The position numbers and the translations under genes were made by a program. The notes beneath the pieces were generated by a model. It was not told where the DNA came from, did not search any database, and worked only from the letters and a program-made list of their open reading frames with translations. Below, in pieces: positions 1 to 64,000 of a stretch of 64,000 nucleotides of DNA (positions are counted from its first letter, which is position 1; each line of letters starts with the position of its first letter). Source of the DNA: a virus; the IMG/VR virus record IMGVR_UViG_3300027777_000023, positions 124,001 through 188,000 of that record; one strand, 5' to 3'.

Positions 1-3449
<3,449 letters not shown>

Positions 3450-3470
3450 TAGTTAAAAAAAAGAAACCTT

Positions 3471-3501
3471 GGGAGGGAGTATCGGTTTGGTACTCCCTCC
3501 C
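3471..3501 (+). terminator. Hairpin after collagen fibre gene
   Basis: An 11-bp perfect inverted repeat (GGGAGGGAGTA ... TACTCCCTCCC) with a 9-nt loop begins 22 nt after the fibre stop codon. The downstream side is only moderately T-rich, so it is a probable rather than certain intrinsic terminator. Confidence 0.65.
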
Positions 3502-3543
3502 TATTCAAATTAATGAGACCGAAAAATCTTTGTTCGATCGGTT

Positions 3544-3587
3544 CAATTATTTAAAATAATTGTTGATTAGGGTGAGTCTAGTATACA
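3544..3587 (+). promoter_or_regulatory. AT palindrome plus candidate promoter for the glycosyltransferase
   Basis: A 19-bp palindrome (CAATTATTT, A, AAATAATTG; 3544-3562) runs into a candidate promoter, TTGTTG (3560-3565), 16-nt spacer, TATACA (3582-3587). The predicted transcript start lies about 6 nt before the ATG at 3600. The palindrome overlapping the -35 could be an operator. Weak -35 match, so tentative. Confidence 0.35.
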
Positions 3588-3599
3588 TACTAATTGGAT

Positions 3600-4745
3600 A
3601 TGAAGAATATCCACTGTTTAGCAGTACCCCATACCATAACTAATTCAGATTACGTAGCTTGCGCTTTTACACAAAAGGTAAAAAAGTTTCTCACCATGTT
3701 CAAAGACAGTAGTGAGTACCGCACCATTCACTATGGTCACAAAGACTCTGATACTGATGCTCACGAGCAGGTAGACATCACCGACAATCAAACGCTCATT
3801 GACGCGTACGGCGACTATAACTGGCGCTCACAGCAATTCAAGCATTCAAGAGACGATGTAGCTCACAAGACTTTCAATGCAAAGGCACCTATTGAGATAG
3901 CTAAAAGAAAGAAGCGTGGGGATCTTGTACTAGCCTTTTGGGGCGGTACGCAAGAAGCATGTCACACAGCTAACGCAAATAACGATCTTATTGTTGTAGA
4001 ACCCGGCATTGGTTCTGGGTATGCATTTGCGCAATTCAGGTGCTATGAAAGCTATCCTCTCAAGAGCGCATTCATTGGAGCTAGCGGCGTGTCCTACTGC
4101 CAGCCAAAGTGGTACTGGAGAATTGTGCCAAACTATTTTGATCTACGAGATTTTGAATCTCAACCTAAACGTGAAGATTATGCATTGTATATTGGCAGAA
4201 TTGGTACCAATAAAGGATTGGATATTGCCATCGACGCTACACGTCGTCTAGGTATTAAGCTCAAGGTATGCGGGCAGGGAAGTCCTAAGGGTGTAGGACT
4301 AGAAGCCTGGCCAGAACATGTAGAGTTTCTTGGATATGCTGATGTAGCTCTTCGTAAAAAGCTCATGGGTGAAGCAAAGTTTGGTTTTCTTCTTAGCACT
4401 TATTGGGAACCATTTGGCGGTACTGCTGTAGAAATGATGCTCAGCGGCTGTGTCCCTGTGTGCACAGATGCTGGAGCAATGACTGAATATATCGTTGACG
4501 GTGTGAACGGATTCCGTTGCAATACTATGGGAGACATTCTCAGGGCTTGTCGTCTTGTGGATACTATCGATCGAGCTAAGATGATTAAATTTGCACAGAC
4601 GAACTTCTCCTTAGCTGGAGTAAAGCCTAAGTTTGAGAAAGCATTCACAGACTTTAATAACGTATTTCATGCTAAAGGTTGGTATGAAGATCACAATTTG
4701 CCTCTCACAGGCTGCGGGCTAGACTATAAAGATTTGTACATCTAG
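3600..4745 (+). CDS. Glycosyltransferase, GT4-like (GT-B fold)
   Basis: 381 aa. The C-terminal half has a nucleotide-sugar-binding pattern typical of GT4 enzymes: YIGRIGTNKGLDIAIDA, then a helix, LSTYWEPFGGTAVEMM with the E-P-F-G and later Glu characteristic of the EX7E region, and GCVPVCTDAGAMTEYI. Such enzymes move sugar from an activated donor to an acceptor, either glycosylating virion proteins or altering host surface or DNA. The ATG at 3600 is preferred to a TTG two codons earlier. It stands alone between two terminators, directly behind the fibre gene. The acceptor cannot be told from sequence. Confidence 0.85.
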   Translation: MKNIHCLAVPHTITNSDYVACAFTQKVKKFLTMFKDSSEYRTIHYGHKDSDTDAHEQVDITDNQTLIDAYGDYNWRSQQFKHSRDDVAHKTFNAKAPIEIAKRKKRGDLVLAFWGGTQEACHTANANNDLIVVEPGIGSGYAFAQFRCYESYPLKSAFIGASGVSYCQPKWYWRIVPNYFDLRDFESQPKREDYALYIGRIGTNKGLDIAIDATRRLGIKLKVCGQGSPKGVGLEAWPEHVEFLGYADVALRKKLMGEAKFGFLLSTYWEPFGGTAVEMMLSGCVPVCTDAGAMTEYIVDGVNGFRCNTMGDILRACRLVDTIDRAKMIKFAQTNFSLAGVKPKFEKAFTDFNNVFHAKGWYEDHNLPLTGCGLDYKDLYI

Positions 4746-4772
4746 ACTAGCTAAACCAGTTAAATAAAATTA

Positions 4773-4796
4773 AGGGTCCCTTCGGGGACTCTTTTT
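4773..4796 (+). terminator. Intrinsic terminator with UUCG tetraloop
   Basis: AGGGTCCC, TTCG, GGGACTCT, then TTTTT: a stable stem closed by a C(UUCG)G tetraloop followed by a T run, 27 nt after the glycosyltransferase stop. Same design as the terminator after the major capsid gene. Confidence 0.9.
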
Positions 4797-4858
4797 TATG
4801 TCTTGAGTAGCGAATCTATAAATGCTACTATTTATTGATATCTAGAAACTACAGCTTT

Positions 4859-5281
4859 ATGAACAGAGAAAACACACGGTCAGGACTTGCAGCAGATATC
4901 GGAGCAGCCGCTTCGTATAGCAATCAATACTACTACGGCACAGATACCGGAGTGTACTACTACTCTGACGGGACGAGTTGGACGATTAAAACTTTTAATG
5001 TGGCAAATAGTGTCTACAACCGCGCAGGAACAATCACCGCAGGCAATACTGCTCAATTGCTTACGGCAGCAGCCACAAAGAGAAAATGGCTGTTCTTTCA
5101 AAATCTTGCTACTGATGCGGACATGTACCTTGGAATAGGTTACGTACCCACTACAAGCAATGGTATGTTTATAGCTAGGAGTGGTGGTAATATTCGTTTT
5201 GAGGTTTACGTGCCTACCGACGCTATCTATGTTCTTTGTGCCACTACCGGTAAAGCCTTTGTATGCCTAGAAGGCTTCTAA
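4859..5281 (+). CDS. Small fibre/decoration-like protein
   Basis: 140 aa, beginning MNRENTRSGL. The Tyr/Asp/Gly-rich stretch GTDTGVYYYSDGTSWTI resembles the short beta-repeat found in phage fibre and appendage proteins. The rest looks beta-rich and ends in a hydrophobic segment. The ATG at 4859 is preferred over a TTG eight codons upstream, although neither has a good ribosome-binding site. It lies one nucleotide before the next gene, so the two are probably co-transcribed. Virion surface role is inferred from the repeat and the neighbouring fibre gene. Confidence 0.6.
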   Translation: MNRENTRSGLAADIGAAASYSNQYYYGTDTGVYYYSDGTSWTIKTFNVANSVYNRAGTITAGNTAQLLTAAATKRKWLFFQNLATDADMYLGIGYVPTTSNGMFIARSGGNIRFEVYVPTDAIYVLCATTGKAFVCLEGF

Positions 5282-5282
5282 T

Positions 5283-5558
5283 ATGTTACTACCCAGCCAT
5301 ATAATTAAGCTGGCAAAGTCTCTAGAACTCAAACAGCTTTTAGAGGCTAAAAAAAGGTCAGATAAGAACGACTATAGCGGTAAGAATGAGATATTGAGTG
5401 CGCTGCTCAAAAGGCGCCCAGATCAGTTCAGAGTAGACCAACTACTCAACGATAAGTACGTGGGCATCACGCACAAGCCTTCAGGATTTAAGATACATAC
5501 AGCCAGATCGTTGATTCCTACAGGGATCGAGCATAATTATACAAAGACCAAGACCTAG
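5283..5558 (+). CDS. Hypothetical protein with KPSGFKIH / RSLIP motif
   Basis: 91 aa, Lys/Arg-rich N-terminal helix region followed by YVGITHKPSGFKIH and ARSLIPTGIEH near the C-terminus. The last motif recurs as MRSLIPKNIE at the very start of the Nudix protein that follows. No function recognised. Starts 1 nt after the preceding stop, ends before a promoter-like element. Confidence 0.65.
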   Translation: MLLPSHIIKLAKSLELKQLLEAKKRSDKNDYSGKNEILSALLKRRPDQFRVDQLLNDKYVGITHKPSGFKIHTARSLIPTGIEHNYTKTKT

Positions 5559-5578
5559 TAAACTATCTGCTGATATTG

Positions 5579-5594
5579 TGGTATAATATATTGA
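5579..5594 (+). promoter_or_regulatory. Extended -10 promoter before Nudix gene
   Basis: TGGTATAAT forms an extended -10 (TGn-TATAAT; hexamer 5582-5587) with no obvious -35. The 16-mer TGGTATAATATATTGA is identical to the one at 9171-9186 ahead of another + strand gene set. Predicted start about 5594, giving a leader of roughly 32 nt. Confidence 0.6.
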
Positions 5595-5625
5595 GTCTCT
5601 TATAACCAAGAGACAAAATTTAAAT

Positions 5626-6054
5626 ATGCGATCACTAATACCTAAAAATATTGAGGCAGGTTTTGTTAAAAGTTCGTCTCAGCAAGAGCGAGTACGTGTG
5701 GTGCTACCATACAAAGGTCAATACTTATTAGAGCGTCTGACCAATCCTAATTGGCCAAAAAACATCGGTAAGATGCGTCATATAGGCGGAGGTATTGAGT
5801 CTGGTGAAACACCACAAGAAGCGGCGTCTAGGGAGATGTACGAGGAGCTGGGTGTGCAGATCAATCCAGACCACTTTGTGGCTCTAGGTAAACACGACGG
5901 GCATCACTATCTAGAGTTGAAGAACCACAATCTTCACCCAGGACAGTTCAATGCTACGGTCGGGTCAGATCCAATTATTACGCTAGAAAAGCAGCATCCA
6001 TCAGGCTCCAAATATATGGGGCCTAGTCTGCATCAACTATATAACGGGCGCTAG
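5626..6054 (+). CDS. Nudix hydrolase
   Basis: 142 aa. A complete Nudix box spans residues 55-77: G, five residues, E61, seven residues, R69-E70-M-Y-E73-E74-L-G76-V, matching GX5EX7REUXEEXGU, whose glutamates bind Mg2+ for cleavage of nucleoside diphosphate-linked substrates. Substrate cannot be read from sequence; possibilities include nucleotide sanitation, cofactor turnover or mRNA cap/NAD removal. Driven by its own promoter and followed by a terminator, so it is probably a single-gene unit. N-terminal MRSLIP echoes the previous protein. Confidence 0.9.
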   Translation: MRSLIPKNIEAGFVKSSSQQERVRVVLPYKGQYLLERLTNPNWPKNIGKMRHIGGGIESGETPQEAASREMYEELGVQINPDHFVALGKHDGHHYLELKNHNLHPGQFNATVGSDPIITLEKQHPSGSKYMGPSLHQLYNGR

Positions 6055-6058
6055 CCTG

Positions 6059-6084
6059 GAAAGAGGTCCAACCCCTCTTTTTTT
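6059..6084 (+). terminator. Intrinsic terminator after Nudix gene
   Basis: AAGAGG ... CCTCTT stem with a short loop followed by a run of T, directly behind the Nudix stop codon. Confidence 0.75.
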
Positions 6085-6123
6085 AGCTACTACAAGGCGT
6101 CAAAATAGTATAGTATAGGCTAT

Positions 6124-6942
6124 ATGACGAAAGCTAAAACACCCAAAAAGCCGGACACTAGCCCTAAAGTATATCAGCGCGAAAAGATCGACTTTGATCT
6201 ACATATTAGAAATCTTCCTTGGACACCCAAGCAAGAAGCTTTGTTTGAGCTAGGCGTACGCAAAGACGCTAGGATTATTTTCCTCTCAGGACCTGCAGGA
6301 AGCTCAAAAACAACATGTGCAATGCGCATAGCTTTGCAGCTCCTAAACGAAAAGAAAGTGTCAGACATTGTGTGCGTTAGAGCTGCAGTAGAAAGTAGCG
6401 ACGCCAAGCTAGGCTATCTTCCTGGAGACATCACAGACAAGTATGGTCCTTACATGGGTCCGTTTGAGGATAAACTAGAAGAACTTCTTCCTGAAGCTGA
6501 AGTCAAAAAGCTAAAGGCCGACAACAGGATTGACTACAAACCTATTAACTTTGTACGTGGTGCAAGCTGGACTGCCCGATGCGTGATCCTAGACGAATGT
6601 CAAAACCTTACAATCAATGAACTGCAAACACTCATGACTCGTATAGGTAAGTTTACAAAAATGATTATCTGTGCAGATAGTAAACAGTCAGATTTGCCAA
6701 AGAGCAAACAAGGAGCTTTTGATCGGTGCAGTAAGATGTTTGATACTGATGAAGCCAGGGCTTTTGGTATTTACAGTCTACACTTTACTAACGAAGACAT
6801 TGTTCGTAGTGAGCTGTGTCGATTTATTGTAGAGGCGTTTGAGACTAATCATTACCTGCTACACCCAGAGCAGCAGAAGCCTGCTCCCGTGCCCGAATCT
6901 ATACCAATGATGACGGTTCCTTGGAGACCTGGAGAAGCCTAG
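6124..6942 (+). CDS. phoH: PhoH-like P-loop ATPase
   Basis: 272 aa. Walker A GPAGSSKT at residues 56-63, Walker B-type CVILDECQN around 153-161, the family's YLPGD segment near 98-102, and the QSDL motif after the D of the sensor region. This is the layout of the PhoH family, P-loop ATPases common in large phages and sometimes linked to RNA handling or phosphate stress. The Walker A Ser-Ser replaces the more usual Thr-Gly. A TATAGT box ends 9 nt before the ATG. The next gene starts one nucleotide after its stop, so they form an operon. Confidence 0.88.
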   Translation: MTKAKTPKKPDTSPKVYQREKIDFDLHIRNLPWTPKQEALFELGVRKDARIIFLSGPAGSSKTTCAMRIALQLLNEKKVSDIVCVRAAVESSDAKLGYLPGDITDKYGPYMGPFEDKLEELLPEAEVKKLKADNRIDYKPINFVRGASWTARCVILDECQNLTINELQTLMTRIGKFTKMIICADSKQSDLPKSKQGAFDRCSKMFDTDEARAFGIYSLHFTNEDIVRSELCRFIVEAFETNHYLLHPEQQKPAPVPESIPMMTVPWRPGEA

Positions 6943-6943
6943 T

Positions 6944-7498
6944 ATGAAATGCAAGGTATTGTCTATATACTCTGCAATTTTATTGGTGCTTGCTGAGAAA
7001 GTTTTGGCTGGCGACAATAAAGAATCTCAGCTGATTCGAAGAGCCTATCTAGATATACTAGGTGTTCTTCCCACAGCTGAAGAGCTCGCCTGGTATTGCG
7101 AGTACAATACAGACGGATACAGAGTAGCTGTAGACTGGCTGGTAAAGAGATCCTCAGCAGACAATAAGACAAGAAGGTTTTTGCTATCTGCTGAGTACAG
7201 AAACAAGCCACTAGAAGATATCAAAATAGCAGACCTAGAGAAGAACATATTCTATCTCTCTGGGCTTGAGTATCGCGAAGGTGCAATTGAATTAAAGCAG
7301 GCTAAGCAGAAGTTTATAGAGCTAGCTAAAAAGGAAGCAGATGCTGACCTGGATATTATAGACTATATGTGTAACCAGCTAATGAGTAGGGTTACTGGTG
7401 TAGACGAGGCTAATATGCTGCTAGGAGTACTAAGAAAGAATGGCTGGGACGACACCCTAGAGGCCATCCTAGACCTCTATGACGTTAAACATAAGTAA
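6944..7498 (+). CDS. Secreted-looking protein with DUF1549/DUF4214-like segment
   Basis: 184 aa. The first about 22 residues (MKCKVLSIYSAILLVLAEKVLA) form a basic start, hydrophobic core and ALA-like end, consistent with a signal peptide. It is followed by LIRRAYLDILGVLPTAEELAW, which resembles the start of DUF1549 (a domain abundant in Planctomycetes) and also DUF4214; LLSAEYR further on also fits DUF4214. The rest is charged and helical. Function unknown. It is coupled to phoH (1-nt gap) and its end converges with the minus-strand membrane gene with only 4 nt between. Confidence 0.7.
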   Translation: MKCKVLSIYSAILLVLAEKVLAGDNKESQLIRRAYLDILGVLPTAEELAWYCEYNTDGYRVAVDWLVKRSSADNKTRRFLLSAEYRNKPLEDIKIADLEKNIFYLSGLEYREGAIELKQAKQKFIELAKKEADADLDIIDYMCNQLMSRVTGVDEANMLLGVLRKNGWDDTLEAILDLYDVKHK

Positions 7499-7502
7499 TG
7501 AC

Positions 7503-8486
7503 TTAGTTGGTAATTATTGAATTATTGGATCCGGTGCGTTTACCTCGTGCAGGCTTTTGAGCCCCTTGCTCAACTTGTTCAGCAGTCTCCTGTTCAACCT
7601 CAGCCACCTCAACAGACTTAACTGGTTCTTCCGCAATCTCAATCTTTTCTTCCGAGGGTGCCGCTGGCAACTGCTCTCTAGGAGCTTCAACACGCTCGAG
7701 AATATCTTTTATATAGCCGATGTCATTTGACCTTTTCTTGTCTGCCTGAATCTCTAGTAACCTATTTAAGGCGAGTATCAGTGTAACTGCCAGCGGGTCA
7801 AATACAGCAATAAGCGCAAATATAAAATACTGCACAGCCGTGTCCAGATCTGTGTGCAGTGCATTAGCAATAAACTTAAACGAACCTATATCTGTTGACT
7901 TATTGGTTTCCATTTTTAATGAGAGCAGCTCCTCGTCAAGAACAGACAATAATTCTTTTGCTTGTTTGATCTCTGTTTCTTTTCTAGCCAGCTCTTCGTT
8001 AGCCTCAGCGATTGCTTTATAGGCTTGATCTCTTGGGGCCTTATAGTTGCCCGAGTCTTTAATTCGCTGCTCCTGGGCTGTACGAATCTCGTTAAGCGAT
8101 TTAATTCTGTTTGTGTCCAACTCTATCGTTTCCAAGGCAGACTTTCTGTTGTTTTGATTTAGCTCTATCTTAGCGTCGATAGAGCCCATGATTCCTGCGT
8201 GTCGCTGATACGCATTACTAAGAAACCCAAAGATTCCTAGACTGGTAATGCCCATGAGGATCACTACAGCAGTGCATAGATATAACCTTAGTAATCTACT
8301 GATGCTTTTCCAGTGGTTGTGTAGAAAAGAAGCGGCTACGAGTTTTCCTAGCTCCAGTGAGCTTGCCATGATTCCCACAGCGATGGTGCTTCCAGAAAAC
8401 AGTACAGTGAGTCCTTTAATGCTGAAAAAGGCAGAGCAGCCAGCCACAAACAGTGCGGTAAATGTGGTAAGTACTATGAAGAACAT
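7503..8486 (-). CDS. Membrane protein with central coiled coil
   Basis: 327 aa. Hydrophobic helices at about residues 3-24, 27-50 and 66-92, then a long charged coiled coil (about 105-205, with repeated Glu/Lys heptads), a fourth membrane segment at about 218-245 containing FDPLAV, and a Glu-rich, basic-ended tail. This arrangement is seen in a widespread class of phage membrane proteins of unknown role. Possible jobs are envelope association, superinfection control or lysis timing, but nothing in the sequence decides. It lies downstream of a terminator, so it needs its own promoter or readthrough. Confidence 0.8.
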   Translation of the reverse strand: MFFIVLTTFTALFVAGCSAFFSIKGLTVLFSGSTIAVGIMASSLELGKLVAASFLHNHWKSISRLLRLYLCTAVVILMGITSLGIFGFLSNAYQRHAGIMGSIDAKIELNQNNRKSALETIELDTNRIKSLNEIRTAQEQRIKDSGNYKAPRDQAYKAIAEANEELARKETEIKQAKELLSVLDEELLSLKMETNKSTDIGSFKFIANALHTDLDTAVQYFIFALIAVFDPLAVTLILALNRLLEIQADKKRSNDIGYIKDILERVEAPREQLPAAPSEEKIEIAEEPVKSVEVAEVEQETAEQVEQGAQKPARGKRTGSNNSIITN

Positions 8487-8507
8487 ATGTTCTAATTATA
8501 GTTGATA

Positions 8508-8550
8508 GCTAAAAAGAAACCAGCCCATAATCACAAGGACTATGGGCTGG
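8508..8550 (-). terminator. Intrinsic terminator for minus-strand gene at 8573
   Basis: Ten-bp perfect stem CCAGCCCATA / TATGGGCTGG (8520-8529 with 8541-8550). Read on the minus strand it is followed by TTTCTTTTT. It ends the unit that begins at 9082. Confidence 0.9.
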
Positions 8551-8572
8551 TACAACTCACAATTATCTAAAA

Positions 8573-9082
8573 TTATACGGCGGCCGGATCGATGAACTCT
8601 ACGATCAACGCGCTCACAGGTACTGGACCATTATCGCAAGAGTAGTTAAGTCTGTAATTTCCTGTTACTTCTTGGCCAGCGATAATTAATCGTGGTTTGA
8701 TGGTTGCACTGCCAGGAACAAACGCTACGTTGCTTGCAAGCTTGAGTGCAGGGGGGGCTGCAGATTCGATATCCTTGACCAGGCGACTAACGGCGTCAGC
8801 GTATTTTCTAGAGGTTGGGCAGCTTTTGCGGGACTGCACACATTTCTCTGCTTTATCCGAATACTCGTCCGCGTGTTCGTTATACCAGAAAGCAAATGCC
8901 AGCTGATCTTCGACATCTTGATTATTGATGCACACCTTTTGGTTCATGCATTGTTTTGCTGTGTTGACCTGTTCATCTGCAGCATCAGCAAGCCACTGTT
9001 TTGCTTCTTCAACAGTCATATTGATTTCAGCTAAAGCTTTGGCTAGACGTTGTTTATTTTTGAGTTGGATATATTTGCTCAT
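8573..9082 (-). CDS. Hypothetical protein with Cys-rich central region
   Basis: 169 aa. The N-terminal half is helical (KAL/EAKQWLAD segments). The centre holds CMNQKVC and CVQSRKSC, two spaced Cys pairs that could bind metal or form disulfides. The C-terminal part looks beta-rich. No family recognised. Transcribed divergently from the 9.2-10.2 kb genes; its A/C-rich leader (AACCAACAACAAACT before ATG) lacks an SD sequence. Confidence 0.7.
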   Translation of the reverse strand: MSKYIQLKNKQRLAKALAEINMTVEEAKQWLADAADEQVNTAKQCMNQKVCINNQDVEDQLAFAFWYNEHADEYSDKAEKCVQSRKSCPTSRKYADAVSRLVKDIESAAPPALKLASNVAFVPGSATIKPRLIIAGQEVTGNYRLNYSCDNGPVPVSALIVEFIDPAAV

Positions 9083-9170
9083 AGTTTGTTGTTGGTTGTT
9101 TAATCAGATTACCAATTATTTTAACCTCTGCAAGCACTTTTTAACACTCTGCGATATTTTGTTTGTTTTT

Positions 9171-9186
9171 TGGTATAATATATTGA
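9171..9186 (+). promoter_or_regulatory. Extended -10 promoter, copy of the 5579 element
   Basis: TGGTATAATATATTGA, identical over 16 nt to 5579-5594. The TATAAT hexamer (9174-9179) places the transcript start near 9186, exactly on the ATG of a 10-codon ORF. No good -35. Confidence 0.6.
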
Positions 9187-9218
9187 TGAGCAACAACTAC
9201 CTGTTGAACATCTTTTAA
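9186..9218 (+). CDS. Possible 10-aa leader peptide
   Basis: ATG to TAA encoding MSNNYLLNIF, with its ATG at the predicted transcript start. Could be a leaderless leader peptide or chance. No regulatory hairpin evident. Reported only because of the promoter position. Confidence 0.2.
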   Translation: MSNNYLLNIF

Positions 9219-9238
9219 CCCTAGCAGAAAAACCAAAA

Positions 9239-9400
9239 ATGCGTACAATCGGAACACCGAAACCAAAAATCAACCTAGACACCTATGAGGCGAATCGTAG
9301 AATACCTAGCGCCAGAGATTTAGAGTTGCTATTTATGAAGGTAGACAGGTCGCGCCCAGCGATCACAGTGAAAAGAAAGCAGGAGGAGGTAAAGAAATGA
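9239..9400 (+). CDS. Small hypothetical basic protein
   Basis: 53 aa, MRTIGTPKPK to EEVKK, rich in Lys/Arg. Its stop overlaps the next start (ATGA at 9397-9400), a translational-coupling arrangement that supports it being a real gene despite the small size. An AGGAGG run shortly before the next start (about 9381-9386) also fits. No family recognised. Confidence 0.6.
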   Translation: MRTIGTPKPKINLDTYEANRRIPSARDLELLFMKVDRSRPAITVKRKQEEVKK

Positions 9401-9900
9401 GAATCCCGCTGAACAAAAAAAAGAAGGCTCAGATCCTTACAGAGTTCGAGCTCTGTAAGGAAACCAGCGTTCCTGGTTGGCAGCCGGATGAAGGTATAAT
9501 GCCGTACCTGAACAGAGTGAATACCAAGCCAAGATTGTGCACACTCATTAGTAGGTTTGCCCCTGCCGATGAGTGTCATTGTGGCTGCGTAAATACAAGC
9601 TATCTCTCGGTGGCTTGCGGTAAAAAGGCTTATGACAAGCTTCAGCAGCTTGTCCCCCTAGGAAGATGGGATAAGATGGTGTACGATGGCGATGATCCGC
9701 TGTATCAATACTACACGGTCTTTGGACTTGGTGGTGAGCCTGAGCAGTCCACAGGTGCCCCCAAGACCGGATTACAAATCATCGACGATGTAGAGACATA
9801 TACGTCGGTGGATAGAGTGTGGTTTTGGTGCCTTTCTCAGGATATGGCGATACACCGCACTTGGTGGGAAGAACTTACCGAGATGCTTGAAAACCTATGA
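9397..9900 (+). CDS. Hypothetical protein
   Basis: 167 aa. Very basic first dozen residues (RIPLNKKKK), a CHCGC cluster near the middle (ADECHCGCVN) that might bind metal, and an acidic, Trp-rich C-terminus. Preceded by AGGAGG, one of the few clear SD sequences in the window. Overlaps both neighbours by ATGA, so the three genes are translated as a coupled unit. No family recognised. Confidence 0.7.
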   Translation: MRIPLNKKKKAQILTEFELCKETSVPGWQPDEGIMPYLNRVNTKPRLCTLISRFAPADECHCGCVNTSYLSVACGKKAYDKLQQLVPLGRWDKMVYDGDDPLYQYYTVFGLGGEPEQSTGAPKTGLQIIDDVETYTSVDRVWFWCLSQDMAIHRTWWEELTEMLENL

Positions 9901-10226
9901 AGATGGGCTATATCTTAGGGGAAGGACCGCCAGGCACAGAAGCTACAAAACATATCTTAGCCATGCAGTATGATTCCCTTGTGGGAGGGACGCTTGGCGG
10001 CTATGAGGATATGTATGACCTCTTGAGTGCAATGATCAGCGGTGAGCACCCGCTTGCTGATATGCTCAAAGAGTACAAAGTTGATGTCTTCGTCTTGCCT
10101 GAATACCATGAAGATTTGGTAGGTAGGCTGCTGCTCAGGAATGAGCCTTCCGATATTGCAGTATATGTCGTGGAGGAAGATGATGACGTAAAGCTGTGGG
10201 GTTATTATCACTCCACGGATAACTAA
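9897..10226 (+). CDS. Hypothetical acidic protein
   Basis: 109 aa, acidic, with an Asp/Glu cluster (VEEDDDVKLWG) at the end. Starts inside the ATGA overlap with the upstream gene. Last gene of this unit, closed by a strong hairpin. No family recognised. Confidence 0.7.
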   Translation: MKMGYILGEGPPGTEATKHILAMQYDSLVGGTLGGYEDMYDLLSAMISGEHPLADMLKEYKVDVFVLPEYHEDLVGRLLLRNEPSDIAVYVVEEDDDVKLWGYYHSTDN

Positions 10227-10233
10227 AACAAAC

Positions 10234-10275
10234 GAGCCCCACCTTTATTATAGGGTGGGGCTCAGAGTTCTTTTT
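10234..10275. terminator. Bidirectional terminator between convergent units
   Basis: Stem GAGCCCCACC / GGTGGGGCTC (10234-10243 with 10254-10263). Followed on + by GTTCTTTTTT and, on the minus strand, by GTTTGTTTTAG. It sits between the + strand unit ending at 10226 and the minus-strand nrdA stop at 10289. Confidence 0.88.
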
Positions 10276-10288
10276 TAGCTATCAGCCG

Positions 10289-11938
10289 CTACGCCTGACA
10301 ACTAGAGCAGTTCATTATATTCCTGGCAAGCTCTTGCGCAGGGTTAGCACTACGTTGATAATACAATGACTTTACACCCTGCTCCCATGCAAACACCATA
10401 AGCTCATTAACGTCTTTAGGTTTGGTGTTAGGAGGAATCATGATGTTGAGGCTCTGACTCTGGTCAATATACTTTTGTCGTTGAGCGGCCTGAATAACAA
10501 TTTCTTTCTGACTAATCTCTCCAAAGGTCTTGAATACATCTTTCTCTTCTTGCGATAGAAAGTCTAGGTGCTGCACGCTGCCACCCTTAACAAGAATGCT
10601 CTTCCAAGTATCCGCGTCGTCTTTACCTTTAGCTTTCAATAATTCTTTAAGATGATCGTTCTTGTACGTAAATTTGCCTTTAGCGAGATCCTTAACATAA
10701 TAGCAACTGTTATGTGGCTCAATGCTTGGGGACACCTGACCAAGAATAAACGAACTGCTGGTAGTAGGCGCTACAGCAAGTGTAGTGCTATTGCGGCGTC
10801 CATAACCCTTTAGTAGTTCAGGCTCTCCAAACAGCCCTGCAAGCTCACTAGTAGCCATGTCTGCACGTCCTCGGATAGCTTGCCAGATCTCAACATTGAG
10901 GAACTTAGCTTCCATGCTCTCGAATGAGATCATCTTGGACTGAAGTAAAGAATGCCAGCCGAGCACACCCACACCTAATGCTCGTTGATTCATTGCGAAC
11001 TTACGAGGAGCATCCATATACTTCATGCTCTCAGCCTTGTTGATAAACTCAGTCATTACAGCATCGAGGAAGAACACAAGAGTTTCAACAGCGTCAGTGT
11101 CTTTCCACTCGTCCCACTTCTCGAGATTTAAAGAAGATAGATTACATACGAACGATTCATCTTCATTGTTTGAGAGTAAAATTTCACTGCAGAGGTTGCT
11201 ATGTAAGATCTTCATGCCCTTATCTTTATACACTTGAGGAGCGTTGTTGTTCACAGTATCGCTGAACACAACGTATGGGTAGCCACTTTCAAAACGCTTT
11301 TTGATGATGTCTCCCCAGATCTTGCGTTTAGGTTTATCTCCACCAAGCATGCTCTTGAACCATTCATCAGATACGGTTACACCGATAGACAAATCTTGGA
11401 TAGAGTTGCCTTCTGATTTGATTTTAAGGAACTCTTCAATGTCCGGATGCTCGACAGGTAGATAGGCTGCAAAACTACCTCTGCGCACGTTACCCTGGCT
11501 TACCACGCTCATAAGAGTATCAAACAACTCCATGAAATGTACAGGCCCAGTACTTTCACCACCTGCGCTAATAGCTGCCCCTCTAGCGCGAATATCTCCA
11601 AAGTAAGCAGACGTACCACCACCATGCTTCGTCATAATAGCTACCTCACTAACCTTCTCCATAATACTGTCCATATCGTCTGCTAAATAAGAGCCGAAGC
11701 AGCTGATGGGCAATCCACGATCACGTCCAAAGTTACTCCAGATAGGAGAGCTCAAGGAATAAAATCCTAGAGACATATAGTTCTCAAACTTGTCTGCGAA
11801 CCCTGCAATACCTAACAACTTCTCTGCTGTATCTGCAATCTCCCTGATTCGTCCTTCTGCTGTCTCACCACTCAAAAGATAGCCTCGCTCTAGAAACTTG
11901 CGCGAGTCTTTGTTTAGCCAATAGTATTTTTCAGTCAT
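10289..11938 (-). CDS. nrdA: Class I ribonucleotide reductase, large (alpha) subunit
   Basis: 549 aa, shorter than cellular NrdA because the N-terminal ATP-cone is missing. Reduces ribonucleotides to deoxyribonucleotides for phage DNA synthesis. Active-site residues are present: Cys80 in PISCFGS, N248-L-C250-S-E252, Cys265 in ESFVCNLSSLN, the Tyr-Tyr radical relay in SLYYQRS, and a C-terminal CSSC redox pair. Without the ATP-cone, overall activity control by dATP is probably lost. Last gene of a minus-strand unit that also carries nrdB and a deaminase; separated from nrdB by a homing endonuclease gene. Confidence 0.96.
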   Translation of the reverse strand: MTEKYYWLNKDSRKFLERGYLLSGETAEGRIREIADTAEKLLGIAGFADKFENYMSLGFYSLSSPIWSNFGRDRGLPISCFGSYLADDMDSIMEKVSEVAIMTKHGGGTSAYFGDIRARGAAISAGGESTGPVHFMELFDTLMSVVSQGNVRRGSFAAYLPVEHPDIEEFLKIKSEGNSIQDLSIGVTVSDEWFKSMLGGDKPKRKIWGDIIKKRFESGYPYVVFSDTVNNNAPQVYKDKGMKILHSNLCSEILLSNNEDESFVCNLSSLNLEKWDEWKDTDAVETLVFFLDAVMTEFINKAESMKYMDAPRKFAMNQRALGVGVLGWHSLLQSKMISFESMEAKFLNVEIWQAIRGRADMATSELAGLFGEPELLKGYGRRNSTTLAVAPTTSSSFILGQVSPSIEPHNSCYYVKDLAKGKFTYKNDHLKELLKAKGKDDADTWKSILVKGGSVQHLDFLSQEEKDVFKTFGEISQKEIVIQAAQRQKYIDQSQSLNIMIPPNTKPKDVNELMVFAWEQGVKSLYYQRSANPAQELARNIMNCSSCQA

Positions 11939-11951
11939 ATTAAAATAGTTA

Positions 11952-12593
11952 TTAAATTTTAGTTGCGTTTAATTTTCGTCTAACCCACGCTTGCTGCATT
12001 TTTTGTTTTGTTTCTTCGGAACGCTTTTGACCTCTCATCTTTTCTAGAGTTTCTCTAGAATGTTTTTTCCCCAGCATTCCTTCTCCGAGATTTTTCTTAG
12101 GGTTGATGATATGTGTGCGTTTTTTTCTAGTTGCGGATAATTTTGCCTTTGCTTCTTCAGACATCGGCTTTCCTGTTTGAGCCTCTCTCATTTTTTGAAT
12201 TGTGTCTTTAGAGTGTTTCTTGCCCTTAAAGCCACCAGGTCTTCCTTTCTGTCCGTCAGCTATACGCTTTCTATGCTCATTTGATAGCGGTACTCCTTTA
12301 TGTGCTTTTGATATTTTTTGTTTAACGTATTCAGAGTGTTTGGTGAATGGGATTTTCACACCAGACATGAATTTATAAGCGCGATAATCACCGAAATGCC
12401 CGTTTATCTTCCACAGTAAATAATGTGCTATGATATGTTCCCTCAATGTTAGATATGTACAATTATCGTTTGTATACTTACCTCCTTGATGCGCAGGTTT
12501 TATCCTGTGTCGAAATAACTTCGCGTTATTTTTCCATTCTGTTATTAAATGGGTTCGTGACGCGACTAATTTATCATAGATTTCTTTATACAT
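11952..12593 (-). CDS. HNH homing endonuclease with NUMOD3-like repeats
   Basis: 213 aa. HNH-type core in the first 60 residues (HRIKPAHQGGKYTNDNCTYL then EHIIAHYLL), followed by basic repeats of the SEEHRKRI/KKHSKDTIQKM type, which match NUMOD3 DNA-binding modules of phage free-standing homing enzymes. It sits between nrdB and nrdA, a classic site for such elements in phages. Both nrd reading frames look intact, so it is an intergenic insertion, not an intron. Whether it is active is unknown. Confidence 0.88.
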   Translation of the reverse strand: MYKEIYDKLVASRTHLITEWKNNAKLFRHRIKPAHQGGKYTNDNCTYLTLREHIIAHYLLWKINGHFGDYRAYKFMSGVKIPFTKHSEYVKQKISKAHKGVPLSNEHRKRIADGQKGRPGGFKGKKHSKDTIQKMREAQTGKPMSEEAKAKLSATRKKRTHIINPKKNLGEGMLGKKHSRETLEKMRGQKRSEETKQKMQQAWVRRKLNATKI

Positions 12594-12635
12594 ACGCGCA
12601 TGTTCATTATTTCATACCAGGTTTTCTTATATTTC

Positions 12636-13607
12636 TTAAAATAACTCGGATTCATCAAAACACTGCGATTTTTTAGAGTAACCAGTGTCCTTGCTGTGGA
12701 AAAAATCTGTCATATTGTTTCCTAATAGTTCTTCTGAAAACCACAGAGTATTTGAAATTAAATCTTTGTCTATCTCGAAAGGCTTTCTAAAGCCAATCTG
12801 AACCATAGATTCGTTAATTCTATCTTTGATAAATTCTTTTAGAAGAGGTGCATTCAATCCAGGTTCTTGAATACCGTTGACCATCCAGTCAACAATCTTA
12901 CTCTCGGATTCAAACGCCTCTTCTGCTTCTTTAAGGATACGTTCTTCAAGTTCACTGTCAAACAATTCAGGGTATTCTTCACGGATTGTATTAACAATCT
13001 TGATGCCTACAAGAGCATGTATAGCTTCTTCATTGCGTGTGTACTTTACCTGCTGGTCAGTGTCTTTTAGTACGTTCTTAAACCTGGCGAACCAGTTGAT
13101 TACATAGAACTGACTGAATAAGGAGACGTTCTCTACAAACAGGGTAAATAGGATGAGCGCGTATAGGTATTGCTTCTTAGAGTCTTTGTAAAACCTGTGG
13201 GTATACTTGCGCAGATACTTAACACGTCCTTGAATCCATTCGAGCTTTAGGTTTTCTTCAAACACAGACTCAAGACCTAAAACTGATATAAGTCGTTCAT
13301 ACGCAGCATTATGTATGACTTCGACATTAGCCATTACATATCCAAGATCCTGCAATGAAGGATGTGGAAGGTTTTCTCCTAGTTTAGCCCAGAAGGTTTT
13401 TACAGCCACTTCAATCTGTCCAATAGCTGATAATGTTCTTACAACGATCTCGCGTTCTTTGTCTGAGAGGTTTACCTTGAATTGCTGCACATCTGACTTG
13501 AAAGAGAACTCTTTGTCTGTCCAGAAGCCGTTGTGCATTGCTTCGATGAAGGAGTCTGTCCAGGGATATAGGTTTGGTTTGCGGGAAATTTGTTCTTCAA
13601 AAAGCAT
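12636..13607 (-). CDS. nrdB: Class I ribonucleotide reductase, small (beta) subunit
   Basis: 323 aa. Metal ligands and radical site fit the family: E66, E96-V-I-H99, radical Tyr103 spaced exactly as in E. coli E115/H118/Y122, then E159 and E194-A-I-H197. The C-terminus (CFDESELF) supplies the acidic tail that docks onto NrdA. The protein houses the dinuclear metal centre and tyrosyl radical needed by NrdA. Co-directional with the deaminase upstream. Its leader is A/C-rich without SD. Confidence 0.95.
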   Translation of the reverse strand: MLFEEQISRKPNLYPWTDSFIEAMHNGFWTDKEFSFKSDVQQFKVNLSDKEREIVVRTLSAIGQIEVAVKTFWAKLGENLPHPSLQDLGYVMANVEVIHNAAYERLISVLGLESVFEENLKLEWIQGRVKYLRKYTHRFYKDSKKQYLYALILFTLFVENVSLFSQFYVINWFARFKNVLKDTDQQVKYTRNEEAIHALVGIKIVNTIREEYPELFDSELEERILKEAEEAFESESKIVDWMVNGIQEPGLNAPLLKEFIKDRINESMVQIGFRKPFEIDKDLISNTLWFSEELLGNNMTDFFHSKDTGYSKKSQCFDESELF

Positions 13608-13689
13608 AGTGTTTGGGTTGATGGTTGAGTGTTTATCCTAGCAAAAAACACCCATGTGATGACAGCAAATTAAGTTTTTTAAGGACGAT

Positions 13690-14145
13690 TTAAACCTTGC
13701 ATTGCTGGTGAACTCTTACATCCATATTCACTACCAATTGTCTTATAACTATACCCAGATCGCTTGCTTTTATTAGAGAGGAATTATCACGAAGATACAC
13801 ATCACCGTAAATTATTTCTTTTACTCCATGCTGTGCAATTAGCTCTAGGCACTTCGAGCACGGCAGTAAAGTCACATAAAGGTAGTATGCGTCTCCAGGT
13901 GTTGCATATTTGAGACAGTTCTCTTCTGCGTGTATTACAAAAGGTCTTCTAGCGTCTCTATCTGTCCAGTCTATCTCAACACCAGCAGGGGCGCCATTAT
14001 AGCCTGTACTCGCCACAGAACGATCTTTTCTGAGTGCAGCTGCGCCTACAGCTACAAAGGGGTCTGGAGAGCGTGTGGCAGCTGTGTGAGCCAACAGCAT
14101 ACCATAAGTGTCCCAATCGGGACGGATTCTTTCTGTAGAATTCAT
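13690..14145 (-). CDS. dCMP/cytidine deaminase-like enzyme
   Basis: 151 aa. The zinc-deaminase signature is complete: H72-A-E74-E-N and P95-C96-S-K-C99, with the TGYNGAPAG loop typical of dCMP deaminases. It would convert dCMP to dUMP, feeding thymidylate synthesis. The neighbouring RNR genes support a nucleotide-supply role. Alternatives are ComE-like deaminases. Five nt separate it from the small gene upstream. Confidence 0.9.
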   Translation of the reverse strand: MNSTERIRPDWDTYGMLLAHTAATRSPDPFVAVGAAALRKDRSVASTGYNGAPAGVEIDWTDRDARRPFVIHAEENCLKYATPGDAYYLYVTLLPCSKCLELIAQHGVKEIIYGDVYLRDNSSLIKASDLGIVIRQLVVNMDVRVHQQCKV

Positions 14146-14150
14146 TCGTG

Positions 14151-14339
14151 CTAGGTTAGCACGTTATACGCCGCACGACAAAGATTCTTTAGCATGTGTT
14201 CAACTTCTTCGTCACCGATCTTTTCAAAATTACGAAAAGTAGTTTTTTCTCCATCGAAGTCTGATGTAAGTACACATACCCCATCATAAACAATAGTTAT
14301 TTGATCTGTGTCAGTATTATAGTCAAACTCGAATGTCAT
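14151..14339 (-). CDS. Small acidic hypothetical protein
   Basis: 62 aa, starts MTFEFDYNTDTDQITIVYDG, mostly acidic with a beta-rich first half and a helical end. First gene of the nucleotide-metabolism unit, divergent from the RNAP beta-mid gene with about 45 nt between start codons. No family recognised. Confidence 0.65.
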   Translation of the reverse strand: MTFEFDYNTDTDQITIVYDGVCVLTSDFDGEKTTFRNFEKIGDEEVEHMLKNLCRAAYNVLT

Positions 14340-14348
14340 CTCTTAATG

Positions 14349-14377
14349 TTGTATTTCTACCAATTCTTCATTAATAT
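14349..14377 (+). promoter_or_regulatory. Promoter of RNAP beta-mid gene
   Basis: TTGTAT (14349-14354), 17-nt spacer, TAATAT (14372-14377). The predicted start is at or next to the ATG at 14385, implying a leaderless mRNA, as at 53173 and 32921. Confidence 0.5.
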
Positions 14378-14384
14378 AGCTGAT

Positions 14385-15077
14385 ATGAGCCTAAGTAAAC
14401 AAGAAAAAATAACTAAATTAAAAGAATATTTGCGAAACATGAAGTTGGACGCAGGTGTGATGGGTAGAACTATGGGCACGCAAAGTTCGTTTGTTACTCC
14501 GCAAATCATGCTGGATGCCTCTAAAAAATTGCTTAATGTGTTCAGCCGCAAAGAGGCTCCAGATGATCGGGATAATGTGGTGTTTTCTAAATTTCTTGGA
14601 CCTGAGGATTATCTTAAAGAACATATCGAACACGACGCAGGTAAGGTACAATTCAAAGCTAAAAGTAAACTAAGGCAGAAACGTAATCTTAGCTGGTTGC
14701 ATGCCGGGTTCTTTACACCTCAAGTTAAAAGTGTGTTTGTTGGTAATAGCCTTGCCCAAAACATCGAAGGCGTTAATCCTATGGAGCAGTATATGCTGGC
14801 CCATAAAGTAACGAAAATGGGTATGGGAGGGATTGGAAGCACCGAAGCTATCCCAGACAGTTCTCGAGAAGTTAACGAGAGTCAGTTTGGTTTGCTGGAT
14901 CCTATCCAAACAGTAGAGGCGACTACTATCGGTGTGGTGAACTTCTTTGTGCACAATATCCGTAAAGGTGCTGACGGTAAACTGTATAGGGAGGTAATTG
15001 ACAACAGTACAGGGAAGCACGTATGGATCGACCATCAAGAGTTTTTAAGCTCTACGATTGACGTACCTGAGCACTAA
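14385..15077 (+). CDS. RNA polymerase beta subunit, middle fragment
   Basis: 230 aa. The segment DDRDNVVF aligns with beta's DDIDHLGNRR. NPMEQYMLAHKVTKMGMGG aligns with NPLSE..HKRR.SALGPGG, and the following ESQFGLLDPIQTVEATTIGVVN matches the HYGR.CPIETPEG.NIGL region that lines the fork loop/rifampicin pocket. The fragment carries no catalytic residue alone and must assemble with the other RNAP pieces. The segment starts about where the beta-N fragment at 20062-20721 ends, although it lies 5 kb away on the other strand. The upstream ORF extension is out of character and the ATG at 14385 is preferred. Its 3' end overlaps a convergent gene by 4 nt. Confidence 0.82.
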   Translation: MSLSKQEKITKLKEYLRNMKLDAGVMGRTMGTQSSFVTPQIMLDASKKLLNVFSRKEAPDDRDNVVFSKFLGPEDYLKEHIEHDAGKVQFKAKSKLRQKRNLSWLHAGFFTPQVKSVFVGNSLAQNIEGVNPMEQYMLAHKVTKMGMGGIGSTEAIPDSSREVNESQFGLLDPIQTVEATTIGVVNFFVHNIRKGADGKLYREVIDNSTGKHVWIDHQEFLSSTIDVPEH

Positions 15078-15547
15078 CGTTGAATTGATGGGTCTAATAA
15101 ACCCTGCACCCAAATGCGTTCTGATTCTTCAGCACCAGGTACACGGTTTTCGTAATATAATATACAGTAAACTTTTCTTGTTCCATTATTAGTTACCGTA
15201 AAACCTCCATCATATTTTTCTAGAGCAAATAGCCCGTTGGATGTAACGTACTGTAAGCCTATTTTAAAGACTACTCCGTATGAACAATCGGGTATATCAA
15301 TATTAAATTTTTCCTTAAAAGTGCAGGCGTCCATAGAATAATTGCCGCGCGGCACGCCACCAAAAATTGTAATATTGTCCCTCGCGGGAACATCTTCCGC
15401 CAAAGCTGCTGCTGTCAGATAACTTTCGGTACTTGGATCATAGGTCTGTAATAGAAACGTGTATACCTCCTCTTCTTCAAGGTGACCATAAATCGTGCTG
15501 ATATCTATAGATATAGATCCACCGCAGTCGCCAAATAGTACAATCAT
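15074..15547 (-). CDS. Hypothetical protein of the repeat-protein unit
   Basis: 157 aa, beta-rich, beginning MIVLFGDCGGSISID; has four Cys and many Tyr. No family recognised. It follows the 781-aa repeat protein by 4 nt in the same direction, so it may be its partner or chaperone. Its 3' end overlaps the RNAP beta-mid gene by 4 nt, tail to tail. Confidence 0.65.
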   Translation of the reverse strand: MIVLFGDCGGSISIDISTIYGHLEEEEVYTFLLQTYDPSTESYLTAAALAEDVPARDNITIFGGVPRGNYSMDACTFKEKFNIDIPDCSYGVVFKIGLQYVTSNGLFALEKYDGGFTVTNNGTRKVYCILYYENRVPGAEESERIWVQGLLDPSIQR

Positions 15548-15551
15548 AAAA

Positions 15552-17897
15552 TTATTCTGGCTCAGTCATTAGTACGTAAGCAGTCTTTTGTGTGCCGTCA
15601 ACACACACGCTGATCTGCTGGAAAGAAACTTGCTTGCCTTGCGGAGGCGTCAAATCAGCGTAGCCTCCGTCCGATGTTGTGATGGTTACATTTTCGCCGT
15701 CCATTTTTACAGAAAATCCTGACGGTGATGTTACCTCCATTGTACCATTACTGCCATCCAGATTGACATAACCGCCACCTGCACCGGTTGCATTAATTTC
15801 TCCTCGTTCAGCATCCAGTGTCACTACGTTCCCGCCAGTATTAGTTACAGTGATCTTGCCGTTTTCCGCATCCAGCAGTATGGTATTGTTTGCATCTGCT
15901 ATTGTCAACCTAGGTCCAGTGGCGTCGTAGTGAAATTTGTTATAACCGTTAGCTGTCTCAAATATTATATCCTTGGTGTTGATATCTGCACGAAAATACG
16001 TACCATCCCCATATCCTTCCGTCTCGTTTAACTGAATTGCACCGCATTCTACTGTTGAAGAATTGTTGTAATCATCACTCAAGTGAACTTTTTCAGGTCT
16101 CAAATACAATTTACAGGTGTCGTCGTTAGCCTGTATGCCGGCATCAGGCGTTATTAAAAGTCCATAGCTGGTGACCTGCATCATGACTGTGTAATCGGTC
16201 TCACTGCAGCCAGTAGGCAGAATACTATCTGTGTATATAGTATGCATGCGCATCTTTTTCTCACACATATGTATATACGGAGGGCATCGTATGTTTTCGC
16301 AGCAAGGCCGTGGCGGAATTTCGATCATATCCACAAACAACGATTTAAGTGTTAGCGATCCACATCCAACACCTCCACCTCCACCTCCACCACCACCACC
16401 TCCACCTCCACCACCACCGCCAGATACCAGCGAAAGCACACCACCACTTAAACTTAATTGGAGTCCTCCATCAATATTTACTACACTCGTACTTACAGCA
16501 CTCACAGCGCATCCCACGCTGCCCAGATCAAAGTTCATATCATCGAGCTTTATCTTGAGTGACTGGCTACATGCTCCGTCTGACCTAGGGGCACCACCAC
16601 CACTAAAACTAACTGTACCTCCAAGCGCCTGAGACTGTCCTCTGTTATTTAGCTTAACTGTAACTGTCCCCGGGTCCAATTCAGCAGACATACCCATAGA
16701 ACCACAACCAGAAAAGTCTGCACCGCCAGATAATTCAATTCCACATAAAGCGCCATCGCTATTTGCTTTTGCAGAAAGCTTTAGATTATTTTTTTTAACG
16801 ATAGGTCCAGTAAGATTAACTCCACCTGTTACCTCGATACCGGAGCAGCCTGAAAACTCCAGATCTCCACCAAGCGAAAGACCGCAACCACTACTTACAG
16901 GCGTTAACTGTAAGGTGTTCTTTTTTACAATATTTCCTCTTATATTTAAACTGTTGTTGGCTGTTACTTCCTGACAACCATTTATCTCCCAATCTCCGTC
17001 AATACTAAATCCGCAGTTTGGTGTAGTGTTGACGTTTATTGTTTGAGAAGATTTTTTAACTGCTGTGCCGTGTATGTTTAAATTTGCTGCCGCCGTGAAA
17101 CTGGCGCAAGCATCGATATCCAGCAAGCCCTGGATGGATAGTGCGCAGTCTGGTGTAGAGTTTGGCGTAACCTTCCAGTCACTTTTTTTAATGCTTTGTC
17201 CCTGTGTTGTGACAGAGATCTTGGCATCAAAACTTTCACATGCGTCAAATTTTTGAAGTGCAATGAGTCCGCCTAGTGTGATTCCGCAATCTGGTGCCGA
17301 TGTGGACCTAAGCGTTATATTAGAGGCCGAGCTTATACCCTCACCAAACACTATATTTGAGACTGCTGAAAATGTCTCACAGGCATCCACATTAATATTA
17401 CCTATCAGCACAGTTCCACAGTCAGGAGCACTCGACGGTGTCAAGGTTAATGAACCTTCAGCCGCACCATTAAAAGTTACAGTGCTGGAACTTGTGAAGG
17501 TCTCACATGCATTAACCGCCAATAATCCGGACAATGTGATGCCGCAGTCACCTAGACCTGAATCTCCGGTCGTGGGACCTTTAGGAGATAGCACCAAATA
17601 ACTATTTTTAGTGGCGTTTGTTGTCTGTATGTTTACATCGGCCGAAAGATGCTCGCACGCCAAAAATTTAAGGTTGGGTGGATTGTATACCGGAGGTAAT
17701 GGTATTACATCAGGAAAAGAAACGCTGCATGCCTCAAGCAAAGGCAACAAAGGTTTGACAGGTATGCTTAAAGTTGACGGTGGAGGTAAAGCACAACTAG
17801 CTGGTTGGTCAGCAGGAAGTACAGGAACATACTCAGCAGAAAATTCGGAACTATCACCACCCAGGTGTATTGTAGTTGGGTCTATTTTTGGCGCCAT
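15552..17897 (-). CDS. Large Cys-rich repeat protein with poly-Gly linker, probable virion appendage
   Basis: 781 aa. After a Pro-rich N-terminus come about seven repeats of roughly 40-45 residues, each with a DCG(I/L)xLxG turn and a later ACExF-type Cys, suggesting a disulfide- or metal-stabilised beta-solenoid. A run of 17 glycines follows, then a Cys-rich patch (CCENIRCPPYIHMCEKK) and a C-terminal region of short beta repeats (LDAENGKITVTN, LDAERGEINAT, LDGSNGTMEVT) like those in phage spikes. Receptor-binding or appendage role is inferred from this architecture. First base of its start overlaps the stop of the upstream membrane gene. Confidence 0.7.
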   Translation of the reverse strand: MAPKIDPTTIHLGGDSSEFSAEYVPVLPADQPASCALPPPSTLSIPVKPLLPLLEACSVSFPDVIPLPPVYNPPNLKFLACEHLSADVNIQTTNATKNSYLVLSPKGPTTGDSGLGDCGITLSGLLAVNACETFTSSSTVTFNGAAEGSLTLTPSSAPDCGTVLIGNINVDACETFSAVSNIVFGEGISSASNITLRSTSAPDCGITLGGLIALQKFDACESFDAKISVTTQGQSIKKSDWKVTPNSTPDCALSIQGLLDIDACASFTAAANLNIHGTAVKKSSQTINVNTTPNCGFSIDGDWEINGCQEVTANNSLNIRGNIVKKNTLQLTPVSSGCGLSLGGDLEFSGCSGIEVTGGVNLTGPIVKKNNLKLSAKANSDGALCGIELSGGADFSGCGSMGMSAELDPGTVTVKLNNRGQSQALGGTVSFSGGGAPRSDGACSQSLKIKLDDMNFDLGSVGCAVSAVSTSVVNIDGGLQLSLSGGVLSLVSGGGGGGGGGGGGGGGGGVGCGSLTLKSLFVDMIEIPPRPCCENIRCPPYIHMCEKKMRMHTIYTDSILPTGCSETDYTVMMQVTSYGLLITPDAGIQANDDTCKLYLRPEKVHLSDDYNNSSTVECGAIQLNETEGYGDGTYFRADINTKDIIFETANGYNKFHYDATGPRLTIADANNTILLDAENGKITVTNTGGNVVTLDAERGEINATGAGGGYVNLDGSNGTMEVTSPSGFSVKMDGENVTITTSDGGYADLTPPQGKQVSFQQISVCVDGTQKTAYVLMTEPE
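16371..16421 (-). repeat. Triplet repeat encoding 17 consecutive glycines
   Basis: Seventeen in-frame codons, read as ACC/TCC/GCC triplets on the + strand (GGT/GGA/GGC on the coding strand), inside the large repeat protein. A flexible hinge between the solenoid and the C-terminal spike-like part, and a likely site of length variation by slippage. Confidence 0.9.
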
Positions 17898-18241
17898 TAA
17901 AGCATTCTATTAAATACCAGATAGAAAAACAATATCAAAGGTGCAGACACCAATGCGACAACCAATTGAGGAGCCACACACAGACCCGCAACTAATCCTA
18001 ACCAAAAGCTCAAACAAACAGGACAACAAATTAACCTAACAAAAAAACTATCTCGATAGTATTCATACAAAAAATCTGTATAGGTGCCAGCATATCCCTC
18101 ACCGTGCAGCTTATTGTACTCTGATATGTGTAGAATGCGTGACATACCACACAAAGTTATATATTCTGTAAACGCATTAGTGCGCAACCACACCAACAAA
18201 AAATAACCTAGAGCAAGGGATATGCAGACGAGCTCAAACAT
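17897..18241 (-). CDS. Small membrane protein, DUF1360-like
   Basis: 114 aa starting MFELVCISLALGYFLLVWL. Two or three hydrophobic helices; the motif RLICCPVCLSFWLGL resembles the CP.CLSFW.G signature of DUF1360 membrane proteins, found in phages and bacteria with no known function. The ATG at 18241, 1 nt after the upstream stop, is preferred over a longer frame running into the coiled-coil gene. Confidence 0.7.
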   Translation of the reverse strand: MFELVCISLALGYFLLVWLRTNAFTEYITLCGMSRILHISEYNKLHGEGYAGTYTDFLYEYYRDSFFVRLICCPVCLSFWLGLVAGLCVAPQLVVALVSAPLILFFYLVFNRML

Positions 18242-18242
18242 A

Positions 18243-18503
18243 TTAAACCTGTGATTGTTCGTTAGTGTTTTCCATTTCAGTAATTCGCTTTTCAAGCTCA
18301 ACCAATAAGTTTCGTTGAGCAATGGTGGCAATACGCATGTTTTGTAGGTTGTTGACCTGCTCACTAAATTTGCGAATATTTTCTTCCTGCTCTTTCAGGT
18401 TGGTTTCAGCCTGGCGAAGACCGTCAGCGATTAAAAGCAAGGATACATGCTTAGACTCAGTTTCGGTTTCGGTCACAATGGGTAATTCTACTCGTTCACT
18501 CAT
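18243..18503 (-). CDS. Small coiled-coil protein
   Basis: 86 aa, almost entirely helical with heptad character (LRQAETNLKEQEENIRKF, LLVELEKRITEMEN). No family recognised. Lies between another small coiled-coil gene and a membrane protein gene, all on the minus strand; it may oligomerise with the 52-aa product upstream. Confidence 0.7.
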   Translation of the reverse strand: MSERVELPIVTETETESKHVSLLLIADGLRQAETNLKEQEENIRKFSEQVNNLQNMRIATIAQRNLLVELEKRITEMENTNEQSQV

Positions 18504-18521
18504 AATTTTATCGGTTTAGTT

Positions 18522-18680
18522 TTATTCTAGTGCGTCGTTTTCGGTTAGCAAATCTTTTATCTCGGCCTGGATTCTTTTTACTTCTTCGTTATGGGCTTTG
18601 ACAGTATCCCGTTTGTTCTTCTTGGCAATTTCAAGTTCAACCACAAGGTTGTAGATTTTTTCTTCTTTAGTTGTTTCCAT
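18522..18680 (-). CDS. 52-aa coiled-coil protein
   Basis: METTKEEKIYNL to ENDALE; short Lys/Glu-rich helix with heptads. Ends 18 nt before the next gene in the same direction and begins after an A/C-rich leader (GATCAACAAGAACAAC...). Too short for most gene calls, but composition and position match its neighbour. Confidence 0.6.
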   Translation of the reverse strand: METTKEEKIYNLVVELEIAKKNKRDTVKAHNEEVKRIQAEIKDLLTENDALE

Positions 18681-18769
18681 GTTTACTGCGCTAAGTTGTT
18701 CTTGTTGATCGGTTGAGTACCTAGCGTTATATCACTATAACATTTCTAAAAAGGTACGCAACAATTTTT

Positions 18770-18808
18770 AACAAAAAAAGAGGTGCGACGAATAAACATC
18801 GCACCTCT
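18770..18808 (-). terminator. Intrinsic terminator after the 222-aa gene
   Basis: Stem AGAGGTGCGA / TCGCACCTCT (18779-18788 with 18799-18808), followed on the minus strand by a T run. It lies 29 nt beyond the stop of the gene at 18838. Confidence 0.92.
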
Positions 18809-18837
18809 CTTATAACTAGACTGATTTAACCTGATGG

Positions 18838-19506
18838 TTAGGATTGCAACGCAGCCAACTGCGCGGTGGTCAACGCCGCACGCTGAGTGGTCGTCAAGGC
18901 CGCCACCTGAGTGGTCGACAATGCAAAGAGCTGTGCCGTAGCAAGGACGCTGAGATCGCTTGTTGTGATAGCTGCAACTTCTGCGGTGCTGAATGCTGCG
19001 ATTGTGCTGGTAGCAAGCGCGACGGCCTGCGTTGTTGTGATCGTGGTGACGTTTTGTTTAGCTACCTGCACTTCTGCATCAGCAGCTGCTACTGTGGAGG
19101 ATGCGAGTACAACTGTGAACAGTTCTCCTTCGCCAGAGTTATCTCCAGTGGTGGAACCTACACGACCTGTGCCGCGCACGTATTCAATAATATAGCTAAG
19201 TTCTACCGTACCAGTGACACCGGTAGGAATTTTTAGCGTGAACGGACTGTTCTTGTCAGAGCCAGGATATACATCAAGAACCGCAGGAGCTTGAGGATCG
19301 TGGGCGACTACAGTTGCACGAATAATGCTCTTGGAAGGAACGTCGCTGAACACGATGGAATCTCCCAACGCATAGTCTGTGGGAGAGATAACTCCATAGG
19401 ATACCTGAAGCTTTTCATAACGCGAACTCAATAGTCCGCTAATGTCATAGCCGCCGTTTGTGCGGTCCGTATCTACTGCTACTTTTTTTACTTTAATTGT
19501 TGCCAT
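18838..19506 (-). CDS. Probable virion decoration/fibre protein with TTAQ-AAL repeats
   Basis: 222 aa. The N-terminal 115 residues look like a beta domain with a YPG.D turn. The C-terminal 70 residues are a run of 11-residue repeats of the form ALTT(A/T)Q(V/L)AAL, e.g. ALSTTQVAALTTTQRAAL, likely an Ala/Thr-rich helical or solenoid stalk. Similar repeats occur in surface-exposed bacterial and phage proteins. Flanked by its own candidate promoter and terminator, so it is a single-gene unit, consistent with a highly expressed structural protein. Exact role unknown. Confidence 0.65.
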   Translation of the reverse strand: MATIKVKKVAVDTDRTNGGYDISGLLSSRYEKLQVSYGVISPTDYALGDSIVFSDVPSKSIIRATVVAHDPQAPAVLDVYPGSDKNSPFTLKIPTGVTGTVELSYIIEYVRGTGRVGSTTGDNSGEGELFTVVLASSTVAAADAEVQVAKQNVTTITTTQAVALATSTIAAFSTAEVAAITTSDLSVLATAQLFALSTTQVAALTTTQRAALTTAQLAALQS

Positions 19507-19539
19507 AATAATTTTCTATTTTTTGTTTGTTGTTTACTG

Positions 19540-19567
19540 CATATAGCAATAGGCACCCAAGCCGCAA
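19540..19567 (-). promoter_or_regulatory. Candidate promoter for the 222-aa gene
   Basis: On the minus strand TTGCGG (19562-19567), 16-nt spacer, TATATG (19540-19545). The TTGC start of the -35 matches those before the tail tube, neck and sheath genes. The rest of 19507-19657 shows no gene. Confidence 0.4.
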
Positions 19568-19657
19568 CAGGAACTTTTGGTAAATTCCCAGAGGATCGTT
19601 GATCTACTCCATCGCTACGTTAATTATTGTCTATAGTTCTAGGTTAGGCAAGACAAA

Positions 19658-20062
19658 TTATATCCATTCTGGGAAAGATACTCGATTTGGTCTGGGCTCA
19701 AGCCGATAGTCAATAAATAGCTCTTCATCTTTTCTTATATCTCTGTTAGCGATTATCTTATGCATTGTTAGCTTCCAATCGCAGTTGGGTTCTCTTGAGT
19801 GGTTGATATAGCTGAACTTGCTATACTTATCGCTAGTGATGCACTCTTCATCATTCAGCATCACGTACGGATTTTTACGAATTTGCTCCTCAGTCAAATC
19901 AACATATCTTGTTTTGTACCAATCTTTTGGAAACATTCTGTAGTCTATCACTAGATCATCTTTGCTTATGTCTTTTGCAGCAAATAAACCAAACCCAGCC
20001 ACAGGGCTATGTTTCACATAGGTGAAAGGTGCATCATCGTTGTCTATGATTATCTCGTTCAT
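19658..20062 (-). CDS. SET-domain protein (lysine methyltransferase-like)
   Basis: 134 aa, a near-minimal SET domain. Residues 23-28 GFGLFA match the SAM-binding N-motif (G.GLFA), N87-H-S-R-E-P-N-C94 matches the NHS..PNC motif that forms the knot and cofactor site, and E113-E-L-F-I-D-Y119 matches the GEEL..DY motif with the catalytic Tyr. SET proteins transfer methyl groups to protein lysines. There are no visible pre- or post-SET Cys clusters. Its start overlaps the stop of the RNAP beta-N gene by one nucleotide (TAATG), so the two are translationally coupled. Target unknown; RNAP or host nucleoid proteins are guesses. Confidence 0.85.
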   Translation of the reverse strand: MNEIIIDNDDAPFTYVKHSPVAGFGLFAAKDISKDDLVIDYRMFPKDWYKTRYVDLTEEQIRKNPYVMLNDEECITSDKYSKFSYINHSREPNCDWKLTMHKIIANRDIRKDEELFIDYRLEPRPNRVSFPEWI

Positions 20063-20721
20063 TAGTCTTTAATTAGTAGGCTATAGAGTTTGTCTATCTC
20101 GTCTCCTTTATACTGCACACGATTAGCGTTGTAGATTTGCTCTCCCCATGCAGCTTTAATTGCTCCGTCAGAGATGCCTAGATCATGAAGGATGCCGTAC
20201 AATTTAACCTGAGAATTTCTAATCATTAAGATAAACAACTGTTTGTCAGGAAGAAACAAAATACGACCACTCTGACCTGTACGAGCCTCAGGATTGATAT
20301 GTGCTTCAGGGATACCGTCTTGACGAATCCTTGAGTATATTCCAGGAAGAAGTCTTTGCTGATTTACGCTTTCGTATTCTGAGCCATTATAAATAACAGT
20401 ATTATGATTAGTAACATATGGTATGTGAGCTATAGTGGTGCTCTTACTTTCCAGAACTTTACCAGAATTTTTGTGTACCAGGTCTATGGTTCCTTTCAAA
20501 GCTACCGTGAGATCCTTTTTATCTAGTACAGCTTGTTTCTGGTGTGTGGTCGTGATATGAGGCAAATCCATCTTCAGATCTCGTACCTGAAGCTTGTGGT
20601 CCGTTGTTTCGATAGCGTTTATTTTTTTACCGAACGCAGCGACTGCTGTATCAAACAGCATATGCCTCAACTTCTCAGGATCGAAAAACGATCTTGTATT
20701 TTCTGGAGGTTTGCTTTGCAT
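20062..20721 (-). CDS. RNA polymerase beta subunit, N-terminal fragment
   Basis: 219 aa. The middle reads IAHIPYVTNHNTVIYNGSEY then NQQRLLPGIYS, aligning with beta's I..[28 protein letters not shown], and the next stretch (GRILFLPDKQLFIL) with the SARIIPYRGSWLEF strand. The C-terminal part (LGISDGAIKAAWGEQIYNAN) fits the region before the beta middle piece. It would form the protrusion/lobe base of the enzyme. Short compared with cellular beta: the large lobe insertions are reduced. Coupled to a SET-domain gene downstream and, on the upstream side, to a structural-type gene by 1 nt, which hints at packaging in the virion. Confidence 0.8.
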   Translation of the reverse strand: MQSKPPENTRSFFDPEKLRHMLFDTAVAAFGKKINAIETTDHKLQVRDLKMDLPHITTTHQKQAVLDKKDLTVALKGTIDLVHKNSGKVLESKSTTIAHIPYVTNHNTVIYNGSEYESVNQQRLLPGIYSRIRQDGIPEAHINPEARTGQSGRILFLPDKQLFILMIRNSQVKLYGILHDLGISDGAIKAAWGEQIYNANRVQYKGDEIDKLYSLLIKD

Positions 20722-20722
20722 T

Positions 20723-22549
20723 TTAATCTTTTAACAATCTTTCCAAATAGGCTTTGTTTTGCTTGTCCTCGAGCATCTTTTGCATCTCAGGATATTTTGA
20801 AGTAATTTCAACTTCTTTCTCACTGGGTTTGCTTTCTGCCCTACCTTCTTCCTCAGCTTTATCAAGGACCTTGTTGATTGCTCTGGTTTGAATGGCTTTG
20901 GACACTGCGTCAGCTACTCCCGCCTCTTTGAGAGAAGCAAACTTGGCGTCACTGAGAGAGTTCACATCTCCAAGTCTGTTAAAGAAAGCTGGCGTGCGCC
21001 CTTGTCCTCCTCCACCAACATTGATGTTGATGTTTTGACCTTGTCCTCCTGAGCCACGATTACGATCTCTGGTCATTAGATAGGCTAGTAAGGCGGCACC
21101 TCCAAGAGGAAGCAGATTATTACCCAGCGCATTATCTCCCAACAGTCCTGTACCTACCGCTTTAACGCTATCGTTAGCTTTGCCCAGTGCTCCGGCGACA
21201 CCATGATAAGCCTTGGAAAGTGTATTGTACGCTTCTGGAAAATTATGATGTAATACACCTTTAACGAATCCACGATCAGCTACATCGTGAGTTAAATCAA
21301 TACCGCCACTGACAGTATTGCCTACTATTTTTGCTGCGTCTCCAACAGCGCCCTCAGCTTTAGCGACCACATCACCTACCGGTCCAGGCAGTGTAGTTTT
21401 TGCTTGTTGTTGGTAGTCTGCAGTGCTTGTAGGTATTTTAAATGTTTGGCCCAAGACTGTGACTTCTCTTCCGGGCATAGAAGGATCTTGGGATATTCCT
21501 CCAATATTGAACAACTGTTTGCGTTTTTCTTCATCGGCTGCTTGTTGATTTTGCAACTTTATGGCTTGCTGCAGTCCTGGAGGCAACGCCGTTGAGGTTG
21601 GGGTTGGGGTCGAGGTTGAGGGTGCGGCAACAGTGGTAGTAGGTCTAGTAGGTGCTGTGGGAGTACTCAACGGCTGCTGTGCCTGTGACGAAGTATAAGG
21701 ACTTCTAGGATTAGCGTTAGGGAAAGTTGCAGCCAAGTATTCATTATTTGGGTCAAATGTGGGAAATGTTGGGGGTGTTACTTTGGTGTAACCTTGCCCT
21801 GTCGACCTCAGAGGATCATACCCAGCAGCTGTGGCTTTTGCCTGTGCGGCTTGATTTGCATTGTAGTCGGCCATTTGTCGTTGATACTTTGGAAAGTGAT
21901 CTAGAGTAAATTTTCGCGCTTCCTGAAATTTAGCGTTGTGCTGCCTAAAAGCTTCCTTTTTTTCAGCCATAAAATCATCCATTTGCTGTGGATTGCCGGT
22001 ACGCCTCAATGCGTTTTCAGCTTTGCCATAGTAATCAGTTAATTCATTGTCTCGAGCACGAGCGGCAATATCTACACGATTTACAACGTCTCCGTGAGTT
22101 CTTTGTCGAGAAAAAAGGTCAGGACTGTCAAAAAATCCAGTATGTAGTTGGTCTGCGCGCATATCTTCTGGTGGTGCAGTTGGTGATGCAGCTAGAGGCG
22201 CAGTTATAGGCAGGGTTGGTGGTCGGGTTGGAGGTATTTTAACTGCAGTATCTTTTAGCATATCAAGACCCTGATCCATGTAATCTTTTTTCCTCTTAGC
22301 CTCGCGCGTTATTTTGGTTGCAATAGTCTCAGGAGCAACCTGAGCCGCAGGCATAGCCTCTGGTGAGGGAAATGAAGGTTTGGGTATAGCGGTTGGTTCT
22401 AACGGCGTGGACCATGACGGGACGGCTGAAAATCTGCGCTGCTGCTCACGCTCCCGATCTTCCAACTGTTGGAAATAATCTGGGGATTTTGCTTGTTTTT
22501 CAAGACCATCATTAACGCCTTTTTCAAGTTCAGTAAAATCTAATTGCAT
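20723..22549 (-). CDS. Pro/Ala-rich hypothetical protein, probable virion component
   Basis: 608 aa. A charged N-terminal helix, a long Pro/Thr/Ala-rich central part (about residues 70-330, with TPTAPTRPTTTVAAPSTST), a glycine-rich hydrophobic segment with NININVGGGGQGR, and a charged helical C-terminus. No family recognised. Part of a tightly packed minus-strand run of similar proteins (gaps of 1-4 nt). Low complexity and shared K-x-A segments suggest a structural or ejected protein, but this is inference. Confidence 0.6.
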   Translation of the reverse strand: MQLDFTELEKGVNDGLEKQAKSPDYFQQLEDREREQQRRFSAVPSWSTPLEPTAIPKPSFPSPEAMPAAQVAPETIATKITREAKRKKDYMDQGLDMLKDTAVKIPPTRPPTLPITAPLAASPTAPPEDMRADQLHTGFFDSPDLFSRQRTHGDVVNRVDIAARARDNELTDYYGKAENALRRTGNPQQMDDFMAEKKEAFRQHNAKFQEARKFTLDHFPKYQRQMADYNANQAAQAKATAAGYDPLRSTGQGYTKVTPPTFPTFDPNNEYLAATFPNANPRSPYTSSQAQQPLSTPTAPTRPTTTVAAPSTSTPTPTSTALPPGLQQAIKLQNQQAADEEKRKQLFNIGGISQDPSMPGREVTVLGQTFKIPTSTADYQQQAKTTLPGPVGDVVAKAEGAVGDAAKIVGNTVSGGIDLTHDVADRGFVKGVLHHNFPEAYNTLSKAYHGVAGALGKANDSVKAVGTGLLGDNALGNNLLPLGGAALLAYLMTRDRNRGSGGQGQNININVGGGGQGRTPAFFNRLGDVNSLSDAKFASLKEAGVADAVSKAIQTRAINKVLDKAEEEGRAESKPSEKEVEITSKYPEMQKMLEDKQNKAYLERLLKD

Positions 22550-22550
22550 A

Positions 22551-23822
22551 TTAGTGATATGGTTGAAGCTCTACGCGTGTGGGTAATTGACCTTCCATGA
22601 ACTCGTCAGGACGTTCACGCATCTTCTTGCGCAAGAGATATGTAAGATAGGCTGATCCTGCGCTGGTTCCTAGCAATCCTGTTGCAGCATAGTCTGCGGC
22701 AGGAGTAAACGGTCTCATTGCTTGATGTGCGGCAGCATCTGCCAATCGGGCAATAGATCCGCTTTCGATAGGTACATCTTCTTTTCTGGATGCGGTCTTA
22801 CCAAAAATAGTGTCATGAGCAACTCCACTACAGAACGCGTCCACACAAGGAGTTTCAGATTCTGCAGAGCCTGTCTTTATTCTTGAAAGCAGATCAATAT
22901 ACTCTTTTTGTGCAGTCATGAGTTCTTTTTGGATATGCTCTTTCTGCTTATAGTAAAAGTCTTTTTTAGCGTCTCTGAATCCCTCCTGTCCTCCAACCAG
23001 CATGCGCACAGGATGATTTGCAATACTTCCAACAGCTCGCTGAAACATTCCAGGAGGAACATCATCAAGAGATTCGGCTTTTTTTGATTTAAGTTTTTTA
23101 TGAAACTCGAGGTCTGTCAGCATGTCTGCTTTTGTGCTATCCGAGCTCATCAAGTTCTCTTGATCTTTTTCTTTTGTGTACTTGTCAAAAGCATGCCCAG
23201 CACTCAGCCCTGCGAGAGGAAGCATCAGAGCTTTCAATTTACCAGGTACAGCTTTTCCAAGCATCATACCAGCTGCGCTTCCAGCATACTTACCAGCATT
23301 TCTTTTTAAATGCTCTTTTATCCCTGGATTTTTCTCCATTTCAAAAATGTGCTCTTTGCGCCCGTCGGGACGTTCAATAGTTTTGCTATACTGCATACCT
23401 CCATGGCCTGGACCAGCATCTAGTACAGAACCTAGCATTCCTCCAGCAATCATCGAGGGCAATCCACCAATAGAGCCGGCGACCATACCAGCGTTTCGTC
23501 CGATGTTTCTTTTGAACCCTTCTCCAGTATGCTCTTCTGAGCTGGTGGTTTTTGTGTGTTCATAGCTGCCGTCAGGATGTTCCACGATAGAGTATGTGGA
23601 GCGCGCTGCAGCAACTTTCTGAGGCATGAGGTTTTCTGGAATAGGAATTCGAAGCACTTTCTCATCTTCTGTGTTATAGGCTTTCCTCGCTTCTAGACTT
23701 CTGCGAAGCTCTTGTTCTTTGGCCAGCTGCAAAGCGCTAAACAAACTCCCGCCAAAAACCTGAGAGGCCTCGTAGTTTTCTTCTGGAGTTAGTGGAATTT
23801 GAGTGAGTGCTTTCTTGTTCAT
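22551..23822 (-). CDS. Gly-zipper-containing hypothetical protein, probable virion component
   Basis: 423 aa. Two related blocks, each with a short acidic sequence (YSIVEHPDGSYEH and YSKTIERPDGRKEH), a basic linker and a Gly/Ala/Met-rich amphipathic segment (RNAGMVAGSIGGLPSMIAGG and RNAGKYAGSAAGMMLGK), pointing to an internal duplication. Another small-residue hydrophobic segment lies near the end. The pattern suits a membrane-active or ejected phage protein. No family recognised. Confidence 0.6.
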   Translation of the reverse strand: MNKKALTQIPLTPEENYEASQVFGGSLFSALQLAKEQELRRSLEARKAYNTEDEKVLRIPIPENLMPQKVAAARSTYSIVEHPDGSYEHTKTTSSEEHTGEGFKRNIGRNAGMVAGSIGGLPSMIAGGMLGSVLDAGPGHGGMQYSKTIERPDGRKEHIFEMEKNPGIKEHLKRNAGKYAGSAAGMMLGKAVPGKLKALMLPLAGLSAGHAFDKYTKEKDQENLMSSDSTKADMLTDLEFHKKLKSKKAESLDDVPPGMFQRAVGSIANHPVRMLVGGQEGFRDAKKDFYYKQKEHIQKELMTAQKEYIDLLSRIKTGSAESETPCVDAFCSGVAHDTIFGKTASRKEDVPIESGSIARLADAAAHQAMRPFTPAADYAATGLLGTSAGSAYLTYLLRKKMRERPDEFMEGQLPTRVELQPYH

Positions 23823-23823
23823 G

Positions 23824-24204
23824 TTAATCTTTCTTTTCTTCTTTTGTACCGTAGATGATAAATACTCTAAAGCTTCCCTGCGGGGTCCAGGTGTCTTTCC
23901 AGAGAGTGATCATATACTTTTTGTTATTCATTAATTCGTTAAGCATGTCCTGATCTTTCTGCTGTTCAGGATCAAGAATGATGTTCTTGAATGTGAACGC
24001 ACTCATGTCTTGCGCTCTGGGACGCTTTTTAATTCCTTTTGCTGTTTCAAAAGCGTCAATGACTGCCTCAGGATCAAATCCTTTGTTGGTTACCTCATTG
24101 CGCACATTGCGAGGCGTGACTGAAGCGAGCAAGTCTGCTGCGCTAGAGCCAAAGTCAAAATGTTCTGTTTCTCTTGGTTCAATTCCTTTGTTAAGTAAGT
24201 CCAT
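23824..24204 (-). CDS. Hypothetical protein
   Basis: 126 aa, charged, with a basic stretch (KGIKKRPRAQ) and a beta-like C-terminus (SFRVFIIYGTKEEKK). Its start lies 14 nt inside the upstream gene, so translation is coupled. No family recognised. Confidence 0.6.
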   Translation of the reverse strand: MDLLNKGIEPRETEHFDFGSSAADLLASVTPRNVRNEVTNKGFDPEAVIDAFETAKGIKKRPRAQDMSAFTFKNIILDPEQQKDQDMLNELMNNKKYMITLWKDTWTPQGSFRVFIIYGTKEEKKD

Positions 24205-24721
24205 GTTCTCGTTTAAGGTTGGCTGTTATACGTCTTACTAGAGTAACCTTCTCACGCTCACGTTCAAGAGCTTTATTAAGTCCTTCAACAGATTTATCCA
24301 TTTCGTCGAGCCCAAGACCCGCAAGAGCACCACCAGCAAGCGATCCTTTGAATGCTAGCTCTGGAAGATCTCTCAATGCACTGCCTAGCGAGCCAGCGAT
24401 CATTCCTCCAGCTGTGCCGCCAAGCATAGCTCCAACAGGAACTCCGGCCACTCCTCCAAGCATACCTCCACCGGCTGCGCCCGCAAGAGAACCAAGAGCA
24501 GTGCCTGTAATTCCTCCTACGTTTAAATTTTTAGCTGATCCACCGTCAGCAGCTGAAGCATTTTTTACAAGAGAACCCACCGTAGACGCAATCTTATACA
24601 CAGCTTCTCCATTGTTGATGTTTTGCAGTGCTGTCTCTAGCTCCTCTAGAGAAGATCCAATCTTTTCCAGTTCCATAGCCAATTCGTTTTTGATGGCCTG
24701 TGCGTATTTTGATAGTTCCAT
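24191..24721 (-). CDS. Glycine-zipper protein
   Basis: 176 aa. N-terminal helix (NELAMELEKIGSSLEELETAL), then about 70 residues of G-x3-G small-residue repeats (GSLAGAAGGGMLGGVAGVP, GGTAGGMIAGSLG), then a charged helix. Glycine zippers pack into membranes or oligomers and are common in phage ejection proteins. Function not recognised; neighbours are of similar style. Confidence 0.6.
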   Translation of the reverse strand: MELSKYAQAIKNELAMELEKIGSSLEELETALQNINNGEAVYKIASTVGSLVKNASAADGGSAKNLNVGGITGTALGSLAGAAGGGMLGGVAGVPVGAMLGGTAGGMIAGSLGSALRDLPELAFKGSLAGGALAGLGLDEMDKSVEGLNKALEREREKVTLVRRITANLKREHGLT

Positions 24722-24724
24722 AAA

Positions 24725-25096
24725 TTATTGTTTGACGTGAATCATTCCTGTGCTTGGATCGTATTCTGTAAATTTTCTCTTGTGCAGACTATTGTATATT
24801 ATATTGCCAACACCAAAGCCCGCCAAGCTCAATAGTGTTCTGGCGTGTTTTGGAAGTTCTGCGTACTTTGCGACCACATGCATCATAGCCATTCCAGCAG
24901 TACCCGCAATAAGATGGTCAAAAACCTCAGGACTTTTAATCAAGCTGAACAACGACTGCTTTTTTTGTTGATCTAGTGCGTGATCCTGTCCAACTAGTTT
25001 GAGCAATGAGCTTGCTGTGAAAGTGGGTGGAGCGTCCACGTCATATCCTTTTGGTAGGATACTAAACATGTCAGATGAGCCGATAGACATACTCAT
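24725..25096 (-). CDS. Hypothetical protein with hydrophobic centre
   Basis: 123 aa. A hydrophobic Ala/Met-rich segment (HLIAGTAGMAMMHVVAKYA) and another (LLSLAGFGVGNIIYNSL), flanked by charged ends. No family recognised. Three nt before the glycine-zipper gene in the same unit. Confidence 0.6.
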   Translation of the reverse strand: MSMSIGSSDMFSILPKGYDVDAPPTFTASSLLKLVGQDHALDQQKKQSLFSLIKSPEVFDHLIAGTAGMAMMHVVAKYAELPKHARTLLSLAGFGVGNIIYNSLHKRKFTEYDPSTGMIHVKQ

Positions 25097-25098
25097 AA

Positions 25099-26226
25099 TT
25101 ATTGTGCTTTGTAGGCCAGACTAGCCAACACAGGAACGCTTGACTCTACCAAACTTCTTATTCTGCGATTTTGAAGTTTTGCAGGATCTCTGCGAATTTC
25201 TTCGGCTCTTTCAGGGTGAAGTTCGTCAATTATATGATGTACTCCACGGGCTGCTATATAGTGGCCGATGAACGAACGTAGCGGATGTTCTGCATTTTCA
25301 TTTACATAATCATTAAGATAGCCGGAAGCTGTGTTTTTAGCATTCACCATGAGATTTGCAAGACTGTTGCTGTCGTAGCTTGCAATTTTTTGACCTTCAT
25401 CAGATGCAGCATCTACTAGCGCAGCAGGATCAACATGAATATTTTCAGTCTGCTGATTTCCCAAAGACTCTTTCATTGCTTTGAGCTTTTGTGCAAATTT
25501 CTTTGCTGGACTATATCTCCAATTTTGGCCCCCTTCGTGCTGCAACATAAAAGTAGGATTATGGCTTCCGTTAGCCAATGTCATATATATGTTGTCAGGG
25601 CTGCTTCGGTGAATCTGTGCTGTACCTTTGTTTAAAGCATCATTTTCAAAATTAAGAATATTGTCATCAGCTAGTCTGGATACCTTTGAATCTTCTGCGG
25701 GATACTCCTCAGGAAGTCCTCCAAAACTATATACCAGATTACCGTCAGATAACCTTAAACCGTCCTTGGTGCGAACATATTTCCACTTAGCCTGATTAGA
25801 CAGGGTGGGTAGTATATTTTCGTTCACGGGCATACCCTCAAGATCCACAGCTAGCTTTACCTCTGGTTGCACGGGTGAGGGTAATGGTTGATTTTGTACT
25901 CCTTTAAATGCGTCCTGGTTTTTATTAATAATCTTCAACAAAGTGTCGTCTGGGGCAGTCTTTATCTTTTCTTGTACCGCCGCAGGATTATTCGTGTTCT
26001 TGTCTAGAAAGCCTCGTACCAACGAACCTGAGAAAGGTACACCCGGAATGTTCCAGGAATGCTGCTGCGCATTTTGCATGAACTGCGGAAAGTTTACTTT
26101 GTTTTGACGAAACCGAGACAATAGTTGTTCTGGTGTTTCACCAGGTATTTTTGTTTGAAGATCGGCCGTCTTTTGCAGCTCTTCAGAAACACCTAGATAG
26201 AATGCTGGAAGGTTTAGATCAATCAT
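25099..26226 (-). CDS. Hypothetical structural-type protein
   Basis: 375 aa, starting MIDLNLPAFYLGVSEELQKTA. Mixed alpha/beta, with no recognised motif. The N-terminal helix ending in QKTA resembles the ends of other proteins in both structural clusters. Located in the packed minus-strand run (2-3 nt gaps). Confidence 0.6.
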   Translation of the reverse strand: MIDLNLPAFYLGVSEELQKTADLQTKIPGETPEQLLSRFRQNKVNFPQFMQNAQQHSWNIPGVPFSGSLVRGFLDKNTNNPAAVQEKIKTAPDDTLLKIINKNQDAFKGVQNQPLPSPVQPEVKLAVDLEGMPVNENILPTLSNQAKWKYVRTKDGLRLSDGNLVYSFGGLPEEYPAEDSKVSRLADDNILNFENDALNKGTAQIHRSSPDNIYMTLANGSHNPTFMLQHEGGQNWRYSPAKKFAQKLKAMKESLGNQQTENIHVDPAALVDAASDEGQKIASYDSNSLANLMVNAKNTASGYLNDYVNENAEHPLRSFIGHYIAARGVHHIIDELHPERAEEIRRDPAKLQNRRIRSLVESSVPVLASLAYKAQ

Positions 26227-26229
26227 ACT

Positions 26230-28065
26230 CTAATTTCCTGCTGCAACGTTTCCATTAGCGTCGTAACCCATATTATGCTCAGGGCTTATAGGAGAAACTT
26301 CGACCAGAGGATGTGCTTTGTTGTGTGCTCCTGTGAGCAAAGGAACTTTATTGTGCCCAAATCCCGGTTGATCCTTCCAATGATTCATTGCGCTAGATAG
26401 TCCTCCTGAGCCTAGAAGGCCTCCTATGGCAGGGAAGATGAACTTTCCGGCCCCTTCATCCATACCCAGCAAATTAGCGAGGCCTAGACCTCCTCCTGCT
26501 CCAAGAATACCACCAAGCAGACGATTGTCCACATTGGGAATTATCTGATGTCTGTTTGTAAGTTCTCCTGTAATGTCTGTAGGGCTTGATAGTTCTTTTA
26601 GATAATCTCCCACAGGTTTAATAGCTTTTGCAATGGGTTGAACAAACCCTCCCAGGTCAAAAGCTTCTTTCATCATACCCTCTAGAAAGTCTTCGTTAGC
26701 ACCTTCTTTGCGTAGCTGATCGAACACACCCTGCCAGATCAACTCATAGTCTTCATAGCTGGCTGTCTTGTTTGGTTGGACGGGTTGCGGAGCTGACGTT
26801 GTGTTTGCTGGAATGGGTTTAGGCACATTAAGATTTGGTTGTGGTGCTTCTCCTCCTCCTGTGCCGATGTTTAGCTTGATCGGTGTATTGAATGCTGTGC
26901 TTACAACTTTGGGTGTTGTCGGAGCAGGTGCAGGCTGCTCATGAGGAAGTCCATGGTCATCGCCATTACTGCTGTCGTACGGATTTGTTGGTGTAGGACT
27001 GCTTGCCAGGTTGGTTGGAGAAATTTGAATGTTTGGCGGTGCGGGAGCAGACTGTTCATGAGGAAGTCCAGGGTCGGGGCTTTGATTGCTGTTGTACGGA
27101 TTTCCTTGTGGGGCTACAGGAGCCGATTGCGTTGGTGCTGCAGGTTGCGCTGGGGCAGCGTTGCGATTTGCTGCAAACCTATCGTAGTGCTTCATCAACC
27201 CAGCAGGATCGTTCTCCATATGCTGCCGATAGTTGTCACCATATGTGGATTTTAAGCTAGATATGAATTCTTGGTTGTCCTTATGATTAGCATCAGCCAG
27301 ATTAGGATTCTTTTGAAGTAGTTGCTGCTTGGCCTGAACATAGTCTGCAGCTCTGTTAGTTCCACGAGTCATGTTTCCGTAAGCTTGATTAACCTCTGGG
27401 GCATAGCCTTGAGTTTGATAGCTTTGATTGACTTGCCTGAGAGCTTGTGGGTTAGCGTTGAATCCTTGAGCGACGTCTGCTTGTTGTCGAGCATTTCTTA
27501 ACTGGTTCACATACTCGTTAGCCTTTGTGGCCTCGTCGTACTGTTGATCTTTTAAAAACGGACTAGGAGCCTTCGGGATCGAAGGCATGTTGTCCTGCGT
27601 ACCTATGGGCGCCTGCGGTGTATAGGTCTGACGAATGTGATTAGCCATTTGAGACGCACGCTCCTGGCGAGCCTGCATATTCTGATATGGATTTTCGCGC
27701 TGAGGACGAACACCTGTAGGTCTGCCCCAATTGCCGTTGAGATCCACGTAAGCTTCTTTCAGCATTTCTCTCAGCAAACTTCCTGCTTTTTGAACTCTGA
27801 CTGGTTTTGGAACTACCGGTGCAGGAGTGATCGGTGGAACCACTGGTTTTGCTGCTCCGGCTTCGAAGTTCAAGCGTCCTCCTCCTTTCATAAAGTCGTC
27901 CGTATTGACACCCCACTCCTGCAACTGCTGTGGAGTTGCTCGCTGACTCACCCACGGTCTCTCTGTTGATGGGTATTCCGCTGGGATTGGATTCGGTGTG
28001 GGTAGGGGTTTTGTCACTGGCGAACGGTTCCCCGCAAGCTTTGATAGTAGGTTTAACCTTAGCAT
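26230..28065 (-). CDS. Pro/Gln-rich hypothetical protein, probable virion component
   Basis: 611 aa. Two Pro-rich tracts, a Gln/Asn-rich middle with near-repeats (NPYNSNQSPDPGLPHEQ and NPYDSSNGDDHGLPHEQ), and a C-terminal Gly-rich hydrophobic segment (LLGGILGAGGGLGLANLLG). Helical KEA-type segments (LLREMLKEAY, LEGMMKEAF) recur. No family recognised. Its first 425 nt overlap the upstream HUH-like ORF in another frame; the residues here look like its cluster mates, so this frame is taken as coding. Confidence 0.6.
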   Translation of the reverse strand: MLRLNLLSKLAGNRSPVTKPLPTPNPIPAEYPSTERPWVSQRATPQQLQEWGVNTDDFMKGGGRLNFEAGAAKPVVPPITPAPVVPKPVRVQKAGSLLREMLKEAYVDLNGNWGRPTGVRPQRENPYQNMQARQERASQMANHIRQTYTPQAPIGTQDNMPSIPKAPSPFLKDQQYDEATKANEYVNQLRNARQQADVAQGFNANPQALRQVNQSYQTQGYAPEVNQAYGNMTRGTNRAADYVQAKQQLLQKNPNLADANHKDNQEFISSLKSTYGDNYRQHMENDPAGLMKHYDRFAANRNAAPAQPAAPTQSAPVAPQGNPYNSNQSPDPGLPHEQSAPAPPNIQISPTNLASSPTPTNPYDSSNGDDHGLPHEQPAPAPTTPKVVSTAFNTPIKLNIGTGGGEAPQPNLNVPKPIPANTTSAPQPVQPNKTASYEDYELIWQGVFDQLRKEGANEDFLEGMMKEAFDLGGFVQPIAKAIKPVGDYLKELSSPTDITGELTNRHQIIPNVDNRLLGGILGAGGGLGLANLLGMDEGAGKFIFPAIGGLLGSGGLSSAMNHWKDQPGFGHNKVPLLTGAHNKAHPLVEVSPISPEHNMGYDANGNVAAGN

Positions 28066-29320
28066 TTGAAAGTTTTCTAGGTGTAGTTTTTTCTATTCTA
28101 CCGAGTTTACCTTTCTTTTGCAACAAAGGATGCTTGTAATTCTCCCTTTCCTCTGCCTTGGGAATGTGACTGTGCCCCATACGACGCACAGCTACCCTGC
28201 AGAGAGTTTTGTTTTCACCCTTGCCTTTGAGTACTTCGTGGCTTTTGAAAAGTTCGATGAGAGTATGATATGTTTCTACCACCAGGCGGTTGAGATCCTC
28301 TACGTTTTCAGCTCTAATTTCACGAGCATACTGAGAAACCAGACTGTATGCCCTGTGAAGATAGCTAAAGCTCTTTTCTATAGCTTCAGAGGATCTAGCC
28401 ACTCTGGGAGAGTCTTTTTTAGTTGAGTCTGTTCGATCGATTCTCATTCGACGATCAGGATTTTTCAGATTGAACACCTTTTCCAGCTCTAGAACCTTTC
28501 TTTCTTCACCCTCAGGATCAATCTCGTTAGAGGGAAGAAAGAAGATGAGATGAGTATGAGGACGATATTTTTGAGAGAGTATGCTGTCTACACTGATTTC
28601 ATGACTGTAGCTATAGCTGTAGATCTTTTTGTGTTTAGACAGCTTTGTGAAGTATTCTGAGTTCTTTTTAAAGAACGCTAGATACTTTTCTTGATCAGGC
28701 TTTCTATAGGACTCGTCGCTAGAGATCACAGCCTGATAGGCAACAAAGCCAGCTTTGAATAGAGCTTCAACAGAATAGGTCTTGCAGAACTTCTTATGGG
28801 CCCGTGCACAGCTTTTTGGATCAACAGTGCGGTTGTCTACGCAAACACTGCTATAGCTGTTGTAGGCAGTGTCTGGATCGCGTAGATTGCTGGATATAGC
28901 ATCCTTTCCGTTGTTGAGAATGTTTGTCATGTCGCAACCAATGCTTAAGAGCAAGTGAGCTTCTAGATCTAGCTTTTTTAGACCAAACCTATTGCTGTTG
29001 GTTTTGTCTGAGAGAATGAGAGAACGAAGATTTAACTGAGCATCTCTAGAGAGTAGTTCCCAGTGAGAGACGAGACTATTAACACAAAGCCAGTTAAGAC
29101 TGTGATGAGAGTATACAGGCTTATCGCTTTTTACAGAGCAACTACTAGAGCTTAGGCTAGCGCAACTAGACTTAAATCTCGCTACCGCTTCTTTTGAGGG
29201 TTTAGCTACAGGACCATAAAGGAACTCTTCACTGTAGTTGTCATTATGGGCCAGCCTATCTTTTATGCGATAGACGTGGGTTTTCTTTGCCTCTGTGCTT
29301 TTTTCTATAGTCGTCTGCAT
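27641..29320 (-). CDS. Hypothetical protein with HUH-like motif (possible Rep-type or relaxase-type)
   Basis: 559 aa from the ATG at 29320 (a GTG at 29365 is also possible). Its middle contains YRPHTHLIFFLP, an H-x-H followed by hydrophobics, as in motif 2 of HUH endonucleases, and later FSYLHRAYSLVSQYA, which could hold the catalytic Tyr. Many Ser/Lys. The last about 140 residues become a Ser/Arg-rich sequence where the frame overlaps the next gene, so the functional part probably ends near residue 430. HUH assignment is weak; it may instead be an unrelated DNA- or RNA-binding protein. Confidence 0.5.
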   Translation of the reverse strand: MQTTIEKSTEAKKTHVYRIKDRLAHNDNYSEEFLYGPVAKPSKEAVARFKSSCASLSSSSCSVKSDKPVYSHHSLNWLCVNSLVSHWELLSRDAQLNLRSLILSDKTNSNRFGLKKLDLEAHLLLSIGCDMTNILNNGKDAISSNLRDPDTAYNSYSSVCVDNRTVDPKSCARAHKKFCKTYSVEALFKAGFVAYQAVISSDESYRKPDQEKYLAFFKKNSEYFTKLSKHKKIYSYSYSHEISVDSILSQKYRPHTHLIFFLPSNEIDPEGEERKVLELEKVFNLKNPDRRMRIDRTDSTKKDSPRVARSSEAIEKSFSYLHRAYSLVSQYAREIRAENVEDLNRLVVETYHTLIELFKSHEVLKGKGENKTLCRVAVRRMGHSHIPKAEERENYKHPLLQKKGKLGRIEKTTPRKLSNAKVKPTIKACGEPFASDKTPTHTESNPSGIPINRETVGESASNSTAVAGVGCQYGRLYERRRTLELRSRSSKTSGSTDHSCTGSSKTSQSSKSRKFAERNAERSLRGSQRQLGQTYRCSSSARKSISEYAGSPGACVSNG

Positions 29321-29520
29321 ACGTGCCTGTACTAGATATATACTTTGAGAGAGGTTAAAGGTCACTATGTTTTTGCTTGTGGGTACTAGAGAGAATTTAT
29401 AGGGTGAGTCTTTAGTTTAGAGAAGGGGATTGGTTAGTGAGTTAGTAGAGGGATAAGGGAGGGTATATAGAACAACTATCAACAGTATAGGGAGTACATG
29501 GTTTTTTCGGGAGGTGCTTG

Positions 29521-29549
29521 TTGCTTCGCTGGGACAGTTGTGTTATAGT
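29521..29549 (+). promoter_or_regulatory. Promoter of the RNAP fusion unit
   Basis: TTGCTT (29521-29526), 17-nt spacer, TATAGT (29544-29549), with a TG one base before the -10 (extended -10). Predicted start about 29556, 15 nt before the ATG at 29571. The region from 29366 to here is a divergent intergenic stretch with no gene seen. Confidence 0.6.
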
Positions 29550-29570
29550 TCCCTTAACGTAACCCTACTT

Positions 29571-29906
29571 ATGCGCCCCATAGAAAAGATAAAAAGTATT
29601 ACCATACGGAACAAACGCTACAAGTTTGTGGTAAAAAAACTGCGACATGCCAGAGGCAGAACAGAACACCCAGACACTAAAAACAAGACAGTGTATATAG
29701 ACTCTAGAGAAAAAGGCAAAGCGTTGCTGTCCACGCTTATTGATGAGCTCATACATTGCGCTATCTGGGATATACAGAACGAGATCGTGGATGAGATCTC
29801 TGACGGCATGGCCGATGTGTTGTGGCGCTGTGGACTGAGGTTTACAGACGAGACGGATGAAACCCTGGAAAGCACAACATCAACATATGTCTCTAAAAAC
29901 CTTTAA
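29571..29906 (+). CDS. Metallopeptidase-like protein with altered HExxH
   Basis: 111 aa. The segment STLIDELIHCAIWDIQNEIVDEISDGMADVLWRCGLRF resembles a small phage/bacterial zinc-peptidase-like family in which the pattern is LIHE.LHA..WDL.E....E....IA..LWR.GWR. Here the first His of HExxH is Asp (D58-E-L-I-H62), so zinc catalysis is doubtful. The ATG at 29571 is preferred to an upstream TTG. It heads the RNAP fusion unit and overlaps the next start by 20 nt. Confidence 0.65.
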   Translation: MRPIEKIKSITIRNKRYKFVVKKLRHARGRTEHPDTKNKTVYIDSREKGKALLSTLIDELIHCAIWDIQNEIVDEISDGMADVLWRCGLRFTDETDETLESTTSTYVSKNL

Positions 29907-32883
29907 ATTTGCCCTAGTTCACGGCAAGCTTACAAAAGTGCCAAAGTCGCAGAAGTCGAAATATAGCATGATCGACCCTTCGCACTTCTTCAGCCCTGTA
30001 ACTAATCTTATTCCAGGACTCAGCTCAGTATCAGGTGCACGCGTACTAATCGGTGACAAGTCTTCGCTGCAGGCCATGACACTCACCAATCGTGAGGCTC
30101 CTCTGGTGCAGGCAGCGCCCAAAGCCGGAGGCGGAGACAGTTTTGCAAAGCAGTTTGGTAAACTTGTGAGTATTTCTGCAAAGACTGACGGCGTGGTATC
30201 TAAAATCGAGGACGACCACATGATCGTCAAAGACTCGGCAGGTAAAGAACATCATCACGACCGCTACAATAATTACATCATAGGGCGTGAAAGCTATATT
30301 CACCATACACCTAACGTAAAGGTTGGCGATAAAGTTAAAGAAGGACAACTACTGGCAACATCCAACTACTCTGACCATGAAGGCACATTATCATTAGGGA
30401 TGAACCTTAAAACAGCCATCATGCCGTTCAGATCTTTGAATTTCGAAGATTCTTTGGCCATATCTGAGTCAGCAGCTAAAAAATTGGAAGGGGAGCAGCT
30501 TATTCCTGTGCGTATGGAAATTGCTAGAGGGATCTCTACCGACAAAGACAGGTACATCTCTTTATTTCCAAACAAATACTACAACGACCAGCTCTCACAC
30601 ATAGACAGTCATGGTGTGGTGAAGAAAGGTACCGTATTGAAACACGGAGATCCGATCATCCTAGCTTTTCAACCTAAAACACTAAAGTCCCTTGATATCC
30701 AGCTAGGCAAACTGTCCAAAGTTATTCGTAACGCTTTCTCAGACATTTCAGTGGCCTGGGAGTATGAGTATGAGGGTGTGGTGACGGATACTTCAGCCAG
30801 TGGCGGTCTTGTGGCTGTGACAGTAAAAACAAAAAGACCCATGAGTCATGGCGACAAGCTCAACATGCCTTTTGGTGCAAAAGGAGTAGTAAGTATTGTT
30901 CCAGACACGCAAATGCCTCAAGGCGAAGACGGCAAACCTGTGGATGTGTTGTTGAATTCCATGAGTATCACTAGTCGTGTTGCTCCGGGTTTGGTGAATG
31001 CAATTGGTTTGGGTAAGCTGGCCCAAAAGCAGGGCAAAGCACTTACAATGACAGGTTTCACCGAAGGTTCAGCTGTCCAGAAAGTGATTGATATTTTGGA
31101 CAAGCACGGAATAAAAGATACCGAGAAGCTTTATGATCCTTTGTCTGGTAAGCACGTTGAAGTACTCACAGGTCCTCTGTATTTTAATCGTTTGCACCAT
31201 ATCGCAGAAGACAAGATATCCGCAAGATCGGCGGCCACGACGTATGATATCAATATGCAGCCTTCAAAGGCAGGCTCGCACGAGAAAGCTAAGCGTATAG
31301 GTAATTTGGCAACAACTGTTGCCCTATCCAACGACGCCAAAGCAGTGCTCAGAGATATTGCCACAGTCAGAGCAACAAAGAACGACGACTTTTGGACAGC
31401 TTTGAAGCTCGGTTTGCCGCCACCTCCACAAAAAGTACCGTTCATATTTGATAAATTTATAGGTCACCTCAAGGGGGCTGGTGTTAATGTACAGCAGGAT
31501 GGATCTAAATTTCATATCATGCCGCAGACAGATAAAGATATTGTGGCGATGTCTCAGGGAGAAATTAAAGAACCTCTAACGTACAAAATTAGAAAAGATT
31601 CTCTTATCGAAGAAGAACACGGGCTTTTTGATCCGTCGTTGGTGGGTATCCATGGCGATAATTTTAATCATATAAGCTTAAACCATAGAATTCCTAATCC
31701 TATGGCCGAGGATCATCTGCGCAAGCTTTTGAAGATGACCAAAAATGCGTACGAGGAAGCAGCCGCATCAGGCTCGATCGAGAAAGACCTTAAAAAGATC
31801 AACGTTGACGAAAAGATCGCAGAACTCAAAAAGGTCATAGGGCTAAAAAAGAAAACCGGTAGAGACGACGCAATTAAATCTCTCAGCTTTCTAACGATGC
31901 TAAAGCAGCACAATCTAAAGCCTGAGGATATGTTGTTGTCTAAGATCCCGGTGATTCCTGCGCAATATCGCCCTGTTATGGTTCAGGGGGATCAGGCACT
32001 GACTGCAGACGTTAATGAGCTATATAAGGATTTAATCATGGTGAATAAATCTTTTGGGGCAGCCAAAGATTCTCCTGACGTTGATCCGGAACACCTCAGT
32101 ACAGCAAAGAAGCAGATATATAATGGTGTTAAAGCTGTTTTTGGTTTAGGTGGACCTATCAACCAGAAGAGTATTGAGAAAGGCTACAAAGGATTATTGG
32201 CTTCTGCTCTGGGTTTGCAGGGAGGCTCGGCCAAAGAAAGTATGTTTCAGGCAAAGGTGGTTAATAAGCCTATTGATCTTGTAGGTCGAGCTGTTTTGCT
32301 GCCGGACTCTAATCTAGATCTAAATCAAAGCAGTATTCCTCAATCTGTAGCGTGGAGCATTTATTCCCCTTTTGTGATTCGGCGTATGGTTCGCATGGGA
32401 ATTCCAGCAACGAAAGCCAGAGAATATCTAGAACACAAACACCCATTAGCGTTACAGGCACTGCATGAAGAGATGGCTGATCGTCCAGGAATCGTTACGC
32501 GAGATCCCCAGCTGTCTAAATACAACTTCCAGGGAATGTATTTGAAGATGAATCCTGATCCCAAGGATTTCTCTATCAAACTAAACCCTCTCGTGTTTAA
32601 GGGATATGGGGCGGACAGTGACGGCGATCAACTCAACGTACAGGTTCCTGCATCAGAAGAAGCAAAGGAAGAAGTCAAGGAGAAGTTATTGCCGGAAAAG
32701 AACTTAATTTATCACCGCACTTTCTCACCAATTTACACTCCCTCGAATGAAGCTGCAACAGGCTTATTTGCTGCTAGTTTTGAGGATAAGAAAAATCAAC
32801 CAAAGAAATATCACTCAGAGCAAGAAGTAGTTAGAGACTTTCTTGCTGGTAAATTAGATATTGGTGACAGGGTAGAAATATAG
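29887..32883 (+). CDS. RNA polymerase beta C-terminal / beta' N-terminal fusion
   Basis: 998 aa. The beta part has FRSLNFEDSLAIS (E187, D188, as in YNFEDAI.IS), GDK324-LNMPFGAK332-GV with the two conserved lysines at the correct 8-residue spacing, RLHHIAEDKISARS matching LKLHHLVDDKIHARS, and a beta-type end around residue 535. The beta' N-terminus follows at once (MSQGEIKEPLTY...HGLFDPSLVG), then IPVIPAQYRPV, the GRAVLLPDSNLDLNQSSIP double-psi segment, and ADSDGD at 909-914 carrying the three catalytic Asp. The N-terminal zinc ribbon of beta' is absent. ATG 29887 chosen; 29857 is possible. Needs the other three fragments to make a core enzyme. Confidence 0.92.
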   Translation: MSLKTFKFALVHGKLTKVPKSQKSKYSMIDPSHFFSPVTNLIPGLSSVSGARVLIGDKSSLQAMTLTNREAPLVQAAPKAGGGDSFAKQFGKLVSISAKTDGVVSKIEDDHMIVKDSAGKEHHHDRYNNYIIGRESYIHHTPNVKVGDKVKEGQLLATSNYSDHEGTLSLGMNLKTAIMPFRSLNFEDSLAISESAAKKLEGEQLIPVRMEIARGISTDKDRYISLFPNKYYNDQLSHIDSHGVVKKGTVLKHGDPIILAFQPKTLKSLDIQLGKLSKVIRNAFSDISVAWEYEYEGVVTDTSASGGLVAVTVKTKRPMSHGDKLNMPFGAKGVVSIVPDTQMPQGEDGKPVDVLLNSMSITSRVAPGLVNAIGLGKLAQKQGKALTMTGFTEGSAVQKVIDILDKHGIKDTEKLYDPLSGKHVEVLTGPLYFNRLHHIAEDKISARSAATTYDINMQPSKAGSHEKAKRIGNLATTVALSNDAKAVLRDIATVRATKNDDFWTALKLGLPPPPQKVPFIFDKFIGHLKGAGVNVQQDGSKFHIMPQTDKDIVAMSQGEIKEPLTYKIRKDSLIEEEHGLFDPSLVGIHGDNFNHISLNHRIPNPMAEDHLRKLLKMTKNAYEEAAASGSIEKDLKKINVDEKIAELKKVIGLKKKTGRDDAIKSLSFLTMLKQHNLKPEDMLLSKIPVIPAQYRPVMVQGDQALTADVNELYKDLIMVNKSFGAAKDSPDVDPEHLSTAKKQIYNGVKAVFGLGGPINQKSIEKGYKGLLASALGLQGGSAKESMFQAKVVNKPIDLVGRAVLLPDSNLDLNQSSIPQSVAWSIYSPFVIRRMVRMGIPATKAREYLEHKHPLALQALHEEMADRPGIVTRDPQLSKYNFQGMYLKMNPDPKDFSIKLNPLVFKGYGADSDGDQLNVQVPASEEAKEEVKEKLLPEKNLIYHRTFSPIYTPSNEAATGLFAASFEDKKNQPKKYHSEQEVVRDFLAGKLDIGDRVEI

Positions 32884-32886
32884 CTG

Positions 32887-32914
32887 TTGACATCCCACCT
32901 ATCCTTTGTATACT
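32887..32914 (+). promoter_or_regulatory. Promoter for homing endonuclease gene
   Basis: TTGACA (32887-32892), 16-nt spacer, TATACT (32909-32914), then GGAGGG and ATG at 32921. The predicted start coincides with the ATG, so this promoter would give a leaderless mRNA, while GGAGGG would serve readthrough transcripts. Confidence 0.6.
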
Positions 32915-32920
32915 GGAGGG

Positions 32921-34351
32921 ATGCTAGACATTCAAGGAACACTATCGCGGTTTGGTTACGACCCAGGAACGCTAAAGAGATACTCAGAGCGTCCTGTGCT
33001 GATATTATGCGATTATTGTGATAAATCGCACGAAACACTGTATTGCAGATACGCCAATAATAATAACATGACCTGCGGCAGCAAAGACTGCAGGAACAAG
33101 TTAACCGAGAAAACCTGTCTCGTTAAGTATGGTACAAAGCACCACCTAGCTTCTGAGGAGGTGAAGGTTAGACGAAAGCACAGCAATATAGCTAAGTATG
33201 GTGTTGCGCATATCGCTCAAGTGGTTGAAATACGTGAGAAGATAAAGGAATCTAATGTGTGTACTTATACAGAAAAAGACGCAGACGGTAATTCCGTGGT
33301 TGTGGAAAAAATCAAAAAAACACATAGAGCCAGGTACGGTGTAGATTTCGCCATCAACAGAGCAGACATTCGAGAAAAGGCCAAAGCTTCAACCAAACTC
33401 AGTTGCGGTGTTGAAAACCCATTCAACTCATCTACGTGTATGCTGAAAGCAGTGGAAACTAAAATAGCGCGTTACGGTACAGCTCATCCAAGTAATTGTT
33501 ATGGTAAGGCGCAGCAAGAATTGGCAGATTGGCTTTTGGCAATTTCAGGTAAAGAGTTCAAAGCAGATTTTAAAATACTCAAAGGAAAAGAAATTGATTT
33601 GTATAATGAGGAGCTGCGGTTAGGTGTAGAGTATTGCGGCTTATATTGGCATACAGAAGATTCAAGAACACCTCGCGATAGGAATTATCATATAGATAAA
33701 TTTAAAAGAGCTAAATCTCAGAATGTAAGACTTATCACAGTGTTTGAAGATGAGTGGGTATATAGACAGACTCAGGTTAAGAATTTTTTACGCTCTGTGC
33801 TAGGTGCAAATGAACATGTGGTTTATGCTAGAAAGTGTAGTGTGCGTGAGATAGTCGGCAGAGATGGTAGAGCTTTTTTTGACGCGCACCATATTCAAGG
33901 AGCCAACAATCTTGGTAAATATTTTGCAGGATTGTTTTATGAAGACAATCTATTGGCTGTGATGAGTTTTGGTCGCCACCATCGAAAATCTTCTCAATTA
34001 GTGTTGGATCGCTTTGCCGTTAGAGATAATTATAGCGTTGTCGGCGGAGCATCTAAACTATTTAAGTTTTTGCTCAGCTTGAGTGGTGTTGAAGAAGTTG
34101 TTAGTTGGTCAGACAACCGTTGGAGTTGGGGAGACGTGTACGTTCAGTTAGGGTTTCAATTAGAGGAATCTCTGGGACCGGACTACAGCTATGTAGATTT
34201 TTCCCACAATTGTCGAAGGTTATCCAAACAGTCTCAGCGCAAAAGTAAAACTAATTGCCCAGCAAACAAGACCGAAAAAGAATTTTCTAACTCTAAAAAC
34301 TTGCATAGATTGTGGGATTGCGGCAAGCTGAGGTGGATGTTTCGCAAATAA
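32921..34351 (+). CDS. Vsr-like (EDxHD/PD-D/EXK-type) homing endonuclease
   Basis: 476 aa. The N-terminal part has CDYCDK...CGSKDC (zinc-finger-like) and repeated K-Y-G-V motifs, likely DNA binding. The centre holds EIDLYNEELRLGVEYCGLYWH, then YHIDKF and LITVFEDEW, matching the Vsr-like nuclease fold of phage homing enzymes such as I-Bth0305I. The C-terminal third (FFDAHHIQGAN..., VLDRFAVRDNYSVVGGASKL) is the accessory domain usually found with it. It lies 37 nt after the beta'-N stop at the point where beta' is split. ATG 32921 with GGAGGG is preferred over an upstream TTG. Confidence 0.82.
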   Translation: MLDIQGTLSRFGYDPGTLKRYSERPVLILCDYCDKSHETLYCRYANNNNMTCGSKDCRNKLTEKTCLVKYGTKHHLASEEVKVRRKHSNIAKYGVAHIAQVVEIREKIKESNVCTYTEKDADGNSVVVEKIKKTHRARYGVDFAINRADIREKAKASTKLSCGVENPFNSSTCMLKAVETKIARYGTAHPSNCYGKAQQELADWLLAISGKEFKADFKILKGKEIDLYNEELRLGVEYCGLYWHTEDSRTPRDRNYHIDKFKRAKSQNVRLITVFEDEWVYRQTQVKNFLRSVLGANEHVVYARKCSVREIVGRDGRAFFDAHHIQGANNLGKYFAGLFYEDNLLAVMSFGRHHRKSSQLVLDRFAVRDNYSVVGGASKLFKFLLSLSGVEEVVSWSDNRWSWGDVYVQLGFQLEESLGPDYSYVDFSHNCRRLSKQSQRKSKTNCPANKTEKEFSNSKNLHRLWDCGKLRWMFRK

Positions 34352-34377
34352 TCTTTATTTTTACGTTGTTTTAAGTT

Positions 34378-34578
34378 ATGCTTGAGGAAAATATATGGTT
34401 ACAGCTGAGTGATGACGAAAAATTCACTGAGCTGGAGACCTATTTAAACGAGCTTATTGAGATAGAGAAAGGTTGTCATGAACTAAGTAATACTGAGGGT
34501 CAGGGCAAACTCCCAAACATTAAAAAAACTTTAAACGACAAAATCTTTAAAATAATAGAACTGGAAAACGCAACATAA
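34378..34578 (+). CDS. Small acidic helical protein
   Basis: 66 aa, Glu/Leu-rich helix (DDEKFTELETYLNELIEIEK). One nt before the Gln/Pro-rich gene. No family recognised. Confidence 0.65.
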   Translation: MLEENIWLQLSDDEKFTELETYLNELIEIEKGCHELSNTEGQGKLPNIKKTLNDKIFKIIELENAT

Positions 34579-34579
34579 C

Positions 34580-35458
34580 ATGAAAATCTCAGAATTACTA
34601 GAAGACTACAGAAAGATTTCAAAAACAGCTAACGTCAAAAAGCTCACCAAGAAGGCGTTTATACCTAACCCTGACGTTATGGCTCAGCAGCAGCAAGCAC
34701 AACAACCTCAGCAAGGTGGTGCGCAGGGTCAGCCACCACAGCAAGGACAACCACAACCTCAGGGTGGCGGACAACCTCCGGCTCCTCAAGGCCAACCCCA
34801 GCCACCTCAAGCTCCTCCGCAACCGCCGCAGGCTCCGCAGCAACCTCAAGGACAACCGCAAGCGCAAGGTGGTGGTCCTATGGAACAGCTCATGGCGGAG
34901 GTTCAACAACTTTCCCCGGAAACACAACAACAGGTAGCTCCACTCATTCAACAGCTGCAGTCGATGCCTCCAGAGCAGCGAGACCAGCAAGCTATAGCAG
35001 TACTTCAGCAGCTCGAGGCACAACAACAACAGCAAGGCGCACCGCAGGGTGGAGGTATGGAGACGCAAGCCTCGATTGAAGATGAATATGCCGCAGCTAT
35101 GCAACAACAGGCTATGGGAGGTCAGCAAGGACAACCACAACCACCGCAACCGCAAGATATGCAACAGCAGGCCGCCCAGGACGCCGGTCAAGCAGAGGCT
35201 TCTGCGGTGGAAGCAAAGAATGAACTGGATAATGTGAAGGTCACCCTTACTGTGCGCGAACTTCTCGATTTGGTGGGCAAGGGCACTGCCACAGCATCAC
35301 TGCTCAAGGTCAAACAGCTTGCTGATACACATCAGCAGAAGATGGATCAGAGCAAACAAAAAGCAGACGCACAACAGCAACAGCAGACACAACAACAACA
35401 GCAAGACCAGCAGGGTATGATGGGTGGCGGAATTTACTCAGCACCGATGGGTAATTAA
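34580..35458 (+). CDS. Gln/Pro-rich low-complexity protein
   Basis: 292 aa. A helical, basic N-terminus (ISELLEDYRKISKTANVKKLTKKAF), about 80 residues of Q/P/G low complexity, an acidic helical patch (LMAEVQQLSPETQQQVAPLIQQLQ), more polyQ, and a short ordered segment (VTLTVRELLDLVGKGTATASLLKVKQL) before a Q-rich tail. Such proteins occur among virion components and could form flexible or phase-separating scaffolds; no family recognised. Located between the two beta' halves. Confidence 0.65.
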   Translation: MKISELLEDYRKISKTANVKKLTKKAFIPNPDVMAQQQQAQQPQQGGAQGQPPQQGQPQPQGGGQPPAPQGQPQPPQAPPQPPQAPQQPQGQPQAQGGGPMEQLMAEVQQLSPETQQQVAPLIQQLQSMPPEQRDQQAIAVLQQLEAQQQQQGAPQGGGMETQASIEDEYAAAMQQQAMGGQQGQPQPPQPQDMQQQAAQDAGQAEASAVEAKNELDNVKVTLTVRELLDLVGKGTATASLLKVKQLADTHQQKMDQSKQKADAQQQQQTQQQQQDQQGMMGGGIYSAPMGN

Positions 35459-35469
35459 TTGTACATGAT

Positions 35470-35880
35470 ATGCTAGACCTAACCAAATTGGCCACCTATC
35501 TAGACTCGTTTGAGAAAGGTGACCCTAACTACGACAGGGCCTGCTTCATAAAGAGTAAGTTGGCTACTGATTTACAGGATCGCGAAACCATCAACAACGG
35601 AGAAGAAGATGATCTTACTGATAATGACATCACCATGGCTACTCCGGATCAACAATCCTCGAGTAATCAGGAAGGTGAGATAATGGATGGTGTTTTCCAG
35701 GAATTAGACGCACTAAATCAAATAAAAGAAGAAAAAGAGGAAATTAAGCTGGATCCTAGACAAGAAGTCACAAGAAACCCTAATCTTAATTCTGCCTCGC
35801 CTGAAGATTTTGGCAACAACAGCCTAAACACAAAACAAGCCACATTATTTCAAATACTGCAGAAAAAACTTAATAAGTAA
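35470..35880 (+). CDS. Acidic hypothetical protein
   Basis: 136 aa, Asp/Glu/Asn-rich and largely disordered, with a helical start (LDLTKLATYLDSFEKGDPNYDRA) and helical end. Stop and the beta'-C start share a base (TAATG), so the two are coupled. No family recognised; an RNAP assembly partner is possible but unproven. Confidence 0.65.
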   Translation: MLDLTKLATYLDSFEKGDPNYDRACFIKSKLATDLQDRETINNGEEDDLTDNDITMATPDQQSSSNQEGEIMDGVFQELDALNQIKEEKEEIKLDPRQEVTRNPNLNSASPEDFGNNSLNTKQATLFQILQKKLNK

Positions 35881-37730
35881 TGGCTACCACAACAGTAGGA
35901 CATATTCTGTTGAAGTTTTATTTGCCTCAGCAGTTTCAGCATCTGGTACATGATAAAATACTCGATAAAAAGGGTATATCTGTGTTGTTTGCTGAATTGG
36001 CTGAAAAAGCTCCACAGGAGTATTCAAAGATAGTATCCGACCTCACTAAACTAGGATTTGAAATAGCCACAAGACAGGGGACATCTCTGACGTTGCGAGA
36101 TCTAGTAAGCCCTATCGACAAAGATAAATTGTGGGGCGGTTTTGATGCATTCAAAGATAAGGTTGAGGCCACCAAAGACTCTCGCGCAATTAAAGACAGC
36201 AAGATCTTTGATCATTATAACACTATGATGAGTAATGTCGAAAAAGACATTCTAGCTCAGGGATTGAAAGAAAATAAATCTCTAGCGAAGATTATTTTGG
36301 CAGGCTCTCGCGGTTCTCCAGCACAGTATCGAGGAACTATAGCCACTCAAGGCATTGTTGTTGATGCTGAAGGAAAACCTAAGATGGATATTCCTATTAA
36401 AAGCTCATACGCTGAAGGATTGACGCTTCCTGAATATCTAACAACATCTTTTGGAGCTAGAACTGGTGAAGTATTAAAGAAAATTTCCGTGGCGCAGGGA
36501 GGATACGGATCAAAACAATTTGCACGAGCACTCATGCCATTACAGATTGTTGAAGCTGACTGTGGTACTCTTAACGGTATTGATATACTTGTTTCAGACC
36601 GCGAGTCTATTGGTGCACATCTTTCCAAGGCTGTTGAAGGCTACAACAGAAACAACGAGGTTACGGCCAAAATGCTCAACGACCTCAAGTCAAAGGGCGT
36701 CAAACATATTTTCATTCGGTCACCGATGACTTGCCAGTCAAATAAGAAACATCATTCTGGCGGCTTATGTCAGATGTGTGTGGGTAGGCGAGAAAAAGGT
36801 ATGGCAGCTATGGATAGTTATATTGGTCTTGTGGCAGGAACCGCCGTGGCTGAACCACTCACAGAAAGTGCTATGAAAGCCCGACATTCAGGGGGAGCAG
36901 CCACATCACTAGGAGGTCAGCAGGGGTTTAAACTTATTAACCAGTTGGCAAATGTTCCAAAAACATTTATCAGCAAAGCACCGTTAGCTCAGGCTGACGG
37001 TTTTATCACCAAGCTTGAACCTGCTGCGGCTGGAGGGCACTTTATCAGTGTTAACGACGAAGAACATTACATAGGTCTAGGACAAGATCCAGTAGTTAAA
37101 CACGGCGACCGCGTAGAACAAGGCCAAGTATTAAGTACCGGACTCATAGATCCTAGAGACGTTGTGGAACGCAAGGGTATTGGGGAAGGTCGAAAGTATT
37201 ATATGGAGGCAATGAAAAAGGCCTTTGACGATAGCGGACTTGGCGTTAATCGCCGAAACTTTGAACTTATCGCAAAAGCTGCAATCGATCATGTGAGGGT
37301 CACAGATCCGCACGGGCTAGGTAATTATCTGCCTGACCAGGTGGTATCATATTCTGCGATTGAAAAAGATTATGTGCCCAGAGAAGATTCAAAGCAGATG
37401 CGTGTAGATCTGGCATATGGCAAATACCTCGAAAAACCGGAACTTCACTATACTATAGGCACTAAAATAACTTCACAGGTGGTAGCAAAGCTGAAAGAGC
37501 ACGATATTGAGTCTGTTATTGTTCATGATGAGCATCCGCACTTTGAGCCTGTGATGGTTCGTCTGGTTGATATCCCTGAACATAACGAAGATTGGATGGC
37601 TGTGTTGAACAGCACTAACTTAGCCAAGCGTTTTGTCAACATGGTCAACAGAGGAGCAACTTCTGACACTGCCGGTCCACACCCTGTACCTGGTCTTGCT
37701 TATGGTAAAGGTTTTGGTGAAAAAGGCTAA
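35880..37730 (+). CDS. RNA polymerase beta' subunit, C-terminal fragment
   Basis: 616 aa. Begins ATTTVGHILLKFYLP, matching the TTVGR..FN..LP point in cellular beta'. Then TKLGFEIATRQGTSL (LGF.YAT.SG.S), the F-loop AGSRGSPAQYRG near residue 143, the bridge helix FGARTGEVLKKISVAQGGYGSKQ, a zinc site of C228 (ADCGT), C285, C297 and C300, and the trigger loop AEPLTESAM332-K-A-R-H336-SGG matching GEPGTQLTMRTFHTGG, keeping Met and His. The C-terminus matches the beta' jaw/clamp end. Completes the core started by the fusion protein; must associate in trans. Confidence 0.92.
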   Translation: MATTTVGHILLKFYLPQQFQHLVHDKILDKKGISVLFAELAEKAPQEYSKIVSDLTKLGFEIATRQGTSLTLRDLVSPIDKDKLWGGFDAFKDKVEATKDSRAIKDSKIFDHYNTMMSNVEKDILAQGLKENKSLAKIILAGSRGSPAQYRGTIATQGIVVDAEGKPKMDIPIKSSYAEGLTLPEYLTTSFGARTGEVLKKISVAQGGYGSKQFARALMPLQIVEADCGTLNGIDILVSDRESIGAHLSKAVEGYNRNNEVTAKMLNDLKSKGVKHIFIRSPMTCQSNKKHHSGGLCQMCVGRREKGMAAMDSYIGLVAGTAVAEPLTESAMKARHSGGAATSLGGQQGFKLINQLANVPKTFISKAPLAQADGFITKLEPAAAGGHFISVNDEEHYIGLGQDPVVKHGDRVEQGQVLSTGLIDPRDVVERKGIGEGRKYYMEAMKKAFDDSGLGVNRRNFELIAKAAIDHVRVTDPHGLGNYLPDQVVSYSAIEKDYVPREDSKQMRVDLAYGKYLEKPELHYTIGTKITSQVVAKLKEHDIESVIVHDEHPHFEPVMVRLVDIPEHNEDWMAVLNSTNLAKRFVNMVNRGATSDTAGPHPVPGLAYGKGFGEKG

Positions 37731-37806
37731 TTTGGCTGCTTTCCTAGAAGGTTCTTGATATACAAGCAAAAAATCCATAAAATTAAGTAAATCCAGAAAA
37801 ATTTAT

Positions 37807-40059
37807 ATGCGCAATACAACTTTACCCAAATACGCCGCTGACGACCAGATCGAAGGTGCGTTTTTCCAGCTGGCTTATCAAAGGCTTCAAGATACGCTTA
37901 AAAATCTTATTCCGTATTTGGTGGGGTTTGAGATTGTCAAAAAGAACGAAGATAACACAAAAGCTCTCGGCGTCTTCGGCTTTCGCTCCAACAGTGGACA
38001 AATTCTCTATGTGCCTGCTTTTTTCATTAATGGTAAGGTTAAAAACCTAGATCTCCTATACAGCAAAAATAATGAGCAGTTTTATCCGTTAAACGAAGAT
38101 TTTGCTGAAATGTTCATTAAGGAAGAGTTGCTTGGGCTCGGTGACAACTCAAAAGAGAACAGATCAGACATTATGCGTGACGCTACTCAGGGCGATTATC
38201 GCCAGATGAGTGTGCCTCCGCGTACAGGACGCTACGCCATTGCTTCTGTTATCGATTATGTCAAAGACAGCGACAATAACACCAAGAAAGCATTCACAGA
38301 GCTTATCGAGAAAGACGCAGAGTTCTGCGAAGCTGTTTTGCGTTTTTACCCCCTAGATAAGGTAGCCGCAGCTATTGTTCCTCTCGAGGACGGTGACAAG
38401 TATCGCAAGTCTAGCAAGGCACCCAAAAAATTAAAGTTGATCCAGCCCACAGATAAAGACGAGGTCAAGAAGCTCACTCAGTCAGACAAGGAAACTCTTT
38501 TAACTCAAGGATACGTTATCGTCGACGACCGAGCTGTAGATGAAAAATCTACCTTTGGTGCTGTAGACTATCTCAAGAAATTTACTAACCCTGACGAGTC
38601 CGGCTTCTATTCATACGTAACAAAGATGGGTGGGTTGCGCTATGGTTTGCTCATTGTGCGACCCAAGCAACTGCAGCAGGACTTTGCTACAGACGACACA
38701 CTAGTGGTCGACCTTGACTCTAAGGACGGCACAACATACATCAAAGACCACAAGGGAGTATTCATCAAAGATCAGATTAGGGTGCAGGATTACTCAGCCG
38801 CACACAAGATGATGGTGGATGTTGCTGAAGGTAAGCCTGGTTACTCTAACGTATACATCCTTATCAATGAGAACCTAAAGGCAACACAACCCTTTAGAAT
38901 TAACGCCAACTTCAAGGACGCTTCAGGTATTCGACGCATCTCTGTAGAGCCTTACAGCGAAGCTAACTGGTGCGATCGTGACGATAAGGGTGGCAAGTGG
39001 GACAAGCCTGGTAGTGTACACGACCTTCCACGAGGCAACTACTACGAGCACCCCAAGAAAGCCAAAGAAGTGATGTTGGTGATGACCAAGCGCCAGAGCG
39101 ATCGTCTTGAGTACAAAGATTGTATGATCTACGTACCTTCAGGTTATAAATTGTTGAAGATTAATCCTGCAGACCATAATCGCCCTGTGATGCCGATGTA
39201 TCCTGAGAACTCTCCAATGATCTCAAAAAAGGATAAAGAGGAAAGCAACAAGCGTAAACTTGAAGCAGAATCAGAAAAAGAAAAACTTGTTCAAGGCGAG
39301 CCGGGTTATCCTGGCACGTTGCACGGAATGTTAAGAGACAAAAACATTTTCCCAATGACAGTTCACACAAACGGTAGTGAATACTTTGTGGACATCGATG
39401 GAGCAAAGAAAAAGTACGAAGATCCAATTAAAGCCAAAATAGCTATGGTTATGGAGCTAGGACTTGACGAGAAGGTTGCCTCTGACTTGCTAGATAGCCT
39501 TGCCCCGGGGTTCACAAAGAAAGGACACGTCAAGCTTGCTTATACTGGTGATGTGTATCCTCAACCGTTTGAAGAGCAGCCCTATGTTAATGAGTTCGGA
39601 CAGAACACTACAGTTGGGGTAGGTCAGGAAAACACATTACCTACCATGGATAGCTATACAGGTAATCCTACACGGCAGGACCTGGGCAGTATGCCTGAAA
39701 TCAAAGGTATCGACCCTAAATATGTGACGCAGGCAGTGCAACTAGCCCAGAACGGGCAAAAGGAAATCTTTGACACACACATGCTAAGCACACTGGCAAA
39801 ATATGTGGGTGTTAGCGATAAAATTTCTGAGTACCTTCCGTCAATGGTTGAAAGCATGGACCGCCTCGGCAGAATTTTGTTTTTGCTTCATTGGGAGACA
39901 GATAAGTTTAAAGAAATGTATGGTCGCGGAGACCTGCCCGAACTTGTGGAGCTTGTCACTAGTGTGTTTAAGAACCTAGGAGACTTGATTATTTTCCTGA
40001 AGAGAAAATCTCCAGAGCTCAGCATCAACATGACTAAAACAGAAGGACTAGACGTCTAG
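37807..40059 (+). CDS. Large hypothetical protein, probable structural
   Basis: 750 aa. Mixed alpha/beta, with a charged N-terminus and an ordered stretch reading FGFRSNSGQILYVPAFFINGK followed by LYSKNNEQFYPLNEDF. Later there are Lys/Glu-rich helices (KDKEESNKRKLEAESEKEK) and a hydrophobic helical end. No catalytic motif seen. It opens the head-gene block; portal protein is a candidate only by position, since the sequence does not look portal-like. Preceded by a 76-nt A-rich gap without clear SD. Confidence 0.6.
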   Translation: MRNTTLPKYAADDQIEGAFFQLAYQRLQDTLKNLIPYLVGFEIVKKNEDNTKALGVFGFRSNSGQILYVPAFFINGKVKNLDLLYSKNNEQFYPLNEDFAEMFIKEELLGLGDNSKENRSDIMRDATQGDYRQMSVPPRTGRYAIASVIDYVKDSDNNTKKAFTELIEKDAEFCEAVLRFYPLDKVAAAIVPLEDGDKYRKSSKAPKKLKLIQPTDKDEVKKLTQSDKETLLTQGYVIVDDRAVDEKSTFGAVDYLKKFTNPDESGFYSYVTKMGGLRYGLLIVRPKQLQQDFATDDTLVVDLDSKDGTTYIKDHKGVFIKDQIRVQDYSAAHKMMVDVAEGKPGYSNVYILINENLKATQPFRINANFKDASGIRRISVEPYSEANWCDRDDKGGKWDKPGSVHDLPRGNYYEHPKKAKEVMLVMTKRQSDRLEYKDCMIYVPSGYKLLKINPADHNRPVMPMYPENSPMISKKDKEESNKRKLEAESEKEKLVQGEPGYPGTLHGMLRDKNIFPMTVHTNGSEYFVDIDGAKKKYEDPIKAKIAMVMELGLDEKVASDLLDSLAPGFTKKGHVKLAYTGDVYPQPFEEQPYVNEFGQNTTVGVGQENTLPTMDSYTGNPTRQDLGSMPEIKGIDPKYVTQAVQLAQNGQKEIFDTHMLSTLAKYVGVSDKISEYLPSMVESMDRLGRILFLLHWETDKFKEMYGRGDLPELVELVTSVFKNLGDLIIFLKRKSPELSINMTKTEGLDV

Positions 40060-40071
40060 TCCTTGGCGCGT

Positions 40072-41295
40072 ATGAGCCCTCAGGCATTACCGCCAACGCA
40101 GGAAGCAGCTCAGCCACAATTTCAAGAGCCTCAGGATACGTCCGCTTTTGATCGTTGGATGGCGTTAAAGCTGTTGCGTGAAAACATGCTGTACTCGAAT
40201 CCTTCGACCTATGCAATGACAGACATTGCAGAAGATTTACCAGGTGCAGCTAAACCCGTAGGGCATGTATTGAAAAACGTACTGCCCTCAATGGCGATAA
40301 TTCCAGAAGATCCCGAGGCACGCAGAGCTCAGATAGACCAAGCCATAGCAAGAATCAAATCTTCCAAAAGCTCAAAAGAAGAGCTGAAGAAAGAAATGCT
40401 GCATAACGCCCTCAGTATGGGTAAGGCTACCGTCCTACCTTCATTAGCTTTTGCGCTGCTGGGTCCTCTATTATTCAGAAATCCTCTAGCTAGGGCTGCC
40501 GTAACCAAAGGAACACCATGGAAAGCCATGTCTGCAACAGCACGAGCCGCCGAGAAAGCTGCTCTTGGCGCTAGGATTGCCGCCCGTGACGCTTTAAGCC
40601 CAGCTGCGCGTGCGGCTGCAGATGCCGCAGAGCACGCAAACTACCTTAAGTCCAACCAATTTCGCAGACCGCTTCGGTCCTTTATTTCCCTAGACGGCAT
40701 TAAAAAATTTATTGGCGATTCTCGCTATAGAAAAGCAGCTTTAAATAAAGCCGTGTTTTCAGACACGCTTCCTTTTGTAGGTGCAGCTGCCCTGAGCGGC
40801 GCAATCACACCCGCACTGGCCTATGGCTCTCAAGTATCGGACAAAGCTCTTGGTGAGGCTCGTAAAGTAATGGAGGAGCAGCCATACATTACAAGTCTCC
40901 CAGCATCTGAAATGCTCAGCGTCATCAAACAGAATCAAGGAGAAAAGGAAAACACACCGCTGCAAAATATAGGTACAGGTACAGCGCTGGGCGCCATAAC
41001 TGGAGGCTTGGGTGGATTGACTCCTGCTGCTGTTAAGGCCGCAATAGCCATAGCGTCATTCGGTAAGTTTGGACCTAAAGGAGGACTAGGTGGTGCAAAT
41101 TTCTTGAACAGCCTAAAGCGTGATGTGATGTTGGGCACAACTGGAGGTGCACTCACTGGAGCATTGTCAGGAGCATCAACGAAGAACTATATCGAGGATG
41201 AGTATAATAGGATGCATGACGAGCAGTCTCAAGCATCATCATCACCACAATTACCGCAGAATGAACGCCCGAAATCTACTTCCTATACGATTTAA
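40072..41295 (+). CDS. Ala/Gly-rich hypothetical protein, probable virion component
   Basis: 407 aa. Pro/Gln-rich start, helical charged region, then several hydrophobic small-residue segments (VLPSLAFALLGPLLF, GTGTALGAITGGLGGLTPAAV, GTTGGALTGALSGA). These glycine-zipper features match the minus-strand cluster proteins and suggest membrane contact or ejection. The ATG at 40072 is preferred to a TTG at 40063. No family recognised. Confidence 0.6.
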   Translation: MSPQALPPTQEAAQPQFQEPQDTSAFDRWMALKLLRENMLYSNPSTYAMTDIAEDLPGAAKPVGHVLKNVLPSMAIIPEDPEARRAQIDQAIARIKSSKSSKEELKKEMLHNALSMGKATVLPSLAFALLGPLLFRNPLARAAVTKGTPWKAMSATARAAEKAALGARIAARDALSPAARAAADAAEHANYLKSNQFRRPLRSFISLDGIKKFIGDSRYRKAALNKAVFSDTLPFVGAAALSGAITPALAYGSQVSDKALGEARKVMEEQPYITSLPASEMLSVIKQNQGEKENTPLQNIGTGTALGAITGGLGGLTPAAVKAAIAIASFGKFGPKGGLGGANFLNSLKRDVMLGTTGGALTGALSGASTKNYIEDEYNRMHDEQSQASSSPQLPQNERPKSTSYTI

Positions 41296-42352
41296 TCAGA
41301 TCGGCTCGTTTTATAACTTTCCTAATTGGCGATATTTAATATATCTCGAACCGGACAGAGCTAACCTGGCGTACTGTAAAAGAAAACCCAAGGACGGTGC
41401 GCGCTGCCTTGTACGCTATATGAGCAAGCACAAAGAGATTGCAGACAGTGTTGTTGTACCGTATTCGCTAACACCTTTTTGCTTAAAGGCGGTCAACAAA
41501 CTAAACAATCAGCAAAAAGAAGTATTTTACAAGCTATTCAATAAGAAGTTAAAGCTGCAAGGCGATCGCAAGATATACACAAGAACCTACAAGGAAGAAA
41601 AGGTTGAGGTGTGGAATGCCAAGTACATATCCCTGGTGACAGATCGTGCTCTTCGCGATTTTTTATATCATGTGACCAATATTAAGTATTCTGCAAACTA
41701 TGACTTTGCTGTAAAGTACAGAAACTCAAAAGAACAACAGCGGAATTTTTGTGTGGTAGGCTATTGCATATTTGCTGGATTATCTGATGCGATCATAGCC
41801 CATAGATATAAACTATACCCTGGCCAAGTAAAGGCGTTAAGAGAGCTGTTCTTTGACTTTAGCAACGCACCTACAGACATTGTCGCAAGAGCTGCTTATT
41901 TTACACAGCTGGCAGACAATCAAATAATCAGTGATGTTGATCGCCGGTACTTCAAGATCATTGGTTCTCTTGGTGAGCTAGGTCTCAAGGCAGATGCTGA
42001 CCCGTCCTGCCTTACCTTGGACGAGAAAGAAAAGCTTAACTCATATCTAGCCGATTCAATGCTAGAAAACGTCACGTCGTTATATTTCGCTATAGAGGAC
42101 AAGAAAGATGCTTTGGCCTATAACGGAGTCATAAATAATCTGGCATCATTCTTTATCAAACGTGAAGAAATTAATTACTACAGGTCTAAGGTACGTAACC
42201 TTGACGCCAGCACGAACAGAATAGTTAATGAACGCACAGACTATGGTTCAGGTATGCAAGAAGACGACATACTAGCCATGGATATGATCTCTAAGCTGGC
42301 GCTGCAAGAAAATGTGCTACCAGAATATAAAGTAATTACTGAATTGAACTAA
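41261..42352 (+). CDS. Hypothetical helical protein of head/packaging block
   Basis: 363 aa from the ATG at 41261, which overlaps the upstream gene by 35 nt. Mostly helical and basic in the first half. The centre reads YPGQVKALRELFFDFSNAPTDIVARAAYF followed by DVDRRYFKIIGSLGELGLK, which looks like a conserved structural module, but I cannot name the family. Position ahead of the protease allows a packaging or connector role. Confidence 0.6.
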   Translation: MNARNLLPIRFNQIGSFYNFPNWRYLIYLEPDRANLAYCKRKPKDGARCLVRYMSKHKEIADSVVVPYSLTPFCLKAVNKLNNQQKEVFYKLFNKKLKLQGDRKIYTRTYKEEKVEVWNAKYISLVTDRALRDFLYHVTNIKYSANYDFAVKYRNSKEQQRNFCVVGYCIFAGLSDAIIAHRYKLYPGQVKALRELFFDFSNAPTDIVARAAYFTQLADNQIISDVDRRYFKIIGSLGELGLKADADPSCLTLDEKEKLNSYLADSMLENVTSLYFAIEDKKDALAYNGVINNLASFFIKREEINYYRSKVRNLDASTNRIVNERTDYGSGMQEDDILAMDMISKLALQENVLPEYKVITELN

Positions 42353-42385
42353 TTTAGAAACCATGATATAACTATAGATAATTAT

Positions 42386-43876
42386 ATGGACGAGCCAAAC
42401 ATTCTCATTAAAACCGCACTCAATGACGCAGTGCAAAAAGTAAATGAAGGGATGACCCCTACAGCTGCTCTGCGTAAAGTTGCTAGCGACCTTGACCTTA
42501 ATCCAAACTATATCCAGCGCACAGGAGAAGCATTGAATGTAGCCTTGCATTACAAGCACTTTAAAACCGCCTCAGACCGTTCCACCGAGTTTGAGATCGC
42601 TGACATCCCTGCAGCTATTGAAGGAACGTTTCTACGTAGCGAAAAAACAGCTGCAGAGTATGTTTCTGAGGAGTTTTCTGTGGGTGATGCAAGTGCAACT
42701 GTGTTTAACTACAACAGAATGCTGACTAATCCTGTTTACAAGCGGGCTTTTATGGAGATTGCAGGAGCTACTGAAACGCATGACTCCTATCCCGCCACAT
42801 TTAATACAGTCTACGAAAAGTCTGCAAATTACATCAAAAAGCTGTCTAAGACGGCTGAAGAAGCAGAGGTAACTAAGGTGGGTGCCGAGATTGAGCTCAA
42901 TGAAAAGTTCTCTTCTTTGTGCGATGAATTTAGACGCGATGCTGGTTATAGGACAGCTTTTGAAGAGTTCGAATCTCAGGTCTTCGCCAAGCACGGTTCT
43001 GCATCTTTACCCTATATCAATCTTCTGCACAAAACGGCTTGTCCTCACGAAGAGCGTGGAGTCCATGACGATGCGTATATGATGTTTGACCAGTGCAAAG
43101 AGGCACAGTGGTTTGATTCTTTAATGCTTGCTGCAACCACAATGGTTGAGTCGGAAAAAAAGGCAGCCGAAGCTCTTGATAACCTTTCGTTTGAAAATAG
43201 CTTTGTTAAGGAATGCCGTATGTTGATGGGTAAAGTGGGGGCTGAAAAAGAAGAATCCGCAGCACATGAAAATGCTGAAACTGCAGAAGAAGAAGCCAAG
43301 GAAGAAAAAACCGAGAACGAGGAAGAAGATCCTGTTCTTGCAGCAATTAAAAAAAAAGCCTCAGTCTCTGAATTAGAGGCAACCGCAAATTATAGCGATG
43401 ACCCTGTGGCAGATAAAGCCATGGAGAAAGAGGCTATATTTGGTAAATTACTGACATTTGGTGGGCTGTTGCAGCACGGCGGAGAAAGCTTTGCAGGTAT
43501 GATGCACCCGCCTGTATCCGAAGCTTTCAATCATCATTTTAGGGCACCAAAAGGACCACCACCCATTAAACCTAACTTGACTCTTGAGAACATGGAGCGC
43601 AAGCTTCTACTTCAAGAGCTAATGATGACAGATCCGATTCTGTCTAAGGTTAATCCAGCTAAAGTAGCTCGGGCGTTTGAACAATTGTTGAGACTCTCAC
43701 CAGAAATCTCTAAAGAAAAAGAAGTTGTACGGGCAGAGCTCCGCGCAATGGTATCTTCTCAGGCGTTGAGTAAGTTTGACGCTGAGTTGATGGCTAAGAC
43801 AGATGTAGGTATGCTTAAACGCCGCCTAGCTACGCAAGAATTCAACAGAGGTGAAACGCAAAACTTCAGACTTTAA
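42386..43876 (+). CDS. Hypothetical helical structural-type protein
   Basis: 496 aa, strongly helical and acidic with a Glu-rich stretch (AEEEAKEEKTENEEEDP). Contains many K-T-A/K-S-A segments (FKTASDR, EKTAAEY, EKSANY, HKTACP). Its start MDEPNILIKTALNDAVQKVNEG is typical of the block. No family recognised. Head core or ejected protein is inferred from position. Confidence 0.6.
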   Translation: MDEPNILIKTALNDAVQKVNEGMTPTAALRKVASDLDLNPNYIQRTGEALNVALHYKHFKTASDRSTEFEIADIPAAIEGTFLRSEKTAAEYVSEEFSVGDASATVFNYNRMLTNPVYKRAFMEIAGATETHDSYPATFNTVYEKSANYIKKLSKTAEEAEVTKVGAEIELNEKFSSLCDEFRRDAGYRTAFEEFESQVFAKHGSASLPYINLLHKTACPHEERGVHDDAYMMFDQCKEAQWFDSLMLAATTMVESEKKAAEALDNLSFENSFVKECRMLMGKVGAEKEESAAHENAETAEEEAKEEKTENEEEDPVLAAIKKKASVSELEATANYSDDPVADKAMEKEAIFGKLLTFGGLLQHGGESFAGMMHPPVSEAFNHHFRAPKGPPPIKPNLTLENMERKLLLQELMMTDPILSKVNPAKVARAFEQLLRLSPEISKEKEVVRAELRAMVSSQALSKFDAELMAKTDVGMLKRRLATQEFNRGETQNFRL

Positions 43877-43881
43877 TACTT

Positions 43882-44256
43882 ATGCCTGCATTACTTAAAA
43901 TTAAAAGATTTATTGAAAACGATGTGTGGAAAATCAATTTTTCCCTCGATATAAATTCACTGTCAGAACACGACAAAGATCTGATTAGAAAGTTCGGTGA
44001 ACCGCAAATCAATATTGGTGGAGTGTATCTAGCTGAAACACTCAACACATACACTTTACCTGATAAATATCTTCGCGTGCGTTCTGATTTGCCGTTTACG
44101 CAGGAATTCGATTCAAAGTCGCCAGATTTTGAGACAGCCACGCAAGCTAAGGCGCAGGCTTTCCAAGACACCTTTACAGCACTGTACCTGGGAGCTTTCA
44201 CAACACTACGCACCAGCACAGACACATTCACTGGTGAGTATGTCGAAAACATTTAA
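43882..44256 (+). CDS. Hypothetical protein
   Basis: 124 aa, mixed beta/alpha, starting MPALLKIKRFIENDVWKINFS, no Cys. Five nt after the preceding stop. No family recognised; its ordered composition contrasts with its low-complexity neighbours. Confidence 0.6.
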   Translation: MPALLKIKRFIENDVWKINFSLDINSLSEHDKDLIRKFGEPQINIGGVYLAETLNTYTLPDKYLRVRSDLPFTQEFDSKSPDFETATQAKAQAFQDTFTALYLGAFTTLRTSTDTFTGEYVENI

Positions 44257-44257
44257 T

Positions 44258-45910
44258 ATGTTTGAGCAACAAGCAAACATTAAAACAGCAGCAGGAACAG
44301 TACTGGCTCTTGATGCCGCTAAGGCGTTGGGTAAAGGGCTACCTCTAGGTATCGGCTCGATTATTGCAGGCATATCAGGTATCAGCAGACTACCTAAAGG
44401 AGATTATCTTGGTGCGGGTATAGACTTTGCTTCTGCCGCAACCAGCCCATTTTTGACTCCTGTAGCTCTAGGATTGGATGCGATTAACTTTGCTCGAGAT
44501 ATGTCTCGTAATGGCGAGTCTACACCTCAAGAGCAAAGACGAAATCGTTTCATTGCTCCTGATGGTGGTTTGCAAGAGGAGTCACCCGAATATAGATTTA
44601 TAAATAATCCAATGAATAAGACTGCACAAGCTCAAAAAAAAGCCGCCAATTCCCAGTTTAGACAAGATCTGACAAATCCTTCCGCAGGAGCAGATTCAGA
44701 TCTGTATAAGGCTATCGAACCCATGATTTCCTCAAATTCTGACGCAATGCTACGCGGAGCAGATGCCGAACGGATCAATGCTTTGAAAGAGCAGGTCAGA
44801 AAAGGTATGGTGGGATTAGAATATATGACCGGACTGAAAAAGAACACCGGTGAGACTTTCTATGATAAGCATCCTGTAGAGGCGACAACAACAGACTTAC
44901 TAGGTAATGCGGCTCCTCTAGGTGCAGGTGTGGCCGGTGCAGGTATATTAGCTAATATGCGGCGCCAGAGAAGTAACATGCTCAAGACAGAGCCTGCCAA
45001 GATGTCCAGGTCTGAGAATTCTCATGATACCACAAATCCTGCGAATCTGCTCGACCCACATCACGGACCTGCCAGATCAGACGTCTCTAGATTGTTTGGG
45101 GATCTTGAGAATAATCCAGAAAAGCGACTAGCTTTGCTCGATCAACTTTCTGGTAGCGATCCCGGAGACCCTAACTCTTTTCTAGGTAAACACAAGAATA
45201 TCCAAGGGAAACAAAAGGAGCTTATTGATGCGCATAATCTAGCACAGCAAGATATACAGAATAAGTTATCAGGAGCGACGACCAAACCCGAGGTAGCTCA
45301 ACTGGAGGCACTTATGCGTTCCGGTGACACAACGCACAAGGCTTCTTTGGCTAAGCTTGAGCAGGAAACTAAAAAGTTGATGTCAGCAGCTAAAAGCCAC
45401 GGCGACAACGCCGGGCTGCATAAGTATGTTAATCTTCATGAATCTTTGCGCAGAGCCAGAGAAAAAGGCGGACTAAAAAGCTATATTGGCGAAGGGCTAA
45501 GCTCGCTTGGAGGTGTGGGTGATCTTTTGGAAAAATACCACATCACCGGAGCCAATCCTCATTATAACGAAGAAATTATCAAGAACATCGTGTCTGAGTA
45601 TGGAGGGTCCCACACATCTCCAGAAGAAATGCGTAAATTCATTGAAGGTACGTTGCAACGCATAGGTGATCCGCATCACCAGGCCTCCGGCTTGCGAAAA
45701 GCTTTTTCAAGAGCAAAAATACCTCTAGCTGCAGGAGCTGCCACAGCTGCAGGGGGTATGGGTTTGTACCATTTGTTAAAAGGTATCCAAAACCAAAACT
45801 ACTCAAAGGGTCAGACGGCTGAATGGAAAAAAACTCTTTTAAAATCTCGCGGAGACTTTGACGCCGCTAAACGAGTTGAAGAAGAGCAACAGGCAACACA
45901 ACCAAGATAA
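44258..45910 (+). CDS. Hypothetical structural-type protein with hydrophobic ends
   Basis: 550 aa from the ATG at 44258; an in-frame ATG at 44240 overlapping the previous gene is an alternative. Hydrophobic Gly/Ile-rich segments near the start (LPLGIGSIIAGISGISRL, FASAATSPFLTPVALGLD) and near the end (PLAAGAATAAGGMGLYHLL) flank a long charged helical middle (about 250 residues). This looks like an ejected or internal virion protein. No family recognised. Four nt before the protease gene. Confidence 0.6.
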   Translation: MFEQQANIKTAAGTVLALDAAKALGKGLPLGIGSIIAGISGISRLPKGDYLGAGIDFASAATSPFLTPVALGLDAINFARDMSRNGESTPQEQRRNRFIAPDGGLQEESPEYRFINNPMNKTAQAQKKAANSQFRQDLTNPSAGADSDLYKAIEPMISSNSDAMLRGADAERINALKEQVRKGMVGLEYMTGLKKNTGETFYDKHPVEATTTDLLGNAAPLGAGVAGAGILANMRRQRSNMLKTEPAKMSRSENSHDTTNPANLLDPHHGPARSDVSRLFGDLENNPEKRLALLDQLSGSDPGDPNSFLGKHKNIQGKQKELIDAHNLAQQDIQNKLSGATTKPEVAQLEALMRSGDTTHKASLAKLEQETKKLMSAAKSHGDNAGLHKYVNLHESLRRAREKGGLKSYIGEGLSSLGGVGDLLEKYHITGANPHYNEEIIKNIVSEYGGSHTSPEEMRKFIEGTLQRIGDPHHQASGLRKAFSRAKIPLAAGAATAAGGMGLYHLLKGIQNQNYSKGQTAEWKKTLLKSRGDFDAAKRVEEEQQATQPR

Positions 45911-45914
45911 CTCT

Positions 45915-54179: not shown

Positions 54180-55004
54180 ATGGCTACACCCAGACAAGTT
54201 TTTAAGAAGGTGGATATTATCCCTGATTGGACTAGAGGTCATTTTATACAATGGCAACTAGATCCATTTTTTAAAGGGGTCAGACCATACAATTTCTCTC
54301 TAGAAATTTCTGAAACTCAGGACTTTTCAGAGATAGCTTTTTCTAAGCAAAATCTAGGTGAGGTATTTTTCGCTATAGATGATTCAAACGCAAAACAATC
54401 GTGGGCACTGAATTATTCTTATCGTGTCACACTAACAACAGCAGACAATAAACGATACAGTTCATTTCCGGTGTTGTTTGGGTCTACAAGACACGAGCAG
54501 CGTAAGTTCGCTATGGCTGCTGAGATCATCAGAAAAGAAATTCTATTAAATCGGTTTGTAGGTACAGAGGGCTGGTTACTAAGACGAAAGTCGTACGGAT
54601 TAAAAAACGCCAAAACAATTCGTAATGTTGATCCTGTGTCTGGTGTACCGATAGCAGACACTAAACAAGAAGACTATGGTGTAGGTCTTGATGATGGTTA
54701 TTTTGATCCTGTGCCCTGTGTATTCTATGTTGAGACCAGTCAACAAGACAAACAGCTTGACCAGGCTGGTATGGGTGTAAAAGAAAAGTACGAGTCAGTC
54801 ATCAGACTTCCAGGCTATCCTATAATAGAGGTTCGTGATGTGTTGTGTGAAGCTAGAGACGGCTATAGATATAGTGTCCAAGCCAGAAGCGCAAAGCAGT
54901 TCCCAGGTAGCAATATAACACTAACGCAGAAAGCTTCTGTGAATTTAATTCCGTCCACAGACACAATATACAGCATACCTATCCCGATACCTTCACCTGT
55001 ATAA
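54180..55004 (+). CDS. Putative neck/tail-completion protein
   Basis: 274 aa, beta-rich, Tyr-rich, no Cys clusters. It contains EIIRKEILLNRFVGTEGWLLRRKSYG and later PCVFYVETSQQDKQLDQAG. Located between the connector and sheath genes, where large myophages encode neck and tail-terminator proteins. No family can be confirmed by eye. Confidence 0.6.
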   Translation: MATPRQVFKKVDIIPDWTRGHFIQWQLDPFFKGVRPYNFSLEISETQDFSEIAFSKQNLGEVFFAIDDSNAKQSWALNYSYRVTLTTADNKRYSSFPVLFGSTRHEQRKFAMAAEIIRKEILLNRFVGTEGWLLRRKSYGLKNAKTIRNVDPVSGVPIADTKQEDYGVGLDDGYFDPVPCVFYVETSQQDKQLDQAGMGVKEKYESVIRLPGYPIIEVRDVLCEARDGYRYSVQARSAKQFPGSNITLTQKASVNLIPSTDTIYSIPIPIPSPV

Positions 55005-55008
55005 TCTT

Positions 55009-55707
55009 ATGGATGACTCAACTCAATCTATCTATTGCCCGACACCAGCCATTGGCTATGTTTCTCCGTATAATCGAGAGTTAACTGAAAGAGACGAACG
55101 TGTGATGGTATTAACCCCATGGACAGTTCAAAATATTTGCTATGAGATAATTAAGAACTATATGCTGACCAATCCACCGCAATCACAGGGCTATAAATTT
55201 GCTCAAACCTATGATGCGGATGATTTAAAAACCGGCATTGCGCTAGAGATAGCGTTTAACTATAAGGATGTAGCTGTACAGAAACGTCCAGCCATATTTG
55301 TGTCTAGGGGTGAGACTGCATTTAAGTTTCCCACAATTAATCAGATGATAGGTGCAAATCCTAGAGAATCGGAGAAGACCAAGTATTCGATGCTTGAGAT
55401 GCCTATAAATGTCGCTGTGATAGCCACTAATGTAGGATTTGCCGAGCAACTGGCCGAATATATATTTACAGTATTTCTCAGGTTTCAAGAAGTCATCAAA
55501 AAAGATTTCTGTCTGCGACAATTTAAGCTGGTAACATTGTCTGCTCCTCAGATATACTTGGAGAGTAAAGATCACTTTGTGATCAACATACTTCTTGATG
55601 CTGTGTTTGATATGGGTGCAGTGGTCAAGGGCGATGACCTAAAACTCAAAACAGTATCATATCAAATATTTACAGGATGCTTGGATGATTCTCCGTTGCA
55701 GCAATAA
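55009..55707 (+). CDS. Putative tail terminator/completion protein
   Basis: 232 aa. Contains RPAIFVSRGETAFKF and LEMPINVAVIATNVGFAEQLAEYIFTVFLRF, a layout like tail-completion (terminator) proteins, which close the tail for joining to the head. Last gene before the 87-nt gap ahead of the tail sheath. Assignment rests on position and fold impression. Confidence 0.6.
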   Translation: MDDSTQSIYCPTPAIGYVSPYNRELTERDERVMVLTPWTVQNICYEIIKNYMLTNPPQSQGYKFAQTYDADDLKTGIALEIAFNYKDVAVQKRPAIFVSRGETAFKFPTINQMIGANPRESEKTKYSMLEMPINVAVIATNVGFAEQLAEYIFTVFLRFQEVIKKDFCLRQFKLVTLSAPQIYLESKDHFVINILLDAVFDMGAVVKGDDLKLKTVSYQIFTGCLDDSPLQQ

Positions 55708-55725
55708 AAACCAAACAGAAAATCA

Positions 55726-55754
55726 TTGCAACAGCATACAAATTAAATTAAACT
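55726..55754 (+). promoter_or_regulatory. Candidate promoter of tail sheath gene
   Basis: TTGCAA (55726-55731), 17-nt spacer, TAAACT (55749-55754). Same TTGC -35 start as the tail tube and neck promoters; the -10 is weak. The rest of the gap is an A/C-rich leader without SD. Confidence 0.4.
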
Positions 55755-55794
55755 TAAATAAAGTATAGAAGCATATACACAAAACCAAACCAAT

Positions 55795-58700
55795 ATGTAC
55801 ATCACACCTAGAGTCAAGATTCAGCAAGAATTTCTACAAGTCCCGGTTTATGCCGAGTTCCCACTACCTGCGTTTATTATCGGACCTAACTACGCACTTA
55901 CTCGCTATAATGTAGAGGGTGAGAAGTTACATACTGCGCTGGGCACCTATAATGGTGCAGCTGTTGGGGGCGGTAATAGCTATATCCCTGCAGAAAATAC
56001 AGTCTACGACTTTCCAAATGTTTCTCCCGGTGGTGACGTGGATCACAGCTATACCAAAGTGTACGCTGAGGCGGTTAAGGCTACATATTTCCCACTATCC
56101 GCTATCAGCGAAGCTTTCAGCAACTCTGTTGAATTTGTCACACACCCTGATACAGGTGCCAGGTATCCCAACAAAATTAGATTCACTGACGTGACGTTAA
56201 AGACTGGTCACGGATACTCGCGTTCCAGCTGCTTCTCTAACCGTGACGTAGCTGTACATGACCTCATTGACATCTCAGACGGAACCAATGTAACCCAGGC
56301 CAGAGTGACAGCTATTAGCGCAGAAACATCCGATATCGACGGTGCCCTCTCTGCTACTGTAGGTGATGTAATTGCAGAAGGTTCCGCTATACTGCCGAGC
56401 GTACAAGCTCCTCACCCAGGGCAGATCGCTGTAGGTAATGTCTTTACAGTGGCTGCTGTAGACTTCAGTGCTCTCGATGTTGTTGGCAAATATCTAACCA
56501 TCAGGCACGCCAAAGACTCTTCAGGAGTATACAAAATTATTTCCTTGGGGGACACTGTACATAAACTTGTGGTAGACCGACCATTCACACAGAGTAGCGC
56601 AGCAGACCGCGCATGGCACATTAACGGTGTATACAACGATATTGGTAATACTCCTTGGGGGTGTGTTGAATATTCTAATTACCCCGATTACACATACACC
56701 GCACCTTCAGCGAATACTTCGTTCACTGTGGCAAATACATCAACTGCCTATTATGGTTATGCGGCAAAAGGCGTATTGACGGATCGCTACACAGCTACAG
56801 TAACAACCGGAGGCAATGCGGCATCTGTTAGATTCACCATCACTTCCGAGCAGGGTGTTTTTGCTCCTAAGTACAATGTGGGTCTTGTTGCTGATGTTCT
56901 TACTATCGACACAGCCAACGACAATGTTCAGCGTCTGGACTTTGCTCGTGGTATTGCCACGGCCACCACATTTGCCGTCGGCGATTCCTGGAATTACACT
57001 GTGGTTGCCGAAGTTGAGCCGGTTAATCCTGTTGCCTCTGGCACATACACAGGTACAACGGACATGGTCTACAAGCTAACTGTCGAGCGCGGTGGAGCAT
57101 TTTATGACGGCACCAACGCATCAACTTGTGCCCGGCTGGTAATCACTTCTTCTGATGTGGACACTTCTAGCGTTGTATTACCTAAGCTCGATACAAGCTT
57201 TAAGCTCGGCAGCTTTGGTGCTCGTGCAACTTTTGAAGTTGGTACTGCAGGCGTTGACTCGGGCGAGCTTATTCTGGGAGACATCTATTATGTTCCAGTT
57301 ACTGCTGCGCGTCTTGGCGCATACACTGTGGTCACGCTGTCTGAAGATCTGGCAGAAGCTACGTTCCTTGCAGCTAGCCCCACACTCACCGCTACACTTT
57401 CGGTAGCGCAGGCATCCATTCGCATTCCTGAGGTGGCAGACGCTCTTCTAGACCTCAAAAACTGGACGCAAGAAGACTCCTACATCACGATTAATTCCGA
57501 CATTACCACCTACGACAGTAAGCTCATTGCTGAAGGTGTACCTGCCCGCTTACCAATCACATCTGCCAAGCTGTTTGTGGAACATCGTGACTTGCTGCAG
57601 GACCACATCGTAGCTATTGACTCGGTCCGTGATCAGGCCGCTGTGCTTCAGAAACTTGGAACAGTCCATCCTGACAATCCTCTGGCGCAAGCTGTTTCTG
57701 ACGCTGTATTGAATTCAGCTAACCAGATTGTATATTTTATTGGTGTAGGCACCAACGATCTAGCAGGTTATACGGAAGCAATTCGAATCTCTGAAAAGAG
57801 CGATAAAGTTTATAGCTTCGTTCCGCTTACCTTCGATCGCGAAATTCAAGACGCAGTTGTAGGACATGTCAATGCTTACAGTACTCCTGAAGTGGGTCGT
57901 TGGAGAATTGCTTGGTTGGCTGTTGAAGACAAAAAGACCAGCTTCATGTATAACCTTAAGGAAAACGGTGATTCCTTCACTGCTACAGTTACGGACGATC
58001 CTTCAGTTTCCGGCACACAATACCGTTTAGTCTCGGTGGCTGGAGCTAGCTTTATTGATGATGGTGTGCGCCCTAACGACACTGTGAGATTAAACTTCAG
58101 GTCTGACAATGATGGAAATATCACATATGATGAGTACGTCGTTGACCATGTACGGACGAACACATCACTCACCATCACAAAACCTCTAGCTGCTGCAATT
58201 AACAGCCCTGTGAAGGTTCAAGTTGTTCGTAATTATACAAAATCTGAAAGAGCTAACAATATTGCCCACATCGGTGGAGATTACAATAACCGCCGCGTCC
58301 GTTCTGTGTTCCCCGACACCTACAAGGACAGTACGGGTGTCGTAAAGCAGGGCTACATTGCCGCTGCGGGGTTGGCAGGTTTGAGATCTGGTGTTGTGCC
58401 GCATCTCGGACTCACAAACTCCCAATTCTACGGAGCTCACGACTTGAGTAAGGTGGTTACTGAGTTCTCCCAGGACGACCTCGACACTATGGCAGAGCAA
58501 GGCATCTGGATCATCTCGCAAGAGGTTGTAGGCGCCACTGCGTATGTAAGACATCAGCTCACCACAGACACCCGCAGCCTGAACACTTCGGAAGATTCGA
58601 TTACTACGAATGTGGACAACATCAGTTATGCACTCAAACATACACTCGCACCGTTCATCGGTCGTTTTAATGTTAACAATGAAAACATCGCCGCTGTCCG

Positions 58701-58905
58701 CGAAGCTATCGTAAAAGAACTTACATACCGCGCTTCCAGTACCCGAGTTGAGCGTGCAGGTAATCAGCTCACTAGCTTTACACCTAAAGACGACATTATT
58801 CTGTTAGAGGCTAACGCTACCTACAAAGATATGATCAATGTGGAGGTCAGGCTCAATGTACCTTACCCCATCAATTACATCAACCTTAAGCTGATTGTTG
58901 GTTAA
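55795..58905 (+). CDS. Contractile tail sheath protein
   Basis: 1036 aa, longer than typical sheaths because of several surface insertions in the middle. The C-terminal 200 residues are clearly sheath-like: AAAGLAGLRSG, VPHLGLTNSQFYG, an IWIISQ strand, then IGRFNVNNENIAAVREAI and the final PKDDIILL...VRLNVPYPINYINLKLIV. The N-terminus (PAFIIGPNYALTRYN) matches the sheath start. Proves a contractile tail. Followed within 5 nt by two tiny genes before the tube. Confidence 0.93.
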   Translation: MYITPRVKIQQEFLQVPVYAEFPLPAFIIGPNYALTRYNVEGEKLHTALGTYNGAAVGGGNSYIPAENTVYDFPNVSPGGDVDHSYTKVYAEAVKATYFPLSAISEAFSNSVEFVTHPDTGARYPNKIRFTDVTLKTGHGYSRSSCFSNRDVAVHDLIDISDGTNVTQARVTAISAETSDIDGALSATVGDVIAEGSAILPSVQAPHPGQIAVGNVFTVAAVDFSALDVVGKYLTIRHAKDSSGVYKIISLGDTVHKLVVDRPFTQSSAADRAWHINGVYNDIGNTPWGCVEYSNYPDYTYTAPSANTSFTVANTSTAYYGYAAKGVLTDRYTATVTTGGNAASVRFTITSEQGVFAPKYNVGLVADVLTIDTANDNVQRLDFARGIATATTFAVGDSWNYTVVAEVEPVNPVASGTYTGTTDMVYKLTVERGGAFYDGTNASTCARLVITSSDVDTSSVVLPKLDTSFKLGSFGARATFEVGTAGVDSGELILGDIYYVPVTAARLGAYTVVTLSEDLAEATFLAASPTLTATLSVAQASIRIPEVADALLDLKNWTQEDSYITINSDITTYDSKLIAEGVPARLPITSAKLFVEHRDLLQDHIVAIDSVRDQAAVLQKLGTVHPDNPLAQAVSDAVLNSANQIVYFIGVGTNDLAGYTEAIRISEKSDKVYSFVPLTFDREIQDAVVGHVNAYSTPEVGRWRIAWLAVEDKKTSFMYNLKENGDSFTATVTDDPSVSGTQYRLVSVAGASFIDDGVRPNDTVRLNFRSDNDGNITYDEYVVDHVRTNTSLTITKPLAAAINSPVKVQVVRNYTKSERANNIAHIGGDYNNRRVRSVFPDTYKDSTGVVKQGYIAAAGLAGLRSGVVPHLGLTNSQFYGAHDLSKVVTEFSQDDLDTMAEQGIWIISQEVVGATAYVRHQLTTDTRSLNTSEDSITTNVDNISYALKHTLAPFIGRFNVNNENIAAVREAIVKELTYRASSTRVERAGNQLTSFTPKDDIILLEANATYKDMINVEVRLNVPYPINYINLKLIVG

Positions 58906-58910
58906 TTTAT

Positions 58911-59147
58911 ATGACTTCATTTGAGCTAGGTTTCATCAAATGCGCGCAAGAACGGGGCCTGCCTAGAGCTCAGGCAGGCTATATTCTACAAAGAGCGATG
59001 GACCACCCGGCAAGTCGTGAGACGTATATCAAAGAAGCAGAAGAAACAAACTATACTTCGGACGATCTAGACAACCTGTCGTGCCTTGTTGCACTGGCGG
59101 CGTTTGACGAAGAAATGTCGAAATGTAGTGCAACTCTAAACATTTAA
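58911..59147 (+). CDS. Small tail-region protein with GF-K-A-GL motif
   Basis: 78 aa, helical and acidic. Its first 30 residues (SFELGFIKCAQERGLPRAQAGYILQRA) share the motif seen in the head-block proteins at 48532 and 51013. Between sheath and tube genes; role unknown. Stop overlaps the next start by one nucleotide. Confidence 0.65.
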   Translation: MTSFELGFIKCAQERGLPRAQAGYILQRAMDHPASRETYIKEAEETNYTSDDLDNLSCLVALAAFDEEMSKCSATLNI

Positions 59148-59350
59148 TGCGTGTTGTAGTTACTGGAGATTTTAGAGAACCTGTACTTCTGGACACAGAT
59201 AAAGCCACCGGATTATTAATTTATTCTGACACCGGCCAGCCAAATGTTATTTACCGTATTATCGGCGAAGGCAAGGGCTGGATCAGGTACACGAAAGGCG
59301 AGGATCCTGGGTTTGAAGAAATAGCCGGAGCCTTGGGATTGCTAAAATAA
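59147..59350 (+). CDS. Small tail-region hypothetical protein
   Basis: 67 aa, beta-type (MRVVVTGDFREPVLLDTDKATGLLIYSD). Coupled to the previous gene by TAATG. No family recognised. Confidence 0.65.
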   Translation: MRVVVTGDFREPVLLDTDKATGLLIYSDTGQPNVIYRIIGEGKGWIRYTKGEDPGFEEIAGALGLLK

Positions 59351-59363
59351 CACACAATCAACA

Positions 59364-59392
59364 TTGCCTTTGTAATAACTTTTAGTTACAAT
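59364..59392 (+). promoter_or_regulatory. Promoter of tail tube gene
   Basis: TTGCCT (59364-59369), 17-nt spacer, TACAAT (59387-59392). Predicted start about 59399, giving an A/C-rich leader of roughly 26 nt with no SD. Confidence 0.6.
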
Positions 59393-59424
59393 ATAAACAA
59401 GAACAATCAACACTATAAAAATAT

Positions 59425-59841
59425 ATGGCAGACTTATTTGGCTTCGGACAATCTAATATTACAGCACCCATCACAGCGGACAAGTGTACTGTCTCGTTTG
59501 GTGCAACCATCGCAGGGGCCACGCAGGTGAGTATTCAATACGCCCAGCAAATCAATCGCAGGCGTACGATCGGTAATCAAATCAGCTTGTTGTGGGGCGC
59601 TCAACCCCAAGGACAAGCCACAATTCAGCGGTTGGTTGTAGCTGGCTATGGCCCAGGCGGCGCTGGCTGGAGTGCCTGTAGCCCAGGAACAGTTACATTT
59701 AACCTCGGTGGTTGTTCTGGAGGTGGTGGAAGCCTTACAGCCTCCGGTGCTGTTGTTTCTCAGTACTCAATTACAGCAGAAGCTGAAAGCTTGACTGTTA
59801 TGGACAACGTTGTAATCGACTTCATGTATTTGAGCGCGTAA
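59425..59841 (+). CDS. Tail tube protein
   Basis: 138 aa. The pattern TQVSIQYAQQINRRRTIGNQISLLWGAQPQGQATIQRL fits the beta-hairpin framework of tail-tube proteins of large myophages, followed by a Gly/Ser-rich loop and a beta C-terminus. Position after the sheath gene, with its own promoter and a strong terminator, also fits a protein made in many copies. A few residues differ enough that a structural check is needed. Confidence 0.8.
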   Translation: MADLFGFGQSNITAPITADKCTVSFGATIAGATQVSIQYAQQINRRRTIGNQISLLWGAQPQGQATIQRLVVAGYGPGGAGWSACSPGTVTFNLGGCSGGGGSLTASGAVVSQYSITAEAESLTVMDNVVIDFMYLSA

Positions 59842-59864
59842 TAATTTTACGTATTGGCTTGTTT

Positions 59865-59904
59865 AAAACCCTCTACCCTTTATATTGGGTAGAGGGTTTT
59901 ATTA
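59865..59904 (+). terminator. Terminator after tail tube gene
   Basis: Perfect 14-bp stem AAAACCCTCTACCC / GGGTAGAGGGTTTT (59865-59878 with 59887-59900) with an 8-nt loop, followed by ATTATAT. The A tract before and T tract after could let it act in both directions. Confidence 0.92.
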
Positions 59905-59923
59905 TATACACACATCTAAACAT

Positions 59924-62311
59924 ATGGAAAGTAAACGTACAGGAGCGTCACAGCACGGAAAAATTTTTACAGCGGTGGTAATTTCTTCCAGCTCAGGCTC
60001 TAGAGCTGTAACTATTATGACTGAAGGCTACAACCATACGGACGCTGGTAGTATTGGCATGCAGCAACAAGCTGTGGTGGCTTCGGCACTGGTATCAAAT
60101 TTTTTAGGATTCAAAGATTGTTCACTTCCTCAACCAGGGACTAGGGTGATCTGTGCTACGGCTGCAGGTATATGTTACATTATAGGCATCCTACCTAGTT
60201 CTTCTCTGGCTGTGGACGCTATACCGGCCCGAGCCATGCTCGGAGCTAAAAATGCTTTAGCCGATACGGCGAATAGAGTAGGTCATCGAGATCGGACAAC
60301 GGTTATTCATGATGGGCGTATGCCTGCAGATGTTGTTGATGGTGAATATGTGCTGGCTAATGAGTTAGGTGTGCTGCTGGGTTTGTACCAGGAAATGGCC
60401 AATTTAAAGGCGTCAGAGTTAGCGCAAATTCAATGTTTTTTGTTTGACGATTTGGTGCGTATAATTAGCCACAATTATCAACACTTCACATCAATGGGTG
60501 AGCATAATATCTACCAGGATGGTAAGCGTTTAATGTCTGAGTTTGGAGCCACACACATTCCTGCTGAGGCTTATGGTCGCCCAGCTGTTGAAGGAGATGG
60601 TAGCGAGCCAGTATTTAAAGAAACCGGCACACACACGGTAGACGATAAATCTGATTTTTATGACTTCACTGTTGATGAGCGGTTAAAGGCTGTCGAAAGA
60701 TTTAAATTATTTCTGGGAAGTGTTGGCGACTTCCTACACCTGTTTATTGTACGTCCAGATCCGCACGAATTAAGAGTACAGGGGAAAGATATAACCAAAC
60801 CAGACACAGGGTTGGCAGATATACATATGGGTGTTGATGGAGGTATTCATGTACGTAGTGTGAAAGAAATATTCATAGAAAAGACAAATTGGATCCGTGT
60901 GCCGTGTAGGATTGCTGCGCCTGATGATCCTGAGGCTGATGACGCTAATTCTTTAGACTATGAAAAGAAAAAGCCGTTTAAGTTTAATAAAGAGCACAAG
61001 TTTAAAGAAAACCCGATGTTTCAGGCGTTACAGCTTCGAGACTATGTTGCATATGTAAACGAGAAATTAAACTATCAGAATTTTAAAAAGCATGAGAAAG
61101 ATTTTTACGTAAATGACGACATATCTCAGGAGAAAGCACTGAATAAGATAAAGGAGCTAGACAAAGAAAGCACGTTAAACCAAGAAAGCTACAAACTGAA
61201 CACTGCTGGCGTATACCTGATGCCTAATGGTGGTATAACTATTCGTGACGCCTGGAACTCGGCAATAGTTATGGAGGGTGGAAACATCTATCTTCAACCT
61301 GCAAAAGACCTGGTATCTCAACCATTACGCAGTAACATTATTAAGGCAGGAAGCAATATAAACATGTCTTGTAGAGGGCACATAGACCTCTCATCTACAT
61401 TGGAAGGTATACGAGTAAAATCAGCCAAAGCGCAATACTACTATAGTGATAAATCAGGGATTATCATGGAGGCCAATGGAACCGCTGATACACGAGGACA
61501 GCCGGAGCCTTCACATTCTGATCCCGCACAGGCAATTGACTACATTGGTGGGATTGTGATCAAGTCCAAGCTAGGTATCTATAATTACGCAGTTAAAGAC
61601 ATCGTCAGCTACGCTAAAAAGAAAGTCATACTACAGTCTTTGAATACGATGGATATTATTTCTGATGAGAATATGACTGTATATTCTAAAAAGTCGATGT
61701 TTAGGTTTGCTGACGATAGAGTCCTCGATTATGGTAAGAAGTCCGCAATCTATGTTACTGAAGGTTTTGCAGAATTCTCGGGAGCTAAAGCTACGATACT
61801 AGGTCAGCAAGATCAACCTCTGGGGGTTATGTATGATGAGGACAGTATGTTTGTTGATGTCTTAAAGGGTGTGGGTGTCGTATCAAAAATTGTAGACAGT
61901 ATAACGGCAGCCAAAGACGCTAAAAAGAAAAGTGTAATAAACACTACAACTTTTAACAAACCAGAATATTTTGACGACTTGCGTTTCGCTTTTCTAGATT
62001 CCACAGACTATCATGTGACCGGCGACAACGATTGCTTCCCGTCAACCATGGCACAGCAAGACGACGAGCTTACAAATCTGTATTCTCTAGAGGCGTGGAC
62101 CGAACCTGAAGTTAACGGCACCAAACCATATCCAGGTAAAGATTTGTTCGAAAATTTCTACCTTTTTGCAGATAAACCTGCTAATCTTAAAGAAAATAAA
62201 ATAGGTAAATCTTACTCAAATAAAGCAGATTCCGAAGAAACACCAAATGAATTGAAGTTGAAGTCATTGGAGGAATACAAAGTACATCCAAAAGACACAA
62301 CGTTAACTTAA
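59924..62311 (+). CDS. Putative baseplate hub/tail spike protein
   Basis: 795 aa from the ATG at 59924. N-terminal 100 residues look like an OB-type domain (GTRVICATAAGICYIIGILPS) as in spike/hub proteins. The centre is helical and charged (VNEKLNYQNFKKHEKDFYVNDDI). From about residue 430 there are repeated short beta strands (GVYLMPNGGITIRDAWNSA, SNINMSCRGHIDLSS, KSKLGIYNYAVKDI, KKKVILQSLNTMDI), like the beta-helix of central spikes. Membrane-piercing hub role inferred from architecture and position before the tail chaperones. Confidence 0.72.
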   Translation: MESKRTGASQHGKIFTAVVISSSSGSRAVTIMTEGYNHTDAGSIGMQQQAVVASALVSNFLGFKDCSLPQPGTRVICATAAGICYIIGILPSSSLAVDAIPARAMLGAKNALADTANRVGHRDRTTVIHDGRMPADVVDGEYVLANELGVLLGLYQEMANLKASELAQIQCFLFDDLVRIISHNYQHFTSMGEHNIYQDGKRLMSEFGATHIPAEAYGRPAVEGDGSEPVFKETGTHTVDDKSDFYDFTVDERLKAVERFKLFLGSVGDFLHLFIVRPDPHELRVQGKDITKPDTGLADIHMGVDGGIHVRSVKEIFIEKTNWIRVPCRIAAPDDPEADDANSLDYEKKKPFKFNKEHKFKENPMFQALQLRDYVAYVNEKLNYQNFKKHEKDFYVNDDISQEKALNKIKELDKESTLNQESYKLNTAGVYLMPNGGITIRDAWNSAIVMEGGNIYLQPAKDLVSQPLRSNIIKAGSNINMSCRGHIDLSSTLEGIRVKSAKAQYYYSDKSGIIMEANGTADTRGQPEPSHSDPAQAIDYIGGIVIKSKLGIYNYAVKDIVSYAKKKVILQSLNTMDIISDENMTVYSKKSMFRFADDRVLDYGKKSAIYVTEGFAEFSGAKATILGQQDQPLGVMYDEDSMFVDVLKGVGVVSKIVDSITAAKDAKKKSVINTTTFNKPEYFDDLRFAFLDSTDYHVTGDNDCFPSTMAQQDDELTNLYSLEAWTEPEVNGTKPYPGKDLFENFYLFADKPANLKENKIGKSYSNKADSEETPNELKLKSLEEYKVHPKDTTLT

Positions 62312-62321
62312 TCTAAATAAT

Positions 62322-62843
62322 ATGAATAGCGAACCACTAGTAAATACATCGATTGATTTGAACCCTGAGGGTGTCAGGGAAAACCACATTGTTATATCCG
62401 ACGAAGATAAGGAGAGATTTTTTAAAAGTGTGCTCTCGGACAAGCCTTATGAGGAGACAATCGAGCTATTTGGAGGACAGCACAAGGTCAGATTCAAGGC
62501 AATGACTGTACAGGAAAACTCTGATGTGGTCAATCAGATCACCGCAGACAGAAAGCGCGGTGTGGCCAGCGACACAGACGCCTACTTCATCACGATAGCT
62601 TCTTACCGCTTGGCGTTGTCCTTGCTGTCTGTAGACGCTCAACCATTCTCTTCAGTAACCAGAGAAAACTTTTCAGCCTCCACAGAACATGATACGTTCG
62701 TGTTAGCTAGGATGCGTGTAATCACAGGTTGGGCCACACCCAAACTCTCAGCCTACCTGAGTGCCTTTCAGAGTTTTGAAGCTAAGATGATCAAACTGAC
62801 CAATGAGGTGCAGTCGCCAAATTTTTGGAAAGCCAGCGCGTAA
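62322..62843 (+). CDS. Tail assembly chaperone, short product (gpG-like)
   Basis: 173 aa. Helical protein located just before a second frame and the tape measure gene, the universal site of tail assembly chaperones. Near its end the zero frame reads CCA AAT TTT TGG, containing the slippery heptamer A-AAT-TTT (62819-62825). A -1 shift there continues into the next frame and makes a longer G-T-like fusion, as in lambda gpG/gpGT. It would coat the tape measure protein during tube assembly. Confidence 0.8.
   Translation: MNSEPLVNTSIDLNPEGVRENHIVISDEDKERFFKSVLSDKPYEETIELFGGQHKVRFKAMTVQENSDVVNQITADRKRGVASDTDAYFITIASYRLALSLLSVDAQPFSSVTRENFSASTEHDTFVLARMRVITGWATPKLSAYLSAFQSFEAKMIKLTNEVQSPNFWKASA
62819..62825 (+). 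promoter_or_regulatory. Programmed -1 frameshift site (A AAT TTT)
   Basis: Heptamer of the X-XXY-YYZ type in the correct zero-frame phase, 18 nt before the short product's stop. Re-pairing places the ribosome on the frame that starts TTG-GAA-AGC at 62825, which has no ATG of its own. Confidence 0.75.
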
Positions 62844-63187
62844 AATGCCTTACGGAAGGTTATCTGCGTGGCTGGCTTAAATTTGAATATCCAACAAAAA
62901 CATCCCACTTCAGAGAAGAGTTAGTACTAGACTATATCATAGATGATCGTGTGTATGGTCTACTTCAGAATAAATTATTAATAGAAACCATTCTTCGCAG
63001 CTCGGTAGAGCGCCGAGATAAGAATATCCTGGCTCCTATTTTTGATGTTGCTGATGACATGATTAGATTAAAACTTCCTACAATTATACCTCCAGCAACC
63101 AAAGATAAAAAAGACAAAACTAAGGAAATATCGAAAGAGGAATTGCTAGAGTGGAAAGACTTTTTGGCAAAAGTTAATAAAAAATAG
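62825..63187 (+). CDS. Tail assembly chaperone, frameshift-extension domain (T-like)
   Basis: 120 codons in the -1 frame, no ATG near its start, so it is probably made only as the C-terminal part of a fusion of roughly 290 aa with the upstream protein. Helical and charged (FREELVLDYIIDDRVYGLLQNKLLIETIL, then a Lys/Glu-rich end), as T domains are. The tape measure gene starts 2 nt after its stop. Confidence 0.78.
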   Translation: MESQRVKCLTEGYLRGWLKFEYPTKTSHFREELVLDYIIDDRVYGLLQNKLLIETILRSSVERRDKNILAPIFDVADDMIRLKLPTIIPPATKDKKDKTKEISKEELLEWKDFLAKVNKK

Positions 63188-63188
63188 T

Positions 63189-64000: not shown

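Follow-up and report, generated by a model that had tools for sequence, protein, structure and literature searches.

A phage DNA record with a candidate complete RNA polymerase core encoded as four separate chains

In the present study, a 64,000 nt stretch of viral DNA (the window, whose positions are used as coordinates throughout) was found, judged from its sequence, to encode a complete cell-like RNA polymerase (RNAP) core as four proteins, of which two are very short and one is encoded on the opposite strand. The source record, a metagenomic assembly of 189,602 bases, may be incomplete. We consider it very likely that the four genes specify a sigma-dependent, probably virion-carried four-chain RNAP derived by fission of a single-chain ancestor; the identity, completeness and conservation of the pieces, the purifying selection on them and their nested phylogeny are observed, and assembly, activity, packaging and promoter use are what we infer. 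The four genes are as follows.

20062..20721, minus strand: beta-N, 219 aa, about E. coli beta 51-229 by the family profile
14385..15077, plus strand: beta-M, 230 aa, ending at about E. coli beta 620
29887..32883, plus strand: beta-C/beta'-N fusion, beginning at about E. coli beta 620-635, completing beta and running into beta' as far as about 550
35880..37730, plus strand: beta'-C, 616 aa, with Pfam Rpb1_5 at E 4e-15

The pieces were identified with a profile of nine related RNAPs, the clade of the window being excluded (2,081 positions), which was searched against the 301 frames of the window that are 60 aa or longer. Exactly four frames matched, in the order beta-N (profile 6-218, iE 8e-41), beta-M (224-451, iE 5e-48), beta-C/beta'-N (464-1461, iE 1e-276) and beta'-C (1464-2076, iE 5e-141). 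Consecutive pieces are separated by 5, 12 and 2 profile positions with zero overlap, and the next-best window frame reached only E 0.27. Tiling of this kind, end to end, with every part present once and without overlap, is far beyond chance. Thus the four-gene split proposed in a preliminary description of this DNA, the order of the pieces from profile position 6 to 2076 and the single, hardly overlapping coverage of the conserved blocks were all borne out by this search, with Pfam agreeing on the split. With a second profile that included the window, beta-N covered 1-221 and beta-M 215-455, overlapping by a few positions. No second RNAP set was found in the phage's own record, the best full-sequence E with the clade-free profile being 2.3 among eight stretches outside the window.

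The Pfam models gave a consistent picture. The beta-M frame (14301-15077, plus strand) matched RNA_pol_Rpb2_3 above its cut-off (E 3e-5) as well as gp206 of Salmonella phage Arash (E 3e-22), and we take it to be the fork/rifampicin region of beta. No RNAP family in Pfam matched beta-N; over its residues 12-206 this piece aligns with the N-terminal region of Arash gp206 (E 3e-17). The fused frame (29857-32883, plus strand) carries Rpb2_6 (3e-47), Rpb1_1 and Rpb1_2 in one ORF, which together with its profile range establishes the beta/beta' fusion that had been claimed; its start at 29887, as first proposed, agrees with the starts in relatives, 29857 being merely an in-frame ATG further upstream. 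In beta'-C a weak Rpb1_3 match under its cut-off was also seen, and from alignment to cellular beta' this piece presumably holds the bridge-helix, zinc-cluster and trigger-loop regions. Two PHROGs that match RNAP pieces, phrog_24349 and phrog_25354, are both annotated 'unknown function'. The view that the partition is unusual is supported by the Pfam and clade-free profile coverage, and our literature search, mostly outside subscription papers, returned nothing on this split.

The expected complete active centre was recovered by alignment, since the catalytic residues are kept on the fused chain. The DxDGD motif is present there as GADSDGD, with the catalytic Asp at about E. coli beta' 460-464, and the equivalents of beta K1065/K1073 lie on the same chain; columns invariant across all compared sequences number just one in beta-N and one in beta-M. 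The AF2 model of beta-N (pLDDT 87.8, pTM 0.51) predicts that this piece folds well alone. All 50 Foldseek matches listed for it were RNAP-complex chains or RNAP beta1-beta2 domains (best E 9e-11), and their low TM of 0.32-0.40 and high rmsd of about 9-11 suggest that its two sub-domains are placed differently. The fused chain was modelled with pLDDT 85.3 and pTM 0.76; its beta half matched RNAP beta with Z values as high as 37.8, while its beta' half, with beta chains filling the fold-search list, is identified by sequence.

The four genes would give four proteins that fold together in trans, as the preliminary description had supposed and as the opposite strands, the separate starts and stops and the failure to detect any intein or intron suggest. 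In such a complex, beta-N and beta-M would complete beta on the beta-C half of the fused chain and beta'-C would complete beta', the fused chain giving the catalytic aspartates and beta lysines, and beta'-C the bridge helix and trigger loop. Acting with phage sigma-like factors, this RNAP would then transcribe from phage promoters. The phage's own record has a homologue of the Arash sigma gp10 (E 4e-14; Sigma70_r3 E 2e-8) and a second sigma-like gene.

Virions of this phage probably carry the RNAP and inject it, as seems to be the case for its homologue in Arash. This phage has homologues of Arash gp206, gp216 and sigma gp10, and packaging is supported by the presence of gp206 and gp216 in purified Arash virions. 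According to the accessible part of the Arash paper, gp206 gave 3,516 spectra, the highest number, gp216 gave 1,210 and gp10 gave 467; the five proteins named there as richest in spectra include gp206 and gp216 (PMC10585845). The same part of that source counts 116 proteins in purified particles, several of them enzymes, and its authors note that abundant proteins may simply persist in such particles (PMC10585845). Downstream of beta'-C lies the following block, recognised by phmmer against the Arash frames.

37807..62311, plus strand: virion gene block downstream of beta'-C

It contains homologues of Arash gp218, gp222, gp226 (major capsid), gp233, gp234, gp236 and gp238, of which gp218, gp222 and gp226 appear in the virion table within the accessible part of the source (PMC10585845). 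Thus beta'-C directly precedes virion genes in this phage and in Arash, where one helicase gene stands between. The preliminary description had placed three of the pieces beside virion-type genes; this holds for beta'-C, but beta-N, beta-M and the fused gene have neighbours without a clear virion-family match. In Pfam, the counterpart of the Arash capsid protein at 52114-53073 gave no match at E 0.01, the family to be expected of an mReC major capsid protein being PF07068; 15 of the 20 other window genes searched against PHROGs gave no match. It is possible, although we think it unlikely, that the RNAP is truly four-part but non-virion, being produced in the infected cell to transcribe middle or late genes. 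The non-virion RNAP of phiKZ-like phages comes in at least four pieces, as far as the accessible text of PMC7598289 goes, and one RNAP set alone was found in the record; against this stand the spectra-rich gp206 and gp216 and the gp10-type sigma of Arash virions, and the position of beta'-C ahead of virion genes in both phages.

The pieces might instead be joined after transcription or translation by trans-splicing introns or split inteins, so that the enzyme is not truly four-part. This gene family attracts intervening sequences, with a group I intron and endonuclease gene in Vibrio phage D181 and intein-size in-frame insertions at several sites in relatives. In L160, a SET domain and further sequence are inserted in frame no more than about 10-20 profile positions away from the N/M break; the D181 intron maps to profile position 507, some 40-50 positions away from the M/C break, which falls at about 455-470 of the same profile, and no insertion exactly at the M/C break was seen in the relatives examined. 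However, no Rfam intron was found in the window from 9 to 42 kb, the lone chance match scoring far under its family's score, and each of the pieces ends at a stop of its own and begins at a plausible start, the ATG of the fused gene lying at about the same point in most relatives listed. Intein-like ends were not seen on the pieces by eye, and no Pfam intein profile matched. We therefore regard joining as very improbable. Two further genes adjoin the pieces.

19658..20062, minus strand: SET-domain protein, not an RNAP part (Pfam SET E 1e-16)
32906..34351, plus strand: homing endonuclease directly 3' of the fused gene (phrog_3339 E 4e-91)

The start of the SET gene overlaps the beta-N stop (TAATG), but as a fixed partner of beta-N it was rejected, because it adjoins beta-N in some relatives and lies elsewhere in others; the SET domain of L160 was found by Pfam and missed by phmmer with the window SET. 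No counterpart of the homing endonuclease was found in the 15 loci compared, its place being covered in 6 of them, and it was rejected as the cause of the beta' split, which is older, being common to Arash and D69.

The same arrangement recurs in relatives. Both beta-N and beta-M were found in 12 of 14 IMG/VR records (the window's own included), and in all 12 they are separate and on opposite strands; the contigs of the other two stop short of the fused gene, by 2.8 kb and 0.1 kb. A stand-alone beta-M ORF is present in 21/21 uncut loci (2 more are cut by contig ends), with beta-N on the other strand in all 14 beta-M loci that reach it, partly on the same contigs as the IMG/VR records. The more distant L151 likewise has the two separate and on opposite strands. 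All four pieces are under purifying selection, with pN/pS of 0.12-0.21 against four relatives. It is thus equally improbable that beta-N and beta-M are decayed relics in a phage that uses the host enzyme: the extreme fragmentation would suit decay, but selection is similar across the four pieces, the catalytic residues are kept and the same splits persist in a relative 49% identical in the fused piece. An assembly or binning artefact, for which the metagenomic contig might be blamed, is hardly conceivable when opposite-strand beta-N and beta-M recur in 11 further records carrying 11 different IMG/VR metagenome numbers.

Unsplit relatives indicate how the four-chain enzyme may have arisen. Among the loci fetched, 94 distinct proteins encoded on viral contigs combine beta and beta' in a single ORF (type A), with a length of about 2,000-2,190 aa when free of inserts. 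In Salmonella phage Arash and Vibrio phage D69, a continuous beta-beta'N chain (gp206, 1,525 aa; D69_0261, 1,527 aa) is accompanied by a separate beta'C. For the trees, which were rooted on cellular RNAP, 171 aligned loci with more than 60% of profile columns 481-1380 were used, and 25 were dropped as more than 98.5% identical to another. The remaining 146 tips comprise 72 of type B, 38 of type A, 13 of D, 8 of C, 11 unclassed and 4 cellular; in this tally L069, an intron-bearing type-B locus, figures under D, and L189, cut by its contig end, under B. L147, L148 and L150, labelled as phages, resemble contigs of bacteria, L149 comes from a Salmonella chromosome, and all four served as outgroups only. 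A separate beta'C was found within the sequence available at 68 of 82 type-B loci and not at the other 14, and a second piece is visible at 8 of 10 type-C loci.

In these trees single-chain forms branch first, forms split after the beta' DPBB fall within them, and the beta splits of the window fall within the latter in turn (UFB 100). In the IQ-TREE of 47 tips hand-chosen from the 146, the D clade (4 tips) and its grouping with type-B sisters each had UFB 100, and type B with C and D inside had UFB 94, single-ORF type A being basal and paraphyletic; the 146-tip tree gave the same picture, with type B at just 0.56. The root depends on the long branch to cellular RNAP, and the deepest phage nodes have UFB of 29-65. 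The beta/beta' fusion is not peculiar to this phage, and the beta breaks are later fissions.

The closest known systems are Arash gp206 and gp216 and their counterparts in Vibrio phages D69, D181 and D148, with an orthologous beta-beta'N fusion, a separate beta'C and the same post-DPBB split; Arash also resembles the window in its virion genes after beta'C and its sigma gp10 homologue. In gp206 and D69_0261, however, beta is continuous with beta'N, whereas the window has two extra breaks, at profile positions of about 218-224 and 451-464, and D181, unlike the window, has an intron within beta. The Arash paper labels gp206 beta and gp216 beta', with no mention of fusion or split in its accessible part (PMC10585845). 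The type A polymerases of uncultivated viruses share the beta-then-beta' order and full-length homology but are unsplit. Yersinia phage GN1 and Cobetia phage Carin-5 have homologous beta and beta', but as two separate, adjoining, unsplit genes.

Polymerases of the phiKZ/AR9 type share with the window a beta' split after DPBB-A (here at about E. coli beta' 550) and a beta that is likewise split. They have two RNAP sets, whereas the window's record, which may be incomplete, has one and nothing else below E 0.2; their beta and beta' pieces are on separate chains, whereas beta-C and beta'-N of the window form one ORF; and they lack sigma homologues, whereas the record has two sigma-like genes. In Staphylococcus phage S6, alignment of the C-beta ORF starts with residue 26 of that ORF at profile position 500, near the M/C break of the window. 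In the accessible text of Iyer et al three beta pieces are counted in virion RNAPs (PMC7824862), but there the third is cut off after the catalytic domain, while the extra break of the window lies before it (PMC7598289, PMC7824862, accessible parts). The mReC RNAP of Weinheimer and Aylward (2020), with beta and beta' subunits each matching over at least 800 aa and the motif NADxDGD (PMC7481178), is, like that of the window, a phage RNAP alignable to cellular models; the window differs in having GADSDGD and a beta in three pieces. Some mReC polymerases may be type A, and no mReC contig was found by published sample numbers among the listed loci. The single-chain RNAPs of crAss-like phages and YonO are too divergent for cellular beta/beta' models (PMC7481178), whereas the window matches both in Pfam. 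The rpoB-rpoC of Helicobacteraceae and Wolbachia is a fused chain as in the window, but it is cellular, and no split is mentioned in the accessible part of PMC7483510.

In view of the trees, the four-chain enzyme very likely descends from a polymerase with beta and beta' in a single chain, whose gene was split first after the beta' DPBB (common to Arash and D69) and then twice within beta, with rearrangement following. More tentatively, and short of what we would call likely, a large phage lineage that is undescribed in the literature searched may have a single-chain beta-beta' RNAP, and the clade of the window may have broken this chain stepwise, near the sites that carry an insertion (L160) or an intron (D181) in sister lineages, to yield a four-chain polymerase whose chains enter the virion, and are injected, as one complex. 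The origin of split phage RNAPs is debated in the accessible parts of PMC7598289 and PMC7824862, between intron mobility with later rearrangement and pieces that predate LUCA. Since unsplit, once-split, intron-bearing and three-times-split forms stand on one tree, the origin of splitting becomes testable; if the above is true, fragmented phage RNAPs, those of this lineage at any rate, would be secondary and not pre-LUCA subunit relics. From a natural four-chain core one could also learn where beta tolerates cuts, and a virion RNAP from separately encoded parts raises the question of its assembly and injection. It is suggested that these sequences should also help to recognise such viruses in metagenomes.

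In the present study, all 301 frames of the window of at least 60 aa were searched with an RNA polymerase (RNAP) profile of 2,081 positions, made from nine relatives with the window's own clade left out. Exactly four frames were matched, the fifth-best reaching only E 0.27, and outside the window, which spans bases 124,001-188,000, the same record (an IMG/VR virus record, 189,602 bases in full) gave no match better than E 2.3. The four pieces, with their Pfam domains and profile positions, were:

20062-20721, minus strand: beta-N (N), RNAP match absent in the Pfam search; profile 6-218, iE 8e-41
14301-15077, plus strand: beta-M (M; gene 14385-15077), beta domain 3; profile 224-451, iE 5e-48
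29857-32883, plus strand: fused beta-C/beta'-N (gene 29887-32883), beta domain 6 and beta' domains 1 and 2; profile 464-1461, iE 1e-276
35880-37730, plus strand: beta'-C (beta'C), beta' domain 5; profile 1464-2076, iE 5e-141

Since these frames tile the profile (6-2076, without overlap) and nothing else matches, a complete beta-beta' is encoded once, by four genes, with the N gene on the opposite strand. The preliminary description, which had read a four-gene RNAP on both strands and expected contiguous profile coverage, was confirmed by Pfam and the clade-free profile.

Alignment of the pieces with four cellular RNAPs showed that all three DxDGD aspartates are kept, as are the residues corresponding to E. 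coli beta R678, K1065, K1073 and R1106 and to beta' R425; a bridge-helix region is also present. In the trigger loop, M and H were kept and R was replaced by K. The kept catalytic residues bear out the complete active centre that had been predicted. The window was identical at 227 of the 632 columns invariant among the four cellular enzymes (N 15/43, M 8/43, beta-C 84/204, beta'N 60/187, beta'C 60/155). By alignment, the N/M break falls within the beta lobe (E. coli beta 229-423, represented by only about 65 profile positions), the M/C break at about beta 620-635 and the beta' break at about beta' 550. The counterpart of most of E. coli beta' 63-142, the region of a zinc finger in cellular RNAP, is missing from the profile. 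The AF2 model of beta-N (47 rows) had pLDDT 87.8 and pTM 0.51, and each of the 50 Foldseek matches listed was to RNAP, either a chain of a complex or the beta1-beta2 domains (TM 0.32-0.40; best E 9e-11). In the fused-chain model (49 rows; pLDDT 85.3, pTM 0.76), the beta half resembled beta chains of known structure (E 2e-37 with Foldseek; with VIA, Z up to 37.8 and rmsd 3.0 with 446 aligned). The structural match list covers this half only, and beta' chains were matched by the fused protein at E 2e-34 using phmmer.

In three scans of IMG/VR, the candidate relatives numbered 188, at least 392 and at least 573, and the loci kept from them 77, 80 and 78. Type A, with beta and beta' wholly in one ORF, is common: the first scans hold 46 such loci, and of the 77 loci that were new in the latest scan 72 belong here (the remaining 5 are cut by contig ends; the 78th, L106, was known already and is also cut), with 94 distinct proteins in all among the loci kept. 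Its ORFs in the latest scan have 2,023 to 2,911 aa (median 2,093; 8/72 above 2,350 aa). Type B, split after the beta' DPBB, was found in 82 loci, with a separate beta'C in view in 68. A further break, at profile about 1095 (beta' about 173), marks type C (8 tips, 10 loci), its second piece being in view in 8 of the 10, and type D is the architecture of the window. It differs from that of Salmonella phage Arash (ORF of 1,525 aa) and of Vibrio phage D69 (1,527 aa), where a single ORF covers N, M, C and beta'N, and beta'C is separate. In loci L092 and L146, the beta-beta' frame stops near the DPBB (profile 1351-1388), and the remainder was not found within ~8 kb downstream. The beta'C frames of L177, L181, L186 and L205 have 1,024-1,397 aa against the usual 600, and two of them (L181, L186) contain an insertion of about 375 aa. 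OR844998, MT836236, CAKLQF020000005 and AFYI01000006 are filed as phages, and their RNAP regions resemble bacterial chromosome; phrog_24349 and phrog_25354 have 'unknown function' in PHROGs, yet match beta and beta' pieces over much of their length.

A separate M was found in 12 of 14 IMG/VR records (the window's own counted) and N in the same 12, each in its own frame and the two on opposite strands; the other two contigs stop short of the fused gene, by 2.8 kb and 0.1 kb. The M scan gave 23 loci, 2 of them cut, and M stood alone in 21/21 uncut ones. L151, whose fused piece is 49% identical to that of the window, has the same splits and N and M on opposite strands, its fused gene sharing a strand with N rather than M. 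Against four relatives, with dS saturated, pN/pS ranged over 0.18-0.21 (N), 0.12-0.17 (M), 0.15-0.17 (fused gene) and 0.16-0.18 (beta'C).

In trees rooted on cellular RNAPs, type A was basal and paraphyletic, and type B, with C and D nested, formed one clade (UFB 94; FastTree only 0.56), L092 branching just outside it. Type D formed one clade and was placed among type B sisters, both with UFB 100 and FastTree 1.0. The derivation of type D from type B is independent of the root between cellular and phage RNAPs. The single chain is likely, though not certainly, the ancestral form, as the deepest phage nodes have UFB of only 29-65.

Vibrio phage D181 carries a 931-base insertion after codon 514 of a D69-type gene (aligned bases 96.6% identical). 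The insertion has a group I intron score of 100.7 bits (E 6e-26) and encloses a gene annotated as homing endonuclease; Vibrio phage D148 has matches at almost the same coordinates. The intron site, profile 507, lies about 40-50 positions past the window's M/C break (455-470), and in Staphylococcus phage S6 the alignment of the C-beta ORF starts with its residue 26 at profile 500, so this region of beta seems to have been broken repeatedly. In-frame insertions were found close to the N/M break (profile 210-256) in L153 (about 375 aa), L160/L161 (about 450 aa) and L176/L182 (about 166 aa). That of L160 contains a SET domain (Pfam E 3e-5), then a HAD-like stretch, read by eye, and a 2H phosphoesterase domain. 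In the window, a SET gene (19658-20062, minus strand; E 1e-16) overlaps the end of the N gene. It adjoins N in only some relatives, so its connection to the N/M fission is only suggestive. Intein-sized inserts are frequent in relatives, at the beta' catalytic site and elsewhere, and several appear by eye, from their ends, to be inteins. In-frame insertions of about 130-375 aa occur in the polymerase chain of L153, L176/L182, L206-L208, L212 and L217. Elsewhere in the window, 45858-48473, a homologue of the Arash virion protein gp222, has an intein-like insert (Hint domain E 3e-10; a LAGLIDADG-like match just under cut-off), and a NUMOD3 gene of homing-endonuclease type (11952-12593) lies between the large and small ribonucleotide reductase genes.

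According to PMC7598289, phiKZ-like vRNAP has at least five polypeptides and nvRNAP at least four, beta' is split after DPBB-A, and intron mobility is proposed as the cause of the splits. Iyer et al (PMC7824862) view the RNAP pieces as pre-LUCA relics and describe vRNAPs with three beta pieces, of which the third follows the catalytic domain; on this account a three-piece beta has precedent, with cut sites different from those of the window. The definition of mReC phages rests on NADxDGD and on beta and beta' matches of 800 aa or more (PMC7481178), and Helicobacteraceae and Wolbachia have natural rpoB-rpoC fusions (PMC7483510). Neither the particular four-way split, which had also been unfamiliar at first reading, nor any phage fusion of beta and beta' with cell-type domains was found described in the literature searched. 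The observation first made is confirmed, and its interpretation, as extended here, is supported. The window RNAP belongs among the split phage RNAPs, already a known kind; for the single-chain form of its lineage, the papers searched gave no description.

In purified Arash particles, the beta-beta'N fusion gp206 was top in spectra (3,516; 128 unique peptides), with 1,210 spectra for beta'C (gp216) and 467 for the sigma factor gp10, among 116 proteins detected in all; the authors state that such enzymes may act early or merely persist in the preparation (PMC10585845). A homologue of gp10 is present in the window's record (frame 4,761-5,486, E 4e-14; sigma region 3 E 2e-8), as is a second sigma-like gene near 62.6 kb (62560-63150) with region 2 and region 4 matches. 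Three pieces had been described as lying beside virion-type genes. This held for beta'C, which is followed by a gene block with homology to Arash virion genes, among them that for the capsid, but not for N, M and C, whose adjoining genes gave no match to Arash virion genes. We favour the reading that this RNAP would be a sigma-dependent virion enzyme.
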